Origin: Cylindrospermum stagnale PCC 7417
GTDB lineage: Bacteria > Cyanobacteriota > Cyanobacteriia > Cyanobacteriales > Nostocaceae
Length of the DNA: 64,000 bases
NCBI RefSeq assembly: GCF_000317535.1
Contig: NC_019757.1
Span: forward strand, 843,001-907,000
Direction: 5' to 3'
Notes under the pieces: model-generated
The model's database searches: none
What the model was told of the DNA's origin: nothing
What the model saw: only the letters and a program-made list of their open reading frames with translations
Shown here: positions 1 to 64,000 of the stretch, piece by piece
Layout of the letters: every line of letters begins with the position of its first letter
How positions within the stretch are numbered: position 1 is the stretch's first letter
Made by a program: the position numbers and the translations under genes

Positions 1-2
1 CA

Positions 3-293
3 GACACCCCGACTGATGCCATTAACCGCTTGCTAGAATTAGCTAAAGATGATGTGCTGAAGGAATTTTATTTGCAAGCAAGGATGAATATCCAGCAGCA
101 ATATGAAATTCAAGAACGCAATAAACACCGTGACTTGAAAAAAGAAAGTCAAACTAATGCTACTGACCCAGAAATGATTGAAAATTTAGCAATTGCTATG
201 CCTTCAAAGTCAATTGAAGCAATTTTAAAAGCTGCTGATTCTCCTGCTGAGGCGAAAAAATATGCAGTAGAAATTAAGCTAGTTATTCAATAA
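3..293 (+). CDS. C-terminal part of an unknown protein, cut by the window edge
   Basis: The reading frame is open from base 3, so the true start lies left of the window and the TTG at 30 is unlikely to be the start. The visible part (about 96 residues) is charged and helical, rich in Lys, Glu and Gln, with no signal peptide or membrane segment. I do not recognise the family. It ends 8 bases before the next gene on the same strand, so the two are probably cotranscribed. Confidence 0.55.
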   Translation, partial: DTPTDAINRLLELAKDDVLKEFYLQARMNIQQQYEIQERNKHRDLKKESQTNATDPEMIENLAIAMPSKSIEAILKAADSPAEAKKYAVEIKLVIQ

Positions 294-301
294 AGTTTTT
301 A

Positions 302-1600
302 ATGAACAAAATCAAGTATCCCACTCTCGATTTATTTATCTACAATCTCACAGAGGTATCAGATAAAGATGCCTATGAAAAGTATTGGTTTAATTTGCCG
401 TCAGAAGTCGAACAGAAAAGATTATCAACTGTTACAGTTAGAGAACCTGAATATTTTGAGTTTGGAATTGCTACTCGTAAAATAGATGGTTCCTATAGTC
501 GCACTACAGTAGATGATACTTCTTGTTTAAACTATTGCTGCTCTTTTGATGAAGAAGTAGAATTATCTAATTTACCATCAATCTTAACTGAATTAAAAAA
601 TTTAGCTTTACTGCCAAAGATTGATAATTTACCAGCAGGACATCTTTCAAAAGCTGGTTATCAAGGTCAAACTTGGATGATGTCAGGTTCGATGGTTCCC
701 GATAATAGCCAAATTACTGAAATTGAAGCTATACAAATTTATCAATCTTTAATTGCTGACGGACATCAATATTTAATTAAAGGGGAATTTTTAGGTGCAA
801 CTGTCTATGAAATGTGGCGGGGAAAAACCCAGTGGGAAGGAATTGAAAAAGACAGTCATGTAATAATTGTATTCTATCCTGATGAAAAAACCTTTGTTGA
901 TGTTGTATCTAAGAATTATTATCTTCATTGGCTTTCTTTGTTTTATTGGCGACAAAAAATAATTTGGGCTTATCAACAAGGTAGAGAACTCAAAGCTGGA
1001 TTAGCGAAACAGATACAAAGCAAAAAGGATATTACTGTTGTATCCAATGATTTATCCAAAAAAGATTTGGGGGGACTGAAGACAGAGTTACAACAAAATG
1101 GACTAAATCTATCAGTATATATTCAAGATATAAATTGGCTACAAATTCAACAACATACAGTCCAAGTTAATTTAGGAAATTACAAACTTCAGTGCGATAA
1201 ACACTTCAAAACGTCAGTTTGGTTAACAGAATTTAGTAATATAGTTGAAAACAAGTATAAAGTGCAATTAGAAAAAGACTATCTCAGTCTGAATGCTGGA
1301 TTAGCTTTATTAGAAAATGAGACTACCACCATTCGCGGTATGGTGGAAATTCAACAAGCACAAAGGGAGCGAAATCTTAACACGATTATTGCAATTGTAG
1401 GTGTTGGACTAGGCACTAGCCAAATAACATCTTCTGCGATTATCGCCCAAAAAACAGATCCCGAAAATATCCCCTTTTACCAAACAAAAGCCCTTTGGTA
1501 CAGCATTGGTGCAGGTGCAGTAGCTAGCTTCAGTCTCTGGATAACAATTTTGATTTTATTTCGCCTTAAAAGCATGCTACAGCGTCGGTTTCGCCCTTAA
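302..1600 (+). CDS. Unknown protein with C-terminal membrane segments
   Basis: This is a 432-residue protein of unknown function. The first 370 or so residues look soluble and mixed alpha/beta. Two hydrophobic stretches follow, at roughly 365-385 and 400-425, the second ending in a basic tail (RLKSMLQRRFRP). This suggests a C-terminally anchored protein with its large domain on one side of the membrane. The middle part is Gln/Lys rich and helical (about 220-260). The ATG lies 8 bases after the preceding stop, which suggests an operon with the cut gene. No catalytic motif is visible. Confidence 0.6.
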   Translation: MNKIKYPTLDLFIYNLTEVSDKDAYEKYWFNLPSEVEQKRLSTVTVREPEYFEFGIATRKIDGSYSRTTVDDTSCLNYCCSFDEEVELSNLPSILTELKNLALLPKIDNLPAGHLSKAGYQGQTWMMSGSMVPDNSQITEIEAIQIYQSLIADGHQYLIKGEFLGATVYEMWRGKTQWEGIEKDSHVIIVFYPDEKTFVDVVSKNYYLHWLSLFYWRQKIIWAYQQGRELKAGLAKQIQSKKDITVVSNDLSKKDLGGLKTELQQNGLNLSVYIQDINWLQIQQHTVQVNLGNYKLQCDKHFKTSVWLTEFSNIVENKYKVQLEKDYLSLNAGLALLENETTTIRGMVEIQQAQRERNLNTIIAIVGVGLGTSQITSSAIIAQKTDPENIPFYQTKALWYSIGAGAVASFSLWITILILFRLKSMLQRRFRP

Positions 1601-1679
1601 ATCCAGCACCAGACGATTAAAATCGCGTCTACCAGAACAAAGCCTGCCAAAGCCGGCTCAAAACCCTTCATTTTTTATT

Positions 1680-1731
1680 AGTCCACGCAGGTGGACTTTG
1701 TTTGTGTAGCCGCGACTTCCAGTCGTTCGGG
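1680..1731. repeat. Dispersed Nostocales-type intergenic palindromic repeat
   Basis: A short palindrome (GTCCACGCAGGTGGAC) is followed by a TTTGTTTGTGTAG tail. A close relative lies near 55658-55690, with GTCCGCGCAGGCGGAC followed by TTTGCTTGTGTAG. The stem changes are compensatory (A/T to G/C on both arms), as expected for a mobile or structured repeat. It fills the gap before the Uma2 gene. Confidence 0.6.
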
Positions 1732-1814
1732 CTAGGTGCAAGATATGAATTAACACGCCTGTTTGGCGATTTGTTAAAATTAATAACACCGCCCATTAAC
1801 TGGGAATTACCGTA

Positions 1815-2546
1815 ATGGTTACACAACTAACACCTGACACCAAAAAAGAGATTATCTACCCTTCAAGTGACGGACAGCCAATGGCAGATAACACAAAACA
1901 GTTTGAGTTGATTGTACTAATTAAAAAAAACTTGGATTTGTTGTTTGCCAATGACCCAAACGTATTTATAGCTGGAGACTTACTTTGGTATCCAATAGAA
2001 GGGAATAACACCAACCGGAGAGCGCCGGATGCTATGGTAGTATTCGGCAGACCAAAAGGCGATCGCGGTTCTTATCTGCAATGGCGAGAAGATAATATTC
2101 CTCCACAAGTTGTGTTTGAAATTCTCTCCCCTGGCAATAGTGTTAAGGAAATGATTGGAAAATACAAATTTTATGAACGCTATGGGGTGGAAGAATATTA
2201 TCTATATGATCCAGATACCAATGAGTTAAGCGGTTGGTTGCGTTCTGATGGTGAATTAGCCGACATTCAGCAAATGGCTGGTTGGGTAAGTCCTCGTCTT
2301 GGTATCCGCTTTGAACTATCAGATGGTGAACTGCAAATTTATCGTCCTGATGGACAACGTTTTCTCAATTTTGTAGAACTAGACCAGGAACGACAGCAAG
2401 AAAGACAACGGGCAGATCAAGCTGAGACCATAGCAGCACAAGAACGTCAACGGGCTGAACAAGAACGTCAACGGGCTGAACAAGCCGAAGCAGAGTTGCT
2501 ATCTCTCCGTGCTTTACTCCAAGAAAGAGGAATTAATCCAGAATAA
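1815..2546 (+). CDS. Uma2 family (DUF820) nuclease-fold protein
   Basis: This 243-residue protein belongs to the Uma2/DUF820 family, a PD-(D/E)XK nuclease-like fold greatly expanded in cyanobacteria and of unsettled physiological role. The visible core is PDAMVVFG (Asp72), VVFEILSP (Glu102), then KYKFYERYGVEEYYLYD. The last 55 residues are a low-complexity coiled coil built on a repeated QERQRAEQ unit, a common tail in this family that may mediate oligomerisation. Two bases separate it from the following pseudouridine synthase gene, so the two are probably translated together. Family confidence is high, function low. Confidence 0.85.
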   Translation: MVTQLTPDTKKEIIYPSSDGQPMADNTKQFELIVLIKKNLDLLFANDPNVFIAGDLLWYPIEGNNTNRRAPDAMVVFGRPKGDRGSYLQWREDNIPPQVVFEILSPGNSVKEMIGKYKFYERYGVEEYYLYDPDTNELSGWLRSDGELADIQQMAGWVSPRLGIRFELSDGELQIYRPDGQRFLNFVELDQERQQERQRADQAETIAAQERQRAEQERQRAEQAEAELLSLRALLQERGINPE

Positions 2547-2548
2547 TT

Positions 2549-3514
2549 GTGACCGAATTTAAATTAGAAGTTCCAGAAAAAAGCGATCGCATCGTCAATA
2601 CCTCCGGCGATCGCCTAGATCGCTATCTTTCCCAAGAATTATCAGACATCTCCCGTTCCCGCATTCAACAGCTAATCGAACAGGGAAACGTCCAACTCAA
2701 CGACAAAGTTTGCACGTCTAAAAAGATAACTCTCGTTCGGGGCGATCGCATTACCCTAGAAATCCCAGAAGTTAAACCCCTGCAACTCCAAGCCGAAGAC
2801 ATCCCCCTAGATATTCTCTACGAAGATGACCAGCTAATCATCCTCAACAAACCGGCAGGATTAGTCGTACATCCTGCACCGGGACATCCAGATGGCACAC
2901 TCGTCAACGCTTTGTTAGCACATTGTCCCAACCTTCCCGGAATTGGTGGAGTCCAACGGCCGGGAATCGTCCATCGATTAGATAAAGATACCACCGGTGC
3001 GATCGCGATCGCCAAAACAGATATCGCCTTTCAACACCTTCAAGCACAACTCCAAGCAAAAACTGCACGGCGAGAATATTTAGGTGTAGTTTATGGTGCG
3101 CCAAGAACTGAAAGCGGTATCATAGATTTACCAATTGGTCGTCATCCCCAAGATAGAAAAAAAATGGCAATTGTCTCCATAGAACAAGGTGGAAGAAATG
3201 CCATTACTCACTGGCAAATACGAGAACGCCTTGGTAACTACACATTAATTCACTTCCAATTAGAAACGGGACGTACCCATCAAATTCGCGTCCACAGCGC
3301 CAAAATCGGTCATCCCATAGTCGGCGACCCAATTTATAGTTCTGCTCATTCCATTGGCGTAAATTTGCCCGGTCAAGCCCTACACGCTTGGAAACTAAAG
3401 TTGCAGCATCCGATATCTGAAGATTTGATCGAAGTGACTGCCCCCCTTCCCCAAACTTTGACGACTTTGCTAGAAATTCTCCGCCGGCGAATCGGCATTT
3501 CTGCCGAAAACTAA
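2549..3514 (+). CDS. RluA/RluD-family RNA pseudouridine synthase
   Basis: This 321-residue enzyme would convert specific uridines of rRNA (RluD type) or tRNA to pseudouridine. An N-terminal S4-like RNA-binding domain (about 20-80) is followed by the catalytic domain with the signature HRLDKDTTG; Asp145 is the expected nucleophile. A later motif, GRTHQIRVH, is also typical. Translation starts at GTG (2549), just after the Uma2 stop, and no better ATG lies nearby. An intrinsic terminator follows at 3528. I cannot decide between RluD and other RluA-family members from sequence alone. Confidence 0.9.
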   Translation: MTEFKLEVPEKSDRIVNTSGDRLDRYLSQELSDISRSRIQQLIEQGNVQLNDKVCTSKKITLVRGDRITLEIPEVKPLQLQAEDIPLDILYEDDQLIILNKPAGLVVHPAPGHPDGTLVNALLAHCPNLPGIGGVQRPGIVHRLDKDTTGAIAIAKTDIAFQHLQAQLQAKTARREYLGVVYGAPRTESGIIDLPIGRHPQDRKKMAIVSIEQGGRNAITHWQIRERLGNYTLIHFQLETGRTHQIRVHSAKIGHPIVGDPIYSSAHSIGVNLPGQALHAWKLKLQHPISEDLIEVTAPLPQTLTTLLEILRRRIGISAEN

Positions 3515-3527
3515 AAAGAAATCTGAG

Positions 3528-3555
3528 AAATCTGAGAAATTTTTCAGATTTTTCT
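3528..3555 (+). terminator. Intrinsic terminator after the pseudouridine synthase gene
   Basis: A perfect 8-bp stem (AAATCTGA at 3528-3535, TCAGATTT at 3544-3551) with an 8-nt loop runs into a T-rich stretch. Confidence 0.7.
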
Positions 3556-4198
3556 TAACTAATTTTTACAAAACGTCACAAACAAATTCGACATCAAAGC
3601 AGCAGTAGATAGCAGCAGTAAATGCTGTAAATACTGGTATGCATCATTTTTTTGGATATAAGGGAATAGGCTTAATACTTAAATTATTTCATAAGAATCA
3701 TTATCATTTCCTTGGAGAAAAATCTTAAATGTTATATTTAATACATTAATTATAAATAAATAATCTTTGAAATGCTTATATAAAACAATTTACTGACAGT
3801 AGCAAACATTTATAAGCTTAATATGCTACTAAATTTTTGAAAAACTACAATAATTTATGAAGTTAAGTAACGATAAATGTCTTATTGTAAAGAGATTTAT
3901 TAATCAAAACGACCCAAAGCTTTGTAGGTAGAGAGCTTTAGCAGAATGTTGTATGGATTAACACAATTACATAAAACTTAATAAAAAATTAATGCAAGCG
4001 ATATATAAAATACAAACAGCTTTAAAACGCAATTAAAAAAAACAAGCAAAACGCAAATTTCTTTGGTTAGTTAATTGCACATAATCAGGCAACATTTATG
4101 TCTTCAATGTGCAAAAATTACCAGGTTTTGTCTTCGATTTTTGTCTTGAATAATTAATTGCTATTGAAGTCAGCAATAACCTTTGAGAGGAATAAAAA
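3556..4198 (+). promoter_or_regulatory. pec operon promoter and leader region (no gene)
   Basis: This A+T-rich gap of 640 bases before pecB carries no credible ORF on either strand. It presumably holds the pec promoter and a long 5' leader, as is usual for phycobiliprotein operons. A GAGAGGA Shine-Dalgarno sequence lies just before the pecB ATG. I cannot place the transcription start. A near-consensus GTA-N8-TAT at 3627-3640 is too weak to call an NtcA site. Confidence 0.5.
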
Positions 4199-4717
4199 AT
4201 GCTTGACGCTTTTTCTAGAGTAGTTGAACAAAACGACAAAAAAGGTTCTTACCTAAGCGCTGACGAAATCAATGGATTAACAGCAATTGTTGCTGATAGC
4301 AATAAGCGGTTAGATGTAGTTAACCGTCTCACCAGCAATGCTAACTCCATTGTGGCAAATGCTTATCGCTCCTTAGTCGCTGAACGTCCTCAAGTATTCA
4401 ACGCAGGTGGTGCTTGCTTCCACAACCGTAATCAAGCTGCTTGTATCCGCGATTTAGGATTTATTTTGCGTTATGTCACCTATTCAGTACTAACAGGTGA
4501 TGCCAGCGCGATGGATGATCGTTGCTTGAATGGTTTGCGCGAAACCTACCAAGCTCTCGGCACTCCTGGTGATGCTGTGGCTTCAGGAATTCAAAAAATG
4601 AAAGATGCAGCAATCAGCATTGCCAATGATTCCAATGGCATTACCAAAGGTGATTGCAGCCAACTGATATCTGAAGTAGCTGGCTATTTTGATCGCGCAG
4701 CTTCTGCTGTTGTCTAA
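4199..4717 (+). CDS. pecB: Phycoerythrocyanin beta subunit
   Basis: This 172-residue beta-type phycobiliprotein belongs to the phycoerythrocyanin discs at the distal ends of phycobilisome rods. The two bilin-attachment cysteines of the beta chain are present at Cys82 and Cys153 (GDCSQL). It differs from the downstream CpcB in Cys73, Cys109 and the [13 protein letters not shown] segment. The residue matching the gamma-N-methylated Asn of CpcB (GGN) is Ala72 here. It is the first gene of pecBACEF, with pecA 75 bases downstream. The pec gene order and adjacent pecEF distinguish it from cpcB. Confidence 0.95.
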
Positions 4718-4792
4718 TAAAAGTATTTTGCCAGATTTTTTTCAAAGCAGATTGTTAGTAATTACTCGAAAATTCAGGAGATTAAGAAAATC

Positions 4793-5281
4793 ATGAAAAC
4801 GCCTTTGACCGAAGCGATCGCCGCCGCCGATGTTCGCGGTTCTTACCTGAGCAACACCGAATTACAAGCGGTATTTGGTCGTTTCAACCGTGCTCGTGCT
4901 GGTTTAGATGCTGCTAAAGCCTTCTCTGAAAACGGCAAAAAATGGTCGGAAGCAGCAGCGAATCACGTCTATAAAAAATTCCCCTACACCACTCAAATGA
5001 GTGGCCCTCAATATGCCTCTACCCCAGAAGGCAAATCCAAGTGTGTACGGGATATTGACCATTACCTCCGCACCATCAGCTACTGTGCTGTCGTCGGTGG
5101 TACTGGCCCCTTAGATGAATATGTAGTTGCTGGCTTGAGCGAACTCAACAGCGCCCTTGGTTTATCTCCTAGTTGGTATGTAGCTGCTCTAGAGTTTGTC
5201 CGTGACAATCATGGTCTGAGCGGTGACGTTGCTGGTGAAGCCAACACTTACCTCAACTATGCGATCAACGCATTGAGCTAA
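4793..5281 (+). CDS. pecA: Phycoerythrocyanin alpha subunit
   Basis: This 162-residue alpha subunit pairs with PecB. Cys84 in GKSKCVRD is the attachment site of phycoviolobilin, which the PecE/PecF lyase-isomerase makes from phycocyanobilin during attachment. A second cysteine, Cys98 (SYCAVV), lies close to the chromophore pocket. The literature on photoactive alpha-PEC describes a Cys98/Cys99 pair, and here position 99 is Ala. An AGGAGA ribosome-binding site lies just before the ATG. A long hairpin follows the gene and may reduce readthrough into pecC. Confidence 0.95.
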
Positions 5282-5291
5282 ACAAACACCC

Positions 5292-5430
5292 TTGGGTCTT
5301 TAGAAATAGATAAGTGCTAGATAAGTAGATTGACAAAACTAAATGTTTTTTCGTAGCGCTACTACGAACATTACTGTTTATTAATGTCTATTTACTAAAT
5401 CTGAGTATTTTTCTACTTCCAAAGACCCAA
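5292..5430 (+). terminator. Partial terminator/processing structure between pecA and pecC
   Basis: Perfect 10-bp arms (TTGGGTCTTT at 5292-5301, AAAGACCCAA at 5421-5430) enclose about 120 bases holding a second hairpin (TTCGTAG 5350-5356 / CTACGAA 5362-5368). A T-rich tract follows. Its position between biliprotein and linker genes matches the hairpin after cpcA. Confidence 0.6.
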
Positions 5431-5471
5431 ATTTCTTTCCACAATAAATTTGCAAAGGAGCGATTGTCAAG

Positions 5472-6308
5472 ATGAGTAGTTCAGTCGCAGAACGGCTAGG
5501 AATTAGAGATTTAGCCAGCGAAAAAGTTGAGCTTCGCCCAAATTCCAGTGAAGAAGATTTACAACTGGTGTTTCGGGCTGCCTACCAACAAATTTTTGGG
5601 CGTCAAGGCGTATATGCCAGCCAAAAATTTACCAGTGCCGAATCTTTGTTACGTAACGGCAAAATCGATGTCCGCGAATTCATTGAGATTTTAGCCAAAT
5701 CTGAATTTTACAAGGAATGCTTTTTTTACAGTAACTCTCAGGTGCGTTTTATAGAATTAAACTATAAGCACTTACTGGGGCGCGCACCTTACGATCAATC
5801 AGAAATTGCTTACCACACAGACTTGTACGCTTCTAGTGGCTACGATGCTGAGATTAATTCTTACATCTATAGCCCAGAATATAACAACGGCTTTGGTAAT
5901 TCTGTCGTTCCTTATTACCGTGGATTTAAGTCAATTCCAGGAATGAAGACGGTAGGATTTAACCGCATATTCGAGCTTTATCGTGGTGATGGCAACAGTG
6001 ATAACGCTCAATTAGGCGGCAAAAATTCGCGCCTGCGGACAAAAATCTCGCTGAATTTGGCAAACTGGATTTCGCCACCAACTTCTGCTGGTACTGGCTT
6101 TGCATCATTAGCACCGACGTTAATCAGTTCTGCTCCACGGGGAGATAGTCGGATGTTTGTGATTGAAGTGATCGCCGGTAATATTGGTAGTAAAGCAGCA
6201 TTGCGTCGTAGTCAACAGGTTTACACTGTACCTTACGAGCGACTCTCTTCTCTATACCAAGAAATTCACAAGCGCGGCGGTAAAATCACCAAAATTTCGC
6301 CCGTTTAA
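5472..6308 (+). CDS. pecC: Phycoerythrocyanin-associated rod linker
   Basis: This 278-residue rod linker joins the phycoerythrocyanin hexamer to the phycocyanin rod. The N-terminal PBS-linker domain (about 20-150) contains the typical [17 protein letters not shown] segment, and the C-terminal CpcD-like domain (about 220-275) ends [19 protein letters not shown]. It parallels CpcC closely in both domains. The start ATG at 5472 follows an AAAGGAG ribosome-binding site. It lies between pecA and pecE, as in other Nostocales. Confidence 0.95.
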
Positions 6309-6402
6309 AACAGCAGGAAAACAGACAAGACAAGGAGGATCGGGGAAGAATTCTAGAAGACTTCTCTCCCTCCTTTTAATTCCTATTTCCCCAATCTTTG
6401 CA

Positions 6403-7176
6403 ATGACTGCTGCTAACTCTGTCGAACCAATTCTTTCTCCAGAAGCAGCGATCGCGGCGCTGTCTTGTGACGATAACCAAATCCGCTATTATGCTGCTTG
6501 GTGGCTGGGTAAGCATCAAGCGCAAGCAGGCTGTGAGGCGTTGTGCGATGCCCTGTTTGATGTTAGGTATCGCATCCCATCAGGGGGGTATCCTCTGCGT
6601 CGTCAAGCTGCACGGGCTTTAGGGCAACTGAAAAATCCTCAAGCAGTACCAGCATTAATTGCCGCCTTGGAATGTGATGTGGATTTGCGTCTGCGGGAAG
6701 CAGTAATTGGGGCTTTAGCGGCTATTGGGGACAAGCAGGCTGTGACACCTTTGCTTAATCTTTTGCAAGAGAGTCATGAACAACCCTATGAAGCACTAAT
6801 TGAAGCACTAGCCACTTTAGAAGTTTGGTCAGCTCGTTCTCAAGTTGAGTCTTTTCTCAATCATTCTTCCGAGCGAGTGCAATGTGCAGCCGCTCGATAT
6901 ATGTATCTTTTAACTCAGCAGCCCGAATACATTGAACGCATTATCAAAAATCTCAATCATGACAATATGTATTTACGCTGGGCTGCGATATTTGATTTGG
7001 GCGCAGTTGGTCATCAGCAAGCTATACAGGCAATTTTAGCGGCTAAAGTTCCTAACAGTTTGAAGCTATTAAATTTGAAGCGAATGTTAGAAGGAGTTTT
7101 GGATAATGAGGTTTGTCAAAAGGAAACATCTCAGTTACTTTTCCAAACAATTGATGATTTGTTAATTCAGCTTTGA
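6403..7176 (+). CDS. pecE: Phycoviolobilin lyase-isomerase subunit PecE
   Basis: This 257-residue HEAT-repeat protein is the E subunit of the heterodimeric lyase-isomerase that attaches phycocyanobilin to PecA Cys84 and isomerises it to phycoviolobilin. It shares the RYYAAWWLGKH segment and PLRRQAARALGQL repeats with CpcE in this window. The frame is open back to 6184, inside pecC, but the protein matches CpcE only from the ATG at 6403, so I use that start. A hairpin separates it from pecF. Confidence 0.92.
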   Translation: MTAANSVEPILSPEAAIAALSCDDNQIRYYAAWWLGKHQAQAGCEALCDALFDVRYRIPSGGYPLRRQAARALGQLKNPQAVPALIAALECDVDLRLREAVIGALAAIGDKQAVTPLLNLLQESHEQPYEALIEALATLEVWSARSQVESFLNHSSERVQCAAARYMYLLTQQPEYIERIIKNLNHDNMYLRWAAIFDLGAVGHQQAIQAILAAKVPNSLKLLNLKRMLEGVLDNEVCQKETSQLLFQTIDDLLIQL

Positions 7177-7199
7177 AATGAGAACTTAGAAATTTAGGA

Positions 7200-7250
7200 A
7201 TTGGAGACTTGGGTGTTAAGAAAAATCTTAGTATCTAGTCTCCAATCTTT
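7200..7250 (+). terminator. Hairpin with T-run between pecE and pecF
   Basis: A 10-bp perfect stem (ATTGGAGACT at 7200-7209, AGTCTCCAAT at 7237-7246) encloses an inner TAAGA/TCTTA hairpin. It is followed by CTTTTTTTA. It looks like an intrinsic terminator inside the operon, so PecF may be made in smaller amounts. Confidence 0.6.
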
Positions 7251-7283
7251 TTTACCAGCGTTTTTTACCTGCATGATTTAAAT

Positions 7284-7931
7284 ATGAACACACAGAACTC
7301 TCATCATATCGAGCAATTGATCTCGCAATTAAACCACGCCTCAACTCCTCAAGATGCGATCGCGGCAATCACTACCTTAGCTGCTAGTGAAAGTAAAGAA
7401 ATAGCCATGATCAATGCCTTAATTCAAGCTTTAAGCCATCATCATCCCTCTGTAGGCGCAGCATCTGTCGCAGCTTTGGTAAGATTAGCGCCTGCAACAG
7501 TAAAACCGTTAATTACCGCTTTTGCTGCTTCTAGCGATCAGGGCTTACAAGCCTATATTATTCAGGCTTTAGCCCAAATTGGCTCTCCAGAAGCCCTTGA
7601 TTTGTTAGCTGAAGTTGTGGGCGTTGCAGTAGCCAATCACTGCCAGGGAAACGTCCGCCGCATTGCTGCACGGGGACTGGGACGGATAGGTAGTACTTGT
7701 AACGACACAGAAGTTATCCGTTGTGTTGAAGAAAAGCTGACTTGGGCGTTGCTCACCCCTGAGGATTGGGGACTGCGTTACGCAGCTGCGGTTTCTCTGC
7801 AAGAAATTGCTACACCAGAGGCTAGCGCCGCCTTACAACAGGCGATAGCCCAAGAAGCAGATAAAGTTGTACTATCTCGGATTACCACCGCCCTAGCGGC
7901 GTTAAGTACTGACGGGGGTGGGGGGTGCTGA
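7284..7931 (+). CDS. pecF: Phycoviolobilin lyase-isomerase subunit PecF
   Basis: This 215-residue HEAT-repeat protein is the F subunit of the PecE/PecF lyase-isomerase. The motif NHCQGN, with His119 and Cys120, is visible; the equivalent His-Cys pair has been reported as needed for the isomerase activity, and it distinguishes PecF from the plain lyase subunit CpcF. The stop codon lies inside the left arm of a long hairpin (7921-7966). It is the last gene of pecBACEF. Confidence 0.93.
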   Translation: MNTQNSHHIEQLISQLNHASTPQDAIAAITTLAASESKEIAMINALIQALSHHHPSVGAASVAALVRLAPATVKPLITAFAASSDQGLQAYIIQALAQIGSPEALDLLAEVVGVAVANHCQGNVRRIAARGLGRIGSTCNDTEVIRCVEEKLTWALLTPEDWGLRYAAAVSLQEIATPEASAALQQAIAQEADKVVLSRITTALAALSTDGGGGC

Positions 7932-7966
7932 ATTGAGGAGTAATTTTCCTCGATTCGGCACTCCCC
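7921..7966 (+). terminator. Long imperfect hairpin at the end of pecF
   Basis: The arms at 7921-7939 and 7947-7966 pair over about 18 positions with G-U pairs and a two-base bulge. The pecF stop is inside the left arm. No T-run follows, so it may protect or process the mRNA rather than terminate transcription. Confidence 0.5.
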
Positions 7967-8556
7967 ATTGCCCTAATTACCCCATCTCAACCCTAGGAGG
8001 ACGAATTGTGGAGACTTAGAACAATATTTTGAAATAAAAAATTTACATTCCTTAACAAAATCTGCGGGGACTACAAATGCCATCTGAATCTGCAACGTAT
8101 TGTTTTTTCAAGGTTTTTGCGAAAATTAAATAAATCTTAAACAAGGAAAATGCTCTATGTAAATGCAACATTTATGTAGTTTTGTTACAAAGATATTTGT
8201 CTTTTCTCAGGCGGAGTCCTTGTATGTAAAGGATTTGAGGCATTTCTTATTCCCCCAACTTATTTATTCACAATTTGTAACAAATAAAGGATCTATAGCA
8301 TTGTATAAACATAAACTGGAGGGGTAAAACAACAGACGAAAGTTAAACGCGGCAATCAATTCATTAAGGTTTGCCAGCTTCTCATAAAATCACCCCAGAT
8401 TCTCATATTTCTCATTCATCGTAGTGGCAAGCAAATGTGAGACTAAATTGAGAGGCAGTTTAATTCCTGGTCTGTTGTCAGCCATTCTAGATTGATAAAA
8501 GATTGACAGTTTTAAATCTGACATCTTTCAACTAAGTAATTAGGAGATTAGAGTCC
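7967..8556 (+). promoter_or_regulatory. cpc operon promoter and long leader (no gene)
   Basis: About 590 bases lie between pecF and cpcB without a credible ORF. By comparison with other cpc operons, this should hold the strong cpc promoter(s) and leader. A small hairpin (TCCTT/AAGGA near 8217-8233) and a TTAGGAGA ribosome-binding site at about 8540 are visible. I cannot fix the start points. Confidence 0.55.
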
Positions 8557-9078
8557 ATGACATTAGATGTTTTCACCAAGGTTGTATCCCAAGCCGACGC
8601 TAGAGGCGAATTCCTGAGCAACGAACAACTCGATGCTTTGGCAAACGTTGTTAAAGATGGCAACAAGCGCTTAGATGTTGTTAACCGCATCACCAGCAAC
8701 GCTTCTGCTATCGTGACCAACGCATCTCGTGCTTTGTTTGAAGAACAGCCCCAACTAGTAGCTCCTGGTGGTAACGCTTACACCAACCGTCGTGCGGCTG
8801 CTTGTTTGCGTGACCTAGAAATCATCTTACGCTATGTTACCTACGCTATCCTAGCAGGTGACTCCAGTGTTCTCGATGATCGCGCTCTCAATGGACTGCG
8901 TGAAACCTACCAAGCATTGGGTACTCCTGGTTCTTCCGTAGCTGTAGGCGTTCAAAAGATCAAGGAAGCAGCGATCGCGATTGCTAACGATCCTAACGGT
9001 ATCAGCAAGGGTGATTGCAGCCAATTGATTTCTGAAGTAGCTGGCTACTTTGATCGCGCTGCTGCTGCTGTTGTTTAA
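8557..9078 (+). CDS. cpcB: C-phycocyanin beta subunit
   Basis: This 173-residue beta subunit of C-phycocyanin forms the rod discs. Bilin cysteines are Cys83 and Cys154 (82 and 153 after Met removal). The methylation-site Asn is present in GGNAYTNRR. It opens the cpc operon, with cpcA 79 bases downstream. Codon choice is strongly biased, as expected for a very highly expressed gene. Confidence 0.97.
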
Positions 9079-9157
9079 TAGCATTACAAAAACCCAGAAC
9101 CTAAAAAATTAGGTGTCTAGGTAAAAAAATTACGAATTACCAAGGAGATTTGAAATC

Positions 9158-9649
9158 ATGGTTAAAACCCCAATTACCGAAGCTATTGCAGCTGCTGATA
9201 CTCAAGGACGTTTCTTAGGAAACACCGAACTTCAAGCTGTCAACGGTCGTTTTCAACGTGCTGCTGTTAGCTTAGAAGCCGCTCGTGGCTTGACCTCAAA
9301 CGCTCAACGTTTGATTGATGGTGCAACCCAAGCTGTATACCAAAAATTCCCTTACACCACCCAAACACCAGGACCACAATACGCTGCTGACAGCCGTGGT
9401 AAGTCCAAGTGTGCTCGTGACGTTGGTCACTACCTACGCATCATCACTTATAGCTTAGTTGCTGGTGGTACAGGTCCCTTGGATGAGTACCTGATTGCTG
9501 GTTTGGCAGAAATCAACAGCTCCTTTGAGTTGTCTCCTAGCTGGTATGTAGAAGCTCTGAAGTACATCAAAGCCAATCATGGCTTGGGTGGTCAAGCTGC
9601 TAACGAAGCTAACACCTACATTGACTATGCAATCAACGCCCTCAGCTAG
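9158..9649 (+). CDS. cpcA: C-phycocyanin alpha subunit
   Basis: This 163-residue alpha subunit of C-phycocyanin has the bilin cysteine in GKSKCARD (Cys85, or 84 after Met removal). The second cysteine found in PecA (position 98) is absent, as expected for phycocyanin. A CAAGGAGA ribosome-binding site precedes the ATG. CpcE/CpcF, encoded downstream, is the lyase for this site. A GC-rich hairpin follows the stop and probably limits transcription into the linker genes. Confidence 0.97.
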
Positions 9650-9657
9650 ATAGCGTT

Positions 9658-9727
9658 ATGCCCGGAGAGGGATGCAAGTGTTAGATGGAATCACCTAGCA
9701 GTTGGATCTCGCTCCGGGCATCGTTTT
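9658..9727 (+). terminator. Partial terminator between cpcA and cpcC
   Basis: Perfect 10-bp GC-rich arms (ATGCCCGGAG at 9658-9667, CTCCGGGCAT at 9712-9721) are followed by CGTTTTA. The position between cpcBA and the linker genes suggests an attenuator that gives abundant cpcBA and less linker mRNA. Confidence 0.7.
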
Positions 9728-9807
9728 ATCTGGGTATAGATAAAAAGCATAATTTGAGCGAGCACTCGGCAAAATTAGCCGAAGCGCAAATAAATAGGGG
9801 AAAAAAA

Positions 9808-10668
9808 ATGGCAATTACAACAGCAGCATCAAGGCTAGGAACAGAGCCTTTTAGCGAAGCACGTCGAGTTGAACTGCGCCCCAACGCTAGCAGAGAAGAA
9901 GTCGAACAGGTGATCCGCACCGTTTATCGACATGTTTTGGGTAATGACTATATATTGGCATCAGATCGCCTTATTAGTGCAGAATCACTTCTCCGGGATG
10001 GCAACCTGACAGTGCGGGAGTTTGTCCGCAGCGTTGCTAAATCAGAACTCTACAAAGCAAAATTTTTCTACAATAGTTTCCAAACCCGGTTGATCGAACT
10101 CAACTACAAACATTTGTTGGGTCGCGCTCCCTATGATGAGTCTGAGGTGTCTTACCATTTAGACTTGTACATTAGCCACGGCTACGATGCTGAAATTGAC
10201 TCCTACATTGATTCTCAGGAGTACCAAAACAACTTTGGCGACAATGTTGTGCCTTACTACCGTGGTTTTGATACTCAACCAGGGCAAACAATTGCTGGCT
10301 TTAATCGGATATTCCAGTTATACCGGGGTTATGCCAATAGCGATAACGCTCAGGTACAAGGCAAAAGATCACGTTTAGCTGAGGAATTGGCAAGTAACAA
10401 ATCTTCCTCAATTGTTGGACCATCTGGTAGTAACGATAATTGGAATTTCCGTGCATCTGCGGATATAGCTCCCAAGCAAAACTTAGGTAATGCTGTAGGT
10501 GCAGGCGATCGCTCTTACCGAATTGAAGTCACGGGGATTCGCGGTCCTGGTTATCCCAGTGTACGACGTAGCAGCACAGCGTTTATCGTACCTTACGAGC
10601 GGCTTTCTGACAAGATCCAGCAGATTCACAAGCAGGGTGGCAAAATTGTCAGTATCATCTCAACCTGA
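9808..10668 (+). CDS. cpcC: Phycocyanin-associated rod linker
   Basis: This 286-residue rod linker joins phycocyanin hexamers. It has a PBS-linker domain (about 20-150, with [18 protein letters not shown]) and a C-terminal CpcD-like domain (about 230-285, [19 protein letters not shown]). The frame is open upstream to 9685, but that stretch overlaps the terminator hairpin; the ATG at 9808, after a GGGGA sequence, gives the normal N-terminus [15 protein letters not shown] heptamers follow its stop. Confidence 0.95.
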
Positions 10669-10672
10669 AGCA

Positions 10673-10706
10673 GGCAAAAGGTAAAAGGCAAAAGGTAAAA
10701 GTAAAA
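10673..10706 (+). repeat. Heptanucleotide STRR, GGYAAAA type
   Basis: Four perfect 7-base units alternate GGCAAAA/GGTAAAA (10673-10700), followed by a degenerate unit, directly after the cpcC stop. Short tandem heptamer repeats of this kind are characteristic of heterocystous cyanobacteria. Confidence 0.85.
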
Positions 10707-10800
10707 AGAGAGCGGTCTTTCTTTTGACTTTTGATTGATGACTTCTTCCCCCTGCCTCTTAGGTCGGCAATAGGCAAAAATTAGAGGAGCTCGAGTAATA

Positions 10801-11046
10801 ATGTTTGGTCAAACCACACTTGGTGCGGGTAGCGTTTCCTCATCCGCTAGCCGAATTTTTCGTTACGAAGTTGTAGGCTTGCGGCAAAATTCAGAAACCG
10901 ACAAGAATAAATACAATATTCGTCGTAGTGGCAGCGTGTTTATCACAGTGCCTTATAGTCGCTTGAACGAAGAATATCAGCGAATTACCCGTCTAGGCGG
11001 GAAAATCGTCAAAATTGAACTGTTGAGCACCCCGGAGGCCAACTAA
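10801..11046 (+). CDS. cpcD: Small rod-capping linker
   Basis: This 81-residue CpcD linker caps the distal end of phycocyanin rods. It consists of one CpcD domain, similar to the C-terminal domains of CpcC and PecC (FRYEVVGL near the start, then VPYSRLNEEYQRITRLGGKI). A GGAG sequence lies about 11 bases before the ATG. The cpcE ATG lies only 10 bases beyond its stop. Confidence 0.95.
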   Translation: MFGQTTLGAGSVSSSASRIFRYEVVGLRQNSETDKNKYNIRRSGSVFITVPYSRLNEEYQRITRLGGKIVKIELLSTPEAN

Positions 11047-11056
11047 AGCCCTGGCA

Positions 11057-11911
11057 ATGATAGAACCCAGTGGATCAGAATATTCTGCCGATAATGGGCC
11101 ACATCTCACACCAGAGCTAGGGTTCGCCGAAGGCGTGCGGGACGCAATCGCCAATCTGCAATCATCAGATTTAAGTCTCCGCTATTATGCTGCTTGGTGG
11201 CTGGGTAAATTCCGGGTTAGTCAACCAGATGCTATAGATGGACTAATTGCGGCGTTAGAGGATGAAGCCGACAGAACTGAATTGGGAGGTTATCCACTAC
11301 GACGCAATGCGGCCAGAGCACTGGGGAAACTCAGCAATGCCAAAGCTGTACCAGGCTTGATTAAGTGTTTAGAATGTCCTGACTTCTACGTGCGCGAAGC
11401 AGCAGCCCAATCCCTGGAAATGCTCCGGGACAAAACAGCAGTATCTGCACTCATAGGACTGCTAGATGGGGGTGTCTCAGGTGCCGTGCAAGTACCCGGA
11501 CGCCCCCACCTAACCCAGCCCTACGAAGCAGTGATCGAAGCCTTGGGATCTATTGGTGCAACTGAGGCTATTTACCTCATTCAGCCTTTCTTAGAGCATC
11601 CAGTACCAGGTGTGCAGTGCGCCGCAGCCAGAGCAATGTACCAACTTACACAAGACCCTGCTTATGGGGAACACTTAGTGAAAATGTTGGACAACAACGA
11701 TCTGAAATTGCGCCGTGTTGCTTTAGGGGACTTGGGTGCAATCGGGTATGTGGCCTCTGCGGAGGCGATCGCTTATGCCAAAGCCGAAAATAGCTTCAAA
11801 CTCATTGCCCTCAAAGGATTGCTTGAGCATCAACTCACCGGCGAGTTAGATTTCCTCAGTGTTTCTGATGATGCAATCCGGGTTATGAAGTTGATGGATT
11901 CACTTTTGTAG
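11057..11911 (+). CDS. cpcE: Phycocyanobilin lyase subunit CpcE
   Basis: This 284-residue HEAT-repeat protein forms, with CpcF, the heterodimeric lyase that attaches phycocyanobilin to CpcA Cys84. It has the RYYAAWWLGKF segment also found in PecE, and repeated PLRRNAARALGKL-type helices. It starts 10 bases after cpcD, so translational coupling is likely. Heptamer repeats fill the gap to cpcF. Confidence 0.95.
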   Translation: MIEPSGSEYSADNGPHLTPELGFAEGVRDAIANLQSSDLSLRYYAAWWLGKFRVSQPDAIDGLIAALEDEADRTELGGYPLRRNAARALGKLSNAKAVPGLIKCLECPDFYVREAAAQSLEMLRDKTAVSALIGLLDGGVSGAVQVPGRPHLTQPYEAVIEALGSIGATEAIYLIQPFLEHPVPGVQCAAARAMYQLTQDPAYGEHLVKMLDNNDLKLRRVALGDLGAIGYVASAEAIAYAKAENSFKLIALKGLLEHQLTGELDFLSVSDDAIRVMKLMDSLL

Positions 11912-11941
11912 TCAGTTGTCAAATGTTCAGTTGTTTTTTGC

Positions 11942-11990
11942 CACTGACTATTGACCACTGACTATTGACTATTGACCACTGACTAATGAC
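11942..11990 (+). repeat. Heptanucleotide STRR, YAYTGAC type, running into the cpcF start
   Basis: Seven consecutive 7-base units (CACTGAC, TATTGAC, CACTGAC, TATTGAC, TATTGAC, CACTGAC, TAATGAC) fill 11942-11990. The last unit, TAATGAC, contains the ATG start of cpcF, so the array occupies the place where a ribosome-binding site would be. Confidence 0.9.
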
Positions 11991-12588
11991 TGATGAACTA
12001 ATTCGGGCCGTCGCCCTTGCAGATACACCAGCGCGAATGGTGACAGCAGTGCAAAACTTGGCAGCAGCCAGAGATCCAGCGGCAATTCCCACCTTAATAG
12101 CCGTGTTTGGTTATAACAACCCAGAGGCGGCGATAGTGGCAGTAGCGGCACTGACAGAGTTTGGAGAAAAAGCAGTACCACAACTGCTCGCCCAAATAGA
12201 TGATTATAACTATGGCGCACGGGCTTATTCGATTCGTACCTTAGCGGCGATCGCTGACCCCCGTGCACTAGATGTTTTAATCAGTGCCGCTGCTACAGAC
12301 TTTGCCCCCAGTGTCCGCCGTGCCGCTGCTAAAGGACTAGGAAACTTACACTGGCATAAGTTGGGTTTTCCGGAAAGCCAAATAGCGCCACAGCAAGCTT
12401 TGGAAACACTGCTGTTCATTTCTCAAGACTCAGACTGGTCGATTCGTTATGCCGCTGTCGTTGGTTTGCAAAGCTTGGCCAAGATAGGCGAATTGCAACA
12501 GCCCATCCGGGATAGACTCAAAGAAATGCTGGCAACTGATGCCGAAAAGGCAGTCCGTGCCCGCGTCCAATTGGCTCAAAGCCAATAA
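11986..12588 (+). CDS. cpcF: Phycocyanobilin lyase subunit CpcF
   Basis: This 200-residue HEAT-repeat protein is the partner of CpcE in the CpcA chromophore lyase. It resembles PecF in layout (SIRTLAAIADPRALD, then SVRRAAAKGLG) but lacks the NHCQGN isomerase motif, consistent with a plain lyase subunit. The ATG is part of the last STRR unit and no Shine-Dalgarno sequence is visible, so initiation may depend on coupling or be weak. A perfect hairpin follows the stop. Confidence 0.93.
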   Translation: MTDELIRAVALADTPARMVTAVQNLAAARDPAAIPTLIAVFGYNNPEAAIVAVAALTEFGEKAVPQLLAQIDDYNYGARAYSIRTLAAIADPRALDVLISAAATDFAPSVRRAAAKGLGNLHWHKLGFPESQIAPQQALETLLFISQDSDWSIRYAAVVGLQSLAKIGELQQPIRDRLKEMLATDAEKAVRARVQLAQSQ

Positions 12589-12589
12589 A

Positions 12590-12612
12590 TTGTTTTATAT
12601 ACCATAAAACAA
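12590..12612 (+). other. Perfect hairpin between cpcF and cpcG1
   Basis: TTGTTTTAT (12590-12598) and ATAAAACAA (12604-12612) form a 9-bp stem with a 5-nt loop just before the cpcG1 ribosome-binding region. It may be a processing or stability element. Confidence 0.55.
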
Positions 12613-12625
12613 GGTAAAAGTAAAG

Positions 12626-13465
12626 ATGTCAATACCACTGCTACAATATTCACCCAGCACACAAAATCAGCGTGTAGAAGGCTACGAAGTCCCTAACGAA
12701 GACACGCCAACGATTTATCGCTCGACCGCCGCTACCTCAGATGCAGACATTGATGCCATCATCTGGGCAGGATATCGGCAAATTTTCAGCGAACACTTGA
12801 TTATCAAGAGCAATCGCCAACTCGGTCTGGAATCTCAACTGCGAAATCGGGCGATTAACGTCCGGGATTTTATCCGGGGATTGGGCAAGTCGGAAGTTTA
12901 CCGTACCCAGGTAGCAGACACCAACTCCAACTATCGCTTAGTTGATATCACCTTAAAGCGGTTTTTGGGACGCGCTGCTTACAACAAAGCCGAGGAAATT
13001 GCCTGGTCAATTGTGATTGGTACAAAAGGGTTACATGGCTTCATTGACGCTCTGTTAGACTCTGACGAGTACCTGGAAAACTTTGGCGATGACATCGTAC
13101 CTTTCCAACGCCGTCGCTTTGGAGACCGCCCCTTTAACTTAGCTAACCCCCGTTATGCTGGATACTGGCGCGATCGCCTAACTCTCCAATACCTGGGAGG
13201 TCGTTCCTTCTACAACGCCCGCACCTCAGGGGATTTGACTACAGAAGATATTCGGCGGGCAATTCCAGCCAATTTTATGGCAATGGCAGGAAACATCATC
13301 ACCGGCGAACGCAATTACCAGCGAACCATCGCCTCAGTTACCTCCCAAATCAAAAATCTAGAGATTCCCAACACCTCCCGCGAAGCAACTACCCCGCAAC
13401 CAACCGTCAAACCCACGCCAGTTGCCTTGCCTTATCGTTACCTTCCTGGAAGCCGGACAACGTAG
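12626..13465 (+). CDS. cpcG1: Rod-core linker CpcG1
   Basis: This 279-residue CpcG rod-core linker attaches rods to the allophycocyanin core. The PBS-linker domain spans about 20-170 ([43 protein letters not shown]). The C-terminal tail is Pro/Thr rich and has no membrane helix. It is the first of three tandem cpcG copies. Its length equals what I recall for CpcG1 of Anabaena PCC 7120. Confidence 0.93.
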   Translation: MSIPLLQYSPSTQNQRVEGYEVPNEDTPTIYRSTAATSDADIDAIIWAGYRQIFSEHLIIKSNRQLGLESQLRNRAINVRDFIRGLGKSEVYRTQVADTNSNYRLVDITLKRFLGRAAYNKAEEIAWSIVIGTKGLHGFIDALLDSDEYLENFGDDIVPFQRRRFGDRPFNLANPRYAGYWRDRLTLQYLGGRSFYNARTSGDLTTEDIRRAIPANFMAMAGNIITGERNYQRTIASVTSQIKNLEIPNTSREATTPQPTVKPTPVALPYRYLPGSRTT

Positions 13466-13470
13466 GGAAT

Positions 13471-13494
13471 AGTCATTTAGTCATTAGTCATTAG
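13471..13494 (+). repeat. Heptanucleotide STRR, AGTCATT type
   Basis: Three AGTCATT units (13471-13477, 13479-13485, 13486-13492) follow the cpcG1 stop. The unit is a rotated reverse complement of the TAATGAC unit seen before cpcF, so the same repeat family occurs here in the opposite orientation. Confidence 0.75.
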
Positions 13495-13538
13495 CAATAA
13501 CACTAATGACGAATAACAACTTATAACACCCCTGAACT

Positions 13539-14282
13539 ATGTCAATCCCTTTACTAGAATACAAACCCAGTTCCCAAAACCAGCGCGTCCCTGGTTACGA
13601 AGTTCCTAACGAAGATACCCCCAGAGCTTACCGCATAGAAGACTATGCTTTTGGTGGGGAAGTCCAAGAATTAATTTGGGCTGCCTATCGGCAAGTTTTT
13701 AGCGAACACGTTATCCTAAAATTCTACCGCCAGGGAAATTTAGAATCCCAATTGAAGAATAAAGCAATTACCGTGCGTGACTTCATTCGGGGTTTAGCTA
13801 AATCTGAGGCGTTCCAGAGTTTGGTGATTAAGACAAACTCCAACTACCGCCTAGTGGAACTTGCCCTGAAGCGGCTTTTAGGTCGTGCCCCTTACAATAA
13901 AGAAGAAGAAATTGCTTGGTCAATCAAGATTGCTACTCTCGGTTGGGGTGGTTTTGTTGATACATTGCTAGATTCTGAGGAGTATCAAACCAACTTTGGT
14001 GAGAATATAGTTCCCTTCCAACGGCGGCGCTATAAAGATCGACCCTTTAATCTGGTGACACCTCGCTACGGCAACTACTGGCGCGATAAGCTAGAAAGTC
14101 AGCGTTATAAGGAAGGCGATATCAAGAACTTCTTGGAATTAGCTAGTTCCATTGAGATCAAGACACTTGTCTTTACAAGAGTTAACACTGCAAACATCCA
14201 AATTCCTAACACCACAAGGGAAACGAAGCCAACAGGTATTCCCGTTTCCATCAATAGCAGTGCTAATTTCCCTGTACGCTAA
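13539..14282 (+). CDS. cpcG2: Rod-core linker CpcG2
   Basis: This 247-residue second rod-core linker starts [17 protein letters not shown]. It carries the same PBS-linker domain as CpcG1 ([43 protein letters not shown]) and a shorter C-terminal region without a membrane segment. Different CpcG copies in Nostocales support different rod attachment sites on the core. The upstream gap carries STRR sequence and no clear ribosome-binding site. Confidence 0.92.
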   Translation: MSIPLLEYKPSSQNQRVPGYEVPNEDTPRAYRIEDYAFGGEVQELIWAAYRQVFSEHVILKFYRQGNLESQLKNKAITVRDFIRGLAKSEAFQSLVIKTNSNYRLVELALKRLLGRAPYNKEEEIAWSIKIATLGWGGFVDTLLDSEEYQTNFGENIVPFQRRRYKDRPFNLVTPRYGNYWRDKLESQRYKEGDIKNFLELASSIEIKTLVFTRVNTANIQIPNTTRETKPTGIPVSINSSANFPVR

Positions 14283-14434
14283 ATCGGCGAAATTAGTTAG
14301 GAACTAGTTCTGGCTACTAACCTAATGCGGGACAATAAATAAAACATGAATTGAGTTGTTTGAGAAATCAAGCCTCGTTCAGTTTTCACTAGCTAGCTCT
14401 TTGTTTAATTTGTTAATAAGAGGAACAACGCAGC

Positions 14435-15202
14435 ATGGCACTGCCATTACTTGAATACAAACCAAGCAGTCAGAATCACCGGGTCAAGAGCTTCGGCGTT
14501 GCTGACCAAAATGAAAATACACCGTACATCTACAGAACTGAAGATGTTAGTTCTTACACTGACATTCAGAACATAATTTGGGCTGGTTATCGCCAAATTT
14601 TTAGCGAACATGAAATTCTCAAGTTTAACCGCCAAGGGACTCTAGAATCTCAACTGAAAAATGGCTCTCTGTCTGTGCGGGACTTCATTAGAGGTTTAGC
14701 TAAATCTGAGGCTTTCTATCGTTTAGTTGTCTCTGTTAACAACAACTACCGTTTAGTAGACATCACTCTCAAGCGGTTGTTGGGTCGTTCGTCTTACAAC
14801 AAAGACGAAGAAATTGCCTGGTCAATTGTGATTGGCACCAAGGGTTTTAGCGGCTTTGTTGATGCCATCATCGACAGCGAAGAGTACACCCAAAGCTTTG
14901 GCGACAATACCGTACCCTATCAGCGCAAGCGCTTAGAAGGTCGTCCCTTTAATTTGGTAACTCCTCGCTATGGCGAAGACTTCCAAGAAAAAGAAGGTAC
15001 CGTCAAGACCGACTGGCGCTTCACCGTGGAGAAATTCTACAGCCGCAAGGCTCAAGAAAAGCGATTGCCAGAAGGCGACCCTCGCAAGTACTTGGATGCA
15101 GCAGCCGATCTCGCTGGCAAAGGTAACTACGCGCAGAAACTATCTGCATTTGATATTGATTATCTCAGTGCAGTGCCTTACCGTGGTGGTAGCAGACGCT
15201 AG
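14435..15202 (+). CDS. cpcG: Third CpcG-type rod-core linker
   Basis: This 255-residue rod-core linker has a PBS-linker domain ([43 protein letters not shown]) and a charged C-terminal region (about 185-255) with no hydrophobic helix. It is therefore not a CpcL-type (membrane-anchored) linker. I leave the copy number open: by position and length it is more like CpcG4 than CpcG3 of PCC 7120. An AGAGGA ribosome-binding site precedes the ATG, and a strong terminator follows. Confidence 0.88.
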
Positions 15203-15232
15203 AATTCAAAGTCTGATTGCCAATAATTTTAT

Positions 15233-15330
15233 ACTGGGTCTGGTTTTTGCGTTGATGTGACGACAGGTTTGCAGGTTTTCTGTTAGCTAGGCGTTATGTT
15301 AAGTGGAAACTAGACCCAGTTGTTTTTTAT
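15233..15330 (+). terminator. Terminator of the cpc operon
   Basis: A 14-position stem with one mismatch (15233-15246 and 15307-15320) is followed by TGTTTTTTAT. It closes the light-harvesting cluster. Confidence 0.75.
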
Positions 15331-15430
15331 ATAGCAATTCTATCTAATTTGTAGAATTTATTTTGTTGCTGGAGTTTAGACTAAACTTCAGTAAGTTGGT
15401 AAATGAGTGGTTCAGAGGAATCGGGCATTT

Positions 15431-15481
15431 GGTCATCTTACCGCGTTGTTTACCCCATCTCCCCCGAAAAAATCGCTCTCC
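15431..15481. repeat. Dispersed intergenic repeat, copy 1
   Basis: The segment GGTCATCTTACCGC...CATCTCCCCCGAAAAAATCGCTCTCC recurs in the opposite orientation at 44989-45040, with a few differences in the middle. Its GGAGAGCGATTTTTT part also forms the hairpin at 20688-20713. It is probably a relic of a small mobile element. Confidence 0.6.
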
Positions 15482-15490
15482 TGGGTTAGA

Positions 15491-18151
15491 TCACAGCCAA
15501 TTGCCCACTATTACGTAAGGTGACCACTGAGAAGGACGGCTGTAATTATCAACCTTGAGCATCTTAATTTGGGCTTGACGTAATGCTTCTGCTTTTGTGA
15601 CTTTGCTAGTAATTAATTGATGATAAAATTCACTAATTAAAAAAGTAGTGGAGTCATCATTAATGTTCCATAGCGAAGCTAGCGTACTTCGTGCGCCTGC
15701 TTTAATTGCAACCCCTGCTAATCCCAATGTGGCACGGTTGTCTCCGGTTGCCGTCTCGCAAGCACTAAGCACTAGTAATTCCACAGGTTCAGTAATATTT
15801 TCACTTCGACTCTTAAGCAAGGTATCTAGTTCGTCAACATAAATACGCTTATCATAGGCCAAAATGAAAGTTTCTTTGGCTTTTGAACTAAATTTTCCGT
15901 GAGTTGCTAGGTGAACTATTCTATAAGGCTTGTCATTAATTGTTTTACCTAATTTTGTACTGATAAAATTTTTATTAAAAAGTGTAGTAGTCTTAATTCC
16001 TAATCTTTGAATTTGATTTAGTTCATTTTTGACATTAGGAAGTGGTGCAAATTTCTCGTTTTCAGGTATTTCTGAAAGTCCGCCAATCAATGCAGTAGAA
16101 TATACTGTTTTAAAAGTTTGTGGGCTAAATATTTGTAACCCGGGACTGAGAGCAATTGCATATTTTTCAATTAAATATCGTTTGCCATCATACAAAATAG
16201 CCATTGGAATATTCCGCAAAAACCCATCAGGAATAAATACTAAAGTATTGACACCACTACTGTTTAACTCGACTTCATATGGTTGAATTAACCAATTATA
16301 AAGTTTTTGGGAGAGGGCTTTAACTTTCTTAGTTCTTTCGGGTTGAACAATGTCTGTTCGCAATTGCATTACGACTTGCTCAATCTCCTTACCGCTGACT
16401 ACAGCAGTTTTATGGATTAAAGGTTTGTTGGGCAGTTTGAGGATAACTTCTAACTGATTCTCCAGGATAAGTGGGTAAAAGATAGCAGTGTTGGGATTGT
16501 CTCTGTCTACAACTTTGTCTATCGCCACAAATTGGTTATTTATGCAAGCTTCCCGAAAGAAGTTATCTAACTCGGCAACTTGTAGTGCTTCAATCAGCTT
16601 GCGGGCTTTATCTAAGTCCGGTTTGCCTTCTCCTTTTTCTTGAAACAAAAGTTCTACTGACTGGCGGTAGATAGGTTCAACACTATCACGGAAATTAAAT
16701 TGCACATCGCGGTTTACGGCGACTAAGTCACTGCGTAGAGACTGAAGGGTAGCAATAGCAGCATCATAGAATGTGATCGCGTCCTGTAATTTCCCCTGTG
16801 TTTTCAATAATCTTCCCAACTGCCACTGCCAAAGATAAGCTGCATCTGAAGCTTCTAATTCTTGAGCAATCAATAATGCTTTCTCTGTCAATTCCTGAGC
16901 TTCTCGCCATTGCTTGGTTTCCTCATATACTTCTCCTAAGCTACCAAGGGCGTAGGATTGGGCTAGCCTATCCTTGATACTTTGTGCCTGTTGCCAACTT
17001 TGAGCCAGTATCCGGGCAATATATTGAGCAGAAATAATGTTCCTACTATTACGGGCAAAATTAATCTCCGCGTAGATACTGCTACGGTTGACAGGTAAAC
17101 TTGCAAGTTGCGATTGGATAATAGGGAGAAGTGCTTTGGCCTCTGCGATTTTTTCCATATCCACCAGCAAGCTAAGTTGATTGATCTGCGCTTGAACTTT
17201 TGCTAGGGGGTTCGGTGCAATTTCAGCCGCTTTTTGATAATGTGCGATCGCCTTTTCAAAATCACCCTTGACTCTCAGCGTGTTACCTAAGCTAAACTCT
17301 CCAGCACTAATATCTTGGGGTAATTGCAGTTTTCGAGCGATATTAATACTGGCTTGTAGCGTTTCCTGAGATTTTTCTAAATCGCTCGACAGTTGTAGTG
17401 CATTACCCAGGGAACGTAAAGCCGCAACTTTCATCAGCGAGTCAGGTTGGTTTTGTAAGTGTTTATTCGCTACTTCTAATGTATCCAATGCACGGCGGTA
17501 GAAACCTAAAAACCGTAAAGCTTGAGCTTGATTAATTTTGCTGCGAGTTACACCAATATTATTTCCGAGTTGCTGCCAAAATTTTTCTCCTTGCTGGTAA
17601 GTTGCTAAAGATAGTTCAGTCCTGCCTAATTCCAGTTGTAGTCCCGCTTGAATATCCAAGGTTTGTGCCAAAACTTCCACAAATTTTGAGTTTTGGTTAT
17701 TGACTTTTAACTTTTGTTCTTTGGCATCCCAACTCAACAAATTTAAGCTTATATTAATAGCATTTTCGGCATCTTTAAATGAACCGAGTTGCTGATATAC
17801 CAGTGCCAGATTGCTTAAAGATACTGCTTGATGGATATAGTCTTTTTGTGATTCATAGAAACGGACAGCTTGTTGCAAAACTGCTACCGCTTCTTTAAAC
17901 TTTCCCACATGATAAAAACTTTCTCCTTGCTCAATTAACTGTTCTGGTATGGCGATTGCAGAGTGAATAATAGAAATATTTGTGGCTGGTTGTTGAGCAA
18001 AAGTTATAGGAATCAAAGTTATGTACAATGCCAGAGTAAATAACAATATAGAACTTGTTATGATTCGTTTTTGATGACGTAAATTCAAAAAAATAAATTC
18101 CCATCTGTTTAGAAGCAAAAAAAAGGTGATTTTTTTAAATAAATTAGACAT
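15491..18151 (-). CDS. Secreted or membrane-attached TPR-CHAT protein
   Basis: This protein of about 886 residues has an N-terminal hydrophobic signal/anchor segment (about 40-60), many TPR helices (about 70-480, with units such as ALVYQQLGSFKDAENA and AIAHYQKAAEIAPNP) and a C-terminal CHAT domain. CHAT domains are caspase-like cysteine proteases. The dyad is visible as His751 (HLATHGKF) and Cys798 (LSACETA). TPRs probably bind a partner or substrate. The frame also allows a TTG start at 18178, but the ATG at 18151 is more likely. A second CHAT gene lies 5 kb away, and no obvious operon partner is adjacent on this strand. Confidence 0.88.
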   Translation of the reverse strand: MSNLFKKITFFLLLNRWEFIFLNLRHQKRIITSSILLFTLALYITLIPITFAQQPATNISIIHSAIAIPEQLIEQGESFYHVGKFKEAVAVLQQAVRFYESQKDYIHQAVSLSNLALVYQQLGSFKDAENAINISLNLLSWDAKEQKLKVNNQNSKFVEVLAQTLDIQAGLQLELGRTELSLATYQQGEKFWQQLGNNIGVTRSKINQAQALRFLGFYRRALDTLEVANKHLQNQPDSLMKVAALRSLGNALQLSSDLEKSQETLQASINIARKLQLPQDISAGEFSLGNTLRVKGDFEKAIAHYQKAAEIAPNPLAKVQAQINQLSLLVDMEKIAEAKALLPIIQSQLASLPVNRSSIYAEINFARNSRNIISAQYIARILAQSWQQAQSIKDRLAQSYALGSLGEVYEETKQWREAQELTEKALLIAQELEASDAAYLWQWQLGRLLKTQGKLQDAITFYDAAIATLQSLRSDLVAVNRDVQFNFRDSVEPIYRQSVELLFQEKGEGKPDLDKARKLIEALQVAELDNFFREACINNQFVAIDKVVDRDNPNTAIFYPLILENQLEVILKLPNKPLIHKTAVVSGKEIEQVVMQLRTDIVQPERTKKVKALSQKLYNWLIQPYEVELNSSGVNTLVFIPDGFLRNIPMAILYDGKRYLIEKYAIALSPGLQIFSPQTFKTVYSTALIGGLSEIPENEKFAPLPNVKNELNQIQRLGIKTTTLFNKNFISTKLGKTINDKPYRIVHLATHGKFSSKAKETFILAYDKRIYVDELDTLLKSRSENITEPVELLVLSACETATGDNRATLGLAGVAIKAGARSTLASLWNINDDSTTFLISEFYHQLITSKVTKAEALRQAQIKMLKVDNYSRPSQWSPYVIVGNWL

Positions 18152-18178
18152 AATTATAAATGTATACTTTGCAGTCAA

Positions 18179-18645
18179 TGATAGATTTGTATAATATCAT
18201 TTCCTGAAAAGCCTGATAGAAATAAAGCCTTTAAAATAAAATTCCGGTCCGTAATGGATTTAACTTGAGCGCATATCATGCTATTTAACTGTTTTTGTAC
18301 AGCTTGTGGTTGGTTATCAAGTTCATGTGACTGAGATGGCTTCTGCTTCCTAATTGCTCTCTACCATCACTCAACAGTTATTGCTGTTGCTATGGGGTGG
18401 AATAACCACAGCAACACATCTTGCTGCCTACTTTCGCCAAAATCACTCTTTCAAGCTAGAACTGATGTGATAAATCACACAATGAGGGCATGGAAATCTC
18501 TCTTCTCTAGCCCCTAGCCCCTAGCCTCTAGTCTCTATTTTCAAGACAAAAATTGTAATTCATCTTCCCTGCTTCTTCTCGATTCTCCCCTAAATTAAAA
18601 ACCATCAAACCAAAAACAAATCTCTTGAAGGAGAAGGAGGATCTA
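18179..18645. other. Gap without a gene, holding a weak copy of the shared promoter motif
   Basis: These 470 bases separate two divergent genes. No credible ORF is visible. The right end contains the weak copy of the direct-repeat promoter (18565-18596) and a strong GAAGGAGG ribosome-binding site for the next gene. Confidence 0.5.
18565..18596 (+). promoter_or_regulatory. Direct-repeat promoter module, weak copy
   Basis: TTCCC (18565-18569), six bases, TTCTC (18576-18580), ten bases, TAAATT (18591-18596). The spacing equals the other five copies, but one box and the -10 differ. It lies 50 bases before the DUF6345-like gene. Confidence 0.5.
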
Positions 18646-19395
18646 ATGGCCAAATTTGGCATAGAAGGCATTCGATCTTTTAGCAATGCGCGTGCTGCGG
18701 GCGTCAGCACTGCGGGGGACTTAACCTACACATTCAATATATGCAACGGTTTCGACAGTAAGCTGCGTTCAGCTGGTCACACGCGCTCTTTTTACTTTGC
18801 CAATACAGATTGTTGGGAAACTGACATCCGTGATTCAGATAAAGGTGGCGACGATGTGAATTGGGTGGACAATGTAGATATTTTCTGGATTAGCACTCAT
18901 GGCAATCATACGTCCGATGGACAAGCCAGGCTGCTTTACGACATCCCCCGTAAGAACTGGCGTACCTTTTCAGGTCAGTGGCAGCTCGGCGAGAACTGGA
19001 ACGCTGAATGGGTAATGGCCTTTTCTTGCGAAACCGTTGACCGCAACAACGTCTCTGGGCTTTGGAATATCTTTGCTGGGATGCATATTTATTGCGGTGC
19101 TTGGGGAAAGATGTATGACGGCATTACCACTGACGAATGTGGTGAAGATGTGGCTGAAAACCTCATAAATGGTCACACAATCTCCGAAGCCTGGATCGAT
19201 GGTGTGTCCGATTGGTGGGTAGACAACCACCCAATCACGGTCTGCGTGGGCGACGCGGACACCTGGAATGGTGGCAACATCAAATGGGAGCGCAGCTACC
19301 TGAATCGAGACCACCTCTGGGGACACGGCAATGTCGATCCAGATTTGCCACCAGCTAAACAATCCTGCATTTTATGTCGTTGGGCGGAGGGTTAA
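18646..19395 (+). CDS. DUF6345-like protein with a caspase-type His/Cys dyad
   Basis: This 249-residue protein lacks a signal peptide. It has DIFWISTHGNH (His85) and, about 40 residues on, VMAFSCETVD (Cys128). This strand-His-Gly ... strand-Ser-Cys-Glu pattern is the one seen in CHAT and other clan CD peptidases. I think it belongs to DUF6345, whose function is unsettled, and peptidase activity is inference. The ATG at 18646 follows a perfect GAAGGAGG; the frame is open a little upstream. Base composition is visibly richer in G+C than the flanks, suggesting transfer. Three bases separate it from the next gene. Confidence 0.65.
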   Translation: MAKFGIEGIRSFSNARAAGVSTAGDLTYTFNICNGFDSKLRSAGHTRSFYFANTDCWETDIRDSDKGGDDVNWVDNVDIFWISTHGNHTSDGQARLLYDIPRKNWRTFSGQWQLGENWNAEWVMAFSCETVDRNNVSGLWNIFAGMHIYCGAWGKMYDGITTDECGEDVAENLINGHTISEAWIDGVSDWWVDNHPITVCVGDADTWNGGNIKWERSYLNRDHLWGHGNVDPDLPPAKQSCILCRWAEG

Positions 19396-19398
19396 ACC

Positions 19399-20325
19399 AT
19401 GAGCGATGATCGGATATTGATTGAGAAAATAGCTAGCAGCGTGGAGGGCGTATCCTCGATCCCTTCGCGTGCTGAGATCCTTGAGGTGCGGCAGCACTCT
19501 CTTGACGACATAGAACAACGGGCTAAACGTTTCCTAAATATAGCTGCCGAGGCATTTAGCTTACCCATAGACCGTCGTGATTTGTCTGTAGAGAATGACC
19601 GGACGCTTATCCGCTTGCCGCTTGGGGCGCAGTTAACAGCCTATCATGCTTCCGGCGCGATTCAGCTCGTCACCGGACTCAATCCAATGGAGTCGCTTTT
19701 CGAGGATGTTGAGGAGCGAGAAAGGCTACTAGAACTGGTTAAAGGAACCACAAGTCGCTTAAACATCCGCGAGTGGGTAGGGAAAAACGAGTCCCTGAAC
19801 TTTGAGCAGTTGTGGCAAATCAAGGCTGCTGCTGCCGACCAGAAAGGTCAGACAGTCAAACCAGTACTTTGCCGAGTGGTTGGAGCCTATCGTCACTTTG
19901 TAGGTGAGTTACCGATATTGGGCGCAGCTTCGGTAGCTGTCAAGCTAGCTAACAAAGGAACACTTGACTCTTTAACGGTTCAGGTGCGTGAGACTATCGA
20001 CCAGGTAATCGACCGAGTAGAAATCCTTCCACCAGAACAGGCAGCCCGTCAGATATTCCTACAGTTAAGCTCTCGGATGGGTGAATCGAAGATCCCAATC
20101 AGCAATATCGCTGCCCCCAAGTGGATGCGTTTCGGCTACCTGAGTCTGACAAAGCGTAAAGCCCAACGTTTGCTGGCACCAGTTTATCTCGCCGCCATCG
20201 AGATTGAAGGGCAGGAAGAGGCGCAGGCGTATTTATTTGCCACCCCAGCAACTGAGAAAACGTACCTGCCCCTTTCCACCGAAGGCAGTGAGCCACCCAC
20301 AGTTGCCGTGCGCCGTGCCGCATAG
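19399..20325 (+). CDS. Unknown partner of the DUF6345-like protein
   Basis: This 308-residue soluble protein has no recognised family. It is rich in charged helices and has no signal peptide or membrane segment. Its ATG lies 3 bases after the stop of the DUF6345-like gene, so the two are almost certainly one operon. It shares the elevated G+C and unusual codon use of its partner. A partner, inhibitor or activator of the putative peptidase is a guess from position only. Confidence 0.6.
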   Translation: MSDDRILIEKIASSVEGVSSIPSRAEILEVRQHSLDDIEQRAKRFLNIAAEAFSLPIDRRDLSVENDRTLIRLPLGAQLTAYHASGAIQLVTGLNPMESLFEDVEERERLLELVKGTTSRLNIREWVGKNESLNFEQLWQIKAAAADQKGQTVKPVLCRVVGAYRHFVGELPILGAASVAVKLANKGTLDSLTVQVRETIDQVIDRVEILPPEQAARQIFLQLSSRMGESKIPISNIAAPKWMRFGYLSLTKRKAQRLLAPVYLAAIEIEGQEEAQAYLFATPATEKTYLPLSTEGSEPPTVAVRRAA

Positions 20326-20460
20326 CCAGCTTTAACATCTTCTCCAAGGTTAGAAGATATCTGCAAATAAGTGCGGTTTTCCAAAACATTGCTCAACAAT
20401 GTTTTGGAGGAGTCCAGAATTGCTAGTCTTCAGGAAGGATTAATTGCATCTTCATAAAGA

Positions 20461-20643
20461 AATAGTATCGTTGCTTCTGCAAACAGTTCTTATGATGGTG
20501 ATGATGCCTAAAACATTGTCAATCGGTTATCTAATGGCAATAGCATTCAAATTGAAAAGTGTTTTAAGGCAAGAGATTCCAACCTACAATATTGGGAGAA
20601 AATAGTCGATGCCGTTGCTTCTGTTTGCCAAGCTTTAAATTAA
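20461..20643 (+). pseudogene. Decayed C-terminal coding fragment
   Basis: One frame reads about 60 protein-like residues (NSIVASANSSYDGDDA, stop, NIVNRLSNGNSIQIEK...YWEKIVDAVASVCQALN, stop) interrupted by a TAA at about 20508. There is no start codon or ribosome-binding site. I read it as a relic of a small protein, but chance is possible. Confidence 0.3.
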
Positions 20644-20687
20644 AGCTTTCTGTTATGCAGTAGACACAACTTGGCATCAATTTTTTT

Positions 20688-20713
20688 AGGAGAGCGATTT
20701 TTTTCGCTCTCCT
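20688..20713. terminator. Perfect hairpin with a T6 loop
   Basis: AGGAGAGCGA (20688-20697), TTTTTT, TCGCTCTCCT (20704-20713). The left arm and loop recur in the dispersed repeats at 15431 and 44989. It lies in the gap after the DUF6345-like operon and may end its transcription. Confidence 0.5.
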
Positions 20714-20725
20714 ATTTTAAGGGTA

Positions 20726-20786
20726 AAGAAACGAACCACGTTCGCGCAGCGTTTCGCAGAGAAGGACGCAAAGAGCGCGGAGAAAT
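20726..20786. repeat. Probable dispersed intergenic repeat
   Basis: This G+C-rich stretch (AACGAACCACGTTCGCGCAG, then GCGTTTCGCAGAGAAGGACG) is unlike its A+T-rich surroundings. It resembles repeat sequences scattered through Nostoc-type genomes. The assignment rests on general resemblance. Confidence 0.4.
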
Positions 20787-20844
20787 AAGGAAATAAGAGA
20801 ACTAAAATAGTTGCTTTACCTAGCAAACTTAACTTGATAGACTA

Positions 20845-23193
20845 CTAGATATTTAGTCTCAATACTAACATTGTTCCACTCGCAAGGATAACGGAAAAAG
20901 CAGAGGGCACCAAAGGCAGCCACGCTCCTTGGAATAAAAAAATAGCAGTACAAACTCCGTATAAAACTATGATAGTAATAGCTAGTGAGCATATTTTTCC
21001 TAAATGCGATCGCACTGACCAAACAACCAAGCTACTAACTAAACTCCAACCCCAAATCCAAAAAATATCACCCCAATAAGGCAGCACCCAAAATACAGTT
21101 CTTTTATCTAAAACAGCACTAATAATTTGACTAGTCATATGTGCTTGAATCAATACCCCTGGAGTTTCTTGATAAGGTTGCTGTGACAGACTATAGGGTG
21201 TAGGAAAAGTATCTCTTAAGCTTTGGGCTGTGACTCCAATGAAAATGACTTTATCTTTGATAGCTTCAGGTTTAACTCGATTGCTCAACACATCTTCAAC
21301 ACTAACTTGCTCAAAATTAGCGCTGCGATAATTAATTAGTATTTGATTACCACCTAAACTGATGCCTTGTTGGTACGCTCCGCTCCCGCCTGATTTTAAT
21401 CGTTGAAACTTTGTTACACCACTCACAGATTTAAAAATTACCGCATCATTTGTAAAGTCATGTTGAATATCTTCTAAAAATAAGTAGCGTGCAGCTAGTT
21501 GTAGGCTAAGAGAGAACGGGGTAGTGCAAACAGAAGAAGGTTCTTGCTTCATCATTAAAACTTGACGGCGAACTATCCCGTCTGGGTCTCGTACTCCATC
21601 AGTAAAGCCTTGACGATCAACAGGAACTCCCGCAGGAGGTTTAATACCTTGGGGGTCATGTTCGCTATCTTTACCTTTGCAAACAACAACTACATTCCCT
21701 TGGTTTAACTGTGTTGTCAATTCTGACTGTTTTGATTTATTGGGTGAGTCTGGAATATCTCTATAGATATCTATGCCAATAATTCGTGGCTGATATTGTT
21801 GGATTTTTTTAATTAATTTGGCTAAGGAAGAATCAGATATTGATTTTAGTCCCCGTGTCGGCTCTAATAAAGTTTGAATATCTTTTTCATTGACTTCCAC
21901 AACTAACAATCTCGAATCTTGTTCTTCTTGAGGACGTAGTCTCAATATATGATCAAAAGCTAGTAATTCTTGGATCTGCAAAATTCCCAAATATCTTAAA
22001 CCAATAATTAAAGCAGAGGCAATACTAGCAATAAAACATACAGCTACAATTTTCTGCCAAATACTAGATACTTCATTGCTAGGAGAATTAAAACTACCAC
22101 TACCACATAGTTCTTGCCAGGTTACAGGCATTATTGTTGGATTTTGGCAGATTACTGGTAACCAACTAGCACAGAGGAAATCCTTTTCCCATCCTTGGAG
22201 TCTTTCCCTTGCTTCTCGTACTGCTAAATAAAAAAGCTTGCCACCAGCAAAGGCAACAAGAAAGTTTTTTAAGAATTCTTGCGCCACCAAATCTGGTACT
22301 GGTTCGCGCATGAAAATCACTTGGGGAATATTTAAATCTGCTAGATTTCGTGCTAAACCTATACCATCACAGGAATTGAAAATAGCAATTTTTAACCCTC
22401 GTGAAATTGCCTGTTGTAGGGCGTTTTTTAATTGAGGGATTGCTAAACTCTCAGTTTGATTAATATAAATTTTCCCCGTCTCACCATCCGCTTGACTGGA
22501 ACTGTGTCCAGCAAAAAATAGGATATCCCAATCCTGATTCCACAAATGTTGGTCAACTTCTTTGCGTGTTGGTTCTACTAAAAACTCTGTCTCGGCGTCT
22601 TTTAATCCTTGTAGCAGAGTCCGGTCTTTGTCAATATCAATACCTTCGCTATTACCCAAAATAGCCAAAATTTTTACCTTACCTGTTTGCAATTTAGCTT
22701 GGGTTGGAGAAAATCCATACTCATGAGGAGCTAATGCTACTTCTGCATAGCGATAATCCTCAAAAAAATTCCACAGATGCCAAGGAAGTCGCTGAAGTAA
22801 AGGGATATTAGTTTCAAAAATTACTCGAATTGCATCATCTCTGTTAAGTAGTGTCCGTAACTGTTGCACTACATTTTGGAATGGTTCAGAATTTAACCAT
22901 CTATTGATATGTTCTTGTAGTTGTTGACATATTTCGCCGAATTCACTCACAGAGACATTGGTAATTTCTTGCGGATAAATTTTAATCCGCGATCGCCAAC
23001 TCAGGCGCTGATGAAGTGCCTCGTAAAGCAGCTGCCACCGACGATATAATTCGGGTAGTTCTGGTACTGGTGGCAGACTACTGGTAAATTTCATCGGGTA
23101 CAGCCTACTACTATCCGAAACTTGGGCAGTAACTGCGGGAAACCCTTGATTTAAATCGCCTGCCAACAAGCTAAAGACGACTAGTTTATCCAT
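20845..23193 (-). CDS. CHAT-CHASE2 membrane protein
   Basis: This 782-residue protein has an N-terminal cytoplasmic part with a CHAT caspase-like domain (about 170-360; dyad His230 in FFAGHSSSQ and Cys275 in FNSCDG). A transmembrane helix (about 390-412), a CHASE2 extracytoplasmic sensor domain (about 415-690) and three C-terminal helices follow. CHASE2 domains usually feed a C-terminal kinase or cyclase, so here the output appears to be the N-terminal protease domain. It is the last gene of a minus-strand operon sigma factor-DUF1822-CHAT/CHASE2, 132 bases after DUF1822. Confidence 0.85.
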   Translation of the reverse strand: MDKLVVFSLLAGDLNQGFPAVTAQVSDSSRLYPMKFTSSLPPVPELPELYRRWQLLYEALHQRLSWRSRIKIYPQEITNVSVSEFGEICQQLQEHINRWLNSEPFQNVVQQLRTLLNRDDAIRVIFETNIPLLQRLPWHLWNFFEDYRYAEVALAPHEYGFSPTQAKLQTGKVKILAILGNSEGIDIDKDRTLLQGLKDAETEFLVEPTRKEVDQHLWNQDWDILFFAGHSSSQADGETGKIYINQTESLAIPQLKNALQQAISRGLKIAIFNSCDGIGLARNLADLNIPQVIFMREPVPDLVAQEFLKNFLVAFAGGKLFYLAVREARERLQGWEKDFLCASWLPVICQNPTIMPVTWQELCGSGSFNSPSNEVSSIWQKIVAVCFIASIASALIIGLRYLGILQIQELLAFDHILRLRPQEEQDSRLLVVEVNEKDIQTLLEPTRGLKSISDSSLAKLIKKIQQYQPRIIGIDIYRDIPDSPNKSKQSELTTQLNQGNVVVVCKGKDSEHDPQGIKPPAGVPVDRQGFTDGVRDPDGIVRRQVLMMKQEPSSVCTTPFSLSLQLAARYLFLEDIQHDFTNDAVIFKSVSGVTKFQRLKSGGSGAYQQGISLGGNQILINYRSANFEQVSVEDVLSNRVKPEAIKDKVIFIGVTAQSLRDTFPTPYSLSQQPYQETPGVLIQAHMTSQIISAVLDKRTVFWVLPYWGDIFWIWGWSLVSSLVVWSVRSHLGKICSLAITIIVLYGVCTAIFLFQGAWLPLVPSAFSVILASGTMLVLRLNI

Positions 23194-23325
23194 TACTGCA
23201 TTTGTTAGTTCTTGGTAGTTGGTTACCTTATGTTAATTATTACACAGTATTCACTAAACTAATGCACAAATTAATTTGTGTTTAATATTACATATTCTTC
23301 ACTAAACTAATAAGGAATAACTAGG

Positions 23326-24501
23326 TTAAACTATAAAATTTTCTGTTATTTGAAAGTTATTTAGTTCGACTTGAATATTAAAAGTTACCCCTGTTTCCAC
23401 GTCAAAGCGCAACATTTGCACAAAATTATCCTGACTTCTCGCCTGCACTTCTTGTAGCACCTGCCGATCTTCTGAGCGCAAAACCAGCTTAATATTTGCA
23501 GGTAAATAAAATTCTTGCCCAGCCGGATGCAACTGTACCCGTACACTAATAAATTGCCTATCTATATCAGGTACAAGTGCAATTACTAAGACTACGGAAG
23601 TTGATTGCAGTTGCATTCCTAAGTCGATGAGTTTAGCTTGCCTGATAGTGGCATCCTTCATTCCGAAGTAATTTCTCAGTCCTAAAGCATTGTTGTCACT
23701 TCTTAACTCAAAAACCGCCTCCAAAGTCTGCCAACCTGGGGAAAAAATGCCCTTTAACCATTGAGTGAGATTAATTTTGGTTATCCCTTGTCGGTGTTGA
23801 TACAGGCTTTGTCGTGACTGTTCGGTTTCTAAAAGCGCCCCCCAAACTGCAAATGGCACGGCCAGTCTGGGAAATGTGACGGAAGGAGTACCCAAGCGTT
23901 GCACAAGATTTTCTGCTTGAGTTTGTGGTAATTGTGGTAATGAGGCGATCGCTTTTTTGGTTTGTGCTTCTCGACAATATTGGTAAGTTAAAAAGAAAGC
24001 ACTAATATCTTTTGTGATCTGCCGTGCATCTAAACAGTAGGTACGGTCAACGGGGTCATAGTTACCTGGCGATTTTAATTCCTGATGGGTTGTGTAACCC
24101 CAGACGCGCACCCACTCTTGATTATTTGTAATTTGTACTGCTAAATAATAATCTGCTGCCCAACTGGGAATATCCACCCATTCCTGGGGTACTTCTAATT
24201 CCTTGTGGTCAATGGCCTCACTAGGAACTAGCAAGACTTTTTGCTCGCCAAAACATATGCCTACTCCATTGACAAACTCCCAAAAACTAGGTATACCAGC
24301 ACTGCTGAACCAAACTGCGGCATCGGAAACATATTCATTTTTAACCCAGGTTATAAAAACATCAAGGCAGATTTGATTGATATAGGCACACCAGCGACTG
24401 TGAGGAGTTCCATAAATCTGGCTGTTTTGCCAAGACTGCGATCGCACAGAGGGCACTACCTCTAACAGCAATTCCGTTGGTTCTGTAAAAGTTAATGTCA
24501 T
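23326..24501 (-). CDS. DUF1822 family protein
   Basis: This 391-residue protein is of the cyanobacterial DUF1822 type, soluble and rich in beta strands, with many Trp residues (PQEWVDIPSWAADYY is characteristic). The function is unknown. It starts 10 bases after the sigma factor gene, and tight linkage to a sigma factor is the main clue. A role as anti-sigma factor or sigma partner is inference. No membrane segment or signal peptide is visible. Confidence 0.75.
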   Translation of the reverse strand: MTLTFTEPTELLLEVVPSVRSQSWQNSQIYGTPHSRWCAYINQICLDVFITWVKNEYVSDAAVWFSSAGIPSFWEFVNGVGICFGEQKVLLVPSEAIDHKELEVPQEWVDIPSWAADYYLAVQITNNQEWVRVWGYTTHQELKSPGNYDPVDRTYCLDARQITKDISAFFLTYQYCREAQTKKAIASLPQLPQTQAENLVQRLGTPSVTFPRLAVPFAVWGALLETEQSRQSLYQHRQGITKINLTQWLKGIFSPGWQTLEAVFELRSDNNALGLRNYFGMKDATIRQAKLIDLGMQLQSTSVVLVIALVPDIDRQFISVRVQLHPAGQEFYLPANIKLVLRSEDRQVLQEVQARSQDNFVQMLRFDVETGVTFNIQVELNNFQITENFIV

Positions 24502-24511
24502 ATATAATACC

Positions 24512-25744
24512 TCAAACTGATGAAATTCTCAAGCCAGATTGAGCATAATTAATGTTCAACCATTCTTCTAAAGCAGCACTCATCTCTTTTATTTGGTTGG
24601 CATTTACAGAAATATTCTCTGTTTCTCTACGCCAATTTAGTAAAGCTGCCAGCAATGAATCTCTCCCTTTGAGTAACCGACGACAAACAGTAGGTTGGCT
24701 GATCTTCAACTCTTGGATAATTTGCTGCTGAGTCATTCCCTGTTGGTAGTAAAGGTCAAAGATGGTTTGAGATTGCTGATCTAGCTGTCCAAAAGCTGAC
24801 ACCAATACTTGATTCATCTGAGATAGTTGATTTTTGCGCTCTTGAGCTTCTTCTTGGGCGATAATTTGCGCTATTAACGATTCAGATAACGGGTCTTTGA
24901 TCTCAAACTCCTGGCTGGTATCTTCCTCTTGGTTGTAGATATTGATAGAGGCAACACTTGGGTAAAGATAAGCACGCAGGTAAATAGCAGTTTTGGTCAG
25001 CCGTTCCTCTATCACCTCTGGACTGCACTCTGAACCGGGAGGATTTAGTTGGCTGTGTCGTTCACTATTGTAAAGATTGGCTATATCTGCCCAAAGTTGC
25101 CGATTTGGTTCTGGCAGCTTTTGAGTTCCATCTGGTTGGTTTTGTAGATACAGCATCCCAAAACAAGTCCAAGCTAGGCGATATTGGGATATCTGCGTGG
25201 GAGATAAGCCTGCATTATCCAGCGCTTCCAAAACTAATTTTTTACTTACCTTGCGTAACAAACCCCAGTTAGTACAAATATCGGCTTCCTTGCCTTGGCG
25301 GAGAATATCTTTTAATCGGCTGGGAAATGCTATGCTGGCATAGGTTTTTAGACTAGAGTTTTTTTCAGGGTTATATCCTTCTAGAATTTTTTCAAGCTCG
25401 GCAATCCCCATTTGAAAATAATCAGCCAACCCGTACTGGTTGATATTAAATCGAGCCAGTATTTTTCCGGCAGCCCAATAACAGGTTTCCTGTAAATAGG
25501 CTGATAAATGTTGTTTGGCAAGGTTGCTTAATTTAGGATTCAACCGCCATACCTTATACCAATATAGTGACCAAAAATATCCTGTAACGGCAGGCTCTAC
25601 CAAATGTTTAGTATCTGGAGAATTTTGCAAATAACGCTCCATACTGCGGCGCAATCTGACATCTGTCAACCATTTGCTAAACTTATCATTTTCCAACTGG
25701 GCGAAGGTAGAGAAAGTTTCAACAATTTCCTGACGAGGACGCAT
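24512..25744 (-). CDS. Alternative sigma-70 family sigma factor
   Basis: This protein of about 410 residues starts MRPRQEIVETF (ATG at 25744; the frame is open to a TTG at 25768). Region 2 is recognisable in DYFQMGIAELEKILEGYNPEKNSSLKTYASIAFPSR (about 125-165, described in parts). A helix-turn-helix of region 4 lies near the C-terminus (YYQQGMTQQQIIQELKISQ, about 330-365). It diverges from group 1/2 sigmas and looks like the cyanobacterial ECF-like class found beside DUF1822 and CHASE2 genes. It heads the minus-strand operon and is divergent from the small gene at 26052, whose promoter module lies in the shared gap. Confidence 0.8.
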   Translation of the reverse strand: MRPRQEIVETFSTFAQLENDKFSKWLTDVRLRRSMERYLQNSPDTKHLVEPAVTGYFWSLYWYKVWRLNPKLSNLAKQHLSAYLQETCYWAAGKILARFNINQYGLADYFQMGIAELEKILEGYNPEKNSSLKTYASIAFPSRLKDILRQGKEADICTNWGLLRKVSKKLVLEALDNAGLSPTQISQYRLAWTCFGMLYLQNQPDGTQKLPEPNRQLWADIANLYNSERHSQLNPPGSECSPEVIEERLTKTAIYLRAYLYPSVASINIYNQEEDTSQEFEIKDPLSESLIAQIIAQEEAQERKNQLSQMNQVLVSAFGQLDQQSQTIFDLYYQQGMTQQQIIQELKISQPTVCRRLLKGRDSLLAALLNWRRETENISVNANQIKEMSAALEEWLNINYAQSGLRISSV

Positions 25745-25917
25745 AAGTAATTTAAATATAGAACGCAAATTTAGATGTCGCTACTTCCTGAATTCTCACT
25801 TCTAAAAGCTGTTAAAGGCTTGAATTCAGACACTGACACTTATCAAGCGTACCACTCGGCTTTACTCAAAAAAATATACATAACAGAGAACCTGAAAAAT
25901 TTTCCCAAATAGGAATT

Positions 25918-25949
25918 TTTCCTAGTTATTCCCGATTGCTCTCTAATCT
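25918..25949 (+). promoter_or_regulatory. Direct-repeat promoter module
   Basis: TTTCC (25918-25922), six bases, TTCCC (25929-25933), ten bases, TAATCT (25944-25949), then a conserved leader with a CCAGG...CTTGG hairpin near 25983-25997. It lies 100 bases before the gene at 26052 and in the gap shared with the sigma operon. Confidence 0.75.
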
Positions 25950-26051
25950 GAAAATTATCGAGTCAAGGAAAGGTAGCAAACCCCAGGAAAAACTTGGAAG
26001 CACCAGTCTCAGTACTAGTTTATCAAAAAGTACATAAATTTCAGGAAAAAT

Positions 26052-26474
26052 ATGACATTACCACGTAGAGTAATTATCAATACCAACGCTTACGGTGTCG
26101 ACGATAAAAATATTGTAGCAAATCAAACAATATCTAGAAGCACCACGCAAACGTTGATTCTGAACAATACCGATGTAGTCAAGCTTTCGCCATTTGTTAT
26201 AGGTTGGGGCGGTGAATGCCGTTTTGAGCTTAAACTCGCTTTGCAAGTTTTATCAGATAAAACACAGGTTAGATTATTTGGAGAAGCTCTTTTATTTGAA
26301 GGAACTAGTGAAAAGACATCTGATTTGGATGGAAAGCTCGTAATTGACGAAATAATTCCTAGTACAAAGACAGGAAATATAAAAATCCAAAAGCGAGTCA
26401 ATAATACAGACGAAGGCGGCGACTACGTAGATTTCAATTTTGTAGTTGACAATATTACCGTTCCTGTTGATTAA
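26052..26474 (+). CDS. Small unknown beta-rich protein
   Basis: This 140-residue protein has no recognised family. It alternates hydrophobic and polar residues as beta strands do, lacks cysteines other than Cys57, and has no signal peptide or membrane helix. The ATG follows CAGGAAAAAT. It is preceded by the shared promoter module and conserved leader, like the PPC gene at 39314, so it may be made together with the secretion genes. A role as a secreted or surface protein is inference. Confidence 0.65.
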   Translation: MTLPRRVIINTNAYGVDDKNIVANQTISRSTTQTLILNNTDVVKLSPFVIGWGGECRFELKLALQVLSDKTQVRLFGEALLFEGTSEKTSDLDGKLVIDEIIPSTKTGNIKIQKRVNNTDEGGDYVDFNFVVDNITVPVD

Positions 26475-26486
26475 GGACACGCTAGT

Positions 26487-26562
26487 ACCGCTACGCAGAA
26501 TTTTAACTTCAATACCTAGATACTTTGTTGCTATTTCGACTGTTTTGTAGATGCGTAGCGGT
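26487..26562 (+). terminator. Inverted repeat after the small unknown gene
   Basis: Perfect 11-bp arms (ACCGCTACGCA at 26487-26497, TGCGTAGCGGT at 26552-26562) lie 12 bases after the stop. It may act as a terminator, though no T-run follows directly. Confidence 0.45.
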
Positions 26563-26677
26563 TTCCCACAAGATACGGTAGCTTTATCTCCTCAGCCCTC
26601 TACTAGTGTTCTTTGCCTTGCCCTGAAGATGATATATAATCAATAACCTAGAAATTTATTCTAAACCGGAGTCAATC

Positions 26678-26709
26678 TTCCCTAGTTCTTCCCGATTGTC
26701 CTCTAATCT
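26678..26709 (+). promoter_or_regulatory. Direct-repeat promoter module
   Basis: TTCCC (26678-26682), six bases, TTCCC (26689-26693), ten bases, TAATCT (26704-26709), followed by the conserved leader with CCCAG...TTTGG. It lies 108 bases before the gene at 26818. Confidence 0.8.
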
Positions 26710-26817
26710 GAAAACTATAGAGCCAAGAGATGGCAACCAACCCCAGACAAAGTTTGGCAGCACCAAGCTCAATACAATTTTAATAACTTTATCTCAATAC
26801 TAAAGAGACAAAAAAAC

Positions 26818-27129
26818 ATGGTTCCTACAAACTTCCAGCCTAAAACTACCAATTCTCAAGCACGCCAACAACTATTAGAAGAGCTTCAGCAAGTAATTGA
26901 TGGGATGTTAAGAAAATATGACTTCACCCAAGTGGTTCAAAAGTACAAACTATCAAAAGAAGAAGTCATTCAAATTCAGTGTAGTATCAATATCATAAAA
27001 ACTCAGGTTAATGAGTCTGATACTAGAAAAGCTGATAGTTACAAGAAGAAGGATATACCATCCTATTGTACCAATCACACTTGCTTGGACTCGAATGGTG
27101 AGGAAATCAAGTGCCCTGAAAATCATTGA
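26818..27129 (+). CDS. Small unknown protein with a Cys-containing tail
   Basis: This 103-residue protein has a helical, Gln/Lys-rich first two thirds. A short tail follows with three cysteines (Cys84, Cys89, Cys99 in YCTNHTC and IKCPENH); a fourth, Cys55, lies earlier. There is no signal peptide, no double-glycine leader and no family that I recognise. It has its own copy of the shared promoter module and leader, and a strong terminator downstream, so it is a single-gene unit. A substrate for the transporter at 41.5 kb or a small peptide precursor is possible but unproven. Confidence 0.65.
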   Translation: MVPTNFQPKTTNSQARQQLLEELQQVIDGMLRKYDFTQVVQKYKLSKEEVIQIQCSINIIKTQVNESDTRKADSYKKKDIPSYCTNHTCLDSNGEEIKCPENH

Positions 27130-27213
27130 TGATGGATAGGAATGTTTCCTTTATAGCTATGAAGTCAAAACATTGAGAGTAAACTGAATACACCCTTTAG
27201 TTTATTCCCTAAC

Positions 27214-27257
27214 AATATAGAGACTTTGCCTACAAAGTCTCTATATTTAATTTTTTA
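27214..27257 (+). terminator. Strong intrinsic terminator
   Basis: A perfect 15-bp stem (27214-27228 and 27233-27247) with a 4-nt CCTA loop runs into TAATTTTTTAA. It ends the unit of the gene at 26818. Confidence 0.85.
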
Positions 27258-27318
27258 AAATATTAATAAAATGGATGACAGTTGACATACAACTGCTAAT
27301 TATAGCTATATGTTATTA

Positions 27319-27563
27319 CCTAGAATACAGATTCTAGGTAGAGACACAAAATGTTTGTGCCTCTACTTATTTATTTTTAATAAATGCTCTTAACTCTAGT
27401 ATGGAGCAAGAGACAGATTACAAATTTATATTTAGTCTACCTCAGTACAATGGAATTCAAGATCATCAAGATAGACACAGAGCAGCTTATCTAACGAAAA
27501 ATTTTCATATGCTTTACTGTACTCTGCTAAACTCAGTATAACATGACGCAACATGCGTTGCGT
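27319..27563. other. Three further hairpins before the haemagglutinin-like gene
   Basis: CCTAGAAT/ATTCTAGG (27319-27338) is followed at once by TAGAG-CACAAA/TTTGTG-CTCTA (27339-27365). ACGCAAC/GTTGCGT (27546-27563) lies further on. The gap 27130-27635 has no gene. These may be protein-binding sites or leader structure for the next gene. Confidence 0.45.
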
Positions 27564-27635
27564 GAGTTTTAAATAAGATGCAGCGTCAATATTGGTCAAT
27601 AACTGTCACTTCTTTATAGAGGTGTTATTTTTAGT

Positions 27636-29918
27636 ATGATTAATCATTGTGGTTTGGTTAAAGGGCTAGGATTTGTCATAGGGAGTGCAATCAATTTCTC
27701 TACAAATTGTGCTGTTGCCCAAATCCTCCCAGATACGACTCTACCTACTAATTCCCAAGTGATAACGCAAGAAAATATTACGACAATTACAGGTGGAACA
27801 CTAGCAGGTAGTAATCTGTTCCATAGTTTTGAGCAGTTTTCTGTACCTGATAAAGGTATAGCTGAATTTCAATATATTGGGCAGGTTCAGAATATTATTA
27901 GCCGGGTAACGGGTAATTCTATTTCCCATATATATGGCACGCTGAAAGCTGACGGTATCAACCTGTTTCTGATAAATCCCAACGGTATTGTGTTTGGCCC
28001 GAATGCTTCTTTACAAATTGGTGGTTCATTTGTAGCGAGTACGGCAAGTAGTGTCAACTTTGAGGATGGGACAAAGTTTAGTACTACAGAACCCCAAACC
28101 ACACCCCTGCTGACAGTTAGTGTTCCCATTGGCTTACAATTCGGAGCCACCGCTGCTCCTATCCGCAATGAATCCCAGGTTGGCCTTCAGGTGGAACCAA
28201 GCAAAACCTTGGCACTTCTAGGCGGTGATGTCACGCTAGAAGGGGGAAATTTAACAGCACCGTCAGGAAGGATTGAACTAGGCAGTGTTGCAGCCAATAG
28301 TCTAGTCAAACTAACATCAACTGACCAAAGCTGGAATTTAGGATATGAAGGGGTGCAGAATTTCCAGAACATTCAACTCATCGAGCGAATTTCTGACGAT
28401 TCTAAAATTCCATCGGTTGTCAATACTAATGGTCCAGATGGCGGCAGTATCCAGGTGCAAGGCAAGGAAGTGCTACTCAGTGGTCATAATGTTTTCTTGC
28501 GTAGTGTGACTCGAGTTGGAATTGGCAAGGACATAACAATTACAGCTGAGAAGCTAATCGTTGAGAATGGTGCAAGAATATCCAATAATTCCATAGGCAC
28601 GGGTAGTGCAGGAAATCTGACCGTAAATGCCTCTGAGTCTGTGGAACTAATTGGTAGCACTACTGAGCAAGGTGGCTTAACTGGATTGTTTAGTATAACT
28701 GGTAGTACGGGAAACGCTGGTAACATTACAATCAAGACGAGAAAGTTGCGTATCCAAGATGAGGCAAGGTTATCAGCAGAGTCTAGTGCAGTGAGTGACT
28801 CCAACACGAGATTAGTATTAGCTGAAGGAAACGCAGGAAATATAACAGTGAATGCCTTAGAGTCGGTAGAATTAGCCGGAAAGGGACAATTGTTCGCTTC
28901 AACCTTATATAAGGGAGATGCAGGAATAGTGAACATCACTACAGGGAAATTGATTGTCCGTGATGGCGCTCTAATAAATGTGGGCGTTGCTGCAAACGAC
29001 CTAAAAACTACAAGTAATCTAGCAACCCCAGGGCAAATAAATGTAACGGCTCGCTCCATACTTTTGGATAATGGAGGAGTACTTCAAGCTGGAAGTAGCT
29101 CAGGTCCGGGCGGAAATATCACGCTACAAGTTCAAGATTTATTACTGATGCGCCGCGAAAGTCAAATATCTGCAAGTGCAGGCGCAGCAAACGCTCCTGG
29201 CAATGGTGGGAATATTACTATCAATGCACCTAATGGCTTCGTTGTCGCTGCTCCCTTAGAAAATAACGATATCACAGCTAATGCTTTCTCTGGCTCTGGC
29301 GGTAAGATCACAATCGACACTCAGAAAATCTTTGGGTTTGTGCTACGTACTGGTGAAGAGTTAGAGAGACTGTTAAAACCTAAAGAGCCAAAAAAACTAG
29401 ACTCAAGTGGGCTACCAACAAATGACATCACGGTGTTTTCTCAGGAAAACCGTTCATTAAGTGGCACTATAGAAATTAACACAGCAGATGTTGATCCTAG
29501 TAAAGGATTGATCGAACTACCTATTAATCTGGTTGATGTTTCCCAGCAAATCGCTACTGACTGCAATCCTGGTGGGAAACTAGGAAAGGGTTCATTTATT
29601 GCTACTGGGCGTGGAGGTATAGCACCCAGCCCTAGAGAGCCATTGATGAGTAATGATGTTGTACGGGCAGATTGGCTCAAGCTAGGGTCAGAGCGTGAGA
29701 ATCGAGCTGGTGATGTCCAGAACAGGGTGGTTATTCAGCAGCAGCGCCACGCAGAAGATAACACACAGAAAGCTGAGTTTGCCAATAGCCCCACTGCAAT
29801 TGTCGAAGCCCAAGGGTGGGTGATTGATACTAATGGTAATGTGGTTCTAGTCGCTCAAGCCCCAACGGTGACACCTCATAGCCCTTCGCTTGCCTCTCCA
29901 TCTTGTGCTGTTAATTAG
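27636..29918 (+). CDS. Filamentous haemagglutinin N-terminal (TPS) domain exoprotein
   Basis: This 760-residue protein has a cleavable-looking signal peptide (about 1-29, ending CAVAQ). A two-partner-secretion domain (about 32-160) carries the motif INPNGIVFG, and a beta-helix of repeats such as GNAGNITI follows. It would be exported through an outer-membrane TpsB/FhaC pore and form a surface adhesin. No TpsB gene is present in the window. The C-terminal end (VDTNGNVVLVAQAP) is typical of cyanobacterial members near CHAT genes. It converges with the regulator gene 10 bases away. Confidence 0.88.
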   Translation: MINHCGLVKGLGFVIGSAINFSTNCAVAQILPDTTLPTNSQVITQENITTITGGTLAGSNLFHSFEQFSVPDKGIAEFQYIGQVQNIISRVTGNSISHIYGTLKADGINLFLINPNGIVFGPNASLQIGGSFVASTASSVNFEDGTKFSTTEPQTTPLLTVSVPIGLQFGATAAPIRNESQVGLQVEPSKTLALLGGDVTLEGGNLTAPSGRIELGSVAANSLVKLTSTDQSWNLGYEGVQNFQNIQLIERISDDSKIPSVVNTNGPDGGSIQVQGKEVLLSGHNVFLRSVTRVGIGKDITITAEKLIVENGARISNNSIGTGSAGNLTVNASESVELIGSTTEQGGLTGLFSITGSTGNAGNITIKTRKLRIQDEARLSAESSAVSDSNTRLVLAEGNAGNITVNALESVELAGKGQLFASTLYKGDAGIVNITTGKLIVRDGALINVGVAANDLKTTSNLATPGQINVTARSILLDNGGVLQAGSSSGPGGNITLQVQDLLLMRRESQISASAGAANAPGNGGNITINAPNGFVVAAPLENNDITANAFSGSGGKITIDTQKIFGFVLRTGEELERLLKPKEPKKLDSSGLPTNDITVFSQENRSLSGTIEINTADVDPSKGLIELPINLVDVSQQIATDCNPGGKLGKGSFIATGRGGIAPSPREPLMSNDVVRADWLKLGSERENRAGDVQNRVVIQQQRHAEDNTQKAEFANSPTAIVEAQGWVIDTNGNVVLVAQAPTVTPHSPSLASPSCAVN

Positions 29919-29928
29919 GACAATTTGT

Positions 29929-32220
29929 TTACTGAAAGTTTTGCAGCATCACCAATTGATACAGTGATTGTAGGGTTTTGCCATCGTTGGGATACTCAGC
30001 TATGCCAAAATTAAATTTCACATCAAAGCGATCGCCATTCGGTGCAGTGAAGACTTGCTGCCGCAGGGTAGTCAAAAATTCATTGAGGCGATCGCTTACC
30101 TGTTGTTTCGTTAACCCAGGAATGCCGACCACAAACTCCCCATTTCCCCAGTAGCCCAACGCCTCTGCACCGCGAAAAGCAGTCTGAAACAAGCGACCCC
30201 AGCGTTGTAGAATTTGGTTGCCTGCGACATGACCATATTGAATATTGAGCGATCTCAACTCTGCCATACTAAATACTGCCAGACAGAAACAAGATGCAGT
30301 GTCAATCAGTTCCTCTAAGTCCCGACTGGATTGGAGTTGATTTGGTAATCCAGTCAACAGGTCTTTAGTAGAGAGTGTCTGGAGCATACGGCTACGCTCT
30401 AAACGATTGGTGATGCGAGTTAACAATTCTGGCCCAACCACTGGCTTAGTTACATAGTCATCTGCCCCAGTAGCAAACACCTGCTGAATAATTTGGCGAT
30501 CGCTACTAGCAGTTAGAAACACAATCGGCAAACCCTGCCACTGGGGATCTGTACGGACTGCTTGACACAATTCAATCCCACTAAGTTGGGGCATATTCAC
30601 ATCCAAAATTAACAAATCAGGAGCCACAGACCGCAACACTTCCCAGAACCGTAGAGGGTTATCTAACGCCGTCATCCGCATTCCCCAAGGTTCCAGCATC
30701 GAACGCAATGCTGCCAAAAAAACAGGGTCATCATCCACTACCAGCACTTTCACTATTTGGGAATGGGTACGTTGTAATAACTGTCTTGCCATAGCCCAAA
30801 CTTGCCCGCCTGTCACAGGTCTAACTAAAAATCCCTGTCCGCCAGCACGAGCTACCGTCACTCGATCCAACAGCCCATCTGCCGAGGCCAGCACTACTAC
30901 CGGTATTGGCGGAGTCCGAGCCGCTAGCTCAGATAGTAATGCCAGACTATCTTCCTGCACTCCCACCATATCCACAGCCAACACCACCAAATCCGGCGAG
31001 TGAGACTGAAGCCAGGTTTTGGCTAGCTCTAACGTTGTCAAGAGTTGCCAACTCAGGTTGAGCGCCAGCGCTTGTTCTTGTAATTCTCGACTGAGATTTT
31101 CGTCAGTGTCAATCAACAACAATCGAGAAGTCGCTGAAGACAGGGCCATCTTTGACTCGGCTGGTTCCAATAGCTCAGTTAATTTCTTGACTAAATCTAA
31201 AAATTGGCGCTCCTGATTTGGTTGCAAAGCCTGATTTTCTAACAAAATCTGTTCAATTTCTCTTGCCCATAAGGTTCCAGTTTCCCGTTCAAACATCCCC
31301 AAAACACCAGCCAACTTATGTGCAGCTTCCCCAGCATTCTGGCGTAATTCTGGGGATAGCGTCCCTATCTGTACTGCTTTAGCTGCTGCTTGCACAGATG
31401 CTAGACGTTGAGCCATTAATCCCTGATACTGCTGCCACAGTTGACTTATTCCCTGCTGGAATTGCTGCTCAAGGGAGGGTGAGGAAGATGAGGGAAGTGA
31501 GGAAATAACACTAATTCCCCCCTCTGCGTCCCTAGTCCCCTGCACCCCTACACCCATCTTCAACCGATACCCCAAGCCGTAAACATTCTCAATCCAGTCT
31601 GCGGCTCCTACAGCCTTGAGTTTTTGCCGCAAACCTTTAATATGTGCCTTGACACTCTCCTCCAAAGGGGGGTCGTCATACGTCCAGAGAAGCTCGACCA
31701 GTTGCCCCCGACTAAATACCCGTGACGGGTTCCGCAAAAAAATTTCTAACAAGCTGTATTCTTTGGGAGTTAGTGCCAGAGATTTCTCGTCATAGGTTAC
31801 CAAACAACTTTGAGGATCTAAACGCAGATTGCCTACCTTGAGCACAGTTGTGGGAGAAACCCGGCCGCGCCGCAGTAATGCTCGTGACCTTGCTTTGAGT
31901 TCTTCCAATTTCAGAGGTTTAATTAAATAGTCGTCTGCACCCGCGTCTAGTCCGCGAATGATCTCAGTACTAGCATCTCTGGCAGTGATTAGTAAGATGG
32001 GAACCGAGCATCTGTCTGCACGTAAACGCTGGCATAAAGTAATCCCATCAATTTTGGGGAGTCCCACATCCATAACGATGAGGTCGTAGTTGGTGTTTTG
32101 AGCATATTCCCAACCAGTTTGACCATCCCGTGCCGTATCTACCGCGTATTGTTGACTTTTAAAAGATTGCAGCAGTAACGGCAGTAAAACTTCATCATCT
32201 TCAATCAACAAAATTCGCAT
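29929..32220 (-). CDS. OmpR-type regulator with extra receiver, Hpt and GGDEF domains
   Basis: This 763-residue protein has, in order: a receiver (1-115, Asp51), an OmpR/PhoB winged-helix DNA-binding domain (about 125-222), an Hpt-like helical domain (about 260-350), a degenerate receiver (about 368-480, whose acceptor region reads VVLAVDM), a full receiver (about 488-605, LLILDVNMP) and a C-terminal GGDEF-type domain (about 615-760). The signature of the last reads GNGEF instead of GGDEF, so it is probably not an active diguanylate cyclase. DNA binding is direct, and the domain class favours 11-bp direct repeats such as the promoter modules here. No cognate kinase is adjacent on this strand. 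Confidence 0.88.
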   Translation of the reverse strand: MRILLIEDDEVLLPLLLQSFKSQQYAVDTARDGQTGWEYAQNTNYDLIVMDVGLPKIDGITLCQRLRADRCSVPILLITARDASTEIIRGLDAGADDYLIKPLKLEELKARSRALLRRGRVSPTTVLKVGNLRLDPQSCLVTYDEKSLALTPKEYSLLEIFLRNPSRVFSRGQLVELLWTYDDPPLEESVKAHIKGLRQKLKAVGAADWIENVYGLGYRLKMGVGVQGTRDAEGGISVISSLPSSSSPSLEQQFQQGISQLWQQYQGLMAQRLASVQAAAKAVQIGTLSPELRQNAGEAAHKLAGVLGMFERETGTLWAREIEQILLENQALQPNQERQFLDLVKKLTELLEPAESKMALSSATSRLLLIDTDENLSRELQEQALALNLSWQLLTTLELAKTWLQSHSPDLVVLAVDMVGVQEDSLALLSELAARTPPIPVVVLASADGLLDRVTVARAGGQGFLVRPVTGGQVWAMARQLLQRTHSQIVKVLVVDDDPVFLAALRSMLEPWGMRMTALDNPLRFWEVLRSVAPDLLILDVNMPQLSGIELCQAVRTDPQWQGLPIVFLTASSDRQIIQQVFATGADDYVTKPVVGPELLTRITNRLERSRMLQTLSTKDLLTGLPNQLQSSRDLEELIDTASCFCLAVFSMAELRSLNIQYGHVAGNQILQRWGRLFQTAFRGAEALGYWGNGEFVVGIPGLTKQQVSDRLNEFLTTLRQQVFTAPNGDRFDVKFNFGIAEYPNDGKTLQSLYQLVMLQNFQ

Positions 32221-32706
32221 TTTAGATTTAATTTAGATTAAATATTGACCAAATGATTCGTCTTTATTCGCGCCAGAACCGCTTAACTCACATTTTCAAA
32301 TAAAACCTGGAAACTATATTTTGAGAACTCATTGATGCCACGGCAAATATATTCATATCCGCTTATTTTATTTAGTCTCTAGAGTGGTTATAAATAAGCC
32401 TACAGCAGTCCTAAATCATTTATTAGAATATTTAAGGATTCAGATATTACCTGCATCTCTACAAACTTTCTCTAATAAATATTTTCCTGTGTTAGCCGCC
32501 AATTTATTTAATAAAAATGATATCAAGCCTATCTTTCCGTGCCTTATTGCGAATCAGGTTATGTGAATAAGATGGAGTAAATTCTGAAACTGTCTCTGTG
32601 ACTGGTATTAAAACACATAAATTCTTACAAAAAAATATCTCTTTCCTGCATCCTGTTTGCCTGGAAAGTGGGACAAAAATTAATATTCAGGAATCATTTA
32701 TTATTG
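32221..32706. other. Gap without a recognisable gene
   Basis: This A+T-rich gap of 486 bases lies between two minus-strand genes. A 60-codon frame at 32384-32566 (plus strand) starts with GTG, has no ribosome-binding site and does not look like a protein. Nothing else is visible. Confidence 0.4.
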
Positions 32707-33606
32707 CTATAGATTTGATAATTCATCCTCAATAAAGGGAGCATTAACTGAGTTTTTATCTAATTTTACTGAGCCTAAAAGACTCTGCCAATCACTAATT
32801 AAAGATGCATTATTAGGGCTAGCTTGCCGAAGTTGTGCTAGTAAAGTCAGTGCATCAAACCAGATGCCATTGTCAGTATATATAGAAACTTTGTCTCGTT
32901 GTTGTGCTGTTGCTAATTGTTTTTCTAAACTGACGTTTAACTGGACTCGTTGGATATCGCCTTCAACATGAATTGGGATACTTTTCTGTCCACTACAACT
33001 GACTTTGAAAAACCAACGATAATTTTTGTTTATTTCTAGAGGAAGCGCTGTAGATGGCAGCGTAACGCTGATAATTCCTGGTTTTGCTCTTAATGATACA
33101 GTACTTTGATAAACTTCATTTTCTTCACTATCTTGTAACACAAACTCTGCACTTGCACCTGGAATCTCTGTTGTGTAAGGGACGTAAAACCAAAATGTTG
33201 GATATTTATTTGTCGTTAATCCCCACACATCCATAGGGGTTGTGGACATTGATGCTTTACTAAGTTGGCTTGTTAAATCACGCTCTTGAAAAGGCACTAA
33301 AGCTCTGAGTGGATTCTCTACTGCTGGACAAAAATCTCTACTTCCCATACCGATTGGGCGTCCTGGTATCGTACTGAGTCCTGCTGGAGGTTTTGTCCAC
33401 CGAAAAATAGGTTGAGACTTATTTATTTTAGATGAAGCAGGTTTCCTAGCAGGTGGTGTTGATTGTCGAGAAGATACAGGTGCTGTAGTTTGGGCTTTGA
33501 GTAATCCTGAATCTTGAATAGCGCTACCTAAAATCAGCGCAGTTGGTAACATATATATTATGGGTTGAAAGAATGTTTTTCTAACTGCCAATTTTTTTAA
33601 ATTCAT
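32707..33606 (-). CDS. DUF928 family secreted protein
   Basis: This 299-residue protein has a basic N-terminus and a hydrophobic segment (about 14-30), consistent with export. A Pro/Ser-rich linker comes next, then the DUF928 domain (from about 90), with MDVWGLTTNKYPTFWFYVPY typical of the family in parts. DUF928 proteins are common in cyanobacteria next to CHAT, CHASE2 and haemagglutinin genes and have no known function. The ATG at 33606 is preferred to the TTG at 33615. Confidence 0.8.
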   Translation of the reverse strand: MNLKKLAVRKTFFQPIIYMLPTALILGSAIQDSGLLKAQTTAPVSSRQSTPPARKPASSKINKSQPIFRWTKPPAGLSTIPGRPIGMGSRDFCPAVENPLRALVPFQERDLTSQLSKASMSTTPMDVWGLTTNKYPTFWFYVPYTTEIPGASAEFVLQDSEENEVYQSTVSLRAKPGIISVTLPSTALPLEINKNYRWFFKVSCSGQKSIPIHVEGDIQRVQLNVSLEKQLATAQQRDKVSIYTDNGIWFDALTLLAQLRQASPNNASLISDWQSLLGSVKLDKNSVNAPFIEDELSNL

Positions 33607-34130
33607 AATAAACAACCAAATTTGCCTAGATAAAATTTACATTACCGCTTGAGCATTGTAGTTTAGCTGCTGTGCTTATAGTTTGCACATTGAGGCAGTA
33701 GGGAGGTTGGGGTATCACAGGTGTAGGTTTTTCACATTCAGTCTGAAAAAGCAGATTTTCTCGTTCTGAGATTTATGAGATTTATCAGATCTCCCCATCT
33801 TTGCGTCACCGAGTCGGTCAAACCGCAAAATCTAAAAAACCTACATTCGTCAGGGCAGGAGACAAGATTTGCAGGTTTTGCCTAAAATAAAAATGAGGCA
33901 TTTTGTAAGCGGTACAGTTTAGCTGTCGCATACGAATATTATTTCATTGGTAGACTTTTTTCGTTTTATTCACCACTTCGCTTCTTTGGTATTTTGGGAG
34001 ATAAATTGAAGCCGAACATCTAATTATGGCAGAAAAGCATCAGGAGGACTGGTTGTTGATGGCGACATTGCGGCCTGTTAACATACGCAAGAAATGAGAA
34101 CTTGCAAGTAAATGTGCTGGGAAATTATCT
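33607..34130. other. Divergent gap without a gene
   Basis: These 520 bases lie between the divergent DUF928 and histidine kinase genes and presumably hold both promoters. I see no motif copy of the TTCCC type, no ORF and no clear hairpin. Confidence 0.4.
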
Positions 34131-37004
34131 ATGACCTTAAATGTAGACGGTTTAGTTAGCCAACTGCGGGTAACTCTAGGGAAGATGGAGGTAGCACTAG
34201 GAGCAATTGCTGATGCTATCGTCTGGATGGGTAATGATGGCAGAGTGCAGTGGTGTAATGCTGCTTTCGATAGATTAGTGAATCTACCTCATATTCTAGT
34301 GCTGAATATGAGACTAAATGAGGTACTACCATTAACACAATCGGGTCAAGCAGTTGCCACAGATTGTTATCCTGATGTGCAAGTTCTCCGCTCCGAGTAT
34401 GAAACCACAGAATATGAATATCAACAAGAGGTAGATGCAGAGCGGCATGTCAGTAGATATCGCCCCTTAATTTTAGAAATTTCAGGAAACTGTGCCGAAT
34501 ATATAGGAGGTGAAAGGTCGGCTGTACTTGTAATTCGGGATGTCACGCAAGCAAAGCGCATACAAGCGGAACACCAACAAACAGAGCAGCAACGGGCAGA
34601 AACTCTGTCTTTTCTCCAATCTACCCTGGAGTCTACAGCAGATGGAATTGCTGTTTTATGTAGTGATGGGAGCCTTAGTGTCTATAATCACAAGTTCCTA
34701 CAGATGTGGTCGATGCCAGAGTCATTGCTATCGCCATCTCAGAGCAATGAAAGATTGAGGTTTATGGCTGAACAGACGCGAGATTCGCAAGCCTTTATTG
34801 TTAGGGCCAGGGAACTGTTAATTGATTACCCAGAACAGGCAGCTTTTGACGTAGTAGAACTCAAGGATGGCAGGGTTTTTGAGCGTTATTCCCATAGACA
34901 ATGCCACGGCGATCGCATTGTTGGACGAGTTTGGAGTTTTCGAGATATTACTGAGCGCAAGCAAGCAGAAGTAGCTATGCAGCGCTGGGCACAGGCAGAC
35001 AAGTTACTCAGCAGTATTTCCCGGCAGTTGATCGACCAGAATCTAGAAACTGCGGTCAATTTTACCCTGCAAGCGATCGCTGAATTCTTTGAGGCTAGAC
35101 GCAGTTATATATTTGAATACTCTGAGCAACAGCAGCAGTTTAACATTGTTCATGAGTGGCAAACTGATGGCGCGCAAACATTATCTAGCAATATCACTAG
35201 TGCTGTGGAGCCGTTTCCCTGGTTCTACAACTGTATTCTTAGTGGCAAACCTGTACAAGGCTTACAAGTTGTCCATGTTGCAGATATGCCAGCAGAGGCA
35301 ACGTCAAAGAAATCTCTGTTGTATAAAGAAGTTATTCAGTCTCTAGTGGCTGTACCTATGATCCATGCTGGTAAAGTTGTAGGGTTTTTGGGAGTGGATA
35401 TCGTTGATGACCGTAAAACTTGGAGCCAGGAGGAGATTAACCTCTTACAACTCATAGGAGAACTGATTGCTATTGGTCGCTCACGACATCAGGTCGAAGA
35501 AGAATTGCGATTAGCAAAAGAATCTGCCCTACGGGAAGCAGCAAGCAGTGCTGAAGCTAACCGTGCTAAAAGTGTCTTTCTCGCCAACATGAGTCACGAA
35601 CTCCGCACCCCGCTGAACGCTATTCTGGGTTTTGCCCAGTTGATGGAGCGAGATACCGCCCTCACTCAGCATCAGAGAGAATCTCTGGCAACCATCAATC
35701 GCAGCGGGGAACACCTGCTGAAATTAATTAACGATGTGTTAGAGATGTCCAAAATCGAAGCTGGTCGCATGGTTTTCAACCCGGAACCCTTTGACCTGCA
35801 CCAGTTGTTACAAATTATTCAAGAAATGTTCCAAGTAAGAGCTCAGTCGAAAAAACTCTACTTAACAGTTGAACTGGCTCCAAATTTACCGCAATACATC
35901 TTTACCGATGAGGGTAAGCTGCGGCAAGTCGTGATCAACCTTTTGGGTAATGCCATTAAATTTACCGATTCTGGAGGAGTCACGCTGCGAGTTAAAGGCG
36001 AAGAACTCTTCAGGACAGAACTCCCCCGTTCTCCTAGCTACTCCCTACATTTTGAAATTGCCGATACTGGTAAAGGAATTGCGGCTGAGGAATTAGATAG
36101 ACTCTTTCAACCCTTTGTGCAAACGGCTAGTGGTTTCCAATCTAAAGAAGGTACGGGACTGGGGTTGACCCTCAGCCGTCAATTTGTGCAGTTAATGGGA
36201 GGCGATATCAGTCTCTCTAGTGAGGTAAATCGGGGGTCTACTTTTGATTTTGAGATTAAAGTGGAACAGGCATTGCGATCGCAAGTTCCAGCACCAACCC
36301 CCAAAAAGCGGGTACACAGTTTGGCTCTTGATCAACCTGTGTATCGAATACTAGTGGTAGATGACCGCATAGAGAATTACAAAATATTGATACAATTACT
36401 CAACGCCGTTAGTTTTGAAACCCGTCTGGCAACTAACGGTCAGGAGGCAATACAAGAGTGGCAAGCATGGCATCCCCACCTAATTTGGATGGATATGCGA
36501 ATGCCTGTGATGGATGGTTATGAGGCAACTCGACAGATTCGCGCCCAAGAACAGAGGCTCCAGAAAGACAACTCCGACCAAAATTTTCGGACAGTAATTA
36601 TTGCCCTCACAGCCAGTGCTTTTGAAGAACAGCGCTCCGATATATTAGCCGCAGGTTGTGACGACCTGATCCGTAAGCCATTCCGGGAAGCGGTCATTTT
36701 CAATAAAATAGCTGAACATTTGGGAGTACAGTACCTTTATGCACAAGAGCAAGAGAGCCAGCAAACCGCGCAAAGAGTCACTAAAGTAGAGCCACTAACC
36801 TCAAAAGACCTAGCTGTTATGCCTGAAGCATGGATAAATGCTCTACATGAGGCAGCCATCCAGGTTGATGCCGAACTAATTTGTGAACTGATTCAACAAA
36901 TCCCCGAAGCCCATTGCGCTTTAACTCAAGGACTGACTGAGCTTGTGAGTCTTTTCTGTTTTGACGAAATAATTGAGTTAATTACGGGAGAAGAGGATGC
37001 ATAG
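34131..37004 (+). CDS. Hybrid histidine kinase, PAS-PAS-GAF-HK-receiver
   Basis: This 957-residue soluble sensor kinase has two PAS domains (about 15-135 and 155-275) and a GAF domain (about 285-450). HisKA follows with His489 (NMSHELRTPLNA), then HATPase with NAIKFTDSGG, DTGKGI and GTGLGL (about 590-720), and a receiver (about 740-865, Asp788 in WMDMRMPVMDG). A helical tail follows. The GAF pocket sequence lacks an obvious bilin-binding cysteine motif, so the signal is unknown. Its end overlaps the next gene by 8 bases, which points to coupled translation and a shared pathway. Confidence 0.92.
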   Translation: MTLNVDGLVSQLRVTLGKMEVALGAIADAIVWMGNDGRVQWCNAAFDRLVNLPHILVLNMRLNEVLPLTQSGQAVATDCYPDVQVLRSEYETTEYEYQQEVDAERHVSRYRPLILEISGNCAEYIGGERSAVLVIRDVTQAKRIQAEHQQTEQQRAETLSFLQSTLESTADGIAVLCSDGSLSVYNHKFLQMWSMPESLLSPSQSNERLRFMAEQTRDSQAFIVRARELLIDYPEQAAFDVVELKDGRVFERYSHRQCHGDRIVGRVWSFRDITERKQAEVAMQRWAQADKLLSSISRQLIDQNLETAVNFTLQAIAEFFEARRSYIFEYSEQQQQFNIVHEWQTDGAQTLSSNITSAVEPFPWFYNCILSGKPVQGLQVVHVADMPAEATSKKSLLYKEVIQSLVAVPMIHAGKVVGFLGVDIVDDRKTWSQEEINLLQLIGELIAIGRSRHQVEEELRLAKESALREAASSAEANRAKSVFLANMSHELRTPLNAILGFAQLMERDTALTQHQRESLATINRSGEHLLKLINDVLEMSKIEAGRMVFNPEPFDLHQLLQIIQEMFQVRAQSKKLYLTVELAPNLPQYIFTDEGKLRQVVINLLGNAIKFTDSGGVTLRVKGEELFRTELPRSPSYSLHFEIADTGKGIAAEELDRLFQPFVQTASGFQSKEGTGLGLTLSRQFVQLMGGDISLSSEVNRGSTFDFEIKVEQALRSQVPAPTPKKRVHSLALDQPVYRILVVDDRIENYKILIQLLNAVSFETRLATNGQEAIQEWQAWHPHLIWMDMRMPVMDGYEATRQIRAQEQRLQKDNSDQNFRTVIIALTASAFEEQRSDILAAGCDDLIRKPFREAVIFNKIAEHLGVQYLYAQEQESQQTAQRVTKVEPLTSKDLAVMPEAWINALHEAAIQVDAELICELIQQIPEAHCALTQGLTELVSLFCFDEIIELITGEEDA

Positions 37005-38487
37005 TCAGCCATTAGACAAACCTAAAGCCAATATTCTAGTCATTGATGACACTCCAGAAAACTTGCAGCTTTTAGCTGCCATGCTGACAGGACAAGGTTA
37101 CAAAGTTCGTAGTGTCACCAAAGCTACAGCCGGTCTGCGGGGAGCGCAAGCAGCGCCACCAGACTTGATTTTGCTGGATGTAAATATGCCAGAGATGAAT
37201 GGTTATGAGGTTTGTCAACATCTCAAAGCCAATGAGATCACTCGTGACATTCCTGTAATTTTTCTGAGTGCGATGGATAGCGTGCTAGATAAAGTGAAAG
37301 CCTTTTCAGTCGGAGGCGTAGACTACATTACTAAACCCTTCAACGTCGAAGAGGTGCTGGCACGTTTAGAAAATCATTTGATGATTCGCAATTTGCGTGC
37401 ATCGTTGCAAGAGCAAAATACTAGGTTAGAACAGGAGATTCAGGAGCGCCAGCAGGCGGAGGAAAAGTTTGCCAAAGCTTTTAGTTCTAGTCCCAGTCCT
37501 ATAATGATTTCTTCCCTGGCAGATGGCTGCTTTATTGATGCCAACAGTAGTTTTTTGAGAATGAGTGGCTATTCCCTAGAGGAAATTATTGGTAACACCT
37601 TCACAGAACTCAATTTGGGAATGAATCAACAAAAGTACGCTAGCACAATTGGGCAACTTTTGGAAAAAGGATCTCTGCAAAATCATGAAATTGAATTTCG
37701 TACCAAATTAGGCGAAGTTAGAATTGCTTTGCTCTCTGCGGAACTCATTGAGCTATCCGGGAGAGAGTGCGTCCTCAATACTCTCAACGATATCACTGAG
37801 CGCCGACGGTTAGAAAACGAATTCATCTCTTTAGTTAGCCATGAACTACGTACCCCCCTCACCTCTTTGGTGGGAGCTTTAGACCTTTTAGCGGCTGGAC
37901 AGCTAGGAACGCTGACTTCAAGAGGTCAACAAGTCCTAAATATTGCTATTACCAACACTGAACGCTTGATTCGTTTAGTCAATGATATTTTAGACTTGGA
38001 ACGGATAAAATCGGGTAAGCTGACCATCCAAAAGGTCAAGTCTAACGCGGCCAACCTACTTACCCAGTCGGCAGAAGTTATGCAACCGATGGCGGAACGC
38101 TCCCAAATCAATCTTGTTGTTGAACCCATCACGGCTGAAATCTTAGTAGATCCAGACCGGATACTGCAAACTCTGACTAACTTGTTGAGCAACGCCATCA
38201 AATTTTCCGAACCTGGTACTACTATTTGGCTGCGTGCCCAGATGCAGCCAAATTGCTTGCAAATCACAGTTCAAGACCAGGGACGAGGTATTCCGGCTGA
38301 TAAACTACAGACAATTTTTGAGCGGTTTCAGCAGGTAGATGCCTCCGATTCTCGCAACAAAGGGGGCACAGGTCTAGGGTTGGCTATTTGCCGTAACATT
38401 TTTGAGCAACATGGCGGTAATATTTGGGCAGAAAGCATTCTGGGTCAAGGCAGTATCTTCTATCTGACTCTGCCATTACTAGAGTAA
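36997..38487 (+). CDS. Receiver-PAS histidine kinase
   Basis: This 496-residue protein has an N-terminal receiver (Asp61 in LLDVNMPEMNG), a coiled-coil linker, a PAS domain (about 155-270), HisKA with His282 (SHELRTPLTS) and a HATPase ending GTGLGLAICR. The receiver at the front suggests that it takes a phosphate signal from another kinase, most simply the hybrid kinase whose gene it overlaps. An AGAGG ribosome-binding site lies inside the upstream gene. Confidence 0.92.
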   Translation: MHSQPLDKPKANILVIDDTPENLQLLAAMLTGQGYKVRSVTKATAGLRGAQAAPPDLILLDVNMPEMNGYEVCQHLKANEITRDIPVIFLSAMDSVLDKVKAFSVGGVDYITKPFNVEEVLARLENHLMIRNLRASLQEQNTRLEQEIQERQQAEEKFAKAFSSSPSPIMISSLADGCFIDANSSFLRMSGYSLEEIIGNTFTELNLGMNQQKYASTIGQLLEKGSLQNHEIEFRTKLGEVRIALLSAELIELSGRECVLNTLNDITERRRLENEFISLVSHELRTPLTSLVGALDLLAAGQLGTLTSRGQQVLNIAITNTERLIRLVNDILDLERIKSGKLTIQKVKSNAANLLTQSAEVMQPMAERSQINLVVEPITAEILVDPDRILQTLTNLLSNAIKFSEPGTTIWLRAQMQPNCLQITVQDQGRGIPADKLQTIFERFQQVDASDSRNKGGTGLGLAICRNIFEQHGGNIWAESILGQGSIFYLTLPLLE

Positions 38488-38529
38488 AACAGGCAAAACT
38501 GTCAATAGCAATTTAAATAAAAAATCTTT

Positions 38530-38913
38530 ATGAGTAAATGTGTATTAATAGTTGATGATGAAGAAGATGTGCGGGCGATCGCTCAAATGGGATTAGAAAT
38601 GGCAGCAGGTTGGACAGTGCTAACTGCTAGTTCTGGACAAGAAGCTTTGGTCGTAGCAGCAAGCAACCAACCTGATGTCATTCTATTGGATATGATGATG
38701 CCTGATATGGATGGTCGGGCAACCCTGCAACAACTTAAAGTGAACCCGATAACTCAGCATATTCCCGTTATTCTGGTTACTGCAAAGGTTCAACCTTCAG
38801 AACAACAGAGCTTTCTTCTGTTGGATATTGCTGCTGTATTTGCTAAACCCTTTCGTCCCTTAAAGTTGGCTGACGAGATCAGTAGTGTCTTGAGTTCTAT
38901 TGCAAAAACATAA
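38530..38913 (+). CDS. Stand-alone receiver (CheY-like) protein
   Basis: This 127-residue single-domain response regulator has the acidic pocket (VDDEED), Asp54 (LLDMMMPDMDG), a Thr in VTAK and a conserved Lys in AKPFRP. It has no output domain, so it probably passes phosphate on or acts by protein contact. It lies 42 bases after the second kinase gene and completes the three-gene signalling block. Confidence 0.9.
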   Translation: MSKCVLIVDDEEDVRAIAQMGLEMAAGWTVLTASSGQEALVVAASNQPDVILLDMMMPDMDGRATLQQLKVNPITQHIPVILVTAKVQPSEQQSFLLLDIAAVFAKPFRPLKLADEISSVLSSIAKT

Positions 38914-39032
38914 GTTATATCATGTCCGTCGGGATTGGAATGTAGTTCTCTTCTCCCTCCTAGCCTGACGACACTGGCAAGTCTTTTCACGGTCTCTTCA
39001 CAGCATTTTTTTGACGCTCTCCTAGTACCGGG

Positions 39033-39113
39033 AAGGTTGTCTAGTTTTGTCTGGATAAAACATCTGATAGTTGTTTTAGGTAGGGCAGTTTTTCCATCCT
39101 TCCAGACAACCTT
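39033..39113 (+). terminator. Inverted repeat after the signalling block
   Basis: Perfect 10-bp arms (AAGGTTGTCT at 39033-39042, AGACAACCTT at 39104-39113) lie 120 bases after the receiver stop. The rest of the gap 38914-39313 has no gene except the promoter module at 39177. Confidence 0.4.
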
Positions 39114-39176
39114 TATCTGTGCCTCTTTTCAAGGAGGTTGAGTAATTACAAAATTTTTTCCAAATAGCGATCGCGC

Positions 39177-39208
39177 TTCCCTAGTTCTTCCCGATCACTC
39201 TCTAATCT
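39177..39208 (+). promoter_or_regulatory. Direct-repeat promoter module
   Basis: TTCCC (39177-39181), six bases, TTCCC (39188-39192), ten bases, TAATCT (39203-39208), then the conserved leader with CCCAG...CTGG near 39240-39261. It lies 105 bases before the PPC gene. Confidence 0.8.
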
Positions 39209-39313
39209 TAAAAGTATCGAGGGCAGACAGAAAAGCAAACCCAGAAAAAACCTGGAAGCAATTATCTCAACCTCATTATATCAAACAACAAACAAATTTC
39301 CGGAGCAAAAAAA

Positions 39314-40075
39314 ATGTCACTTATTCAAATTGGTTCTCTATCTAGCGCTGCTGTTACCAAAAATGATTTCTCTTTAAGTGCAGGTGAACCCGATGATGTG
39401 TTTCAATTCCAAATCGGTAGTACCAGAAATATTAACCTAGCGCTTACAGACATTAGTGCTAGCGATAATGCCGACCTAAGACTGTATCGAGACAATGGTG
39501 ATGGTATATTCAACGCCAGCACTGATCCATTGATTCAATCTGCTGGTAAGTTTTTGAATGACGATGAGGCAATTAATGTCAGAGCAGATGCAGGTACTTA
39601 TTTTGCCCAAGTCCAGCGCTATGATGCTGGTAGTCAAGGTGGTGTAACTTATGATTTAGCCTTATCTGCAACTGCGCCCGGTAATATAAATGATTTCAGC
39701 AACCTGCTGCCCACAGAGGTTGAACTTGGTTTTGTATCATCTAATGCCACCCGTACTGGTAATGTAAGTAATTCAAACACTGCTGATGTTTACCACTTCA
39801 CGCTGGGACTCTTTACGGGCGCAAACATTTCACTGACAGGAATCAGCTCAACTGCTGATGCTGACATCCGACTGATTCAAGACATTAACCAGAATGGCAT
39901 CGTTGACGCAGGCGAGGAACTTCGACGCTCTACTAATAATCTAGGACAGTCAGAGTTTTTCCAAGCTTTTGGAACTCAGGGCAACGGTGAATTTTTACTG
40001 CAAGTCAACCAATATTCTGGTACTACCAACTATACTCTCAACATCGATGTCTTTGATAGCATTGGAATTGCTTAA
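39314..40075 (+). CDS. Two-domain PPC (pre-peptidase C-terminal-like) protein, probably exported
   Basis: This 253-residue protein is made of two PPC-like beta-sandwich domains (about 15-118 and 138-250). Each has an Asp/Asn-rich loop resembling a calcium site (YRDNGDGIF; DINQNGIVDAGEE). There is no peptidase domain and no N-terminal signal peptide. Proteins of this kind are often exported by type I systems through a C-terminal signal, and a type I transporter gene lies 1.4 kb downstream. It carries the shared promoter module and leader, and inverted repeats follow the stop. Confidence 0.8.
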   Translation: MSLIQIGSLSSAAVTKNDFSLSAGEPDDVFQFQIGSTRNINLALTDISASDNADLRLYRDNGDGIFNASTDPLIQSAGKFLNDDEAINVRADAGTYFAQVQRYDAGSQGGVTYDLALSATAPGNINDFSNLLPTEVELGFVSSNATRTGNVSNSNTADVYHFTLGLFTGANISLTGISSTADADIRLIQDINQNGIVDAGEELRRSTNNLGQSEFFQAFGTQGNGEFLLQVNQYSGTTNYTLNIDVFDSIGIA

Positions 40076-40154
40076 TAACCGCTGGTAAAACCCCCGGCAA
40101 TAGCTCCCAAGTGATGCAAAATCGTTCTCCCACATCAAAATTACCAGTGGTTAT
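40075..40154 (+). terminator. Inverted repeat at the PPC gene stop
   Basis: Arms of 14 positions with one G-U pair lie at about 40075-40088 and 40141-40154. This is a possible terminator or 3' stabiliser. Confidence 0.4.
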
Positions 40155-40179
40155 CGAGAAGCTACACACCATTTAGGTC

Positions 40180-40314
40180 TAGCCTTTTCAAGGTGACTGA
40201 CGAATTTACTGGATTGCTGAAATATAACTCTCAATCAACATATCAAATTTTGAGTGACATGGGGATTGAAAATTCCATTCTGCCATTCAGTATTTCACTA
40301 CTTTGAAAAGGCTA
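40180..40314. repeat. Inverted repeat pair, possible small mobile element
   Basis: TAGCCTTTTCAA (40180-40191) and TTGAAAAGGCTA (40303-40314) are perfect 12-bp arms enclosing 111 bases without a gene. It directly abuts the MITE-like element at 40320. Confidence 0.45.
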
Positions 40315-40319
40315 AATTT

Positions 40320-40519
40320 TAGAACTTACGCCTTGACAGAAAATACCAAATATGTGAGGTGGATTTCAGGCATTCCCACTAGATTTTTCAAAGATTTTTT
40401 AGCGAATACCGACCGTACCTGAGTGAACGCTATTTATCTGAAGTTAATCACCAAAAGCCTGAATCGACCGAATTTTATTTACTCATAAAATAGTCAATTT
40501 GTACAGTGCGTAAGTTCTA
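40320..40519. mobile_element. MITE-like element of 200 bp
   Basis: Perfect 12-bp terminal inverted repeats (TAGAACTTACGC at 40320-40331, GCGTAAGTTCTA at 40508-40519) enclose 176 bases with no ORF. The termini resemble those of small transposons in cyanobacteria. It lies between the PPC gene and the isomerase gene. Confidence 0.6.
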
Positions 40520-40599
40520 TTAACTAAGAAAGTGGTTATTCGGAGGCATTGCACCCCCATACCTCCAATACCATTTTATAGAAATCATGGAAGGCAGAG

Positions 40600-41379
40600 A
40601 TGACGAAAGTTTTACAATTAGGCGATCGCGCGATCGCCTCTGAGGAGATCATTCCCCTCCTCGCTAGCTATCAGCTAATTCCGCAATTACTGGGCGAGAG
40701 GATTATTGACCAAGCAATTTTATCAGTTACCTGCACCCCTGAAGAAACGGCTCAAGCTTGTGCAGAATTTTATCAACATTGGGAATTGACTTCAGAAATC
40801 CAACAGCAAAACTGGCGATCGCAATATGATTTAACCCAAGAGAAATTGGAACTCTTGGCAACGCGAAAACTCAGAACAGAAAAGTTTAAGCAAGCGACTT
40901 GGGGTCATAAATTAGAATCTTATTTTCTGCAACGCAAACGACAACTAGACCAAGTTATTTACTCTTTAATTCGCGTTGACAAGATCGGAATAGCTAACGA
41001 ACTTTATTTTCGTATCCGCGAAGGAGAAGAATCTTTTGCTGAGTTAGCCCGGAAATATTCTCAAGGGACAGAAGCACAAACCTATGGCATTATCGGCCCA
41101 GTTGAGTTAGGGAATTTGCCCTTAAATTTGGCAAATCTACTATATACCATTCCCGTTGGGGAAGTTCAACCCCCTGTACGTTTCGGAGAATGGCTGGCGA
41201 TTGTACGTATTGAACAAGTCATTCCAGCACGTTTAGATGAATTTATGCGTCAAAGACTGCTCAAAGAAAATTTTACAGTTTGGTATCAGCAGCAATTATC
41301 TCAACTTTCCCCACGGGAACAAATATGGATGGGTATTAAACCGCCGCCAGTAAAAGCGATGGAAAATTTAGCAGCATGA
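40600..41379 (+). CDS. PpiC-like peptidylprolyl isomerase
   Basis: This 259-residue protein has a parvulin-type (PpiC/SurA-like) domain at about 120-215 (FAELARKYSQGTE, then GIIGPVELGNLPLNL) after an N-terminal helical part. There is no signal peptide. Cyanobacterial genes of this type often precede peptidase-like ABC transporter genes of type I secretion, as here, where the transporter starts 141 bases on. It may keep substrates export-competent in the cytoplasm. An AGAG sequence precedes the ATG. Confidence 0.85.
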   Translation: MTKVLQLGDRAIASEEIIPLLASYQLIPQLLGERIIDQAILSVTCTPEETAQACAEFYQHWELTSEIQQQNWRSQYDLTQEKLELLATRKLRTEKFKQATWGHKLESYFLQRKRQLDQVIYSLIRVDKIGIANELYFRIREGEESFAELARKYSQGTEAQTYGIIGPVELGNLPLNLANLLYTIPVGEVQPPVRFGEWLAIVRIEQVIPARLDEFMRQRLLKENFTVWYQQQLSQLSPREQIWMGIKPPPVKAMENLAA

Positions 41380-41464
41380 TACCAATTCAAAATTCGTCTG
41401 GGGAAGTTACGAGCCGAGGAAATCTCTGCTCATACTTTCCGTAAAATTCAAAATCCTATTGTCC

Positions 41465-41496
41465 TTCCCTAGTTCTTCCCGATCGCACTCTAATCT
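41465..41496 (+). promoter_or_regulatory. Direct-repeat promoter module
   Basis: TTCCC (41465-41469), six bases, TTCCC (41476-41480), ten bases, TAATCT (41491-41496). The transporter ATG lies only 25 bases beyond the -10 box, so the leader conserved at other copies is absent and the mRNA would have a very short 5' end. Confidence 0.75.
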
Positions 41497-41520
41497 GAAG
41501 ACAGTTCACAGGATTTGGCA

Positions 41521-44500
41521 ATGGTAACTGACAAGGTGAAGGTAGCTCAAACCGAGACAAATACTAGTGTTGATCTTCAACAATTTATTGCAGGACTGTT
41601 TCCTTTTAATTATCTACCATTAAATATATTAGAAAACTTGCTCAACAAAGTGCAGTTATTTCGCTACCGCATGGGTCAGCTGATAGTGGCACGGGAAGCA
41701 ATGCCAGAGCAAATTATTATTATCTATGAAGGTCAGGCGCGGCTTTTAGGCTATGAATTCGGCAAAGCTAATCCGGCAACACTCAAGCTACTCTCGGCTG
41801 GGGAAGTTTTGGGCTGGGTAAGTCATGTGCGGGGAGTAGCTTGTGAAACTGCGATCGCTTCTAGCGAAGTCATCACCATTAATCTACCTGTTGCAGATTT
41901 TTTGGCATTGATGCAGCAGGAATCGGCTTTTGCTCAAGCATTATATCAAACTGCTTCTTTGATTGAAGTCTATGAATTACTCCAAGCTGAACTGCATCGT
42001 TGCGCCGACGGTAGCCAAAATTTGGTGAAGCTGACTCAAGCAGTCAACCCAAATGCGATCGCCAAAACAATCACGACTCGCCAAGCATCACCCCAGTTAG
42101 ATTCAGAATATTTGTGGTTAATTAGTGGTAGTTCTAGTGCAGAATTTCCTGTGGGTAGTTGCCTAGAATCAGAATATCTCAACCCCAAGCTGAAATTTCC
42201 TGCACCGATGCGTCTGCTGGGGTTACCCAAAACTTTACTCGGTAAACAACCAGCCCCAAAACTGGCAAAGTTAACCCCAATTGCCTACGCCCCAGAAATT
42301 AACATTACACCAGAACCAGCAGCATCAGACAATAAACAAAAATATCCTTGTGTCCGAGGTAGAGGTCCGTTAGATGCATCTTTGGCTTGCTTCCAAATGT
42401 TAAGCCAATATTTTAATATCCCTTTTCGCAAAGATACAGTGCGGCGGGTGTTGACGAAGCAACAAACACAAACAGGTAGCATATCTCTGCAATATTGCGG
42501 TGCTGTTGCTGAGTTGATCGGTTTAACTACACAAATGGTGAAAGTACCAGCATCCGCAGTTAGTCGCTTGCAAGCACCAGTCATGATTTCCTGGCAAGAC
42601 AGTTTTGCCATCATCTACAAAAACAGTAACCAAGAATTACTAATAGCCGTCCCAGAAATGGGACTATTACGCCGCAAAGCCAAAGACTTTGCCGAAACCT
42701 GGGGTGAAGAAGGGGAAGTACTACTACTGCAACCCACCAAAAACACCCCCAAAGCTAGATTTAGTCTGCAATGGTTTGTCCCTGCACTGCGGCGCTATCG
42801 GAAAGTTTTAACTGAAGTCCTGGTTGCTTCCATTGTTATCCAAGTATTTGGGCTAGTAAACCCTTTAGTCACCCAAGTAATTATCGACAAAGTGATAGTC
42901 GGTAATAGTCCAGATACTCTAGAAGTATTCGGCATATTTTTACTCGTGGTGGCAGTGGCGGAAGCAGTCCTCACCAATCTCCGCACCCATTTGTTTACTG
43001 ATACCACCAACCGAATTGACCTCTCATTAGGTTCTGAAGTTATCAATCACTTGTTGCGGCTGCCATTATCTTATTTTGAGTGCCGTCCCGTGGGGGAATT
43101 GGCAACACGCATTCATGAACTAGAAAATATCCGCTCATTCCTCACCGGTACAGCCTTGACTGTGGTGATGGATGCAGTATTTTCGGTAGTTTATATTTTG
43201 GTGATGGCGATTTATAGCCCAGCACTGACCTTAGTTGCTTTGGCAACAATACCGATGTTCGCTTTGCTTAACTTGATGGTGTCACCGTTGATGCGGCGAC
43301 AATTACAACAAAAAGCCGAACGCAACGCCGAGACGCAATCTTACCTAGTGGAAATCATGGGAGAAATGCAAACAGTCAAGGCGCAAAATTTAGAAATGCG
43401 ATCGCGCTGGCAATGGCAAGAACGTTATGCTCGTTACATCAGTGCAGGCTTCAAAACAGTCTCTACCCAAACTACTGTCGGTTCCATTAGCAACTTCCTT
43501 AACAAGCTCTCTAGTATGCTGGTGTTATGGGTGGGAGCTTATCTGGTTCTCAATCACCAACTGACACTAGGGCAACTCATCGCCTTCCGGATCTTAGCTG
43601 GTTATGTTTCTAGCCCCCTGTTGCGCTTGGTGCAACTCTGGCAGAACTTCCAAGAAACTGCTTTGTCTCTACAACGCCTCGCCGATATCTTGGACACTCC
43701 CCAAGAGACAGAAACCGATAGCCAAAATATCCTCATGCCTAGTATTCAAGGCAGTGTGCGCTACGAAAATCTCTCCTTTAGTTTCCGGGAAAATGGCCCA
43801 CTGCAACTGTGCAATATCAACTTAGATTTCCCTGCGGGTTCCTTTGTGGGGATTGTCGGTCAAAGCGGTTCTGGGAAAAGTACACTGCTCAAGTTACTAC
43901 CCCGACTTTATGAACCCAAGTCCGGCAAAATTTTAATTGATGGCTACGACATCAGCAAAGTTGAACTTTATTCACTCCGCACTCAAATTGGCATGGTGCT
44001 GCAAGATACGCTGTTGTTTGATGGCACGGTGCGCGAAAATATTGCCTTGGCTTGTCCTGATGCTAGCGATGAAGAAATTATTGCCGCCGCTAAGGTAGCA
44101 TTTGCCCATGACTTTATTATGTCGTTGCCCAGTGGCTATAACACCCGTGTCGGGGAACGAGGTTCAGCTCTATCTGGTGGACAACGCCAACGAGTGGCGA
44201 TCGCTCAATCTCGTGAGAAAAGCCGCAATACCGCAGCATTATCCCAAGAGGATTTGTTAGCTAAAATCACGGCTAATGATCAAACTATTGCAGAAATTGA
44301 TAGTCAATTGACTAAGATGATTGTTGATAATACAAAGCGCCTTTATGAAATTAATAGTCAAATTGGTGATTTAGATAGTAAGTTAACTCAAGCACAAGAA
44401 ACTCTGAAATATCAGCAACTTAAGTCGCCTGTGGATGGGATAGTTTTTGAACTCAAGGCTAAGGCTCCAGGGTTTGTGGTTAATCCTAGTGAACCGATTC

Positions 44501-44871
44501 TCAAGGTAGTTCCTAGTGGGAGTTTGGTGGCTAATGTTTATATTACTAATCGCGATATCGGTTTTGTAAAAGCAGGACAAACTGTAGATGTGAGAATTGA
44601 TTCTTTTCCGTTTCAAGAATATGGCGATATTCAAGGTGAGTTAGTTGAGATTGGTTCTGATGCTTTGCCTCCTGACCAGGTTTATCAGTTCTGGCGTTTT
44701 GCGGCTAAGGTTCGTCTGGATGGGCAAACTTTGCTGATTAATCAGCGCCAAGTTCCCTTACAATCTGGTATGTCTGTTAATGCCAATATTAAGCTACGTC
44801 AGCGCACTGTTATGAGTATCTTTACCGACTTTTTGGTGCAAAAGGCTGAGAGTTTAAAGTCTGTTCGCTGA
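41521..44871 (+). CDS. Type I secretion ABC transporter fused to the C-terminal half of HlyD, ATPase truncated
   Basis: This 1116-residue hybrid protein starts with a cyclic-nucleotide-binding-like domain (about 15-150). A C39-like domain (about 270-405) follows in which the catalytic-Cys position reads DASLAC in place of DCGxAC. The ABC membrane domain spans about 430-720, then comes an ATPase domain with Walker A (GQSGSGKST) and signature LSGGQRQR. At about residue 893 the sequence switches, at a HIP1 octamer (44197-44204), into a coiled coil and beta-barrel of an HlyD adaptor (about 895-1116). Walker B, the H-loop and the HlyD membrane anchor are missing, so it is probably inactive as it stands. 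ATG 41521 is preferred to TTG 41515. Confidence 0.85.
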   Translation: MVTDKVKVAQTETNTSVDLQQFIAGLFPFNYLPLNILENLLNKVQLFRYRMGQLIVAREAMPEQIIIIYEGQARLLGYEFGKANPATLKLLSAGEVLGWVSHVRGVACETAIASSEVITINLPVADFLALMQQESAFAQALYQTASLIEVYELLQAELHRCADGSQNLVKLTQAVNPNAIAKTITTRQASPQLDSEYLWLISGSSSAEFPVGSCLESEYLNPKLKFPAPMRLLGLPKTLLGKQPAPKLAKLTPIAYAPEINITPEPAASDNKQKYPCVRGRGPLDASLACFQMLSQYFNIPFRKDTVRRVLTKQQTQTGSISLQYCGAVAELIGLTTQMVKVPASAVSRLQAPVMISWQDSFAIIYKNSNQELLIAVPEMGLLRRKAKDFAETWGEEGEVLLLQPTKNTPKARFSLQWFVPALRRYRKVLTEVLVASIVIQVFGLVNPLVTQVIIDKVIVGNSPDTLEVFGIFLLVVAVAEAVLTNLRTHLFTDTTNRIDLSLGSEVINHLLRLPLSYFECRPVGELATRIHELENIRSFLTGTALTVVMDAVFSVVYILVMAIYSPALTLVALATIPMFALLNLMVSPLMRRQLQQKAERNAETQSYLVEIMGEMQTVKAQNLEMRSRWQWQERYARYISAGFKTVSTQTTVGSISNFLNKLSSMLVLWVGAYLVLNHQLTLGQLIAFRILAGYVSSPLLRLVQLWQNFQETALSLQRLADILDTPQETETDSQNILMPSIQGSVRYENLSFSFRENGPLQLCNINLDFPAGSFVGIVGQSGSGKSTLLKLLPRLYEPKSGKILIDGYDISKVELYSLRTQIGMVLQDTLLFDGTVRENIALACPDASDEEIIAAAKVAFAHDFIMSLPSGYNTRVGERGSALSGGQRQRVAIAQSREKSRNTAALSQEDLLAKITANDQTIAEIDSQLTKMIVDNTKRLYEINSQIGDLDSKLTQAQETLKYQQLKSPVDGIVFELKAKAPGFVVNPSEPILKVVPSGSLVANVYITNRDIGFVKAGQTVDVRIDSFPFQEYGDIQGELVEIGSDALPPDQVYQFWRFAAKVRLDGQTLLINQRQVPLQSGMSVNANIKLRQRTVMSIFTDFLVQKAESLKSVR

Positions 44872-44927
44872 TGGGGCGACGAAATAGGTTAAAAAGCTTA
44901 TGAGATAAAGAACGAAGCAATTTATGG
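44867..44927. repeat. Repeat shared with 62264-62324
   Basis: A 17-base identity (GCTGATGGGGCGACGAA) and, at the same offsets (29 and 52), GCTTATG and AATTTATGG are shared with 62264-62324. The TGA stop of the transporter lies inside it. It is probably the end of a mobile element relic. Confidence 0.6.
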
Positions 44928-44988
44928 TTGAAAAATATAGGTCTATTTTTGTCAATAAATCCTACCTATTTGTCAATAAGCCCTATCT

Positions 44989-45040
44989 GGAGAGCGATTT
45001 TTTTCGGGGGAGATGAGACTGGCAATGCGGTAAGATGACC
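44989..45040. repeat. Dispersed intergenic repeat, copy 2 (reverse orientation)
   Basis: Reverse complement of the repeat at 15431-15481: GGAGAGCGATTTTTTTCGG, then GGGAGATG and CGGTAAGATGACC. The rest of the gap 44872-45354 holds no gene that I can support, only a short, stop-interrupted minus-strand frame (about 45046-45213). Confidence 0.6.
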
Positions 45041-45234
45041 CAATGTCAGATTCTGAGCTGTTATGTTCATAAACCTCTTTTTCTCTTTTAATTGCAGATA
45101 GTTATACTCAAATTTTTCAGTAAAAATTTCCGAAACTTCTCAATGGCTCACACCGCGTAAATGTTCTTTAGCCAACACGAGAATAGCACGAAGAACAGGA
45201 AAAAAAGTGTGATGGCTAGTTTCGGTTATTTTTC

Positions 45235-45266
45235 AGGTTAAATAACGATCGGGAAAAACTAGGGAA
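45235..45266 (-). promoter_or_regulatory. Direct-repeat promoter module, orphan on the minus strand
   Basis: Read on the minus strand: TTCCC (45266-45262), six bases, TTCCC (45255-45251), ten bases, TAACCT (45240-45235). No credible minus-strand gene follows. It points toward the 3' end of the transporter gene 360 bases away. Confidence 0.6.
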
Positions 45267-45354
45267 GAAAAATTCAAACCTCTTTTAGGTCGAGTTTAAA
45301 TTTTCTGTAATCGTGAATAACTAAATGAAACCACTGGACATTCCCAGCATCGCC

Positions 45355-46014
45355 TTAATTGCCTGTTTGTATCAGGATTTGAATTTCTGCTTGAAGATTT
45401 GATCTGGCAGATGGTTCAGATATCTCAAACATTAAAGGCGTAAAGTAGATACGCGGACGCTGCAAAAATCGTTCTAAAATCTGCCTTCTACCTGCAATAT
45501 AGTCCGCTTCTGATACCCAGCTATATTCCTGGCGAATGGCATTAGCGTATTCTTGATACTGAACTGGGTCAGCAGCCAAAATCGCTAAATCTGCATCTAG
45601 TAACACTTGGCTATCAAAGTCATCGGCGGCAGCTTGGTGCTTAGTTTGCAGAATTAAACGAGTGATATTAGTAATATTACTAGATGAAATTCCCAAGTTC
45701 CTCAGCACATCACTAGCATAGTCAGCACTTCTTTCTTCATTATCTTGAGCGTGAGTGTTATAGACTACATCATGAAACCAGGCGGCAAGTTGTACAGCAG
45801 GTAAGTTTTGGGCGCAGGCTTGTAAGGTGTCAATGGTGCTGAGGACGTGAGCAATGTGTTTTATTGTGTGATAATTGCGATGCCGTTCGCAGCTAGAATA
45901 AGCTTCAACTAGCCTAGTAAAGGCTTGCTTTGCTGCTACTTGGTCAACACCAAAGGGTTGGAGTGTGTGCTGCCAACGAGAAAATAAGGCATCTGTAGGG
46001 TTTTTTGTAGCCAT
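45355..46014 (-). CDS. Predicted metal-dependent HD phosphohydrolase
   Basis: This 219-residue HD-superfamily protein has the metal ligands visible in RNYHTIKHI and AAWFHDVVY, followed by DNEERSADYA. It resembles the family of predicted HD phosphohydrolases with unknown substrate. It is soluble, with no signal peptide. The ATG is at 46014. Neighbours give no functional clue. Confidence 0.85.
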   Translation of the reverse strand: MATKNPTDALFSRWQHTLQPFGVDQVAAKQAFTRLVEAYSSCERHRNYHTIKHIAHVLSTIDTLQACAQNLPAVQLAAWFHDVVYNTHAQDNEERSADYASDVLRNLGISSSNITNITRLILQTKHQAAADDFDSQVLLDADLAILAADPVQYQEYANAIRQEYSWVSEADYIAGRRQILERFLQRPRIYFTPLMFEISEPSARSNLQAEIQILIQTGN

Positions 46015-47124
46015 ACAATCTTATATTTCTGATTTATTTATTGAGAATATAAATTTGCAGCTAATCTCCAGAAATGTTTAGTAAAGCTTCAGGTTTTAAA
46101 AAGCACCGAATACAGAATACTGGTCGCTTTTTTATATCTGTATTTACTCTGATTCATCGCTGTTATCTATTTAATTTACAGTAACTATTGGGCAGTAACA
46201 TTGATATCTTTAAATTAGGAAATTACTGGACATAAAATTACGTTTACCTATAAAACTTTATAATTTATCTTTAAACTTTACTATTCCTTGACATTAATTT
46301 CCTAACTCTCTTTTAGCATGGTGGAAGTACACTACTTGTGTCACTATCAAGGCGCTTTAGTGAATATGTAAATTCTCTTGGCACATCATGATTACAACAG
46401 CGGCACATTCTAAAAACTGGCTGCAAGGAAGTCGTTATAGTAATCGGGGAAGTGTTTATTTGTTCGCTCCGATGGTTAACTTCAATGTGATGGCTGAAGT
46501 TGGAGACACACCCCCCTGATCTGATGTGCTTGTACTTGCTTGGAAATTTCATGAATAATTCAACAATTACATCTCGATAAGAATGAGTAAATTTCACTCA
46601 TATTTTGGCAGAGATCAAAAAGATGTAACTGAATTAAAATAAGTATTTTGATATTTTGTAACTAAGTATCTGAATTCTAATAGCTTGTCAAATTGCTAAC
46701 TCATACACATCAAGAGTTATATATTTGATTTTGTGGCAAAGGATTAGACTTCGGTGCTAATGAGTCATGAAAATCAAAATTAATTGTTCTTATTTCCAAA
46801 AAAGTACACTACCAAATAATAATTAAATAATTAGCTATTATCCCTTTCTCGGTAACTGTGCGCGTACCTGCACAAGTTATCAAAAGCTGCTACGGCAAGT
46901 AAATCATGAAGGCTAGAGAATTTCATCTATCACCTTCTTTCCTTAGCTTGTACAAGGTTAGCCTGGGTAATGTGCTCTGGAAATAGGCAAACACACACTA
47001 ACTCCTTGCACAATTTCTCTTTAATAGAAGATCCGAGAATAATACATCCTTAATTAACTGCACCTCTACTCTTAATAAGAAATCAAAGTATCTATCAGCT
47101 AAAAGATAGTAGGAGATTAAGTTA
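46015..47124. other. Large gap (1.1 kb) without a supported gene
   Basis: This A+T-rich stretch lies between divergent genes. A 43-codon plus-strand frame at 46388-46519 and a 94-codon minus-strand frame at 46313-46597 overlap. Neither has a ribosome-binding site or protein-like composition that I would trust. I see no tRNA, CRISPR or clear repeat. It probably holds the acyltransferase promoter; AGGAGATTAAG precedes that ATG. Confidence 0.4.
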
Positions 47125-48303
47125 ATGACTAAAATTACAGAAAACTTTACTGATAAGAGGCTCCATTTACCTTATTTGGATGGCTTGCGTGGATTGGCAT
47201 CTCTGTACGTTGTTCTTGTCCACGTTGAACCATTAATTGCTGATCAATTATCTGTATTTTGGACTTTCTTTGTAAGAACCATGAAATATGGTGCATTTAG
47301 TGTTATCAGTTTTATTGTTCTTTCTGGCTATGTTTTAATGCTGCCAGTAGTTCGTTCTGAAAATAGCCAATTATCAGGAAGTTTTGTTAATTATATTAAG
47401 AGGAGAGCGCGGCGAATATTACCGCCTTACTATATGGCTTTATTCATCAGTATACTACTAGGAGGAGTTATTTTCCTCTTAGAGCAATTCACTGGTTTTC
47501 AATGGAATGAACAGGCAGGAATTGGCTCATTCTCTCCTAAGTTTTCTTTGATTGATGTTTTATCTCATGTGCTATTAGTTCATAATCTGAGTGGTAGCAC
47601 ATATTTAACTATTAACTCCCCTATGTGGACAGTGGCAACAGAATGGCAGATATACTTTTTGTTTCCGCTATTGTTGTTGCCTATATGGCGGCGTCTCGGA
47701 TTATTATCAGTTGTCATTATCGCCTTTGTAATTGGCATAACACCTATATATTTGCTAAATGGATTATTTGAATCAGCCAATCCTTGGCTACTAGGCATCT
47801 TCTGTTTAGGAATGGCAGCAGCGGATATTGGATTTTCTCAAAAACCCAAGTTAGTGGCTATGAGAAATTCCCTACCTTGGGGAAGGCTTGCTATAATATT
47901 CACTTGTTTCGCTTTCTTAACTGAGTGGCGACGGCTAGGTTTGCATATATGGATTAATCAGAGTTTTGCTGGACTTGCCTTTGCTTGTTTATTTATTTCT
48001 TTTACCAAGTCTATAATTGAGGGCAAACGGCCATCTTTAGTACTAAGACTTTTACAACATCCTTGGGCGATCGCACTTGGTACATTTTCTTATAGTTTAT
48101 ATCTGATTCATGGGCCAGTTTTAGTATTCGTGCGTTACTTCTTATTTCATCTGCCAATTTCCCCAAATACGTTTGCGGCAGCATCTTACTTAATAGGTAC
48201 GGTAATGTCGGTAGTCATTGCCTATTGGTTTTACTTATTTTTTGAGCGGCCATTTATGTCTAGTTTCTTAAAAAAGCGCAAAGTTAAAGATGCTGTGAGT
48301 TGA
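47125..48303 (+). CDS. Acyltransferase 3 family membrane protein
   Basis: This 392-residue integral membrane acyltransferase has about ten transmembrane helices and the N-terminal signature LPYLDGLRGLASLYVVLVH, whose His is part of the expected active site. Such enzymes O-acylate exopolysaccharide or other surface glycans. The motif RRARRILPPYY is also typical. It stands alone, converging with ilvB across a hairpin terminator, so its substrate is unknown. Confidence 0.88.
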   Translation: MTKITENFTDKRLHLPYLDGLRGLASLYVVLVHVEPLIADQLSVFWTFFVRTMKYGAFSVISFIVLSGYVLMLPVVRSENSQLSGSFVNYIKRRARRILPPYYMALFISILLGGVIFLLEQFTGFQWNEQAGIGSFSPKFSLIDVLSHVLLVHNLSGSTYLTINSPMWTVATEWQIYFLFPLLLLPIWRRLGLLSVVIIAFVIGITPIYLLNGLFESANPWLLGIFCLGMAAADIGFSQKPKLVAMRNSLPWGRLAIIFTCFAFLTEWRRLGLHIWINQSFAGLAFACLFISFTKSIIEGKRPSLVLRLLQHPWAIALGTFSYSLYLIHGPVLVFVRYFLFHLPISPNTFAAASYLIGTVMSVVIAYWFYLFFERPFMSSFLKKRKVKDAVS

Positions 48304-48308
48304 CAAAC

Positions 48309-48338
48309 AAAAAACGCAGAGGTGTGTATCCTCTGCGT
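48309..48338 (-). terminator. Intrinsic terminator for ilvB
   Basis: A perfect 9-bp stem (ACGCAGAGG 48314-48322, CCTCTGCGT 48330-48338) is followed, on the minus strand, by TTTTTTG. It lies between the convergent acyltransferase and ilvB genes. Confidence 0.8.
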
Positions 48339-48357
48339 CAAAAAACGTTAAAAAGTC

Positions 48358-50250
48358 TTATAACTTCGTCCCACACTCAGCACAGAAATTGTGATTGGGG
48401 GGGTTTTTCGAGCCGCAGTTACTACAATGCACTGATTCTACTGCGGCTTTTGGTGTCTGCTTAGGCAAACCGATCATTTGAGCGTTATTCTTGCCGGGGG
48501 CTACCATGGGATAGCAATTTTCATCTCTGGTGACTTGGGCATCCACAATCACTGGGCCATTGTGTGCCAACATGGTGGCGATCGCATCTGGCAACTCATC
48601 CCGATTGCGAATCACCATCCCCTTAATCCCATAAGCTTGAGCCAACAATTCAATGTCTGGCATCCCTACTTCCATGTTTGAACAAGAGTAACGTTCACCG
48701 TAGAAGGCTTGCTGCCACTGGCGAACCATCCCCTGCCAGCCATTGTTCATAATGACTGTTTTGACATTTATACCATATTGTGCTAGTGTTCCTAATTCCT
48801 GTAAACACATTTGGAAACTGGCATCGCCGCTGATACAGATGACTTCATCATCTGGAAACGCCACTTTTGCACCCATAGCCGCCGGCACCCCAAAACCCAT
48901 TGTTCCCAATCCGGCACTGGAAATCCAGCGTCTGGGGCCATTCTTGAGGAATTGTGCCGCCCACATTTGATGTTGACCAACATCGGTGGTGTAGAAAGCA
49001 TGGGGGGCTTGGCGACCAATTTCCACAATCACCTCTTGGGGTGACATACTGTCGGGATAGTGGGGCACCACTAGGGGATATTCTTCCCGCCAACGGTTAA
49101 TTAGGTTCAACCACTCTTGGTTTTGGTTAGGTGTAGCCTTGGCGTTGGCACTTTGACAACGACGTAACAAGTCAGTCAAGACGTTCTTGACATCACCGAC
49201 GATGGGCACTTCGGGAACGCGGTTTTTACCAACTTCTGCCGGATCGATGTCGATGTGAATTACTTTGGCGTGGGAGGCGAATTCATCTAACTTGCCGGTG
49301 ACGCGATCGTCAAATCTGGCCCCGACGCAAATTAGCAAATCACAATCTGTGACGGCAAAGTTAGCGTAGGCGGTGCCATGCATCCCCAACATTCCCAAAG
49401 ACAGGGGATGATGTTCGTCAAAAGCACCGATTCCCATCAAGGTTGTGGTGACGGGGATATTAAATAACTCCGCCAGTTTTTTTACTTCTTCATGTGCATT
49501 GGCAGCGATCGCACCTCCACCCACATACAACAACGGCCGGCGGCTTTCCCGAATTAACTGGATTGCTGCATTAATTTGGCGTGGATTCCCTTTCACAGTG
49601 GGACGATACCCAGGTAACTTCACCGCACCCGGTGCTACAGGCAGATAGTCAAATTGTTCTAAAGCCACATCTTTGGGAACATCAATCAAAACTGGTCCCG
49701 GACGCCCTGTGCTGGCGATGTGGAATGCTTCGGCGACAATTCGCGCCATGTCTTTGGGGTCACGCACTACATAGGAGTGTTTGACAATTGGTAGGGTAAT
49801 GCCATAGATATCCGTTTCCTGAAACGCATCTGTACCAATTGATGCTCGTGGCACTTGTCCCGTCACCACAATCATCGGAATTGAGTCCATGTAGGCAGTG
49901 GCGATACCTGTTACCAAGTTAGTTGCTCCTGGTCCTGAAGTACCAAAGCAAACTCCTACTTTACCCGTAGCCCGGGCGTAGCCGTCGGCAGCATGGGATG
50001 CGCCTTGTTCGTGTCTTACCAAAATATGCTTAATAGCACCAGTAGCTTCTACTTTATATAGGTCGTCATAAATCGGCAGAATCGCTCCACCGGGATAACC
50101 AAAAATATATTCAACACCATGCCGCAGTAGGCTATCCAGTAGGGCAAACCCACCAGATGCACGTTTGGGCGTAACGACTTGGGAGTTAGAGATAGGGGAC
50201 TGGGTTTGATTCTCAGATTGCGCGGGACTGATGGGGGAGAGCGATCTCAC
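48358..50250 (-). CDS. ilvB: Acetolactate synthase large subunit with a C-terminal zinc ribbon
   Basis: This 630-residue thiamine-diphosphate enzyme makes acetolactate and acetohydroxybutyrate in branched-chain amino acid synthesis. Visible features are the catalytic Glu81 ([16 protein letters not shown]), the FAD/substrate domain, and the ThDP motif [14 protein letters not shown] through MNNGWQG. The last 24 residues form a four-cysteine zinc-ribbon (Cys609, 612, 623, 626; CSNCG...CAECG), an addition beyond the usual enzyme end. Translation starts at GTG 50250. The small regulatory subunit gene is not in the window. Confidence 0.95.
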
Positions 50251-50387
50251 TATGAACCTCAGACTATAGCTAAAGTTAATGCTTAGATTCTGTGCTTAAG
50301 AATTCATTTTAATGGAAAATTAAATTAAATACTTACATTATTTCCAGTGTAAGCATAAGAATAAACTATCACTCTAGCTTTTTTAAA

Positions 50388-51641
50388 TCACATCTTGCAA
50401 GACTGGCCGGGTATTTTGCCAGAGCACCAGACGCCGACAGCGGCAACCACAACACTCATTCCTAAAAGCACAATTGATAAACCGAAGGCGTTAACTAGCT
50501 TTGTCGTAATCAGCAGGGGTGCCGTCAGGGCAATATTAATGGCATGATTTTGAAAACCAAATACTTTACCATGCATTTCTGGCACTGTTTGTTGCTGAAT
50601 TAAAGTTTGCATTGGCACGTTAACTAAGGCTGCACCTACACCCAAAAAGATACAAAGTCCAAGGGCTAGGGGTAGGTTCTGAACAAAAATAAACAACCCT
50701 AACGCCAGGGCCATAATCAAAAACCCAATTAAAGGCAGGGGCAAGTGATGTAATTTATGACCAAAGTGCCCAAGAATTGCCGCACCTATAACCATCCCCA
50801 CCCCAGCAGATGCCACGAAAAAGCTAAAATCTCTTGGTTCCAAGTGTAACCTCGCCGCCATTCCAATCGCTAATTCTATGAGCGCTGCAAACACGCAGTA
50901 TAAAGTGACAATTTGCAGCATGGCATTCCACACCAGCCGATTTTTTTGGAGATAGCGCAAGCCCTGTACGAATTCAGTCCAGGGATTAACTGCTTCTGCC
51001 TCTGGGTCAATGTGTCTGTGTTCTTTAAAATGAATCGGCATCATGATCAAGGCAGACAGCAGGTATAAGCCACCTACCACCATCTCTTTACCAAAACCTT
51101 TGTTTAAGCTTTCAAACCAATCCAACATCGGACTAGCCACCGCATTACCAACAATTAAGGCTCCCATCATCGTGCTGCTAAATAAGGCATTGGCAGCCAT
51201 TAAACCCTCTCGCTTTACCAAAAGGGGGATAGCTGCTTGCTCTGCTGGGGCAAAAAACTGCGTCACGGTAGAGATGGCAAAGGTGAAGATCAACAGAATC
51301 AGAAACTCCCGTGGTAAAAATGGAATCAACAACATCAATACACCGCGCACCGCATCCGAGCCAACCATGATCAGTTTTTTCGGTACGCGATCAACAATCA
51401 CGCCGCCAGCAGAGCCAAACAAAATTGCTGGTACGGTAAATGCCATATACAAAAAGAAGCGCCCGTTGTCGCCCACTTCATTAGCAGGTAGGTAGAGCTT
51501 TAGTAAGGCAATCATCAACACGAAGAATACCTTATCTGCTAATTGGGAAATTAATTGCCCAATCCACAGAAGCATAAAACCACGATTTTTTAGTAGTGCG
51601 CCAAAGCCGTTATTAACAGCAGCAGGTTCAGTGGGAAACAT
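50388..51641 (-). CDS. MFS transporter
   Basis: This 417-residue major facilitator protein has about twelve transmembrane helices. The A-motif-like loop GGVIVDRVPKK lies between helices 2 and 3, and a large soluble loop follows helix 6. It resembles the MFS subgroup of macrolide/enterobactin-type exporters. The substrate is unknown. It lies 137 bases upstream of ilvB on the same strand, with no sign of a shared function. Confidence 0.85.
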   Translation of the reverse strand: MFPTEPAAVNNGFGALLKNRGFMLLWIGQLISQLADKVFFVLMIALLKLYLPANEVGDNGRFFLYMAFTVPAILFGSAGGVIVDRVPKKLIMVGSDAVRGVLMLLIPFLPREFLILLIFTFAISTVTQFFAPAEQAAIPLLVKREGLMAANALFSSTMMGALIVGNAVASPMLDWFESLNKGFGKEMVVGGLYLLSALIMMPIHFKEHRHIDPEAEAVNPWTEFVQGLRYLQKNRLVWNAMLQIVTLYCVFAALIELAIGMAARLHLEPRDFSFFVASAGVGMVIGAAILGHFGHKLHHLPLPLIGFLIMALALGLFIFVQNLPLALGLCIFLGVGAALVNVPMQTLIQQQTVPEMHGKVFGFQNHAINIALTAPLLITTKLVNAFGLSIVLLGMSVVVAAVGVWCSGKIPGQSCKM

Positions 51642-51786
51642 TCAGATACTTGGGAATATTGACTAGGGTAGATGAAGCAGGATGAGCAGGGGGCAGGGGC
51701 AAATCAGAATAATTAATCACAACTGACCACTCAGAACGGCATAACCCGCTATTTCTCACTCCTGCTTGCCCACTTTGTTGTCCGGA

Positions 51787-52362
51787 TTATTTTTCTTCAT
51801 AGTGTTTTACCAGCAGATGCAAAAATTCAGCGGCAGTCAGGCTGCTTTTGGGCGACGAGGAAAATTCGCTAGATGGATCTACCCAGGAGCCTTTAACAAT
51901 TTGGGGCGATCGCCACATCGCTAAATGATCAACTGCTGGAGAGGCGTAAAAACTATTTTGCCCACCACCCAGCAAAGTTGAAGTCCAATGGGTGAAATAA
52001 TCATGACTCAGTCGATGAATCGGAAAATTACCCCATAGGGGCATCCCCCATCCATCTATAGCAATAAATGCTTTGACATGACCGCCCAATAGTTGCCACT
52101 TCACAGCAGCGGCGATCGCTCCCACTACACCAGCACTAAAGCTAACGAATATAACTGGCGATTTTAGCTCATTCCCCAAGCGATCGCATAAAAAGTCTAA
52201 AATATGAAATGCTGATAAACTCAAAAGACCCTGTCCCGGAAAAACCAGTATATTCTCGGCATATTGACTCATTGCGCCATCAGCAACCAGATTTAACCAC
52301 TCTGCAATAAAGCTTTGCGTAAGTTCTGGATCATGGATTCCAGGGCAAATAATGATCTTCAT
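51787..52362 (-). CDS. Small alpha/beta hydrolase-like protein
   Basis: This 191-residue protein begins with a hydrophobic strand and GIHDPELT. It carries SFSAG, which resembles a nucleophile elbow (GxSxG, with the first Gly replaced), followed by VVGAIAAA. It appears to be a conserved cyanobacterial protein of alpha/beta-hydrolase fold and unknown substrate. A catalytic Asp/His pair cannot be assigned with certainty. Confidence 0.6.
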   Translation of the reverse strand: MKIIICPGIHDPELTQSFIAEWLNLVADGAMSQYAENILVFPGQGLLSLSAFHILDFLCDRLGNELKSPVIFVSFSAGVVGAIAAAVKWQLLGGHVKAFIAIDGWGMPLWGNFPIHRLSHDYFTHWTSTLLGGGQNSFYASPAVDHLAMWRSPQIVKGSWVDPSSEFSSSPKSSLTAAEFLHLLVKHYEEK

Positions 52363-52725
52363 TTGGCTTTTTTATTAGCAGCTTTCACAAAGCTCTTATT
52401 TAGGAATCTTAATTGTCTTAAATATAACATGAAGTTTACGGTAGTCAGGAAATTTTGTCCCTAAAAATATAATCTGAATCTTCTATAAATAACTCAAACC
52501 AGTCTCTGGTGTCTATTAACCTTTAGCAGAGACACACATCAGGTACTGAGGAATAAATACCCAGACTTCAGTATCCAGTAATAACCGTAGTATGTCTTTT
52601 GCAAGATTGTTTTAATTCTTGTGCTTATCCTATCCCCCCGGATGGGATAATATCGTACGAGTATGGGAAACGATTAAGTTATTCCATCACTCTCTCTCCA
52701 TTTAGGTCATATTGAGGAATTCATT
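52363..52725 (+). promoter_or_regulatory. Upstream region of the ferrochelatase-family gene
   Basis: This 363-base divergent gap has no ORF. A short hairpin (TATCCC 52631-52636, GGGATA 52644-52649) lies about 75 bases before the GTG start, and GAGGAAT serves as ribosome-binding site. A metal-responsive operator would fit, but I cannot identify one. Confidence 0.4.
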
Positions 52726-53853
52726 GTGGTTGCCACGCCCCAAATAAAAGACCAACTGCAACACACCCACGAGCATCTATCAGGTCAAGACCGTGTAGCC
52801 GTATTGCTCATGGGCTACGGCGAAGTCGAAAGCTACGAAGATTTCGCTAACTATAACGAACAGGCTTTAAATCTACTCACAGCAAAATTCGCACCAGTCC
52901 CAACCTGGATTTATCCCCCCCTAGCAAAGCTTTTGGCGCTATTCGATCGCCATGAGTGGGGACACACACACCACGATTTTATCTCCCCACACAATGCCAT
53001 CTTTGAACAGCAACGGGCTGGTATTGAACACGAATTACAACACAAGTGGGGCGGTGGTGTCCAAGTCTTTAAAGCCTTCAACTTCTGCGCTCCCTTCCTG
53101 CCGAATCAAGTTCTGGCAGAAATCAAAAACCAAGGCTTTGATAAAATCTTAATTTATCCACTACTGGTTGTGGATTCCATCTTTACCAGTGGCATTGCTA
53201 TCGAGCAAGTTAATAATGCCTTCGCCGAATTGGCTGATGGTGATGAAAGTTGGGTAAAAGGAATACGCTATATTCCTTCTTTCTACAACGAACCAGAATA
53301 CATCAAATTGATGGCGCGTTTGGTTGAGGAGAAAATCAATGCTGACGTAGCAGCAGCTTATCTACCTTCCCAAATCGGCATTGTGTTAATGAATCACGGT
53401 TGTCCTCACAAAGCCAAAGGATTCACCTCTGGGATTGTTGAAAGTCAGACACTGTATGATTTAGTACGGGAAGAGTTAATTAACCGCTATCCCTTAATAT
53501 CGGTGGGTTGGCTCAACCATGACACACCCCTAATCGAATGGACTCAGCCAGATGCCACCCAAGCGGCTAAAAACCTGATTCAATTGGGTGCAAAGATCAT
53601 CCTCTTTATGCCCATTGGCTTTGCAACAGAAAACCACGAAACCCTGTTAGATGTCCACCACATCATCCATGCTTTAGAGAAACAGTATTCCGGTGTGGAC
53701 TATGTGCAAATGCCTTGTGTTAACGACAATCCACAATTTCTATCGATGGCCGCTGAATGGGCCAATGCTCATATTGCTGAATTGATGCAAGAACAAGCAA
53801 AGGCAATTAATCCCCAGTTAGCTGAACATCATCACCATCATCACCACCATTAA
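52726..53853 (+). CDS. Ferrochelatase-family protein with a natural polyhistidine tail
   Basis: This 375-residue protein of the ferrochelatase/chelatase type has VAVLLMGYGEVESYEDF at its start, LMNHGCPHKAKGF centrally and the family-like GFATENHETLLDVHH near residue 305. It lacks the C-terminal chlorophyll-binding-like domain of the usual cyanobacterial HemH. It ends EHHHHHHHH, eight consecutive histidines encoded by mixed CAT/CAC codons. It may insert or carry iron or another divalent metal. I cannot separate a true ferrochelatase from a related metal chaperone. The start is GTG (52726). Confidence 0.75.
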   Translation: MVATPQIKDQLQHTHEHLSGQDRVAVLLMGYGEVESYEDFANYNEQALNLLTAKFAPVPTWIYPPLAKLLALFDRHEWGHTHHDFISPHNAIFEQQRAGIEHELQHKWGGGVQVFKAFNFCAPFLPNQVLAEIKNQGFDKILIYPLLVVDSIFTSGIAIEQVNNAFAELADGDESWVKGIRYIPSFYNEPEYIKLMARLVEEKINADVAAAYLPSQIGIVLMNHGCPHKAKGFTSGIVESQTLYDLVREELINRYPLISVGWLNHDTPLIEWTQPDATQAAKNLIQLGAKIILFMPIGFATENHETLLDVHHIIHALEKQYSGVDYVQMPCVNDNPQFLSMAAEWANAHIAELMQEQAKAINPQLAEHHHHHHHH

Positions 53854-53974
53854 GTAGACAAGGGAAGGGAGATGAGGGAATTATTTTCTCTTCTCCCCTG
53901 CCTCAGCGTCTTTGCAAGTACCAGTAAGACCTACAGAAAACGGAACAATTCGGTCTTTTCCCCGTTACCTCTCG

Positions 53975-55396
53975 TTAATGGGAATGTTGATCCGAGAAAG
54001 GACTTGTATCCGGTAACTCATCTTCCAGCAGACGCAGACGGGGATACAAGTAGGCAATGAAAGTGAAAACGATGCTAAATAGGCCCATGATGATCAGCAT
54101 CAAACCAATACCGCGACCAGGCCCAACACCAATAATTTGTCCAATACTGGCTGCTCCCAACCCATCAGCCGCCATCAACGGTTCAAAAACTTGGTCAGCT
54201 AGTGGCCCTGCAATCAGATAAGAAAGCGGCAGAAAACCCTGAGTAACCGCAGTGCGGAATGCAAAGACCTTTCCTTGTACTTCTGGAGCAACTTTCTTTT
54301 GGTAAATTACTTGGATTGCACCATTAACGATTGGGATTATAAAAAATATAAAGAACTCAGCGATCGTAAACAGAATTGGCTCAGGGCGCAAGCCCGCTAA
54401 CACATATAATAAACCCAAAAAAAACATCGAGATAAATATAATATTGATCAGGCGCTCTATTCCCCCCCAAATGCTCATAATGAAACTGCCGACTAACATT
54501 CCAGAACTAGCAATAGAAGAGATTGTCCCCAAAGATTCCATTGAGGTGAAGGAAAGTACCATAGGTGTGGTTAGAGCTTCATCACTACCAATGAGAAAGT
54601 TGCTGATAGCAACAAAAACTACTAAGCCAATAAGTCCAGGGCGCTCGATCAAATAATGCCATCCAAAGGTCACTTCTTGCCAGAATGAAGAGAACAACCC
54701 AACCTCCTCTCGATTAGCTTCTGTGGTCTGAACTTCAGGGAATTTAACCACTAGCAAACACACCAGAGCAAAGCACAAAGTTATCAAATCAATGACAACA
54801 ACTCCCGAAATTTCGACAGTTACCAGCAGTGCAGCGGCCAGCGCAGGTGAGAGGATTTCCGCAATAGACAACCTAATCTGCGTCATCGAACTAGCACGAC
54901 CAAGTTGTTCTCTAGGTACGAGTAATGTAGTCGCTGAAGAATAGGCAAGCCCTTGAAAAGTACTGAAACCAGAACTAATAGCACTAATTAGGCACAGATT
55001 CCAGACTTCTAAATTATCACTAACAAATAACCAGGCAATAGTTAGGGTACACAGACCAGCACAGAAGTCACTAATAATCATAATCCAGCGACGACTCCAG
55101 CGATCGACAAACACTCCAGCAATGGGAGAGATCAAAATCGCTGGTAAGGTCGTTGATAGAATCAGGAGAGTGAATTGGGTAGTTGAGTTAGTATGCTGGT
55201 AAACCCAAATACTGAGAGCAAAACTGGTTGTGCGTGAGCCAACTAAAGATAACACTTGACCAAACCAGATCAAGATAAAAGTACTCATGCTTGGAGTTAT
55301 CTCTCCTTCCTTACTGGAGAAATACTCAGTCCACTTAAATAAAGATGCTCCAAATTTGGGCTGTTCTTTCAACTCTGGTGGGCCGTTTTCTAACAT
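53975..55396 (-). CDS. MFS transporter, probable exporter of the NRPS product
   Basis: This 473-residue major facilitator protein has about twelve helices, with loop motif GVFVDRWSRRW after helix 2. It resembles the MFS proteins found beside cyanobacterial peptide synthetase genes. It is on the same strand as the NRPS, 330 bases downstream across a dispersed repeat, so cotranscription is possible but not assured. Export of the peptide product is inference from position. Confidence 0.82.
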   Translation of the reverse strand: MLENGPPELKEQPKFGASLFKWTEYFSSKEGEITPSMSTFILIWFGQVLSLVGSRTTSFALSIWVYQHTNSTTQFTLLILSTTLPAILISPIAGVFVDRWSRRWIMIISDFCAGLCTLTIAWLFVSDNLEVWNLCLISAISSGFSTFQGLAYSSATTLLVPREQLGRASSMTQIRLSIAEILSPALAAALLVTVEISGVVVIDLITLCFALVCLLVVKFPEVQTTEANREEVGLFSSFWQEVTFGWHYLIERPGLIGLVVFVAISNFLIGSDEALTTPMVLSFTSMESLGTISSIASSGMLVGSFIMSIWGGIERLINIIFISMFFLGLLYVLAGLRPEPILFTIAEFFIFFIIPIVNGAIQVIYQKKVAPEVQGKVFAFRTAVTQGFLPLSYLIAGPLADQVFEPLMAADGLGAASIGQIIGVGPGRGIGLMLIIMGLFSIVFTFIAYLYPRLRLLEDELPDTSPFSDQHSH

Positions 55397-55559
55397 AGCA
55401 ACAGTAATTATTGGTTAATTTGTGGCCAAGCCTCATGGTTTAATGTAGCATTTATTTCTCATTTTCCTGCTACACGTCGGTAAGTATGGCAGTTATCAGG
55501 GTAATTAGGACAACCTTAGAGGATGTTTGTAAAGTCTACTTTATTACTCACTAGGCGAC

Positions 55560-55708
55560 TAGAAGTCGCGCGCCACTTGCTTCAACGCTCTTAACCCGCG
55601 CAACGCAGTGGCTTGACTACACAGACAAAACCCACCTCCGTGGGTTGAATTTTCATGAGTCCGCGCAGGCGGACTTTGCTTGTGTAGTAGCGAATTATAT
55701 TCGCCCAA
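55560..55708. repeat. Dispersed palindromic repeat between NRPS and MFS genes
   Basis: Contains two hairpins (CCCACCTCCGTGGG near 55631; GTCCGCGCAGGCGGAC near 55658), flanked by CTACACA... and ...TGTGTAG as outer inverted ends. The second hairpin and tail match the repeat at 1680-1731. The gap 55397-55726 has no gene. Confidence 0.6.
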
Positions 55709-55726
55709 TACTTTTCAAACAACCTC

Positions 55727-58700
55727 TTAAAGACTTAGGTCCTTTGCAAATTCAGAAACCTGGCTGGTTGGATTTTGGACGAGCTTCTGGAGAATTTCCT
55801 GGTAATAGCTAAACAGAAACTCGATGGTTTCATTTGTAAATAGCTCTGTGCTGTACAAGACTTTAATTTCAATGGTTGGATTATTTACAGAAGGTGAAGA
55901 AACATAAATCTCTAAAGGAATTTCCTGATCCCACAAGTTGAGATCACGCTTAATTGATACAAAGTCTACATCTAAGCTCCAGTCATGCCAATTTTGTGGA
56001 GGTAGCATAGTCAGGGATGCGGAGATGTTAAGTGGTTGTTTGCTAGTAATAGCATCAATGACTGTTTCACAAGCAATCTCTTTATTGTTGATTGCTTCTG
56101 TGAGAGTTTCTTTGATCTCTTCTAAAAGAGTAATTCCTGTTTGCTCAGAGGAGAGATGCGATAGCGTTCGCGGAGCGTGTGCTTTGCACTCAGCGCTGCT
56201 GCGTTCGCCCTTGGCGTCTCCCTTTGGGAGAAGCGCAGATCGCAAAATTACGTCGTTGATGAAGCAACCGAGCATTTTTTCAGTTTCGACTGGACTACGA
56301 TTACCAACTGTTACCAGTACTAAAATTTCGTTTTTACCAGTGTACTTGAACAAAAGTATCTTCAGAGCAGTAAGGATAATGGTAAAGAGACTAACTCTTT
56401 GAGAACGGCTGAGAGCTTCGATTGATGCCACAAGATTGGCTGGCAGAATTACAGAATAAATAGATGCGCTTGCGCTGTGACTCATCTGTGGCTGATTGCT
56501 AGAAACCACATCAGATGCTAGTGAAGTATTAGTCAGTTTTTGCAGCCAATAAGCAAGTTGCTGTTCTATTACATTTTCATTAAAGTATTTCCGTTGCCAG
56601 AGGGTAAAATCTGCGTACTGAACAGGTAATTCGGGTAGGGGTGAAGGTAAACCATTGGCAAAAGCTTCATAGAGTATTCGTAACTCCTCCAACAACAGGC
56701 TAAATGACCACCCATCTGTAATAATATGGTGAATATTTATTATCAACCAATGCTCTTCTGGAGCTAATCGCAGCAAGGTTGTTTTGATCAGAGGGACTGA
56801 AGCTAGATCAAAATGGCGCTGATATTCCAGAGCAGCAAGTCTTTGTGCTTCAGATATTCGCTCTCTCTGAGGTAGGTTTTGTAAGTCTATGATCTCCAAC
56901 GGTATGGTCAGGGATGGGGTAATGATTTGTACGGGTTGACCTTCTACTACAGTAAAGGTAGTACGTAATATTTCATGACGGCGAATAATCTCATTGAAGC
57001 TAGACTCCAACACGCTTACAGAGAGGGAGCCAGTGAAACGTAAAACAGAAAAGCTATTGTAGGCAGAACTTTCAGGATCTGATTGTTGCAAACGCCATAT
57101 AGACTCTTGTGCAAAAGACAGTGGGATATATGTGTCTCGTAATTGAGGGACAAGAGGTTGTAAGGTGTCAAAGGTTATACCACTTTTACTTTGTTCCTGT
57201 ACCTCTAGCTGACGAGCAGTTATTACTTGACTAAGTGCAGCTATAGTGGGTGCTGCAAATAGAGAATGGAGAGGAATTGCTATGGACAAACTTTCTCGAA
57301 TGCGAGATATTACAGATGTTATCAGGAGAGAGTGTCCCCCCAGTTCAAAGAAGTTATCATAGATGCCTACCTTCTCCCGATGTAACACTGTACACCAGAT
57401 TTCGGCTAGTTGTTCTTCTAGCCAAGTACGGGGTGCAACAAAAGCAGCTTCTAGTTCTGAATTTGTTGTCTCTGGCTTTGGCAAAACCCGACGATCAACT
57501 TTACCATTAGGAGTCAGGGGTAAGGCTTTGAGCGTCACAAAAGCCGCTGGTATCATATATTCAGGCAGGTGTTCTTTCAGAAACTGACGCAATTTACTAC
57601 TGGTCAATGTTTCTGTTTCACTCACAATATAAGCCGTTAAATATTTATTTCCTGGATCGTCTTCCCGGACAATTACCACCGCTTGTTGAACTTGGGGATG
57701 TTGGCTCAATAGCGTTTCAATTTCTCCTAATTCAATCCGAAACCCGCGAATTTTAACTTGGTGATCAATGCGTCCCAGAAATTCAATATTTCCATCTGGT
57801 AAAAAGCGTGCCAAGTCTCCAGTTTTATAAAGTCGCTCATCTTCCACAAAAGGATTAGCAATAAATCGCTCAGATGTTAAGTCTTTTCGATTCAAATACC
57901 CCCTAGCTAAACCTACACCACCAAGGTATAGCTCTCCAGAAACACCAATGGGAACGGGTTGCAGATAGCGGTCGAGAATGTACACTTGGGTGTTGGCAAT
58001 GGGACGACCAATAGGCGGAAATTTACTTCCTAATCCTCCAGGTAAAATTTGACCAGAAGTTGTAACTACAGTATTTTCTGTGGGGCCGTAGTTATTAAAA
58101 AACTTAAATGGTAATGTATCTGATGGATAATGATTCAATCTATCTCCACCAGTTAAGATAATTCGCAAAGCTGTATTGTTTGACCATGCTAAAACACATA
58201 ATTTTTCTGCTAAGGGTGTAGGAATAAAACTAACAGTAATATTTTGTGATATTAACTGCTCTTGGAGGGTTTTTGGTGAAAGCAGAAACTCTGATTTAAT
58301 TAAATATATACTTGCCCCGACTACTAAATAAGGCCATAATTCCCAGACAGCAGCATCAAACGCTGTTCCTGCTAACTGTGTCGTTCGGTCTGATGATTTA
58401 ACTTCAAAATTCTTTAAGTGCCAAAACACTAGATTTAACAGTGCTGAATGTTGAATTAGCACAGCTTTCGGTTGTCCTGTAGAACCAGAAGTATAGATTA
58501 CATAAGCTAAATTTGCAGGTTGAACATTATTAATAGGATCATCCAAACTCTGACTTGTAATAGTTTCTATATCTTGATCCCAACAGATGATTTTGGTTTG
58601 TGCTTGCTCTAGCGTCGAGGATAAATGTGGCAGTAATGAAGAATGAGTCAAGATAACCGACATTTGTGAATCTGCCACCATATAATTGAGGCGTTCTGGC

Positions 58701-61700
58701 GGATAATTGGGATCTAGGGGAACATAAGCACCACTAGCTTTCAAAATGCCCAAAAATCCCACTATCATTTCAAAAGAGCGTTCTAAAAAAACACCCACTA
58801 AAGTTTCTTTTTCTACGCCTAGAGACTGCAAATAATGGGCTAGTTGGTTAGCTTGTAGATTTAATTGTCGGTAGGTTAATTGCTGATTCTCAAACACTAA
58901 TGCCACTGCATCAGGTGTTTTTTCTGCTTGTTCTGTTACTAATTCATGAACACATTTATTTTGTGGGTAATCAGTTTGTGTATTATTCCATTCCACCAGT
59001 AACTGATGTTGTTCTGCTGCTGTTAGGAGTGGTAATTGTCCGACTCGCTCATCTGGATTAGTAACAATAGCCTCTACCAAAGTTTGAAAATGCTTTACCA
59101 TCCGGGCAATAGTCTCAGCATCAAACAAGTTAGCATTATATTCAAATGCTCCCCTGAGTTCTGAGTCTATTTCTTGCATTGACAGGGTTAAATCAAAAGT
59201 TGCTCCTGCTGTTGGTCTGTCTAATTCGATCTGCGTTACAGTCAAACCTGGCAGTTTTGGTTTTTCGACTGGGGAATTTTGCAATACAAACATCACCTGG
59301 AATAGCGGACTATGGCTGAGGTGACGTTGTGGTTGGAGAACTTCAACTAATTGATCAAAAGGTACATCTTGGTGAGCGTAAGCATTGAGCGCAACCTGTC
59401 GTACCTGCGCTAGTAGTTCTCTAAATGTGGGGTTGTTCTCTAAGCGGGTGCGTAAAACCAGAGTGTTGACAAAAAAACCAATTAATGGCTCAAGGGCTGG
59501 ACGGTTGCGGTTAGTAATGGGAGAGCCGATGACAATATCTTCCTGACCAGTGTAGCGATAAAGCAACGTCGCAAAAGCCGCTTGGAGAGTCATAAATAGG
59601 GAAGTACCTGACTTCTGACTGAGGGTTTTCAGTTTGTTTGTCAGGTCATCACCCAACTTAAACCTCTGGATACTACCTCGAAATGTCTGCATAGCAGAAC
59701 GCGGTCGGTCGGTTGTTAATTCTATTACAGGTGGAGCATCTGCTAACTGTTGTTTCCAGTAGTTTAGCTGGGTGGTGATAATATTGTTTTGCTGCAATTG
59801 ACGTTGCCAGTAAGCGTAATCTGCATACTGAATCTGCAAATCTGGTAAGGGAGAAACTCCATAGAAACCAGACAATTCTTTGAGAAAAATTCCTACTGAC
59901 CAAGCATCAGATATAATATGGTGCATTGTCACCAGCAACACATGGGAATCTGACTCTAGGCAAATTATTTTAACTCTTAATAAAGGTGCTGTGCTTAAAT
60001 CAAAAGGTTGTGTATATTCTGCGGTAATTAATCTTTGTAATTCAGTCAGTTGCTCAACTTCTGGTAATTCTTGTAAGTCCACTAATGGTAAAGTAAATGG
60101 TACAGTTGCAGCAATAAATTGCACTGGTTTTTCATCTACAATGCCAAAGGAAGTACGCAGGGTTTCATGGCGTTGAATAATTGACTCTATAGCTTGTTGG
60201 AGTGCTGTTAAATTCAGCCGACCAACTAAACGCAACGCTCTAGCAATATTGTAGGCAGCATTTGCCCCTTCCATTTGATCCAGAAACCAAAATCGCTGCT
60301 GAATCAAAGATAATTGTAATTCAACAGAACGGTCAATTGACTCTAATATTGGTAAGGTTTGATTTTGCTGGTTGTGATCATAGGAATCTTCAATATGTTC
60401 GCTTAAAATGGCTACAGTAAGCGATTCAAAGAAAACGCTGACCGATAATTCCACAGATAAGGCTTCGCGCAATCTAGATATAACTAAACTGGCAAGCAGC
60501 GAATGCCCTCCCAATTCTAAAAAATTGTCATAAATGCCTACTTTTTCTAATCCTAAAACTTCCGCCCAAATGTTAGCTATAACTTGTTCTTTTGGGGTAC
60601 GGGGTGCAACAAAGTTACGAATATCAGCAGATATATTTGGTGCAGGTAAACTGTTGCGGTCTAATTTGCCGTTGGGTAATACTGGCAGTTTCTCCATCAG
60701 CACAAAGGCATTAGGAACCATATAATCTGGTAGTTTCTGCTCTAAAAAACTGCGAATTTCTCCCCAATTAGAGGTTTGATTATTAGCTACAATATAGGCT
60801 GTTAGTCGCTGGTCTCCTGGGATATCTTCTCTAAGGGTGACGACACCTTCCCGGACATGGGGATGAAGTTTCAATACAGATTCGATTTCTTCTAGTTCAA
60901 CTCGCATCCCTCGGATATTTACCTGAAAGTCGATCCGACCAAGAATTTCTAAACTACCGTTGCTGGAGTAGCGAGCGACATCACCAGTTTTGAAAAGTCG
61001 CTGTTGTGGCTCAAAAGGATTATCAATAAATTTTTCAGCATTCGCTTGAGTCCGGTTTAGATAGCCACGAGCTAAGGTAGAACCTGCAATATGTAGTTCC
61101 CCAGACTCACCAATTTTTACTGGCTCAAGTTGGGAGTTGAGTACGTAAACCTGCTGAATCTTTTCCAGAGGATTACCAACTGGTACATATCCCTCTTCAA
61201 GGTTGCAGTCATCTGGAATGGGATAAAAACCATTTCCAATACTTTCTGTTTGACCTAAGATATTAAAAAACCGGGGTGGTGTTTGAAACAGGTTGCGTAA
61301 CTTTTTAATTAGTTGATAGGGTAGTAATTCGCCACCAAATATTATTAATCTTAATTTTGATTCACTCAGTGCTCTTGTATATTTTTGCTCTAAACTTTCT
61401 AAAGCCATCAGTCCATAACGCCACACGGAAGGTACACCATCAGAGATAGTGACACCCTGTGTTTGGATTAATTCAAATAGACTGAGGGGAGTTTTAGTTT
61501 GTTCGCGAGTAGCAATGATACTTGTAGCACCTTGGGATAAAGGCAAGAATAATTGTCTGACTGAGGCAGTAAATGAGAAAGATGCTGTGTGGAGATAAAT
61601 ATCGTTGCTATTGACTAGGATTATTTTAGCGATCGCCTTAATATAACTACAAATACTCGCATGAGGCATTTGTACTCCTTTTGGCTTGCCAGTAGAGCCA

Positions 61701-62176
61701 GAAGTATATATTAAGTAAGCGAGGTTTTCTGGTGTTGCATCACACACAGGATTCTGTTGGCTGTGTTGCTCAATTTTCTGCCAGTCTGCATCAAGAAGAA
61801 TCACTGAAGCGGTAGTAACAGGTAGTATCTCTATCCATTCTGTTTTAGTTAAAAGCACTTTTAAGTTAGTATCCTCTAACATAAATGCCAGACGTTCTTG
61901 GGGATAAGCAGGGTCTAAAGGAACATAAGCTCCACCCGCTTTGAGGATACCGAGAATTCCGATAATTACTTCAATAGAACGCTCTACGCATAGACCCACT
62001 AATACTTCTGAACCTACCCCCATCCCTTGCAAGTAATGTGCCAGTTGATTAGCTTTTGCATTCAATTCTCTGTAGGTCAATTGCTGATTTTCAAATACAA
62101 CTGCTACTGCATCAGGTGTTTTTTCTACCTGCTCTGCAAACACTTGATGAATACACTTATTTTGAGAATATTTCAT
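55727..62176 (-). CDS. Two-module nonribosomal peptide synthetase, A-PCP-C-A-PCP-C
   Basis: This 2149-residue synthetase starts directly with an adenylation domain (A1, about 1-500). PCP1 (Ser near 557), C1 (about 610-1040, HHIISDAW), A2 (about 1085-1580), PCP2 (Ser near 1614) and a terminal C2 (about 1680-2130, HHIITDG) follow. A2 gives the specificity code DAWFLGNVVK, known for leucine. A1 lacks the Asp that binds the alpha-amino group (FSFTASVRQLF in place of FD), so it probably loads a substrate without a normal alpha-amino group. There is no thioesterase. An in-frame repeat insertion lies in C2 near 1979-2007. Confidence 0.92.
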   Translation of the reverse strand: MKYSQNKCIHQVFAEQVEKTPDAVAVVFENQQLTYRELNAKANQLAHYLQGMGVGSEVLVGLCVERSIEVIIGILGILKAGGAYVPLDPAYPQERLAFMLEDTNLKVLLTKTEWIEILPVTTASVILLDADWQKIEQHSQQNPVCDATPENLAYLIYTSGSTGKPKGVQMPHASICSYIKAIAKIILVNSNDIYLHTASFSFTASVRQLFLPLSQGATSIIATREQTKTPLSLFELIQTQGVTISDGVPSVWRYGLMALESLEQKYTRALSESKLRLIIFGGELLPYQLIKKLRNLFQTPPRFFNILGQTESIGNGFYPIPDDCNLEEGYVPVGNPLEKIQQVYVLNSQLEPVKIGESGELHIAGSTLARGYLNRTQANAEKFIDNPFEPQQRLFKTGDVARYSSNGSLEILGRIDFQVNIRGMRVELEEIESVLKLHPHVREGVVTLREDIPGDQRLTAYIVANNQTSNWGEIRSFLEQKLPDYMVPNAFVLMEKLPVLPNGKLDRNSLPAPNISADIRNFVAPRTPKEQVIANIWAEVLGLEKVGIYDNFLELGGHSLLASLVISRLREALSVELSVSVFFESLTVAILSEHIEDSYDHNQQNQTLPILESIDRSVELQLSLIQQRFWFLDQMEGANAAYNIARALRLVGRLNLTALQQAIESIIQRHETLRTSFGIVDEKPVQFIAATVPFTLPLVDLQELPEVEQLTELQRLITAEYTQPFDLSTAPLLRVKIICLESDSHVLLVTMHHIISDAWSVGIFLKELSGFYGVSPLPDLQIQYADYAYWQRQLQQNNIITTQLNYWKQQLADAPPVIELTTDRPRSAMQTFRGSIQRFKLGDDLTNKLKTLSQKSGTSLFMTLQAAFATLLYRYTGQEDIVIGSPITNRNRPALEPLIGFFVNTLVLRTRLENNPTFRELLAQVRQVALNAYAHQDVPFDQLVEVLQPQRHLSHSPLFQVMFVLQNSPVEKPKLPGLTVTQIELDRPTAGATFDLTLSMQEIDSELRGAFEYNANLFDAETIARMVKHFQTLVEAIVTNPDERVGQLPLLTAAEQHQLLVEWNNTQTDYPQNKCVHELVTEQAEKTPDAVALVFENQQLTYRQLNLQANQLAHYLQSLGVEKETLVGVFLERSFEMIVGFLGILKASGAYVPLDPNYPPERLNYMVADSQMSVILTHSSLLPHLSSTLEQAQTKIICWDQDIETITSQSLDDPINNVQPANLAYVIYTSGSTGQPKAVLIQHSALLNLVFWHLKNFEVKSSDRTTQLAGTAFDAAVWELWPYLVVGASIYLIKSEFLLSPKTLQEQLISQNITVSFIPTPLAEKLCVLAWSNNTALRIILTGGDRLNHYPSDTLPFKFFNNYGPTENTVVTTSGQILPGGLGSKFPPIGRPIANTQVYILDRYLQPVPIGVSGELYLGGVGLARGYLNRKDLTSERFIANPFVEDERLYKTGDLARFLPDGNIEFLGRIDHQVKIRGFRIELGEIETLLSQHPQVQQAVVIVREDDPGNKYLTAYIVSETETLTSSKLRQFLKEHLPEYMIPAAFVTLKALPLTPNGKVDRRVLPKPETTNSELEAAFVAPRTWLEEQLAEIWCTVLHREKVGIYDNFFELGGHSLLITSVISRIRESLSIAIPLHSLFAAPTIAALSQVITARQLEVQEQSKSGITFDTLQPLVPQLRDTYIPLSFAQESIWRLQQSDPESSAYNSFSVLRFTGSLSVSVLESSFNEIIRRHEILRTTFTVVEGQPVQIITPSLTIPLEIIDLQNLPQRERISEAQRLAALEYQRHFDLASVPLIKTTLLRLAPEEHWLIINIHHIITDGWSFSLLLEELRILYEAFANGLPSPLPELPVQYADFTLWQRKYFNENVIEQQLAYWLQKLTNTSLASDVVSSNQPQMSHSASASIYSVILPANLVASIEALSRSQRVSLFTIILTALKILLFKYTGKNEILVLVTVGNRSPVETEKMLGCFINDVILRSALLPKGDAKGERSSAECKAHAPRTLSHLSSEQTGITLLEEIKETLTEAINNKEIACETVIDAITSKQPLNISASLTMLPPQNWHDWSLDVDFVSIKRDLNLWDQEIPLEIYVSSPSVNNPTIEIKVLYSTELFTNETIEFLFSYYQEILQKLVQNPTSQVSEFAKDLSL
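56155..56240. repeat. Repeat inserted in frame within the NRPS C2 domain
   Basis: This G+C-rich palindromic stretch (GCGTTCGCGGAGCGTG, GCGTTCGCCCTTGGCGTC and CCTTTGGGAGAAGCG in sequence) encodes about 28 residues (LLPKGDAKGE...APRTLSHL) between FINDVILR and SSEQTGITL. It is typical of dispersed repeats of Nostoc-type genomes and foreign to the C-domain family. Confidence 0.75.
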
Positions 62177-62502
62177 TGCTGTTGCTACATCTGAATTTTA
62201 TAGCTGAATTGTTTTAACCGGATTTTGCACTACTTTTTGCTGACAAAATACTACTAATAGGTGGCTGATGGGGCGACGAATTACCCTGAAAGGCTTATGT
62301 ATTAAACTGTGTAGAAATTTATGGCAAAATAGGGATGGACGATGTTCTTCTATTTTCTTCCGCCCTCTAGCAAGATAATTATTTACACAAGTTACACCAC
62401 TTTTTAATTATCTGATTCCTTTACGAATAGTGCATTGATTCTCTCCCAAATCTTCTTCCACAAGTCTCTTTCCTCCCAGACCCCTTTACTGTATTCATGG
62501 CT
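62177..62502. other. Gap upstream of the NRPS with a repeat copy
   Basis: These 326 bases have no gene. They contain the 62264-62324 copy of the element also found at 44867-44927. No condensation-domain sequence is visible upstream of the NRPS start, so the missing N-terminal part is not simply frame-shifted. The NRPS promoter may lie here. Confidence 0.5.
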
Positions 62503-63033
62503 TCATCTTTGAATGTGTTCAAGATTTTCTAAAGACCATCTTTCATAATAAGCAGTAGATTTCAAAATATCTGCATATAAATTCACTTTTTCTATCTCTT
62601 GGAGTGTAAAATTTATAAATGGATCTCGTCTTGTGTAAACACCATCTATATTAAAATTATCAAGCGGATGACCACTGAAAGCAATTAATCCCAGAGGAGC
62701 TATAAAATCATTTAAATCTTGAGTGAAATCTTTCATTTCATCTAATGAAAAAGCCAATTTATTTGGATGGATAACCATCATTACCTCGTAATAATTATCT
62801 TGTTTAAATTCAGTGATTAAATCCAAAACTTTTGGATCGAAACTAAATTCTTTAGTATAATAAAAGGTCTCAACTTTCAACAAAATTTTACCTTCACGAC
62901 GAAATTTGCTTACAAAGGGACAGATAGGCATATTACCAAAAACAGAATTTGGCTGTTCTATAAATTGTTGAATATGCTCTACCATTGTTAAAACAACTTC
63001 ATTTTTATGATTATTGGGCTGATGTTCGCTCAT
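62503..63033 (-). CDS. Small unknown protein of the NRPS cluster
   Basis: This 176-residue soluble protein has no signal peptide. The segment MPICPFVSKFRREGKI (about 35-50), with a Cys-Pro-Phe motif, and a central hydrophobic-strand pattern are the main features. I do not recognise a named family. It lies between the fatty acid hydroxylase family gene (71-base gap) and the NRPS on the same strand, so a tailoring or precursor-making role is possible. Confidence 0.65.
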   Translation of the reverse strand: MSEHQPNNHKNEVVLTMVEHIQQFIEQPNSVFGNMPICPFVSKFRREGKILLKVETFYYTKEFSFDPKVLDLITEFKQDNYYEVMMVIHPNKLAFSLDEMKDFTQDLNDFIAPLGLIAFSGHPLDNFNIDGVYTRRDPFINFTLQEIEKVNLYADILKSTAYYERWSLENLEHIQR

Positions 63034-63104
63034 AAATTGTAAAATTTTTCAGAGGTGAATGCCAGATGGGAAAATATCAACAGTGAATTAAATATGGATT
63101 TAAA

Positions 63105-64000
63105 TCAGACTGAGTTTTTGCTGATTCTCTGTCTAATTGCTCTCAAAGGCTGTAAAAACATATTGGTGACACTATTAAACAAATTTGATTCTCCATTTGA
63201 TAAACCAAAGCTCAGTTTTTCATAGTTGCTTGGCACGTATAAACTGCCAAACATCCAGTCCCAGAATGCGAAAATATAACCAAAGTTTTTATCATAATGT
63301 TTGGGGTCTACACTATGATGAATTTGGTGTTGTGCTGGACTGATGAAAATATGGCTGATCCACTGAGGATAAGCTAACCAGATATGAGAATGACGCAAGT
63401 TATACCCTGCTAAATAAAAGATAAAAATCTCAAAGCTGACTCCATAAATTAATAGCCCTTTCATCCCATTTCCAAACAAGTAAATCCAGATACCCGCTCC
63501 GAAATTAGTGATTGTAACAATCGTTATTGTGCCTAAAAACATCTCAAATGGATGAATGCGATATACCGTCAATGGTGTGATGACTTCGGCTGAATGATGT
63601 ACTTTATGAAATTCCCACAAAATAGGAATTTTATGAGCCAGAGAATGGTAGAAAAAATTAGCAAAATCACCTAATAATGCTATAAAAAGGCTGAATACGA
63701 TCTGCTGCCATAATTGGGGAATAGTGACTATAGAGGGTGTAGTAATGCCTGTAATTTGTATTAAACCTTGGCAAGTGATATCGGCAATTTTTGCTAAAAA
63801 TAGTGTTGTTGGCACTACGAAAAATATCTCGAACAAGGAAATTAAAAAGAAATATTTGTATAGAGCAATAGATGAAGGATGTAAATAAACTTCTTTAGGT
63901 AAAAGGTATTCTAGAAAACTTTTCTCTTTGCCCCGATTGGCTAGACCAACTATATATAGTATTGTCGCCAGTAAAATAGTTGAAAGCAGATATAACCAAT
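63105..64000 (-). CDS. Fatty acid hydroxylase / sterol desaturase family protein, 5' end outside the window
   Basis: The frame is open from 63105 to the window edge (about 298 residues visible), so the TTG at 63836 is not the true start. It is an integral membrane di-iron enzyme family member with several helices. Histidine clusters are visible as HSLAHKIPILWEFHKVHHS and, further on, HQIHHSVDPKHYDKNFG. Such enzymes hydroxylate or desaturate lipids. In this cluster it may modify a fatty acyl or other lipid part of the peptide, which would fit the unusual A1 domain. It heads the visible minus-strand cluster. Confidence 0.85.
   Translation of the reverse strand, partial: WLYLLSTILLATILYIVGLANRGKEKSFLEYLLPKEVYLHPSSIALYKYFFLISLFEIFFVVPTTLFLAKIADITCQGLIQITGITTPSIVTIPQLWQQIVFSLFIALLGDFANFFYHSLAHKIPILWEFHKVHHSAEVITPLTVYRIHPFEMFLGTITIVTITNFGAGIWIYLFGNGMKGLLIYGVSFEIFIFYLAGYNLRHSHIWLAYPQWISHIFISPAQHQIHHSVDPKHYDKNFGYIFAFWDWMFGSLYVPSNYEKLSFGLSNGESNLFNSVTNMFLQPLRAIRQRISKNSV

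Follow-up and report, generated by a model that had tools for sequence, protein, structure and literature searches.

What is the short, rigidly spaced module that recurs among regulatory and secretion genes of Cylindrospermum stagnale PCC 7417, and which protein reads it? The window, i.e. the whole stretch of DNA analysed here, comprises 64,000 nt (NC_019757.1, 843,001-907,000), and all coordinates are relative to it. A preliminary description had placed six copies of a module at 18565, 25918, 26678, 39177, 41465 and, on the minus strand, 45266-45235, and all six are present where it put them. The E values below were obtained with a sequence profile built with the help of these same six copies.

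18565..18596, plus strand: copy 1 (TTCCCTGCTTCTTCTCGAT...TAAATT), E 2.6e-10, before the DUF6345 gene
25918..25949, plus strand: copy 2, E 1.5e-13, before the 140-aa ORF 26052-26474
26678..26709, plus strand: copy 3, E 1.7e-14, before the 103-aa ORF 26818-27129
39177..39208, plus strand: copy 4, E 8.2e-14, before the gene for a PPC-domain protein
41465..41496, plus strand: copy 5, E 1.7e-11, close before the C39-ABC/HlyD ORF
45235..45266, minus strand: copy 6, E 1.8e-11, towards the 34-aa ORF 44966-45070

The exact pattern TTCCC-N6-TTCCC-N10-TAATCT is matched three times in the window (26678, 39177 and 41465) and never in 100 dinucleotide shuffles. A looser version allowing two mismatches yields nine matches, against 1.57 expected and at most five in any shuffle; these include copies 18565, 25918 and 45266-45235, and the three further matches, all devoid of the box, are probably due to chance. 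Copy 18565, initially considered the weaker one, is instead a strong member of the family by the profile to which all six copies contributed. As for the minus-strand copy, its presence was borne out, but it faces away from the gene at 45355-46014; the nearest minus-strand ORF of at least 20 aa downstream of it is the 34-aa one. Copies 25918, 26678 and 39177 have an ungapped stretch of 92 bp in common, which extends to 109 bp between the first two, box included in both cases, and because of these shared stretches the three copies probably arose by duplication.

In an alignment of 28 sites, the six letters of the spacer (TAGTTC) and the GAT following the second box are conserved besides the TTCCC boxes, so that the element is better described as a box of ~20 bp plus a -10; further majority letters (AAAANTATCNA) are found downstream of the latter. 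The spacing was evaluated on 48 loci found by the box alone (loci were retained for only part of the box matches): TAANNT lies exactly 10 bases 3' of the second TTCCC in 14 of them, including all seven with an exact box, and at no other offset between 0 and 15 in any of the 48. This fixed N10 matches the PhoB-type layout, in which repeats ending ~10 bp before the -10 replace the -35, and the OmpR/PhoB-type arrangement originally proposed, two 11-bp direct repeats at a constant distance from a TAANNT -10, is supported. The gap figure itself depends on the register, since counting from the 8-bp repeat TTCCCGAT gives 7 rather than 10. At gathering thresholds, Rfam yielded no family in the window.

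A profile search of the host genome revealed eight strong sites followed by a clean gap; six of the eight fall inside the window and the other two lie 3.0 and 3.5 Mb away, in agreement with the suggestion of a largely local regulon. The module is present in 83 of 217 genomes of the family (one of them, G128, 38% contaminated, was kept in the counts) and in several families of the order, with 39 motif-positive genomes found outside the family. Among the matches listed, which are incomplete for individual genomes, there are at least 14 sites in one family genome and at least 17 in one genome of f20, a family in which the sites are dispersed. The searches scored no more than 25 motif, 13 regulator and 7 kinase candidates per family genome (regulator and kinase are discussed below), and some members may therefore be missed. 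Enrichment upstream of genes, which the preliminary description had put forward as a check, is pronounced: an ORF begins on the same strand within 400 nt of 87 of the 101 sites, against 16.6 expected, and only four sites lie inside an ORF of at least 150 aa (75.5 expected), both expectations being derived from random places within the same loci.

The genes behind the sites were compared across 34 loci, namely the window and 33 others (38 had been fetched, and L060-L064 were dropped for want of a full site). Those of the window are as follows.

18625..19395, plus strand: DUF6345 protein, presumed target (Pfam, ORF)
26052..26474, plus strand: 140-aa protein with no family match, presumed target (ORF, Pfam, NCBIfam)
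26818..27129, plus strand: 103-aa protein with only a sub-threshold Phage_zn_bind match, presumed target (ORF, family scans)
39314..40075, plus strand: PPC-domain protein, presumed target (Pfam); L049 and L109 likewise have PPC proteins behind sites
40600..41379, plus strand: PpiC-type isomerase, with relatives placed behind a site in L049 and L111
41515..44871, plus strand: ORF joining a peptidase C39/ABC transporter in frame with the C-terminal portion of HlyD; presumed target (Pfam)

In relatives, sites precede lanthipeptide, acyl-ligase/ACP and type I secretion genes; the proposed link to secretion is supported. An identity of the small ORFs of the window as RiPP precursors was considered and dropped, NCBIfam lending it no support. 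Two c5 peptides from relatives fall on either side of the cut-off for Nif11-like leaders, one above it and the other narrowly below.

Within the same cluster, the following genes encode a candidate reader of the module and its possible relay partners.

29929..32220, minus strand: proposed module reader, REC-wHTH (OmpR type)-Hpt-REC-REC-degenerate GGDEF, 763 aa (Pfam, co-occurrence, recognition helix)
34131..37004, plus strand: hybrid histidine kinase, PAS-GAF-HisKA-HATPase-REC (Pfam); relatives in 18 of 34 site-bearing loci, some of which may be other hybrid kinases
36997..38487, plus strand: histidine kinase with N-terminal receiver, REC-PAS-HisKA-HATPase (Pfam); co-occurs with the motif in 60 of 63 genomes
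38530..38913, plus strand: stand-alone receiver protein (Pfam); relatives in 13 of 34 site-bearing loci

The winged helix of the 29929-32220 protein (Trans_reg_C, PF00486, E 1.6e-21, residues 146-220) is of the OmpR type, its PDB relatives being PhoB, CovR and BaeR. Its first receiver keeps the phosphorylatable Asp51 (...MDVGLP...) in all 12 aligned orthologue rows, window included, and the Hpt histidine is conserved as well; a 13th row, a paralogue from L117, has the aspartate too. The GGDEF domain reads GNGEF in each of the 10 homologues covering the motif, window included, instead of GG[D/E]EF; synthesis of c-di-GMP by this protein was rejected on account of this degenerate domain.

Orthologues of this regulator occur in 57 of 217 family genomes, and 56 of these 57 carry the motif, as opposed to 27 of the other 160 (Fisher p 6e-30, with genomes counted as independent and relatedness uncorrected). 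Orthologues were defined by a best match of at least 214 bits, the next proteins scoring at most 189; G034 was accepted at 202 bits, a score lowered because its match splits into two pieces. The kinase 36997-38487 is found in 63 of 217 family genomes, two of those without the motif being G003 and G076; in G109, regulator and kinase are both present and no motif was detected at E 1e-3. Conversely, the motif persists in 20 of the 151 family genomes with neither protein, as a single site in 18 of them, as two sites in G195 and as three in G209, the latter being the only one of the 55 family genomes with at least three sites to lack both. The contig of G195 stops before the expected place of the regulator gene. 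Outside the family, an orthologue (at least 199 bits) was identified in 23 of 37 motif-positive genomes, the search having covered the motif-positive genomes other than G382 and G451. The distance from the regulator gene to the nearest site listed was tabulated for 18 genomes (17 with at most 10 contigs, plus G070), with the 7.16-Mb copy taken for G150. It is no more than 27 kb in 15 of them, distances being upper bounds among the sites listed; in G070, G162 and G221 none of the listed sites is near the gene. A scan of named genomes showed a site within the fetched flanks at 5 of 13 orthologue loci.

A second line of evidence comes from the letters of the motif, which exists in two dialects, TTCCC (TT-type) and TCCCC (CC-type). 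Regulators with Ala192 are associated with TT-type sites in 27 of 27 cases and those with Ser192 with CC-type sites in 46 of 46, that is, in 73 of 73 regulators; residue 186 (L/Q), tried as an alternative specificity residue, fits 68 of 73 and is less consistent. These 73 were drawn from 79 regulator rows, six being set aside for want of a motif class. Two of the six belong to G109 and G196, where no site matched the pattern, and two to G345 and G468, whose sites had not been fetched; the remaining two are second regulator copies in G149 and G150, which have Ala192 in genomes with sites of the other dialect. Dialects were called from pattern counts allowing one mismatch within the family and from the fetched sites only (one to six per genome) outside it. 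In Stenomitos frigidus ULC18 the regulator has Ala192 and all five sites near its gene are TT-type, with -10 boxes of the form TANNNT instead of TAANNT. The two half-sites co-vary: of the 101 sites, 90 are either TT or CC, two are C/T mixed, and in nine one of the two key positions is an A. Residue 192 occupies what we take to be the position equivalent to Val197 of PhoB, which touches a thymine. For PhoB bound to DNA, thymine contacts by Thr194 and Val197 are described in each of the half-sites (PMC3973317). The dialect match traces back to one well-supported change (two on the best tree), and the tree of the regulators divides along almost the same lines; because it rests on one or two changes, a test on independent pairs cannot reach significance, and the match appears structurally telling but statistically weak.

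Taken together, these observations lead us to propose, with a probability of roughly three in four, that the module serves a phosphorelay regulon as its operator-promoter, being a PhoB-like activator site that replaces the -35 and is bound by the 29929-32220 protein, which the preliminary description had already pointed to as the likely reader. Binding, phosphate flow, activation rather than repression, control of the targets and the signal are the parts that we infer. The kinase pair (34131-38487) would pass phosphate via receivers and Hpt to the N-terminal receiver of 29929-32220, the winged helices of which would then bind head-to-tail on the two 11-bp direct repeats, TTCCCTAGTTC and TTCCCGATNNN. 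With the -10 at positions -12 to -7, the repeats would span -38 to -28 and -27 to -17, occupying the place of the -35 contact, and the bound dimer could stand in for the missing -35 and recruit polymerase with a housekeeping-type sigma to the TAATCT -10. The host regulon would then consist mostly of local genes for small or secreted proteins and the type I exporter, plus two distant genes, and in relatives the same switch would stand before lanthipeptide, acyl-ligase/ACP and other secretion-linked genes.

The alternative that survives best, although we regard it as unlikely, is that another regulator of the OmpR/PhoB type, for instance a stand-alone one, reads the box and that 29929-32220 is a mere companion in the cluster. 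Outside the family there are stand-alone OmpR-type regulators whose winged helices are 54-67% identical and which might recognise this site as well, and 27 motif-positive family genomes have no orthologue of 29929-32220; however, 22 of these 27 carry just one or two sites, and both the 56/57 co-occurrence and the 73/73 match at residue 192 favour 29929-32220. Less likely still, the protein might bind as a repressor blocking RNA polymerase, given that the operator overlaps the -35 region where polymerase binds. Against this, a sigma-70-type scan of two copies, 25918 and 26678, listed neither as a two-hexamer promoter, and the layout resembles that of the E. coli Pho box (PMC1906773) and of AfsR boxes (PMC10936776).

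That an alternative sigma factor, perhaps the region-4 sigma-like protein 24512-25768, uses the element as its promoter is very improbable. The gene for this protein does adjoin a site in the window, G002, G034 and G195 (in G195 it alone does so), and the motif is present in all five genomes with a near orthologue (at least 72%), but these are five of 217 against 83 of 217 for the motif, homologues at the wider cut-off of E 1e-40 are present in 159 of 217, and two 11-bp repeats changing jointly fit a dimeric activator and not a sigma factor. The sigma factor, which the preliminary description had counted in, thus does not track the motif. Nor is the CHAT neighbourhood supported as a component of the circuit: three of the 34 loci, window included, have genes related to those for sigma, CHAT and DUF1822 near sites. 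Finally, a dispersed or mobile repeat devoid of any regulatory role, as the 92 bp common to three copies and the local position of six of the eight host copies might suggest, is scarcely credible: placement and orientation before genes go far beyond chance, the module occurs in several families of the order, and conservation in the 28-site alignment stops just upstream of the box and shortly past the -10, with no longer mobile repeat seen in the alignments.

Returning to the activator site read by 29929-32220, we found no description of the motif or its regulon in the open-licence literature searched, where the exact 19-mer has no match. If the proposal is right, a regulator, its operator and one specificity residue can be named for a set of cyanobacterial secreted-product clusters, and regulon prediction becomes possible (eight sites in the host). 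A broader idea, for which the odds seem to us evenly balanced, is that the phosphorelay and promoter form a portable cassette placed before unrelated natural-product and secretion clusters across cyanobacterial families, with one recognition-helix residue setting the dialect (Ala192 for TTCCC, Ser192 for TCCCC). Were this true, secreted-product genes under shared control, possibly silent ones, could be searched for by means of this code; since the switch precedes differing secretion and natural-product genes in related species, it could help to find and activate them.

Several known systems resemble the module in part. SphR, a simple REC-wHTH protein, is likewise an OmpR/PhoB-type regulator of cyanobacteria. 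Its Pho box (CTTAACCT) is likewise built of 8-bp repeats with 3-bp linkers (PMC1906773). It differs in its repeat letters, in comprising at least three repeats, and in serving phosphate-starvation genes. The Nostoc J-Box, GGGaAtacT, an extended -10 in gene direction read by SigJ (PMC6495340), is also a promoter element shared within Nostocaceae, and the opposite strand of the module has GGGAA, like its first half; identity with the J-Box/SigJ system was rejected, the 28 aligned sites, inspected by reading, being without GGGaAtacT in gene direction. The architecture of the Anabaena CdgK-CdgS system (PMC9927289) differs from that of the 29929-32220 relay. The boxes of Streptomyces SARP/AfsR regulators are similar in layout and probably in mode of working: direct repeats with a period of 11 or 22 bp, the last one 8 bp from the -10, stand before antibiotic genes, AfsR boxes being centred at -29.5 (PMC10936776). 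SARPs, however, have a BTA domain and no phosphorelay, whereas Pfam finds only REC, wHTH, Hpt and GGDEF in 29929-32220, with no BTA domain there or in the two orthologues scanned, and the architectures are not homologous. A further parallel is E. coli PhoB, whose Pho box has two repeats of 8 bp separated by 3 bp and lies 10 bp before the -10 (PMC1906773). Both systems combine an OmpR/PhoB winged helix with tandem direct repeats that recur every 11 bp and lie just before a -10 of the form TAN3T; the box letters differ, PhoB targets phosphate genes whereas the presumed targets of the module are secretion and natural-product genes, and 29929-32220 is, unlike PhoB, a multi-domain relay protein with an Hpt, two more receivers and a degenerate GGDEF domain.

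Exact and relaxed pattern searches of the window confirmed all six module copies at the positions claimed in the preliminary description. These copies and the genes considered with them are:

18565, plus strand: module copy
25918, plus strand: module copy
26678, plus strand: module copy
39177, plus strand: module copy
41465, plus strand: module copy
45266-45235, minus strand: module copy
24512-25768: region-4 sigma-like protein
29929-32220, minus strand: regulator, REC-wHTH (OmpR type)-Hpt-REC-REC-degenerate GGDEF
34131-37004, plus strand: kinase
36997-38487, plus strand: kinase
38530-38913, plus strand: receiver

The exact pattern TTCCC-N6-TTCCC-N10-TAATCT occurs at 26678, 39177 and 41465 and in none of 100 shuffles, and the relaxed pattern (9 matches against 1.57 expected; largest shuffle, 5) adds 18565, 25918 and the minus-strand copy. 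The spaced boxes thus stand as described, but the element extends further than had been thought: alignment of every site found in the genome and its relatives (28 sites) reads CTTCCCTAGTTCTTC[C/T]CGAT, then seven variable bases, TAA and, downstream, the majority letters AAAANTATCNA. A sequence-only profile built from these sites gives 8 matches in the genome (E 1.7e-14 to 5e-9; next best, 0.26), and since all eight helped to build it, the information lies in the drop to the next match and not in the scores themselves. Six lie inside the window; the other two, 3.0 and 3.5 Mb distant, precede a 106-aa ORF of unknown family and a glycoside hydrolase family 44 protein. Around the box, 25892-25983, 26652-26743 and 39151-39242 have an ungapped 92-bp stretch in common (65-71% identity), and between the copies within the first two the similarity extends over 109 bp (78%), which places part of the 5' leader within the shared sequence. 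Downstream of the minus-strand copy, the nearest minus-strand ORF (44966-45070; 34 aa) has a purine-rich stretch ahead of its ATG and may be what is left of a target that was lost.

To avoid circularity, the geometry was assessed on 48 loci retrieved with the 19-mer box alone, from part of the box matches. TAANNT lies at exactly N10 in 14 of them, and none of the 48 has it at another offset between 0 and 15; its frequency at N10 is 7/7 for exact boxes, 3/5 with one mismatch, 3/24 with two and 1/12 with three. One of the 14 (L026), outside the window's family and without the downstream letters, may be a chance match. The 34 loci, counting the window, hold 101 profile sites. For 87 of these an ORF begins on the same strand no more than 400 nt away, against a mean of 16.6 and a maximum of 32 in 1000 draws of random positions from those loci. 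Four fall within an ORF of at least 150 aa, where the random positions gave a mean of 75.5 and a minimum of 62; ORFs were called mechanically.

The motif is present at E 1e-3 or better in 83 of 217 family genomes, often several times within 30 kb, and in 41 of an order-wide sample of 291 genomes that includes family members, with at most 25 and 19 candidates scored per genome, respectively. Another family, f20, has dispersed sites, the highest count per genome being at least 17 among the matches listed, and its regulon is perhaps larger than in the window's family. Seven of its genomes (G299, G315, G420, G443, G447, G465, G471) carry at least 10-17 dispersed sites each, with more variable -10 boxes. 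Sites adjoin kinase genes also in families f15 (L221), f27 (L223) and f33 (L220).

The sigma-like protein and the neighbouring CHASE2-CHAT gene had been proposed as members of the circuit, which is not supported: each occurs in only 3 of the 34 site-bearing loci. Relatives of 34131-37004 recur in 18, of 36997-38487 in 14, of 38530-38913 in 13 and of the regulator in 13, one of the latter (L117) being a paralogue. Since the loci had been selected by their sites, a genome-by-genome test was then done. The wHTH-Hpt part of the regulator defines a clear orthologue group in 57 of 217 family genomes (best match at least 214 bits, except G034 at 202 bits, where the match is split; next proteins at most 189 bits). 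The motif occurs in 56 of these 57 against 27 of the 160 without an orthologue, and the Fisher values near 1e-30 for co-occurrence ignore relatedness; 22 of the 27 have one or two sites. Kinase 36997-38487 is found in 63 of the 217, 60 of them with the motif, and among the 55 genomes with at least three sites, 5 lack the regulator in the orthologue search, 4 of which have this kinase. Regulator and nearest listed site are at most 27 kb apart in 15 of 18 tabulated genomes (17 with ten or fewer contigs, plus G070), the exceptions being G070, G162 and G221; both G070 and G221 have a site no more than about 150 bp from the kinase gene. Outside the family, an orthologue (at least 199 bits) was found in 23 of the 37 motif-positive genomes searched, of 39. 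The earlier proposal that 29929-32220 is the module's putative reader is well supported.

The CHASE2-CHAT, DUF1822 and sigma-region-4 genes (20845-25768) form a block, with TPS and DUF928 genes, common to those three loci (the window, G002, G034). The sigma gene adjoins a site in G195 too, and a 41-bp AT-rich direct repeat (23223-23311; two copies, starts 48 bp apart) lies upstream of the CHASE2-CHAT gene.

The sites fall into two dialects, TTCCC...TTC[C/T]C and TCCCC...TCCCC, in which the second base of both repeats co-varies (of 101 sites, 50 are TT, 40 CC and 2 CT, the other 9 having an A; 39 TT, 9 CC and 1 AT among 49 sites fetched outside the family). Pattern searches across the 217 family genomes detected the first dialect in 23 and the second in 54 (reversed-pattern controls, 1 and 0 matches); four genomes appear in both lists, through sites with unlike letters in their two repeats, among the matches listed. 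Regulator residue 192 is Ala with TT sites (27/27) and Ser with CC sites (46/46), a structural rather than a statistical argument, since a helix-masked tree has no more than two changes of dialect, one of them well supported. Residue 186 agrees with dialect in 68 of 73 regulators; its dissociation from 192 in G443, G420, G434, G373 and G242 favours 192 as the probably relevant residue. By alignment, we take residue 192 to be PhoB Val197; in the PhoB-DNA structure, Thr194 and Val197 touch thymines of both half-sites (PMC3973317). The recognition helix is gap-free in printed alignments with CovR, DrrD and BaeR. Stenomitos frigidus ULC18, with Gln186 and Ala192, has five TT-type sites around its regulator gene, with TANNNT as -10 boxes, and in genus g33 dialect tracks regulator type (G034 versus G060), not genus. 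Second regulator copies (G149:C124:40240 and G150:C1:3531315) are Gln186/Ala192, and the pattern-matched sites of both genomes are of the other dialect.

Targets were assigned by position only, from representatives. In the window they are presumably DUF6345, two small unknown proteins, the PPC protein and a C39-ABC/HlyD protein, with a PpiC-type isomerase adjoining; PPC and PpiC proteins are presumed targets again in L049. Those of relatives comprise LanM enzymes with Nif11-like leader peptides and HlyD/HlyB exporters; acyl ligase, desaturase, ACP, Coq4-like and cyclopropane-synthase-like genes; haem-oxygenase-like, cupin and acyl-ligase genes; and an RTX-repeat protein. The window's exporter (41515-44871), a C39-ABC exporter (to about residue 900) fused in frame with a C-terminal portion of HlyD, looks broken, as the ATPase end and HlyD start are missing; L053 has intact separate genes. 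In L109 (1723-3939), a PheRS-core/FDX-ACB protein and prephenate dehydratase, in order downstream of sites, suggest a phenylalanine-related product, and in L108 a Mo-dependent nitrogenase C-terminus domain protein (15222-15551) lies between site and exporter gene.

The regulator keeps its REC1 Asp and Hpt His and has a degenerate GGDEF motif (GNGEF), so its output is most likely DNA binding; the adjacent kinases would feed phosphate into it. Our search of open-licence literature found no description of the regulator architecture, box, dialects or link to varied secreted-product clusters. The module layout is of a known kind. With TAATCT set at -12 to -7, the 11-bp repeats span -38 to -28 and -27 to -17. 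A sigma-70-type scan of 25850-26850 returned neither copy 25918 nor copy 26678; it gave an unrelated match upstream of the third copy (26613-26640), the region being at chance level (3 found, 2.5 expected). This absence, together with a layout like those of the Pho box and AfsR boxes, leads us to infer activation in which the bound regulator would replace the -35 contact. The E. coli Pho box consists of two 8-bp repeats separated by a 3-bp linker and lies 10 bp upstream of the -10 (PMC1906773), and AfsR boxes are centred at -29.5 (PMC10936776); the module resembles both.
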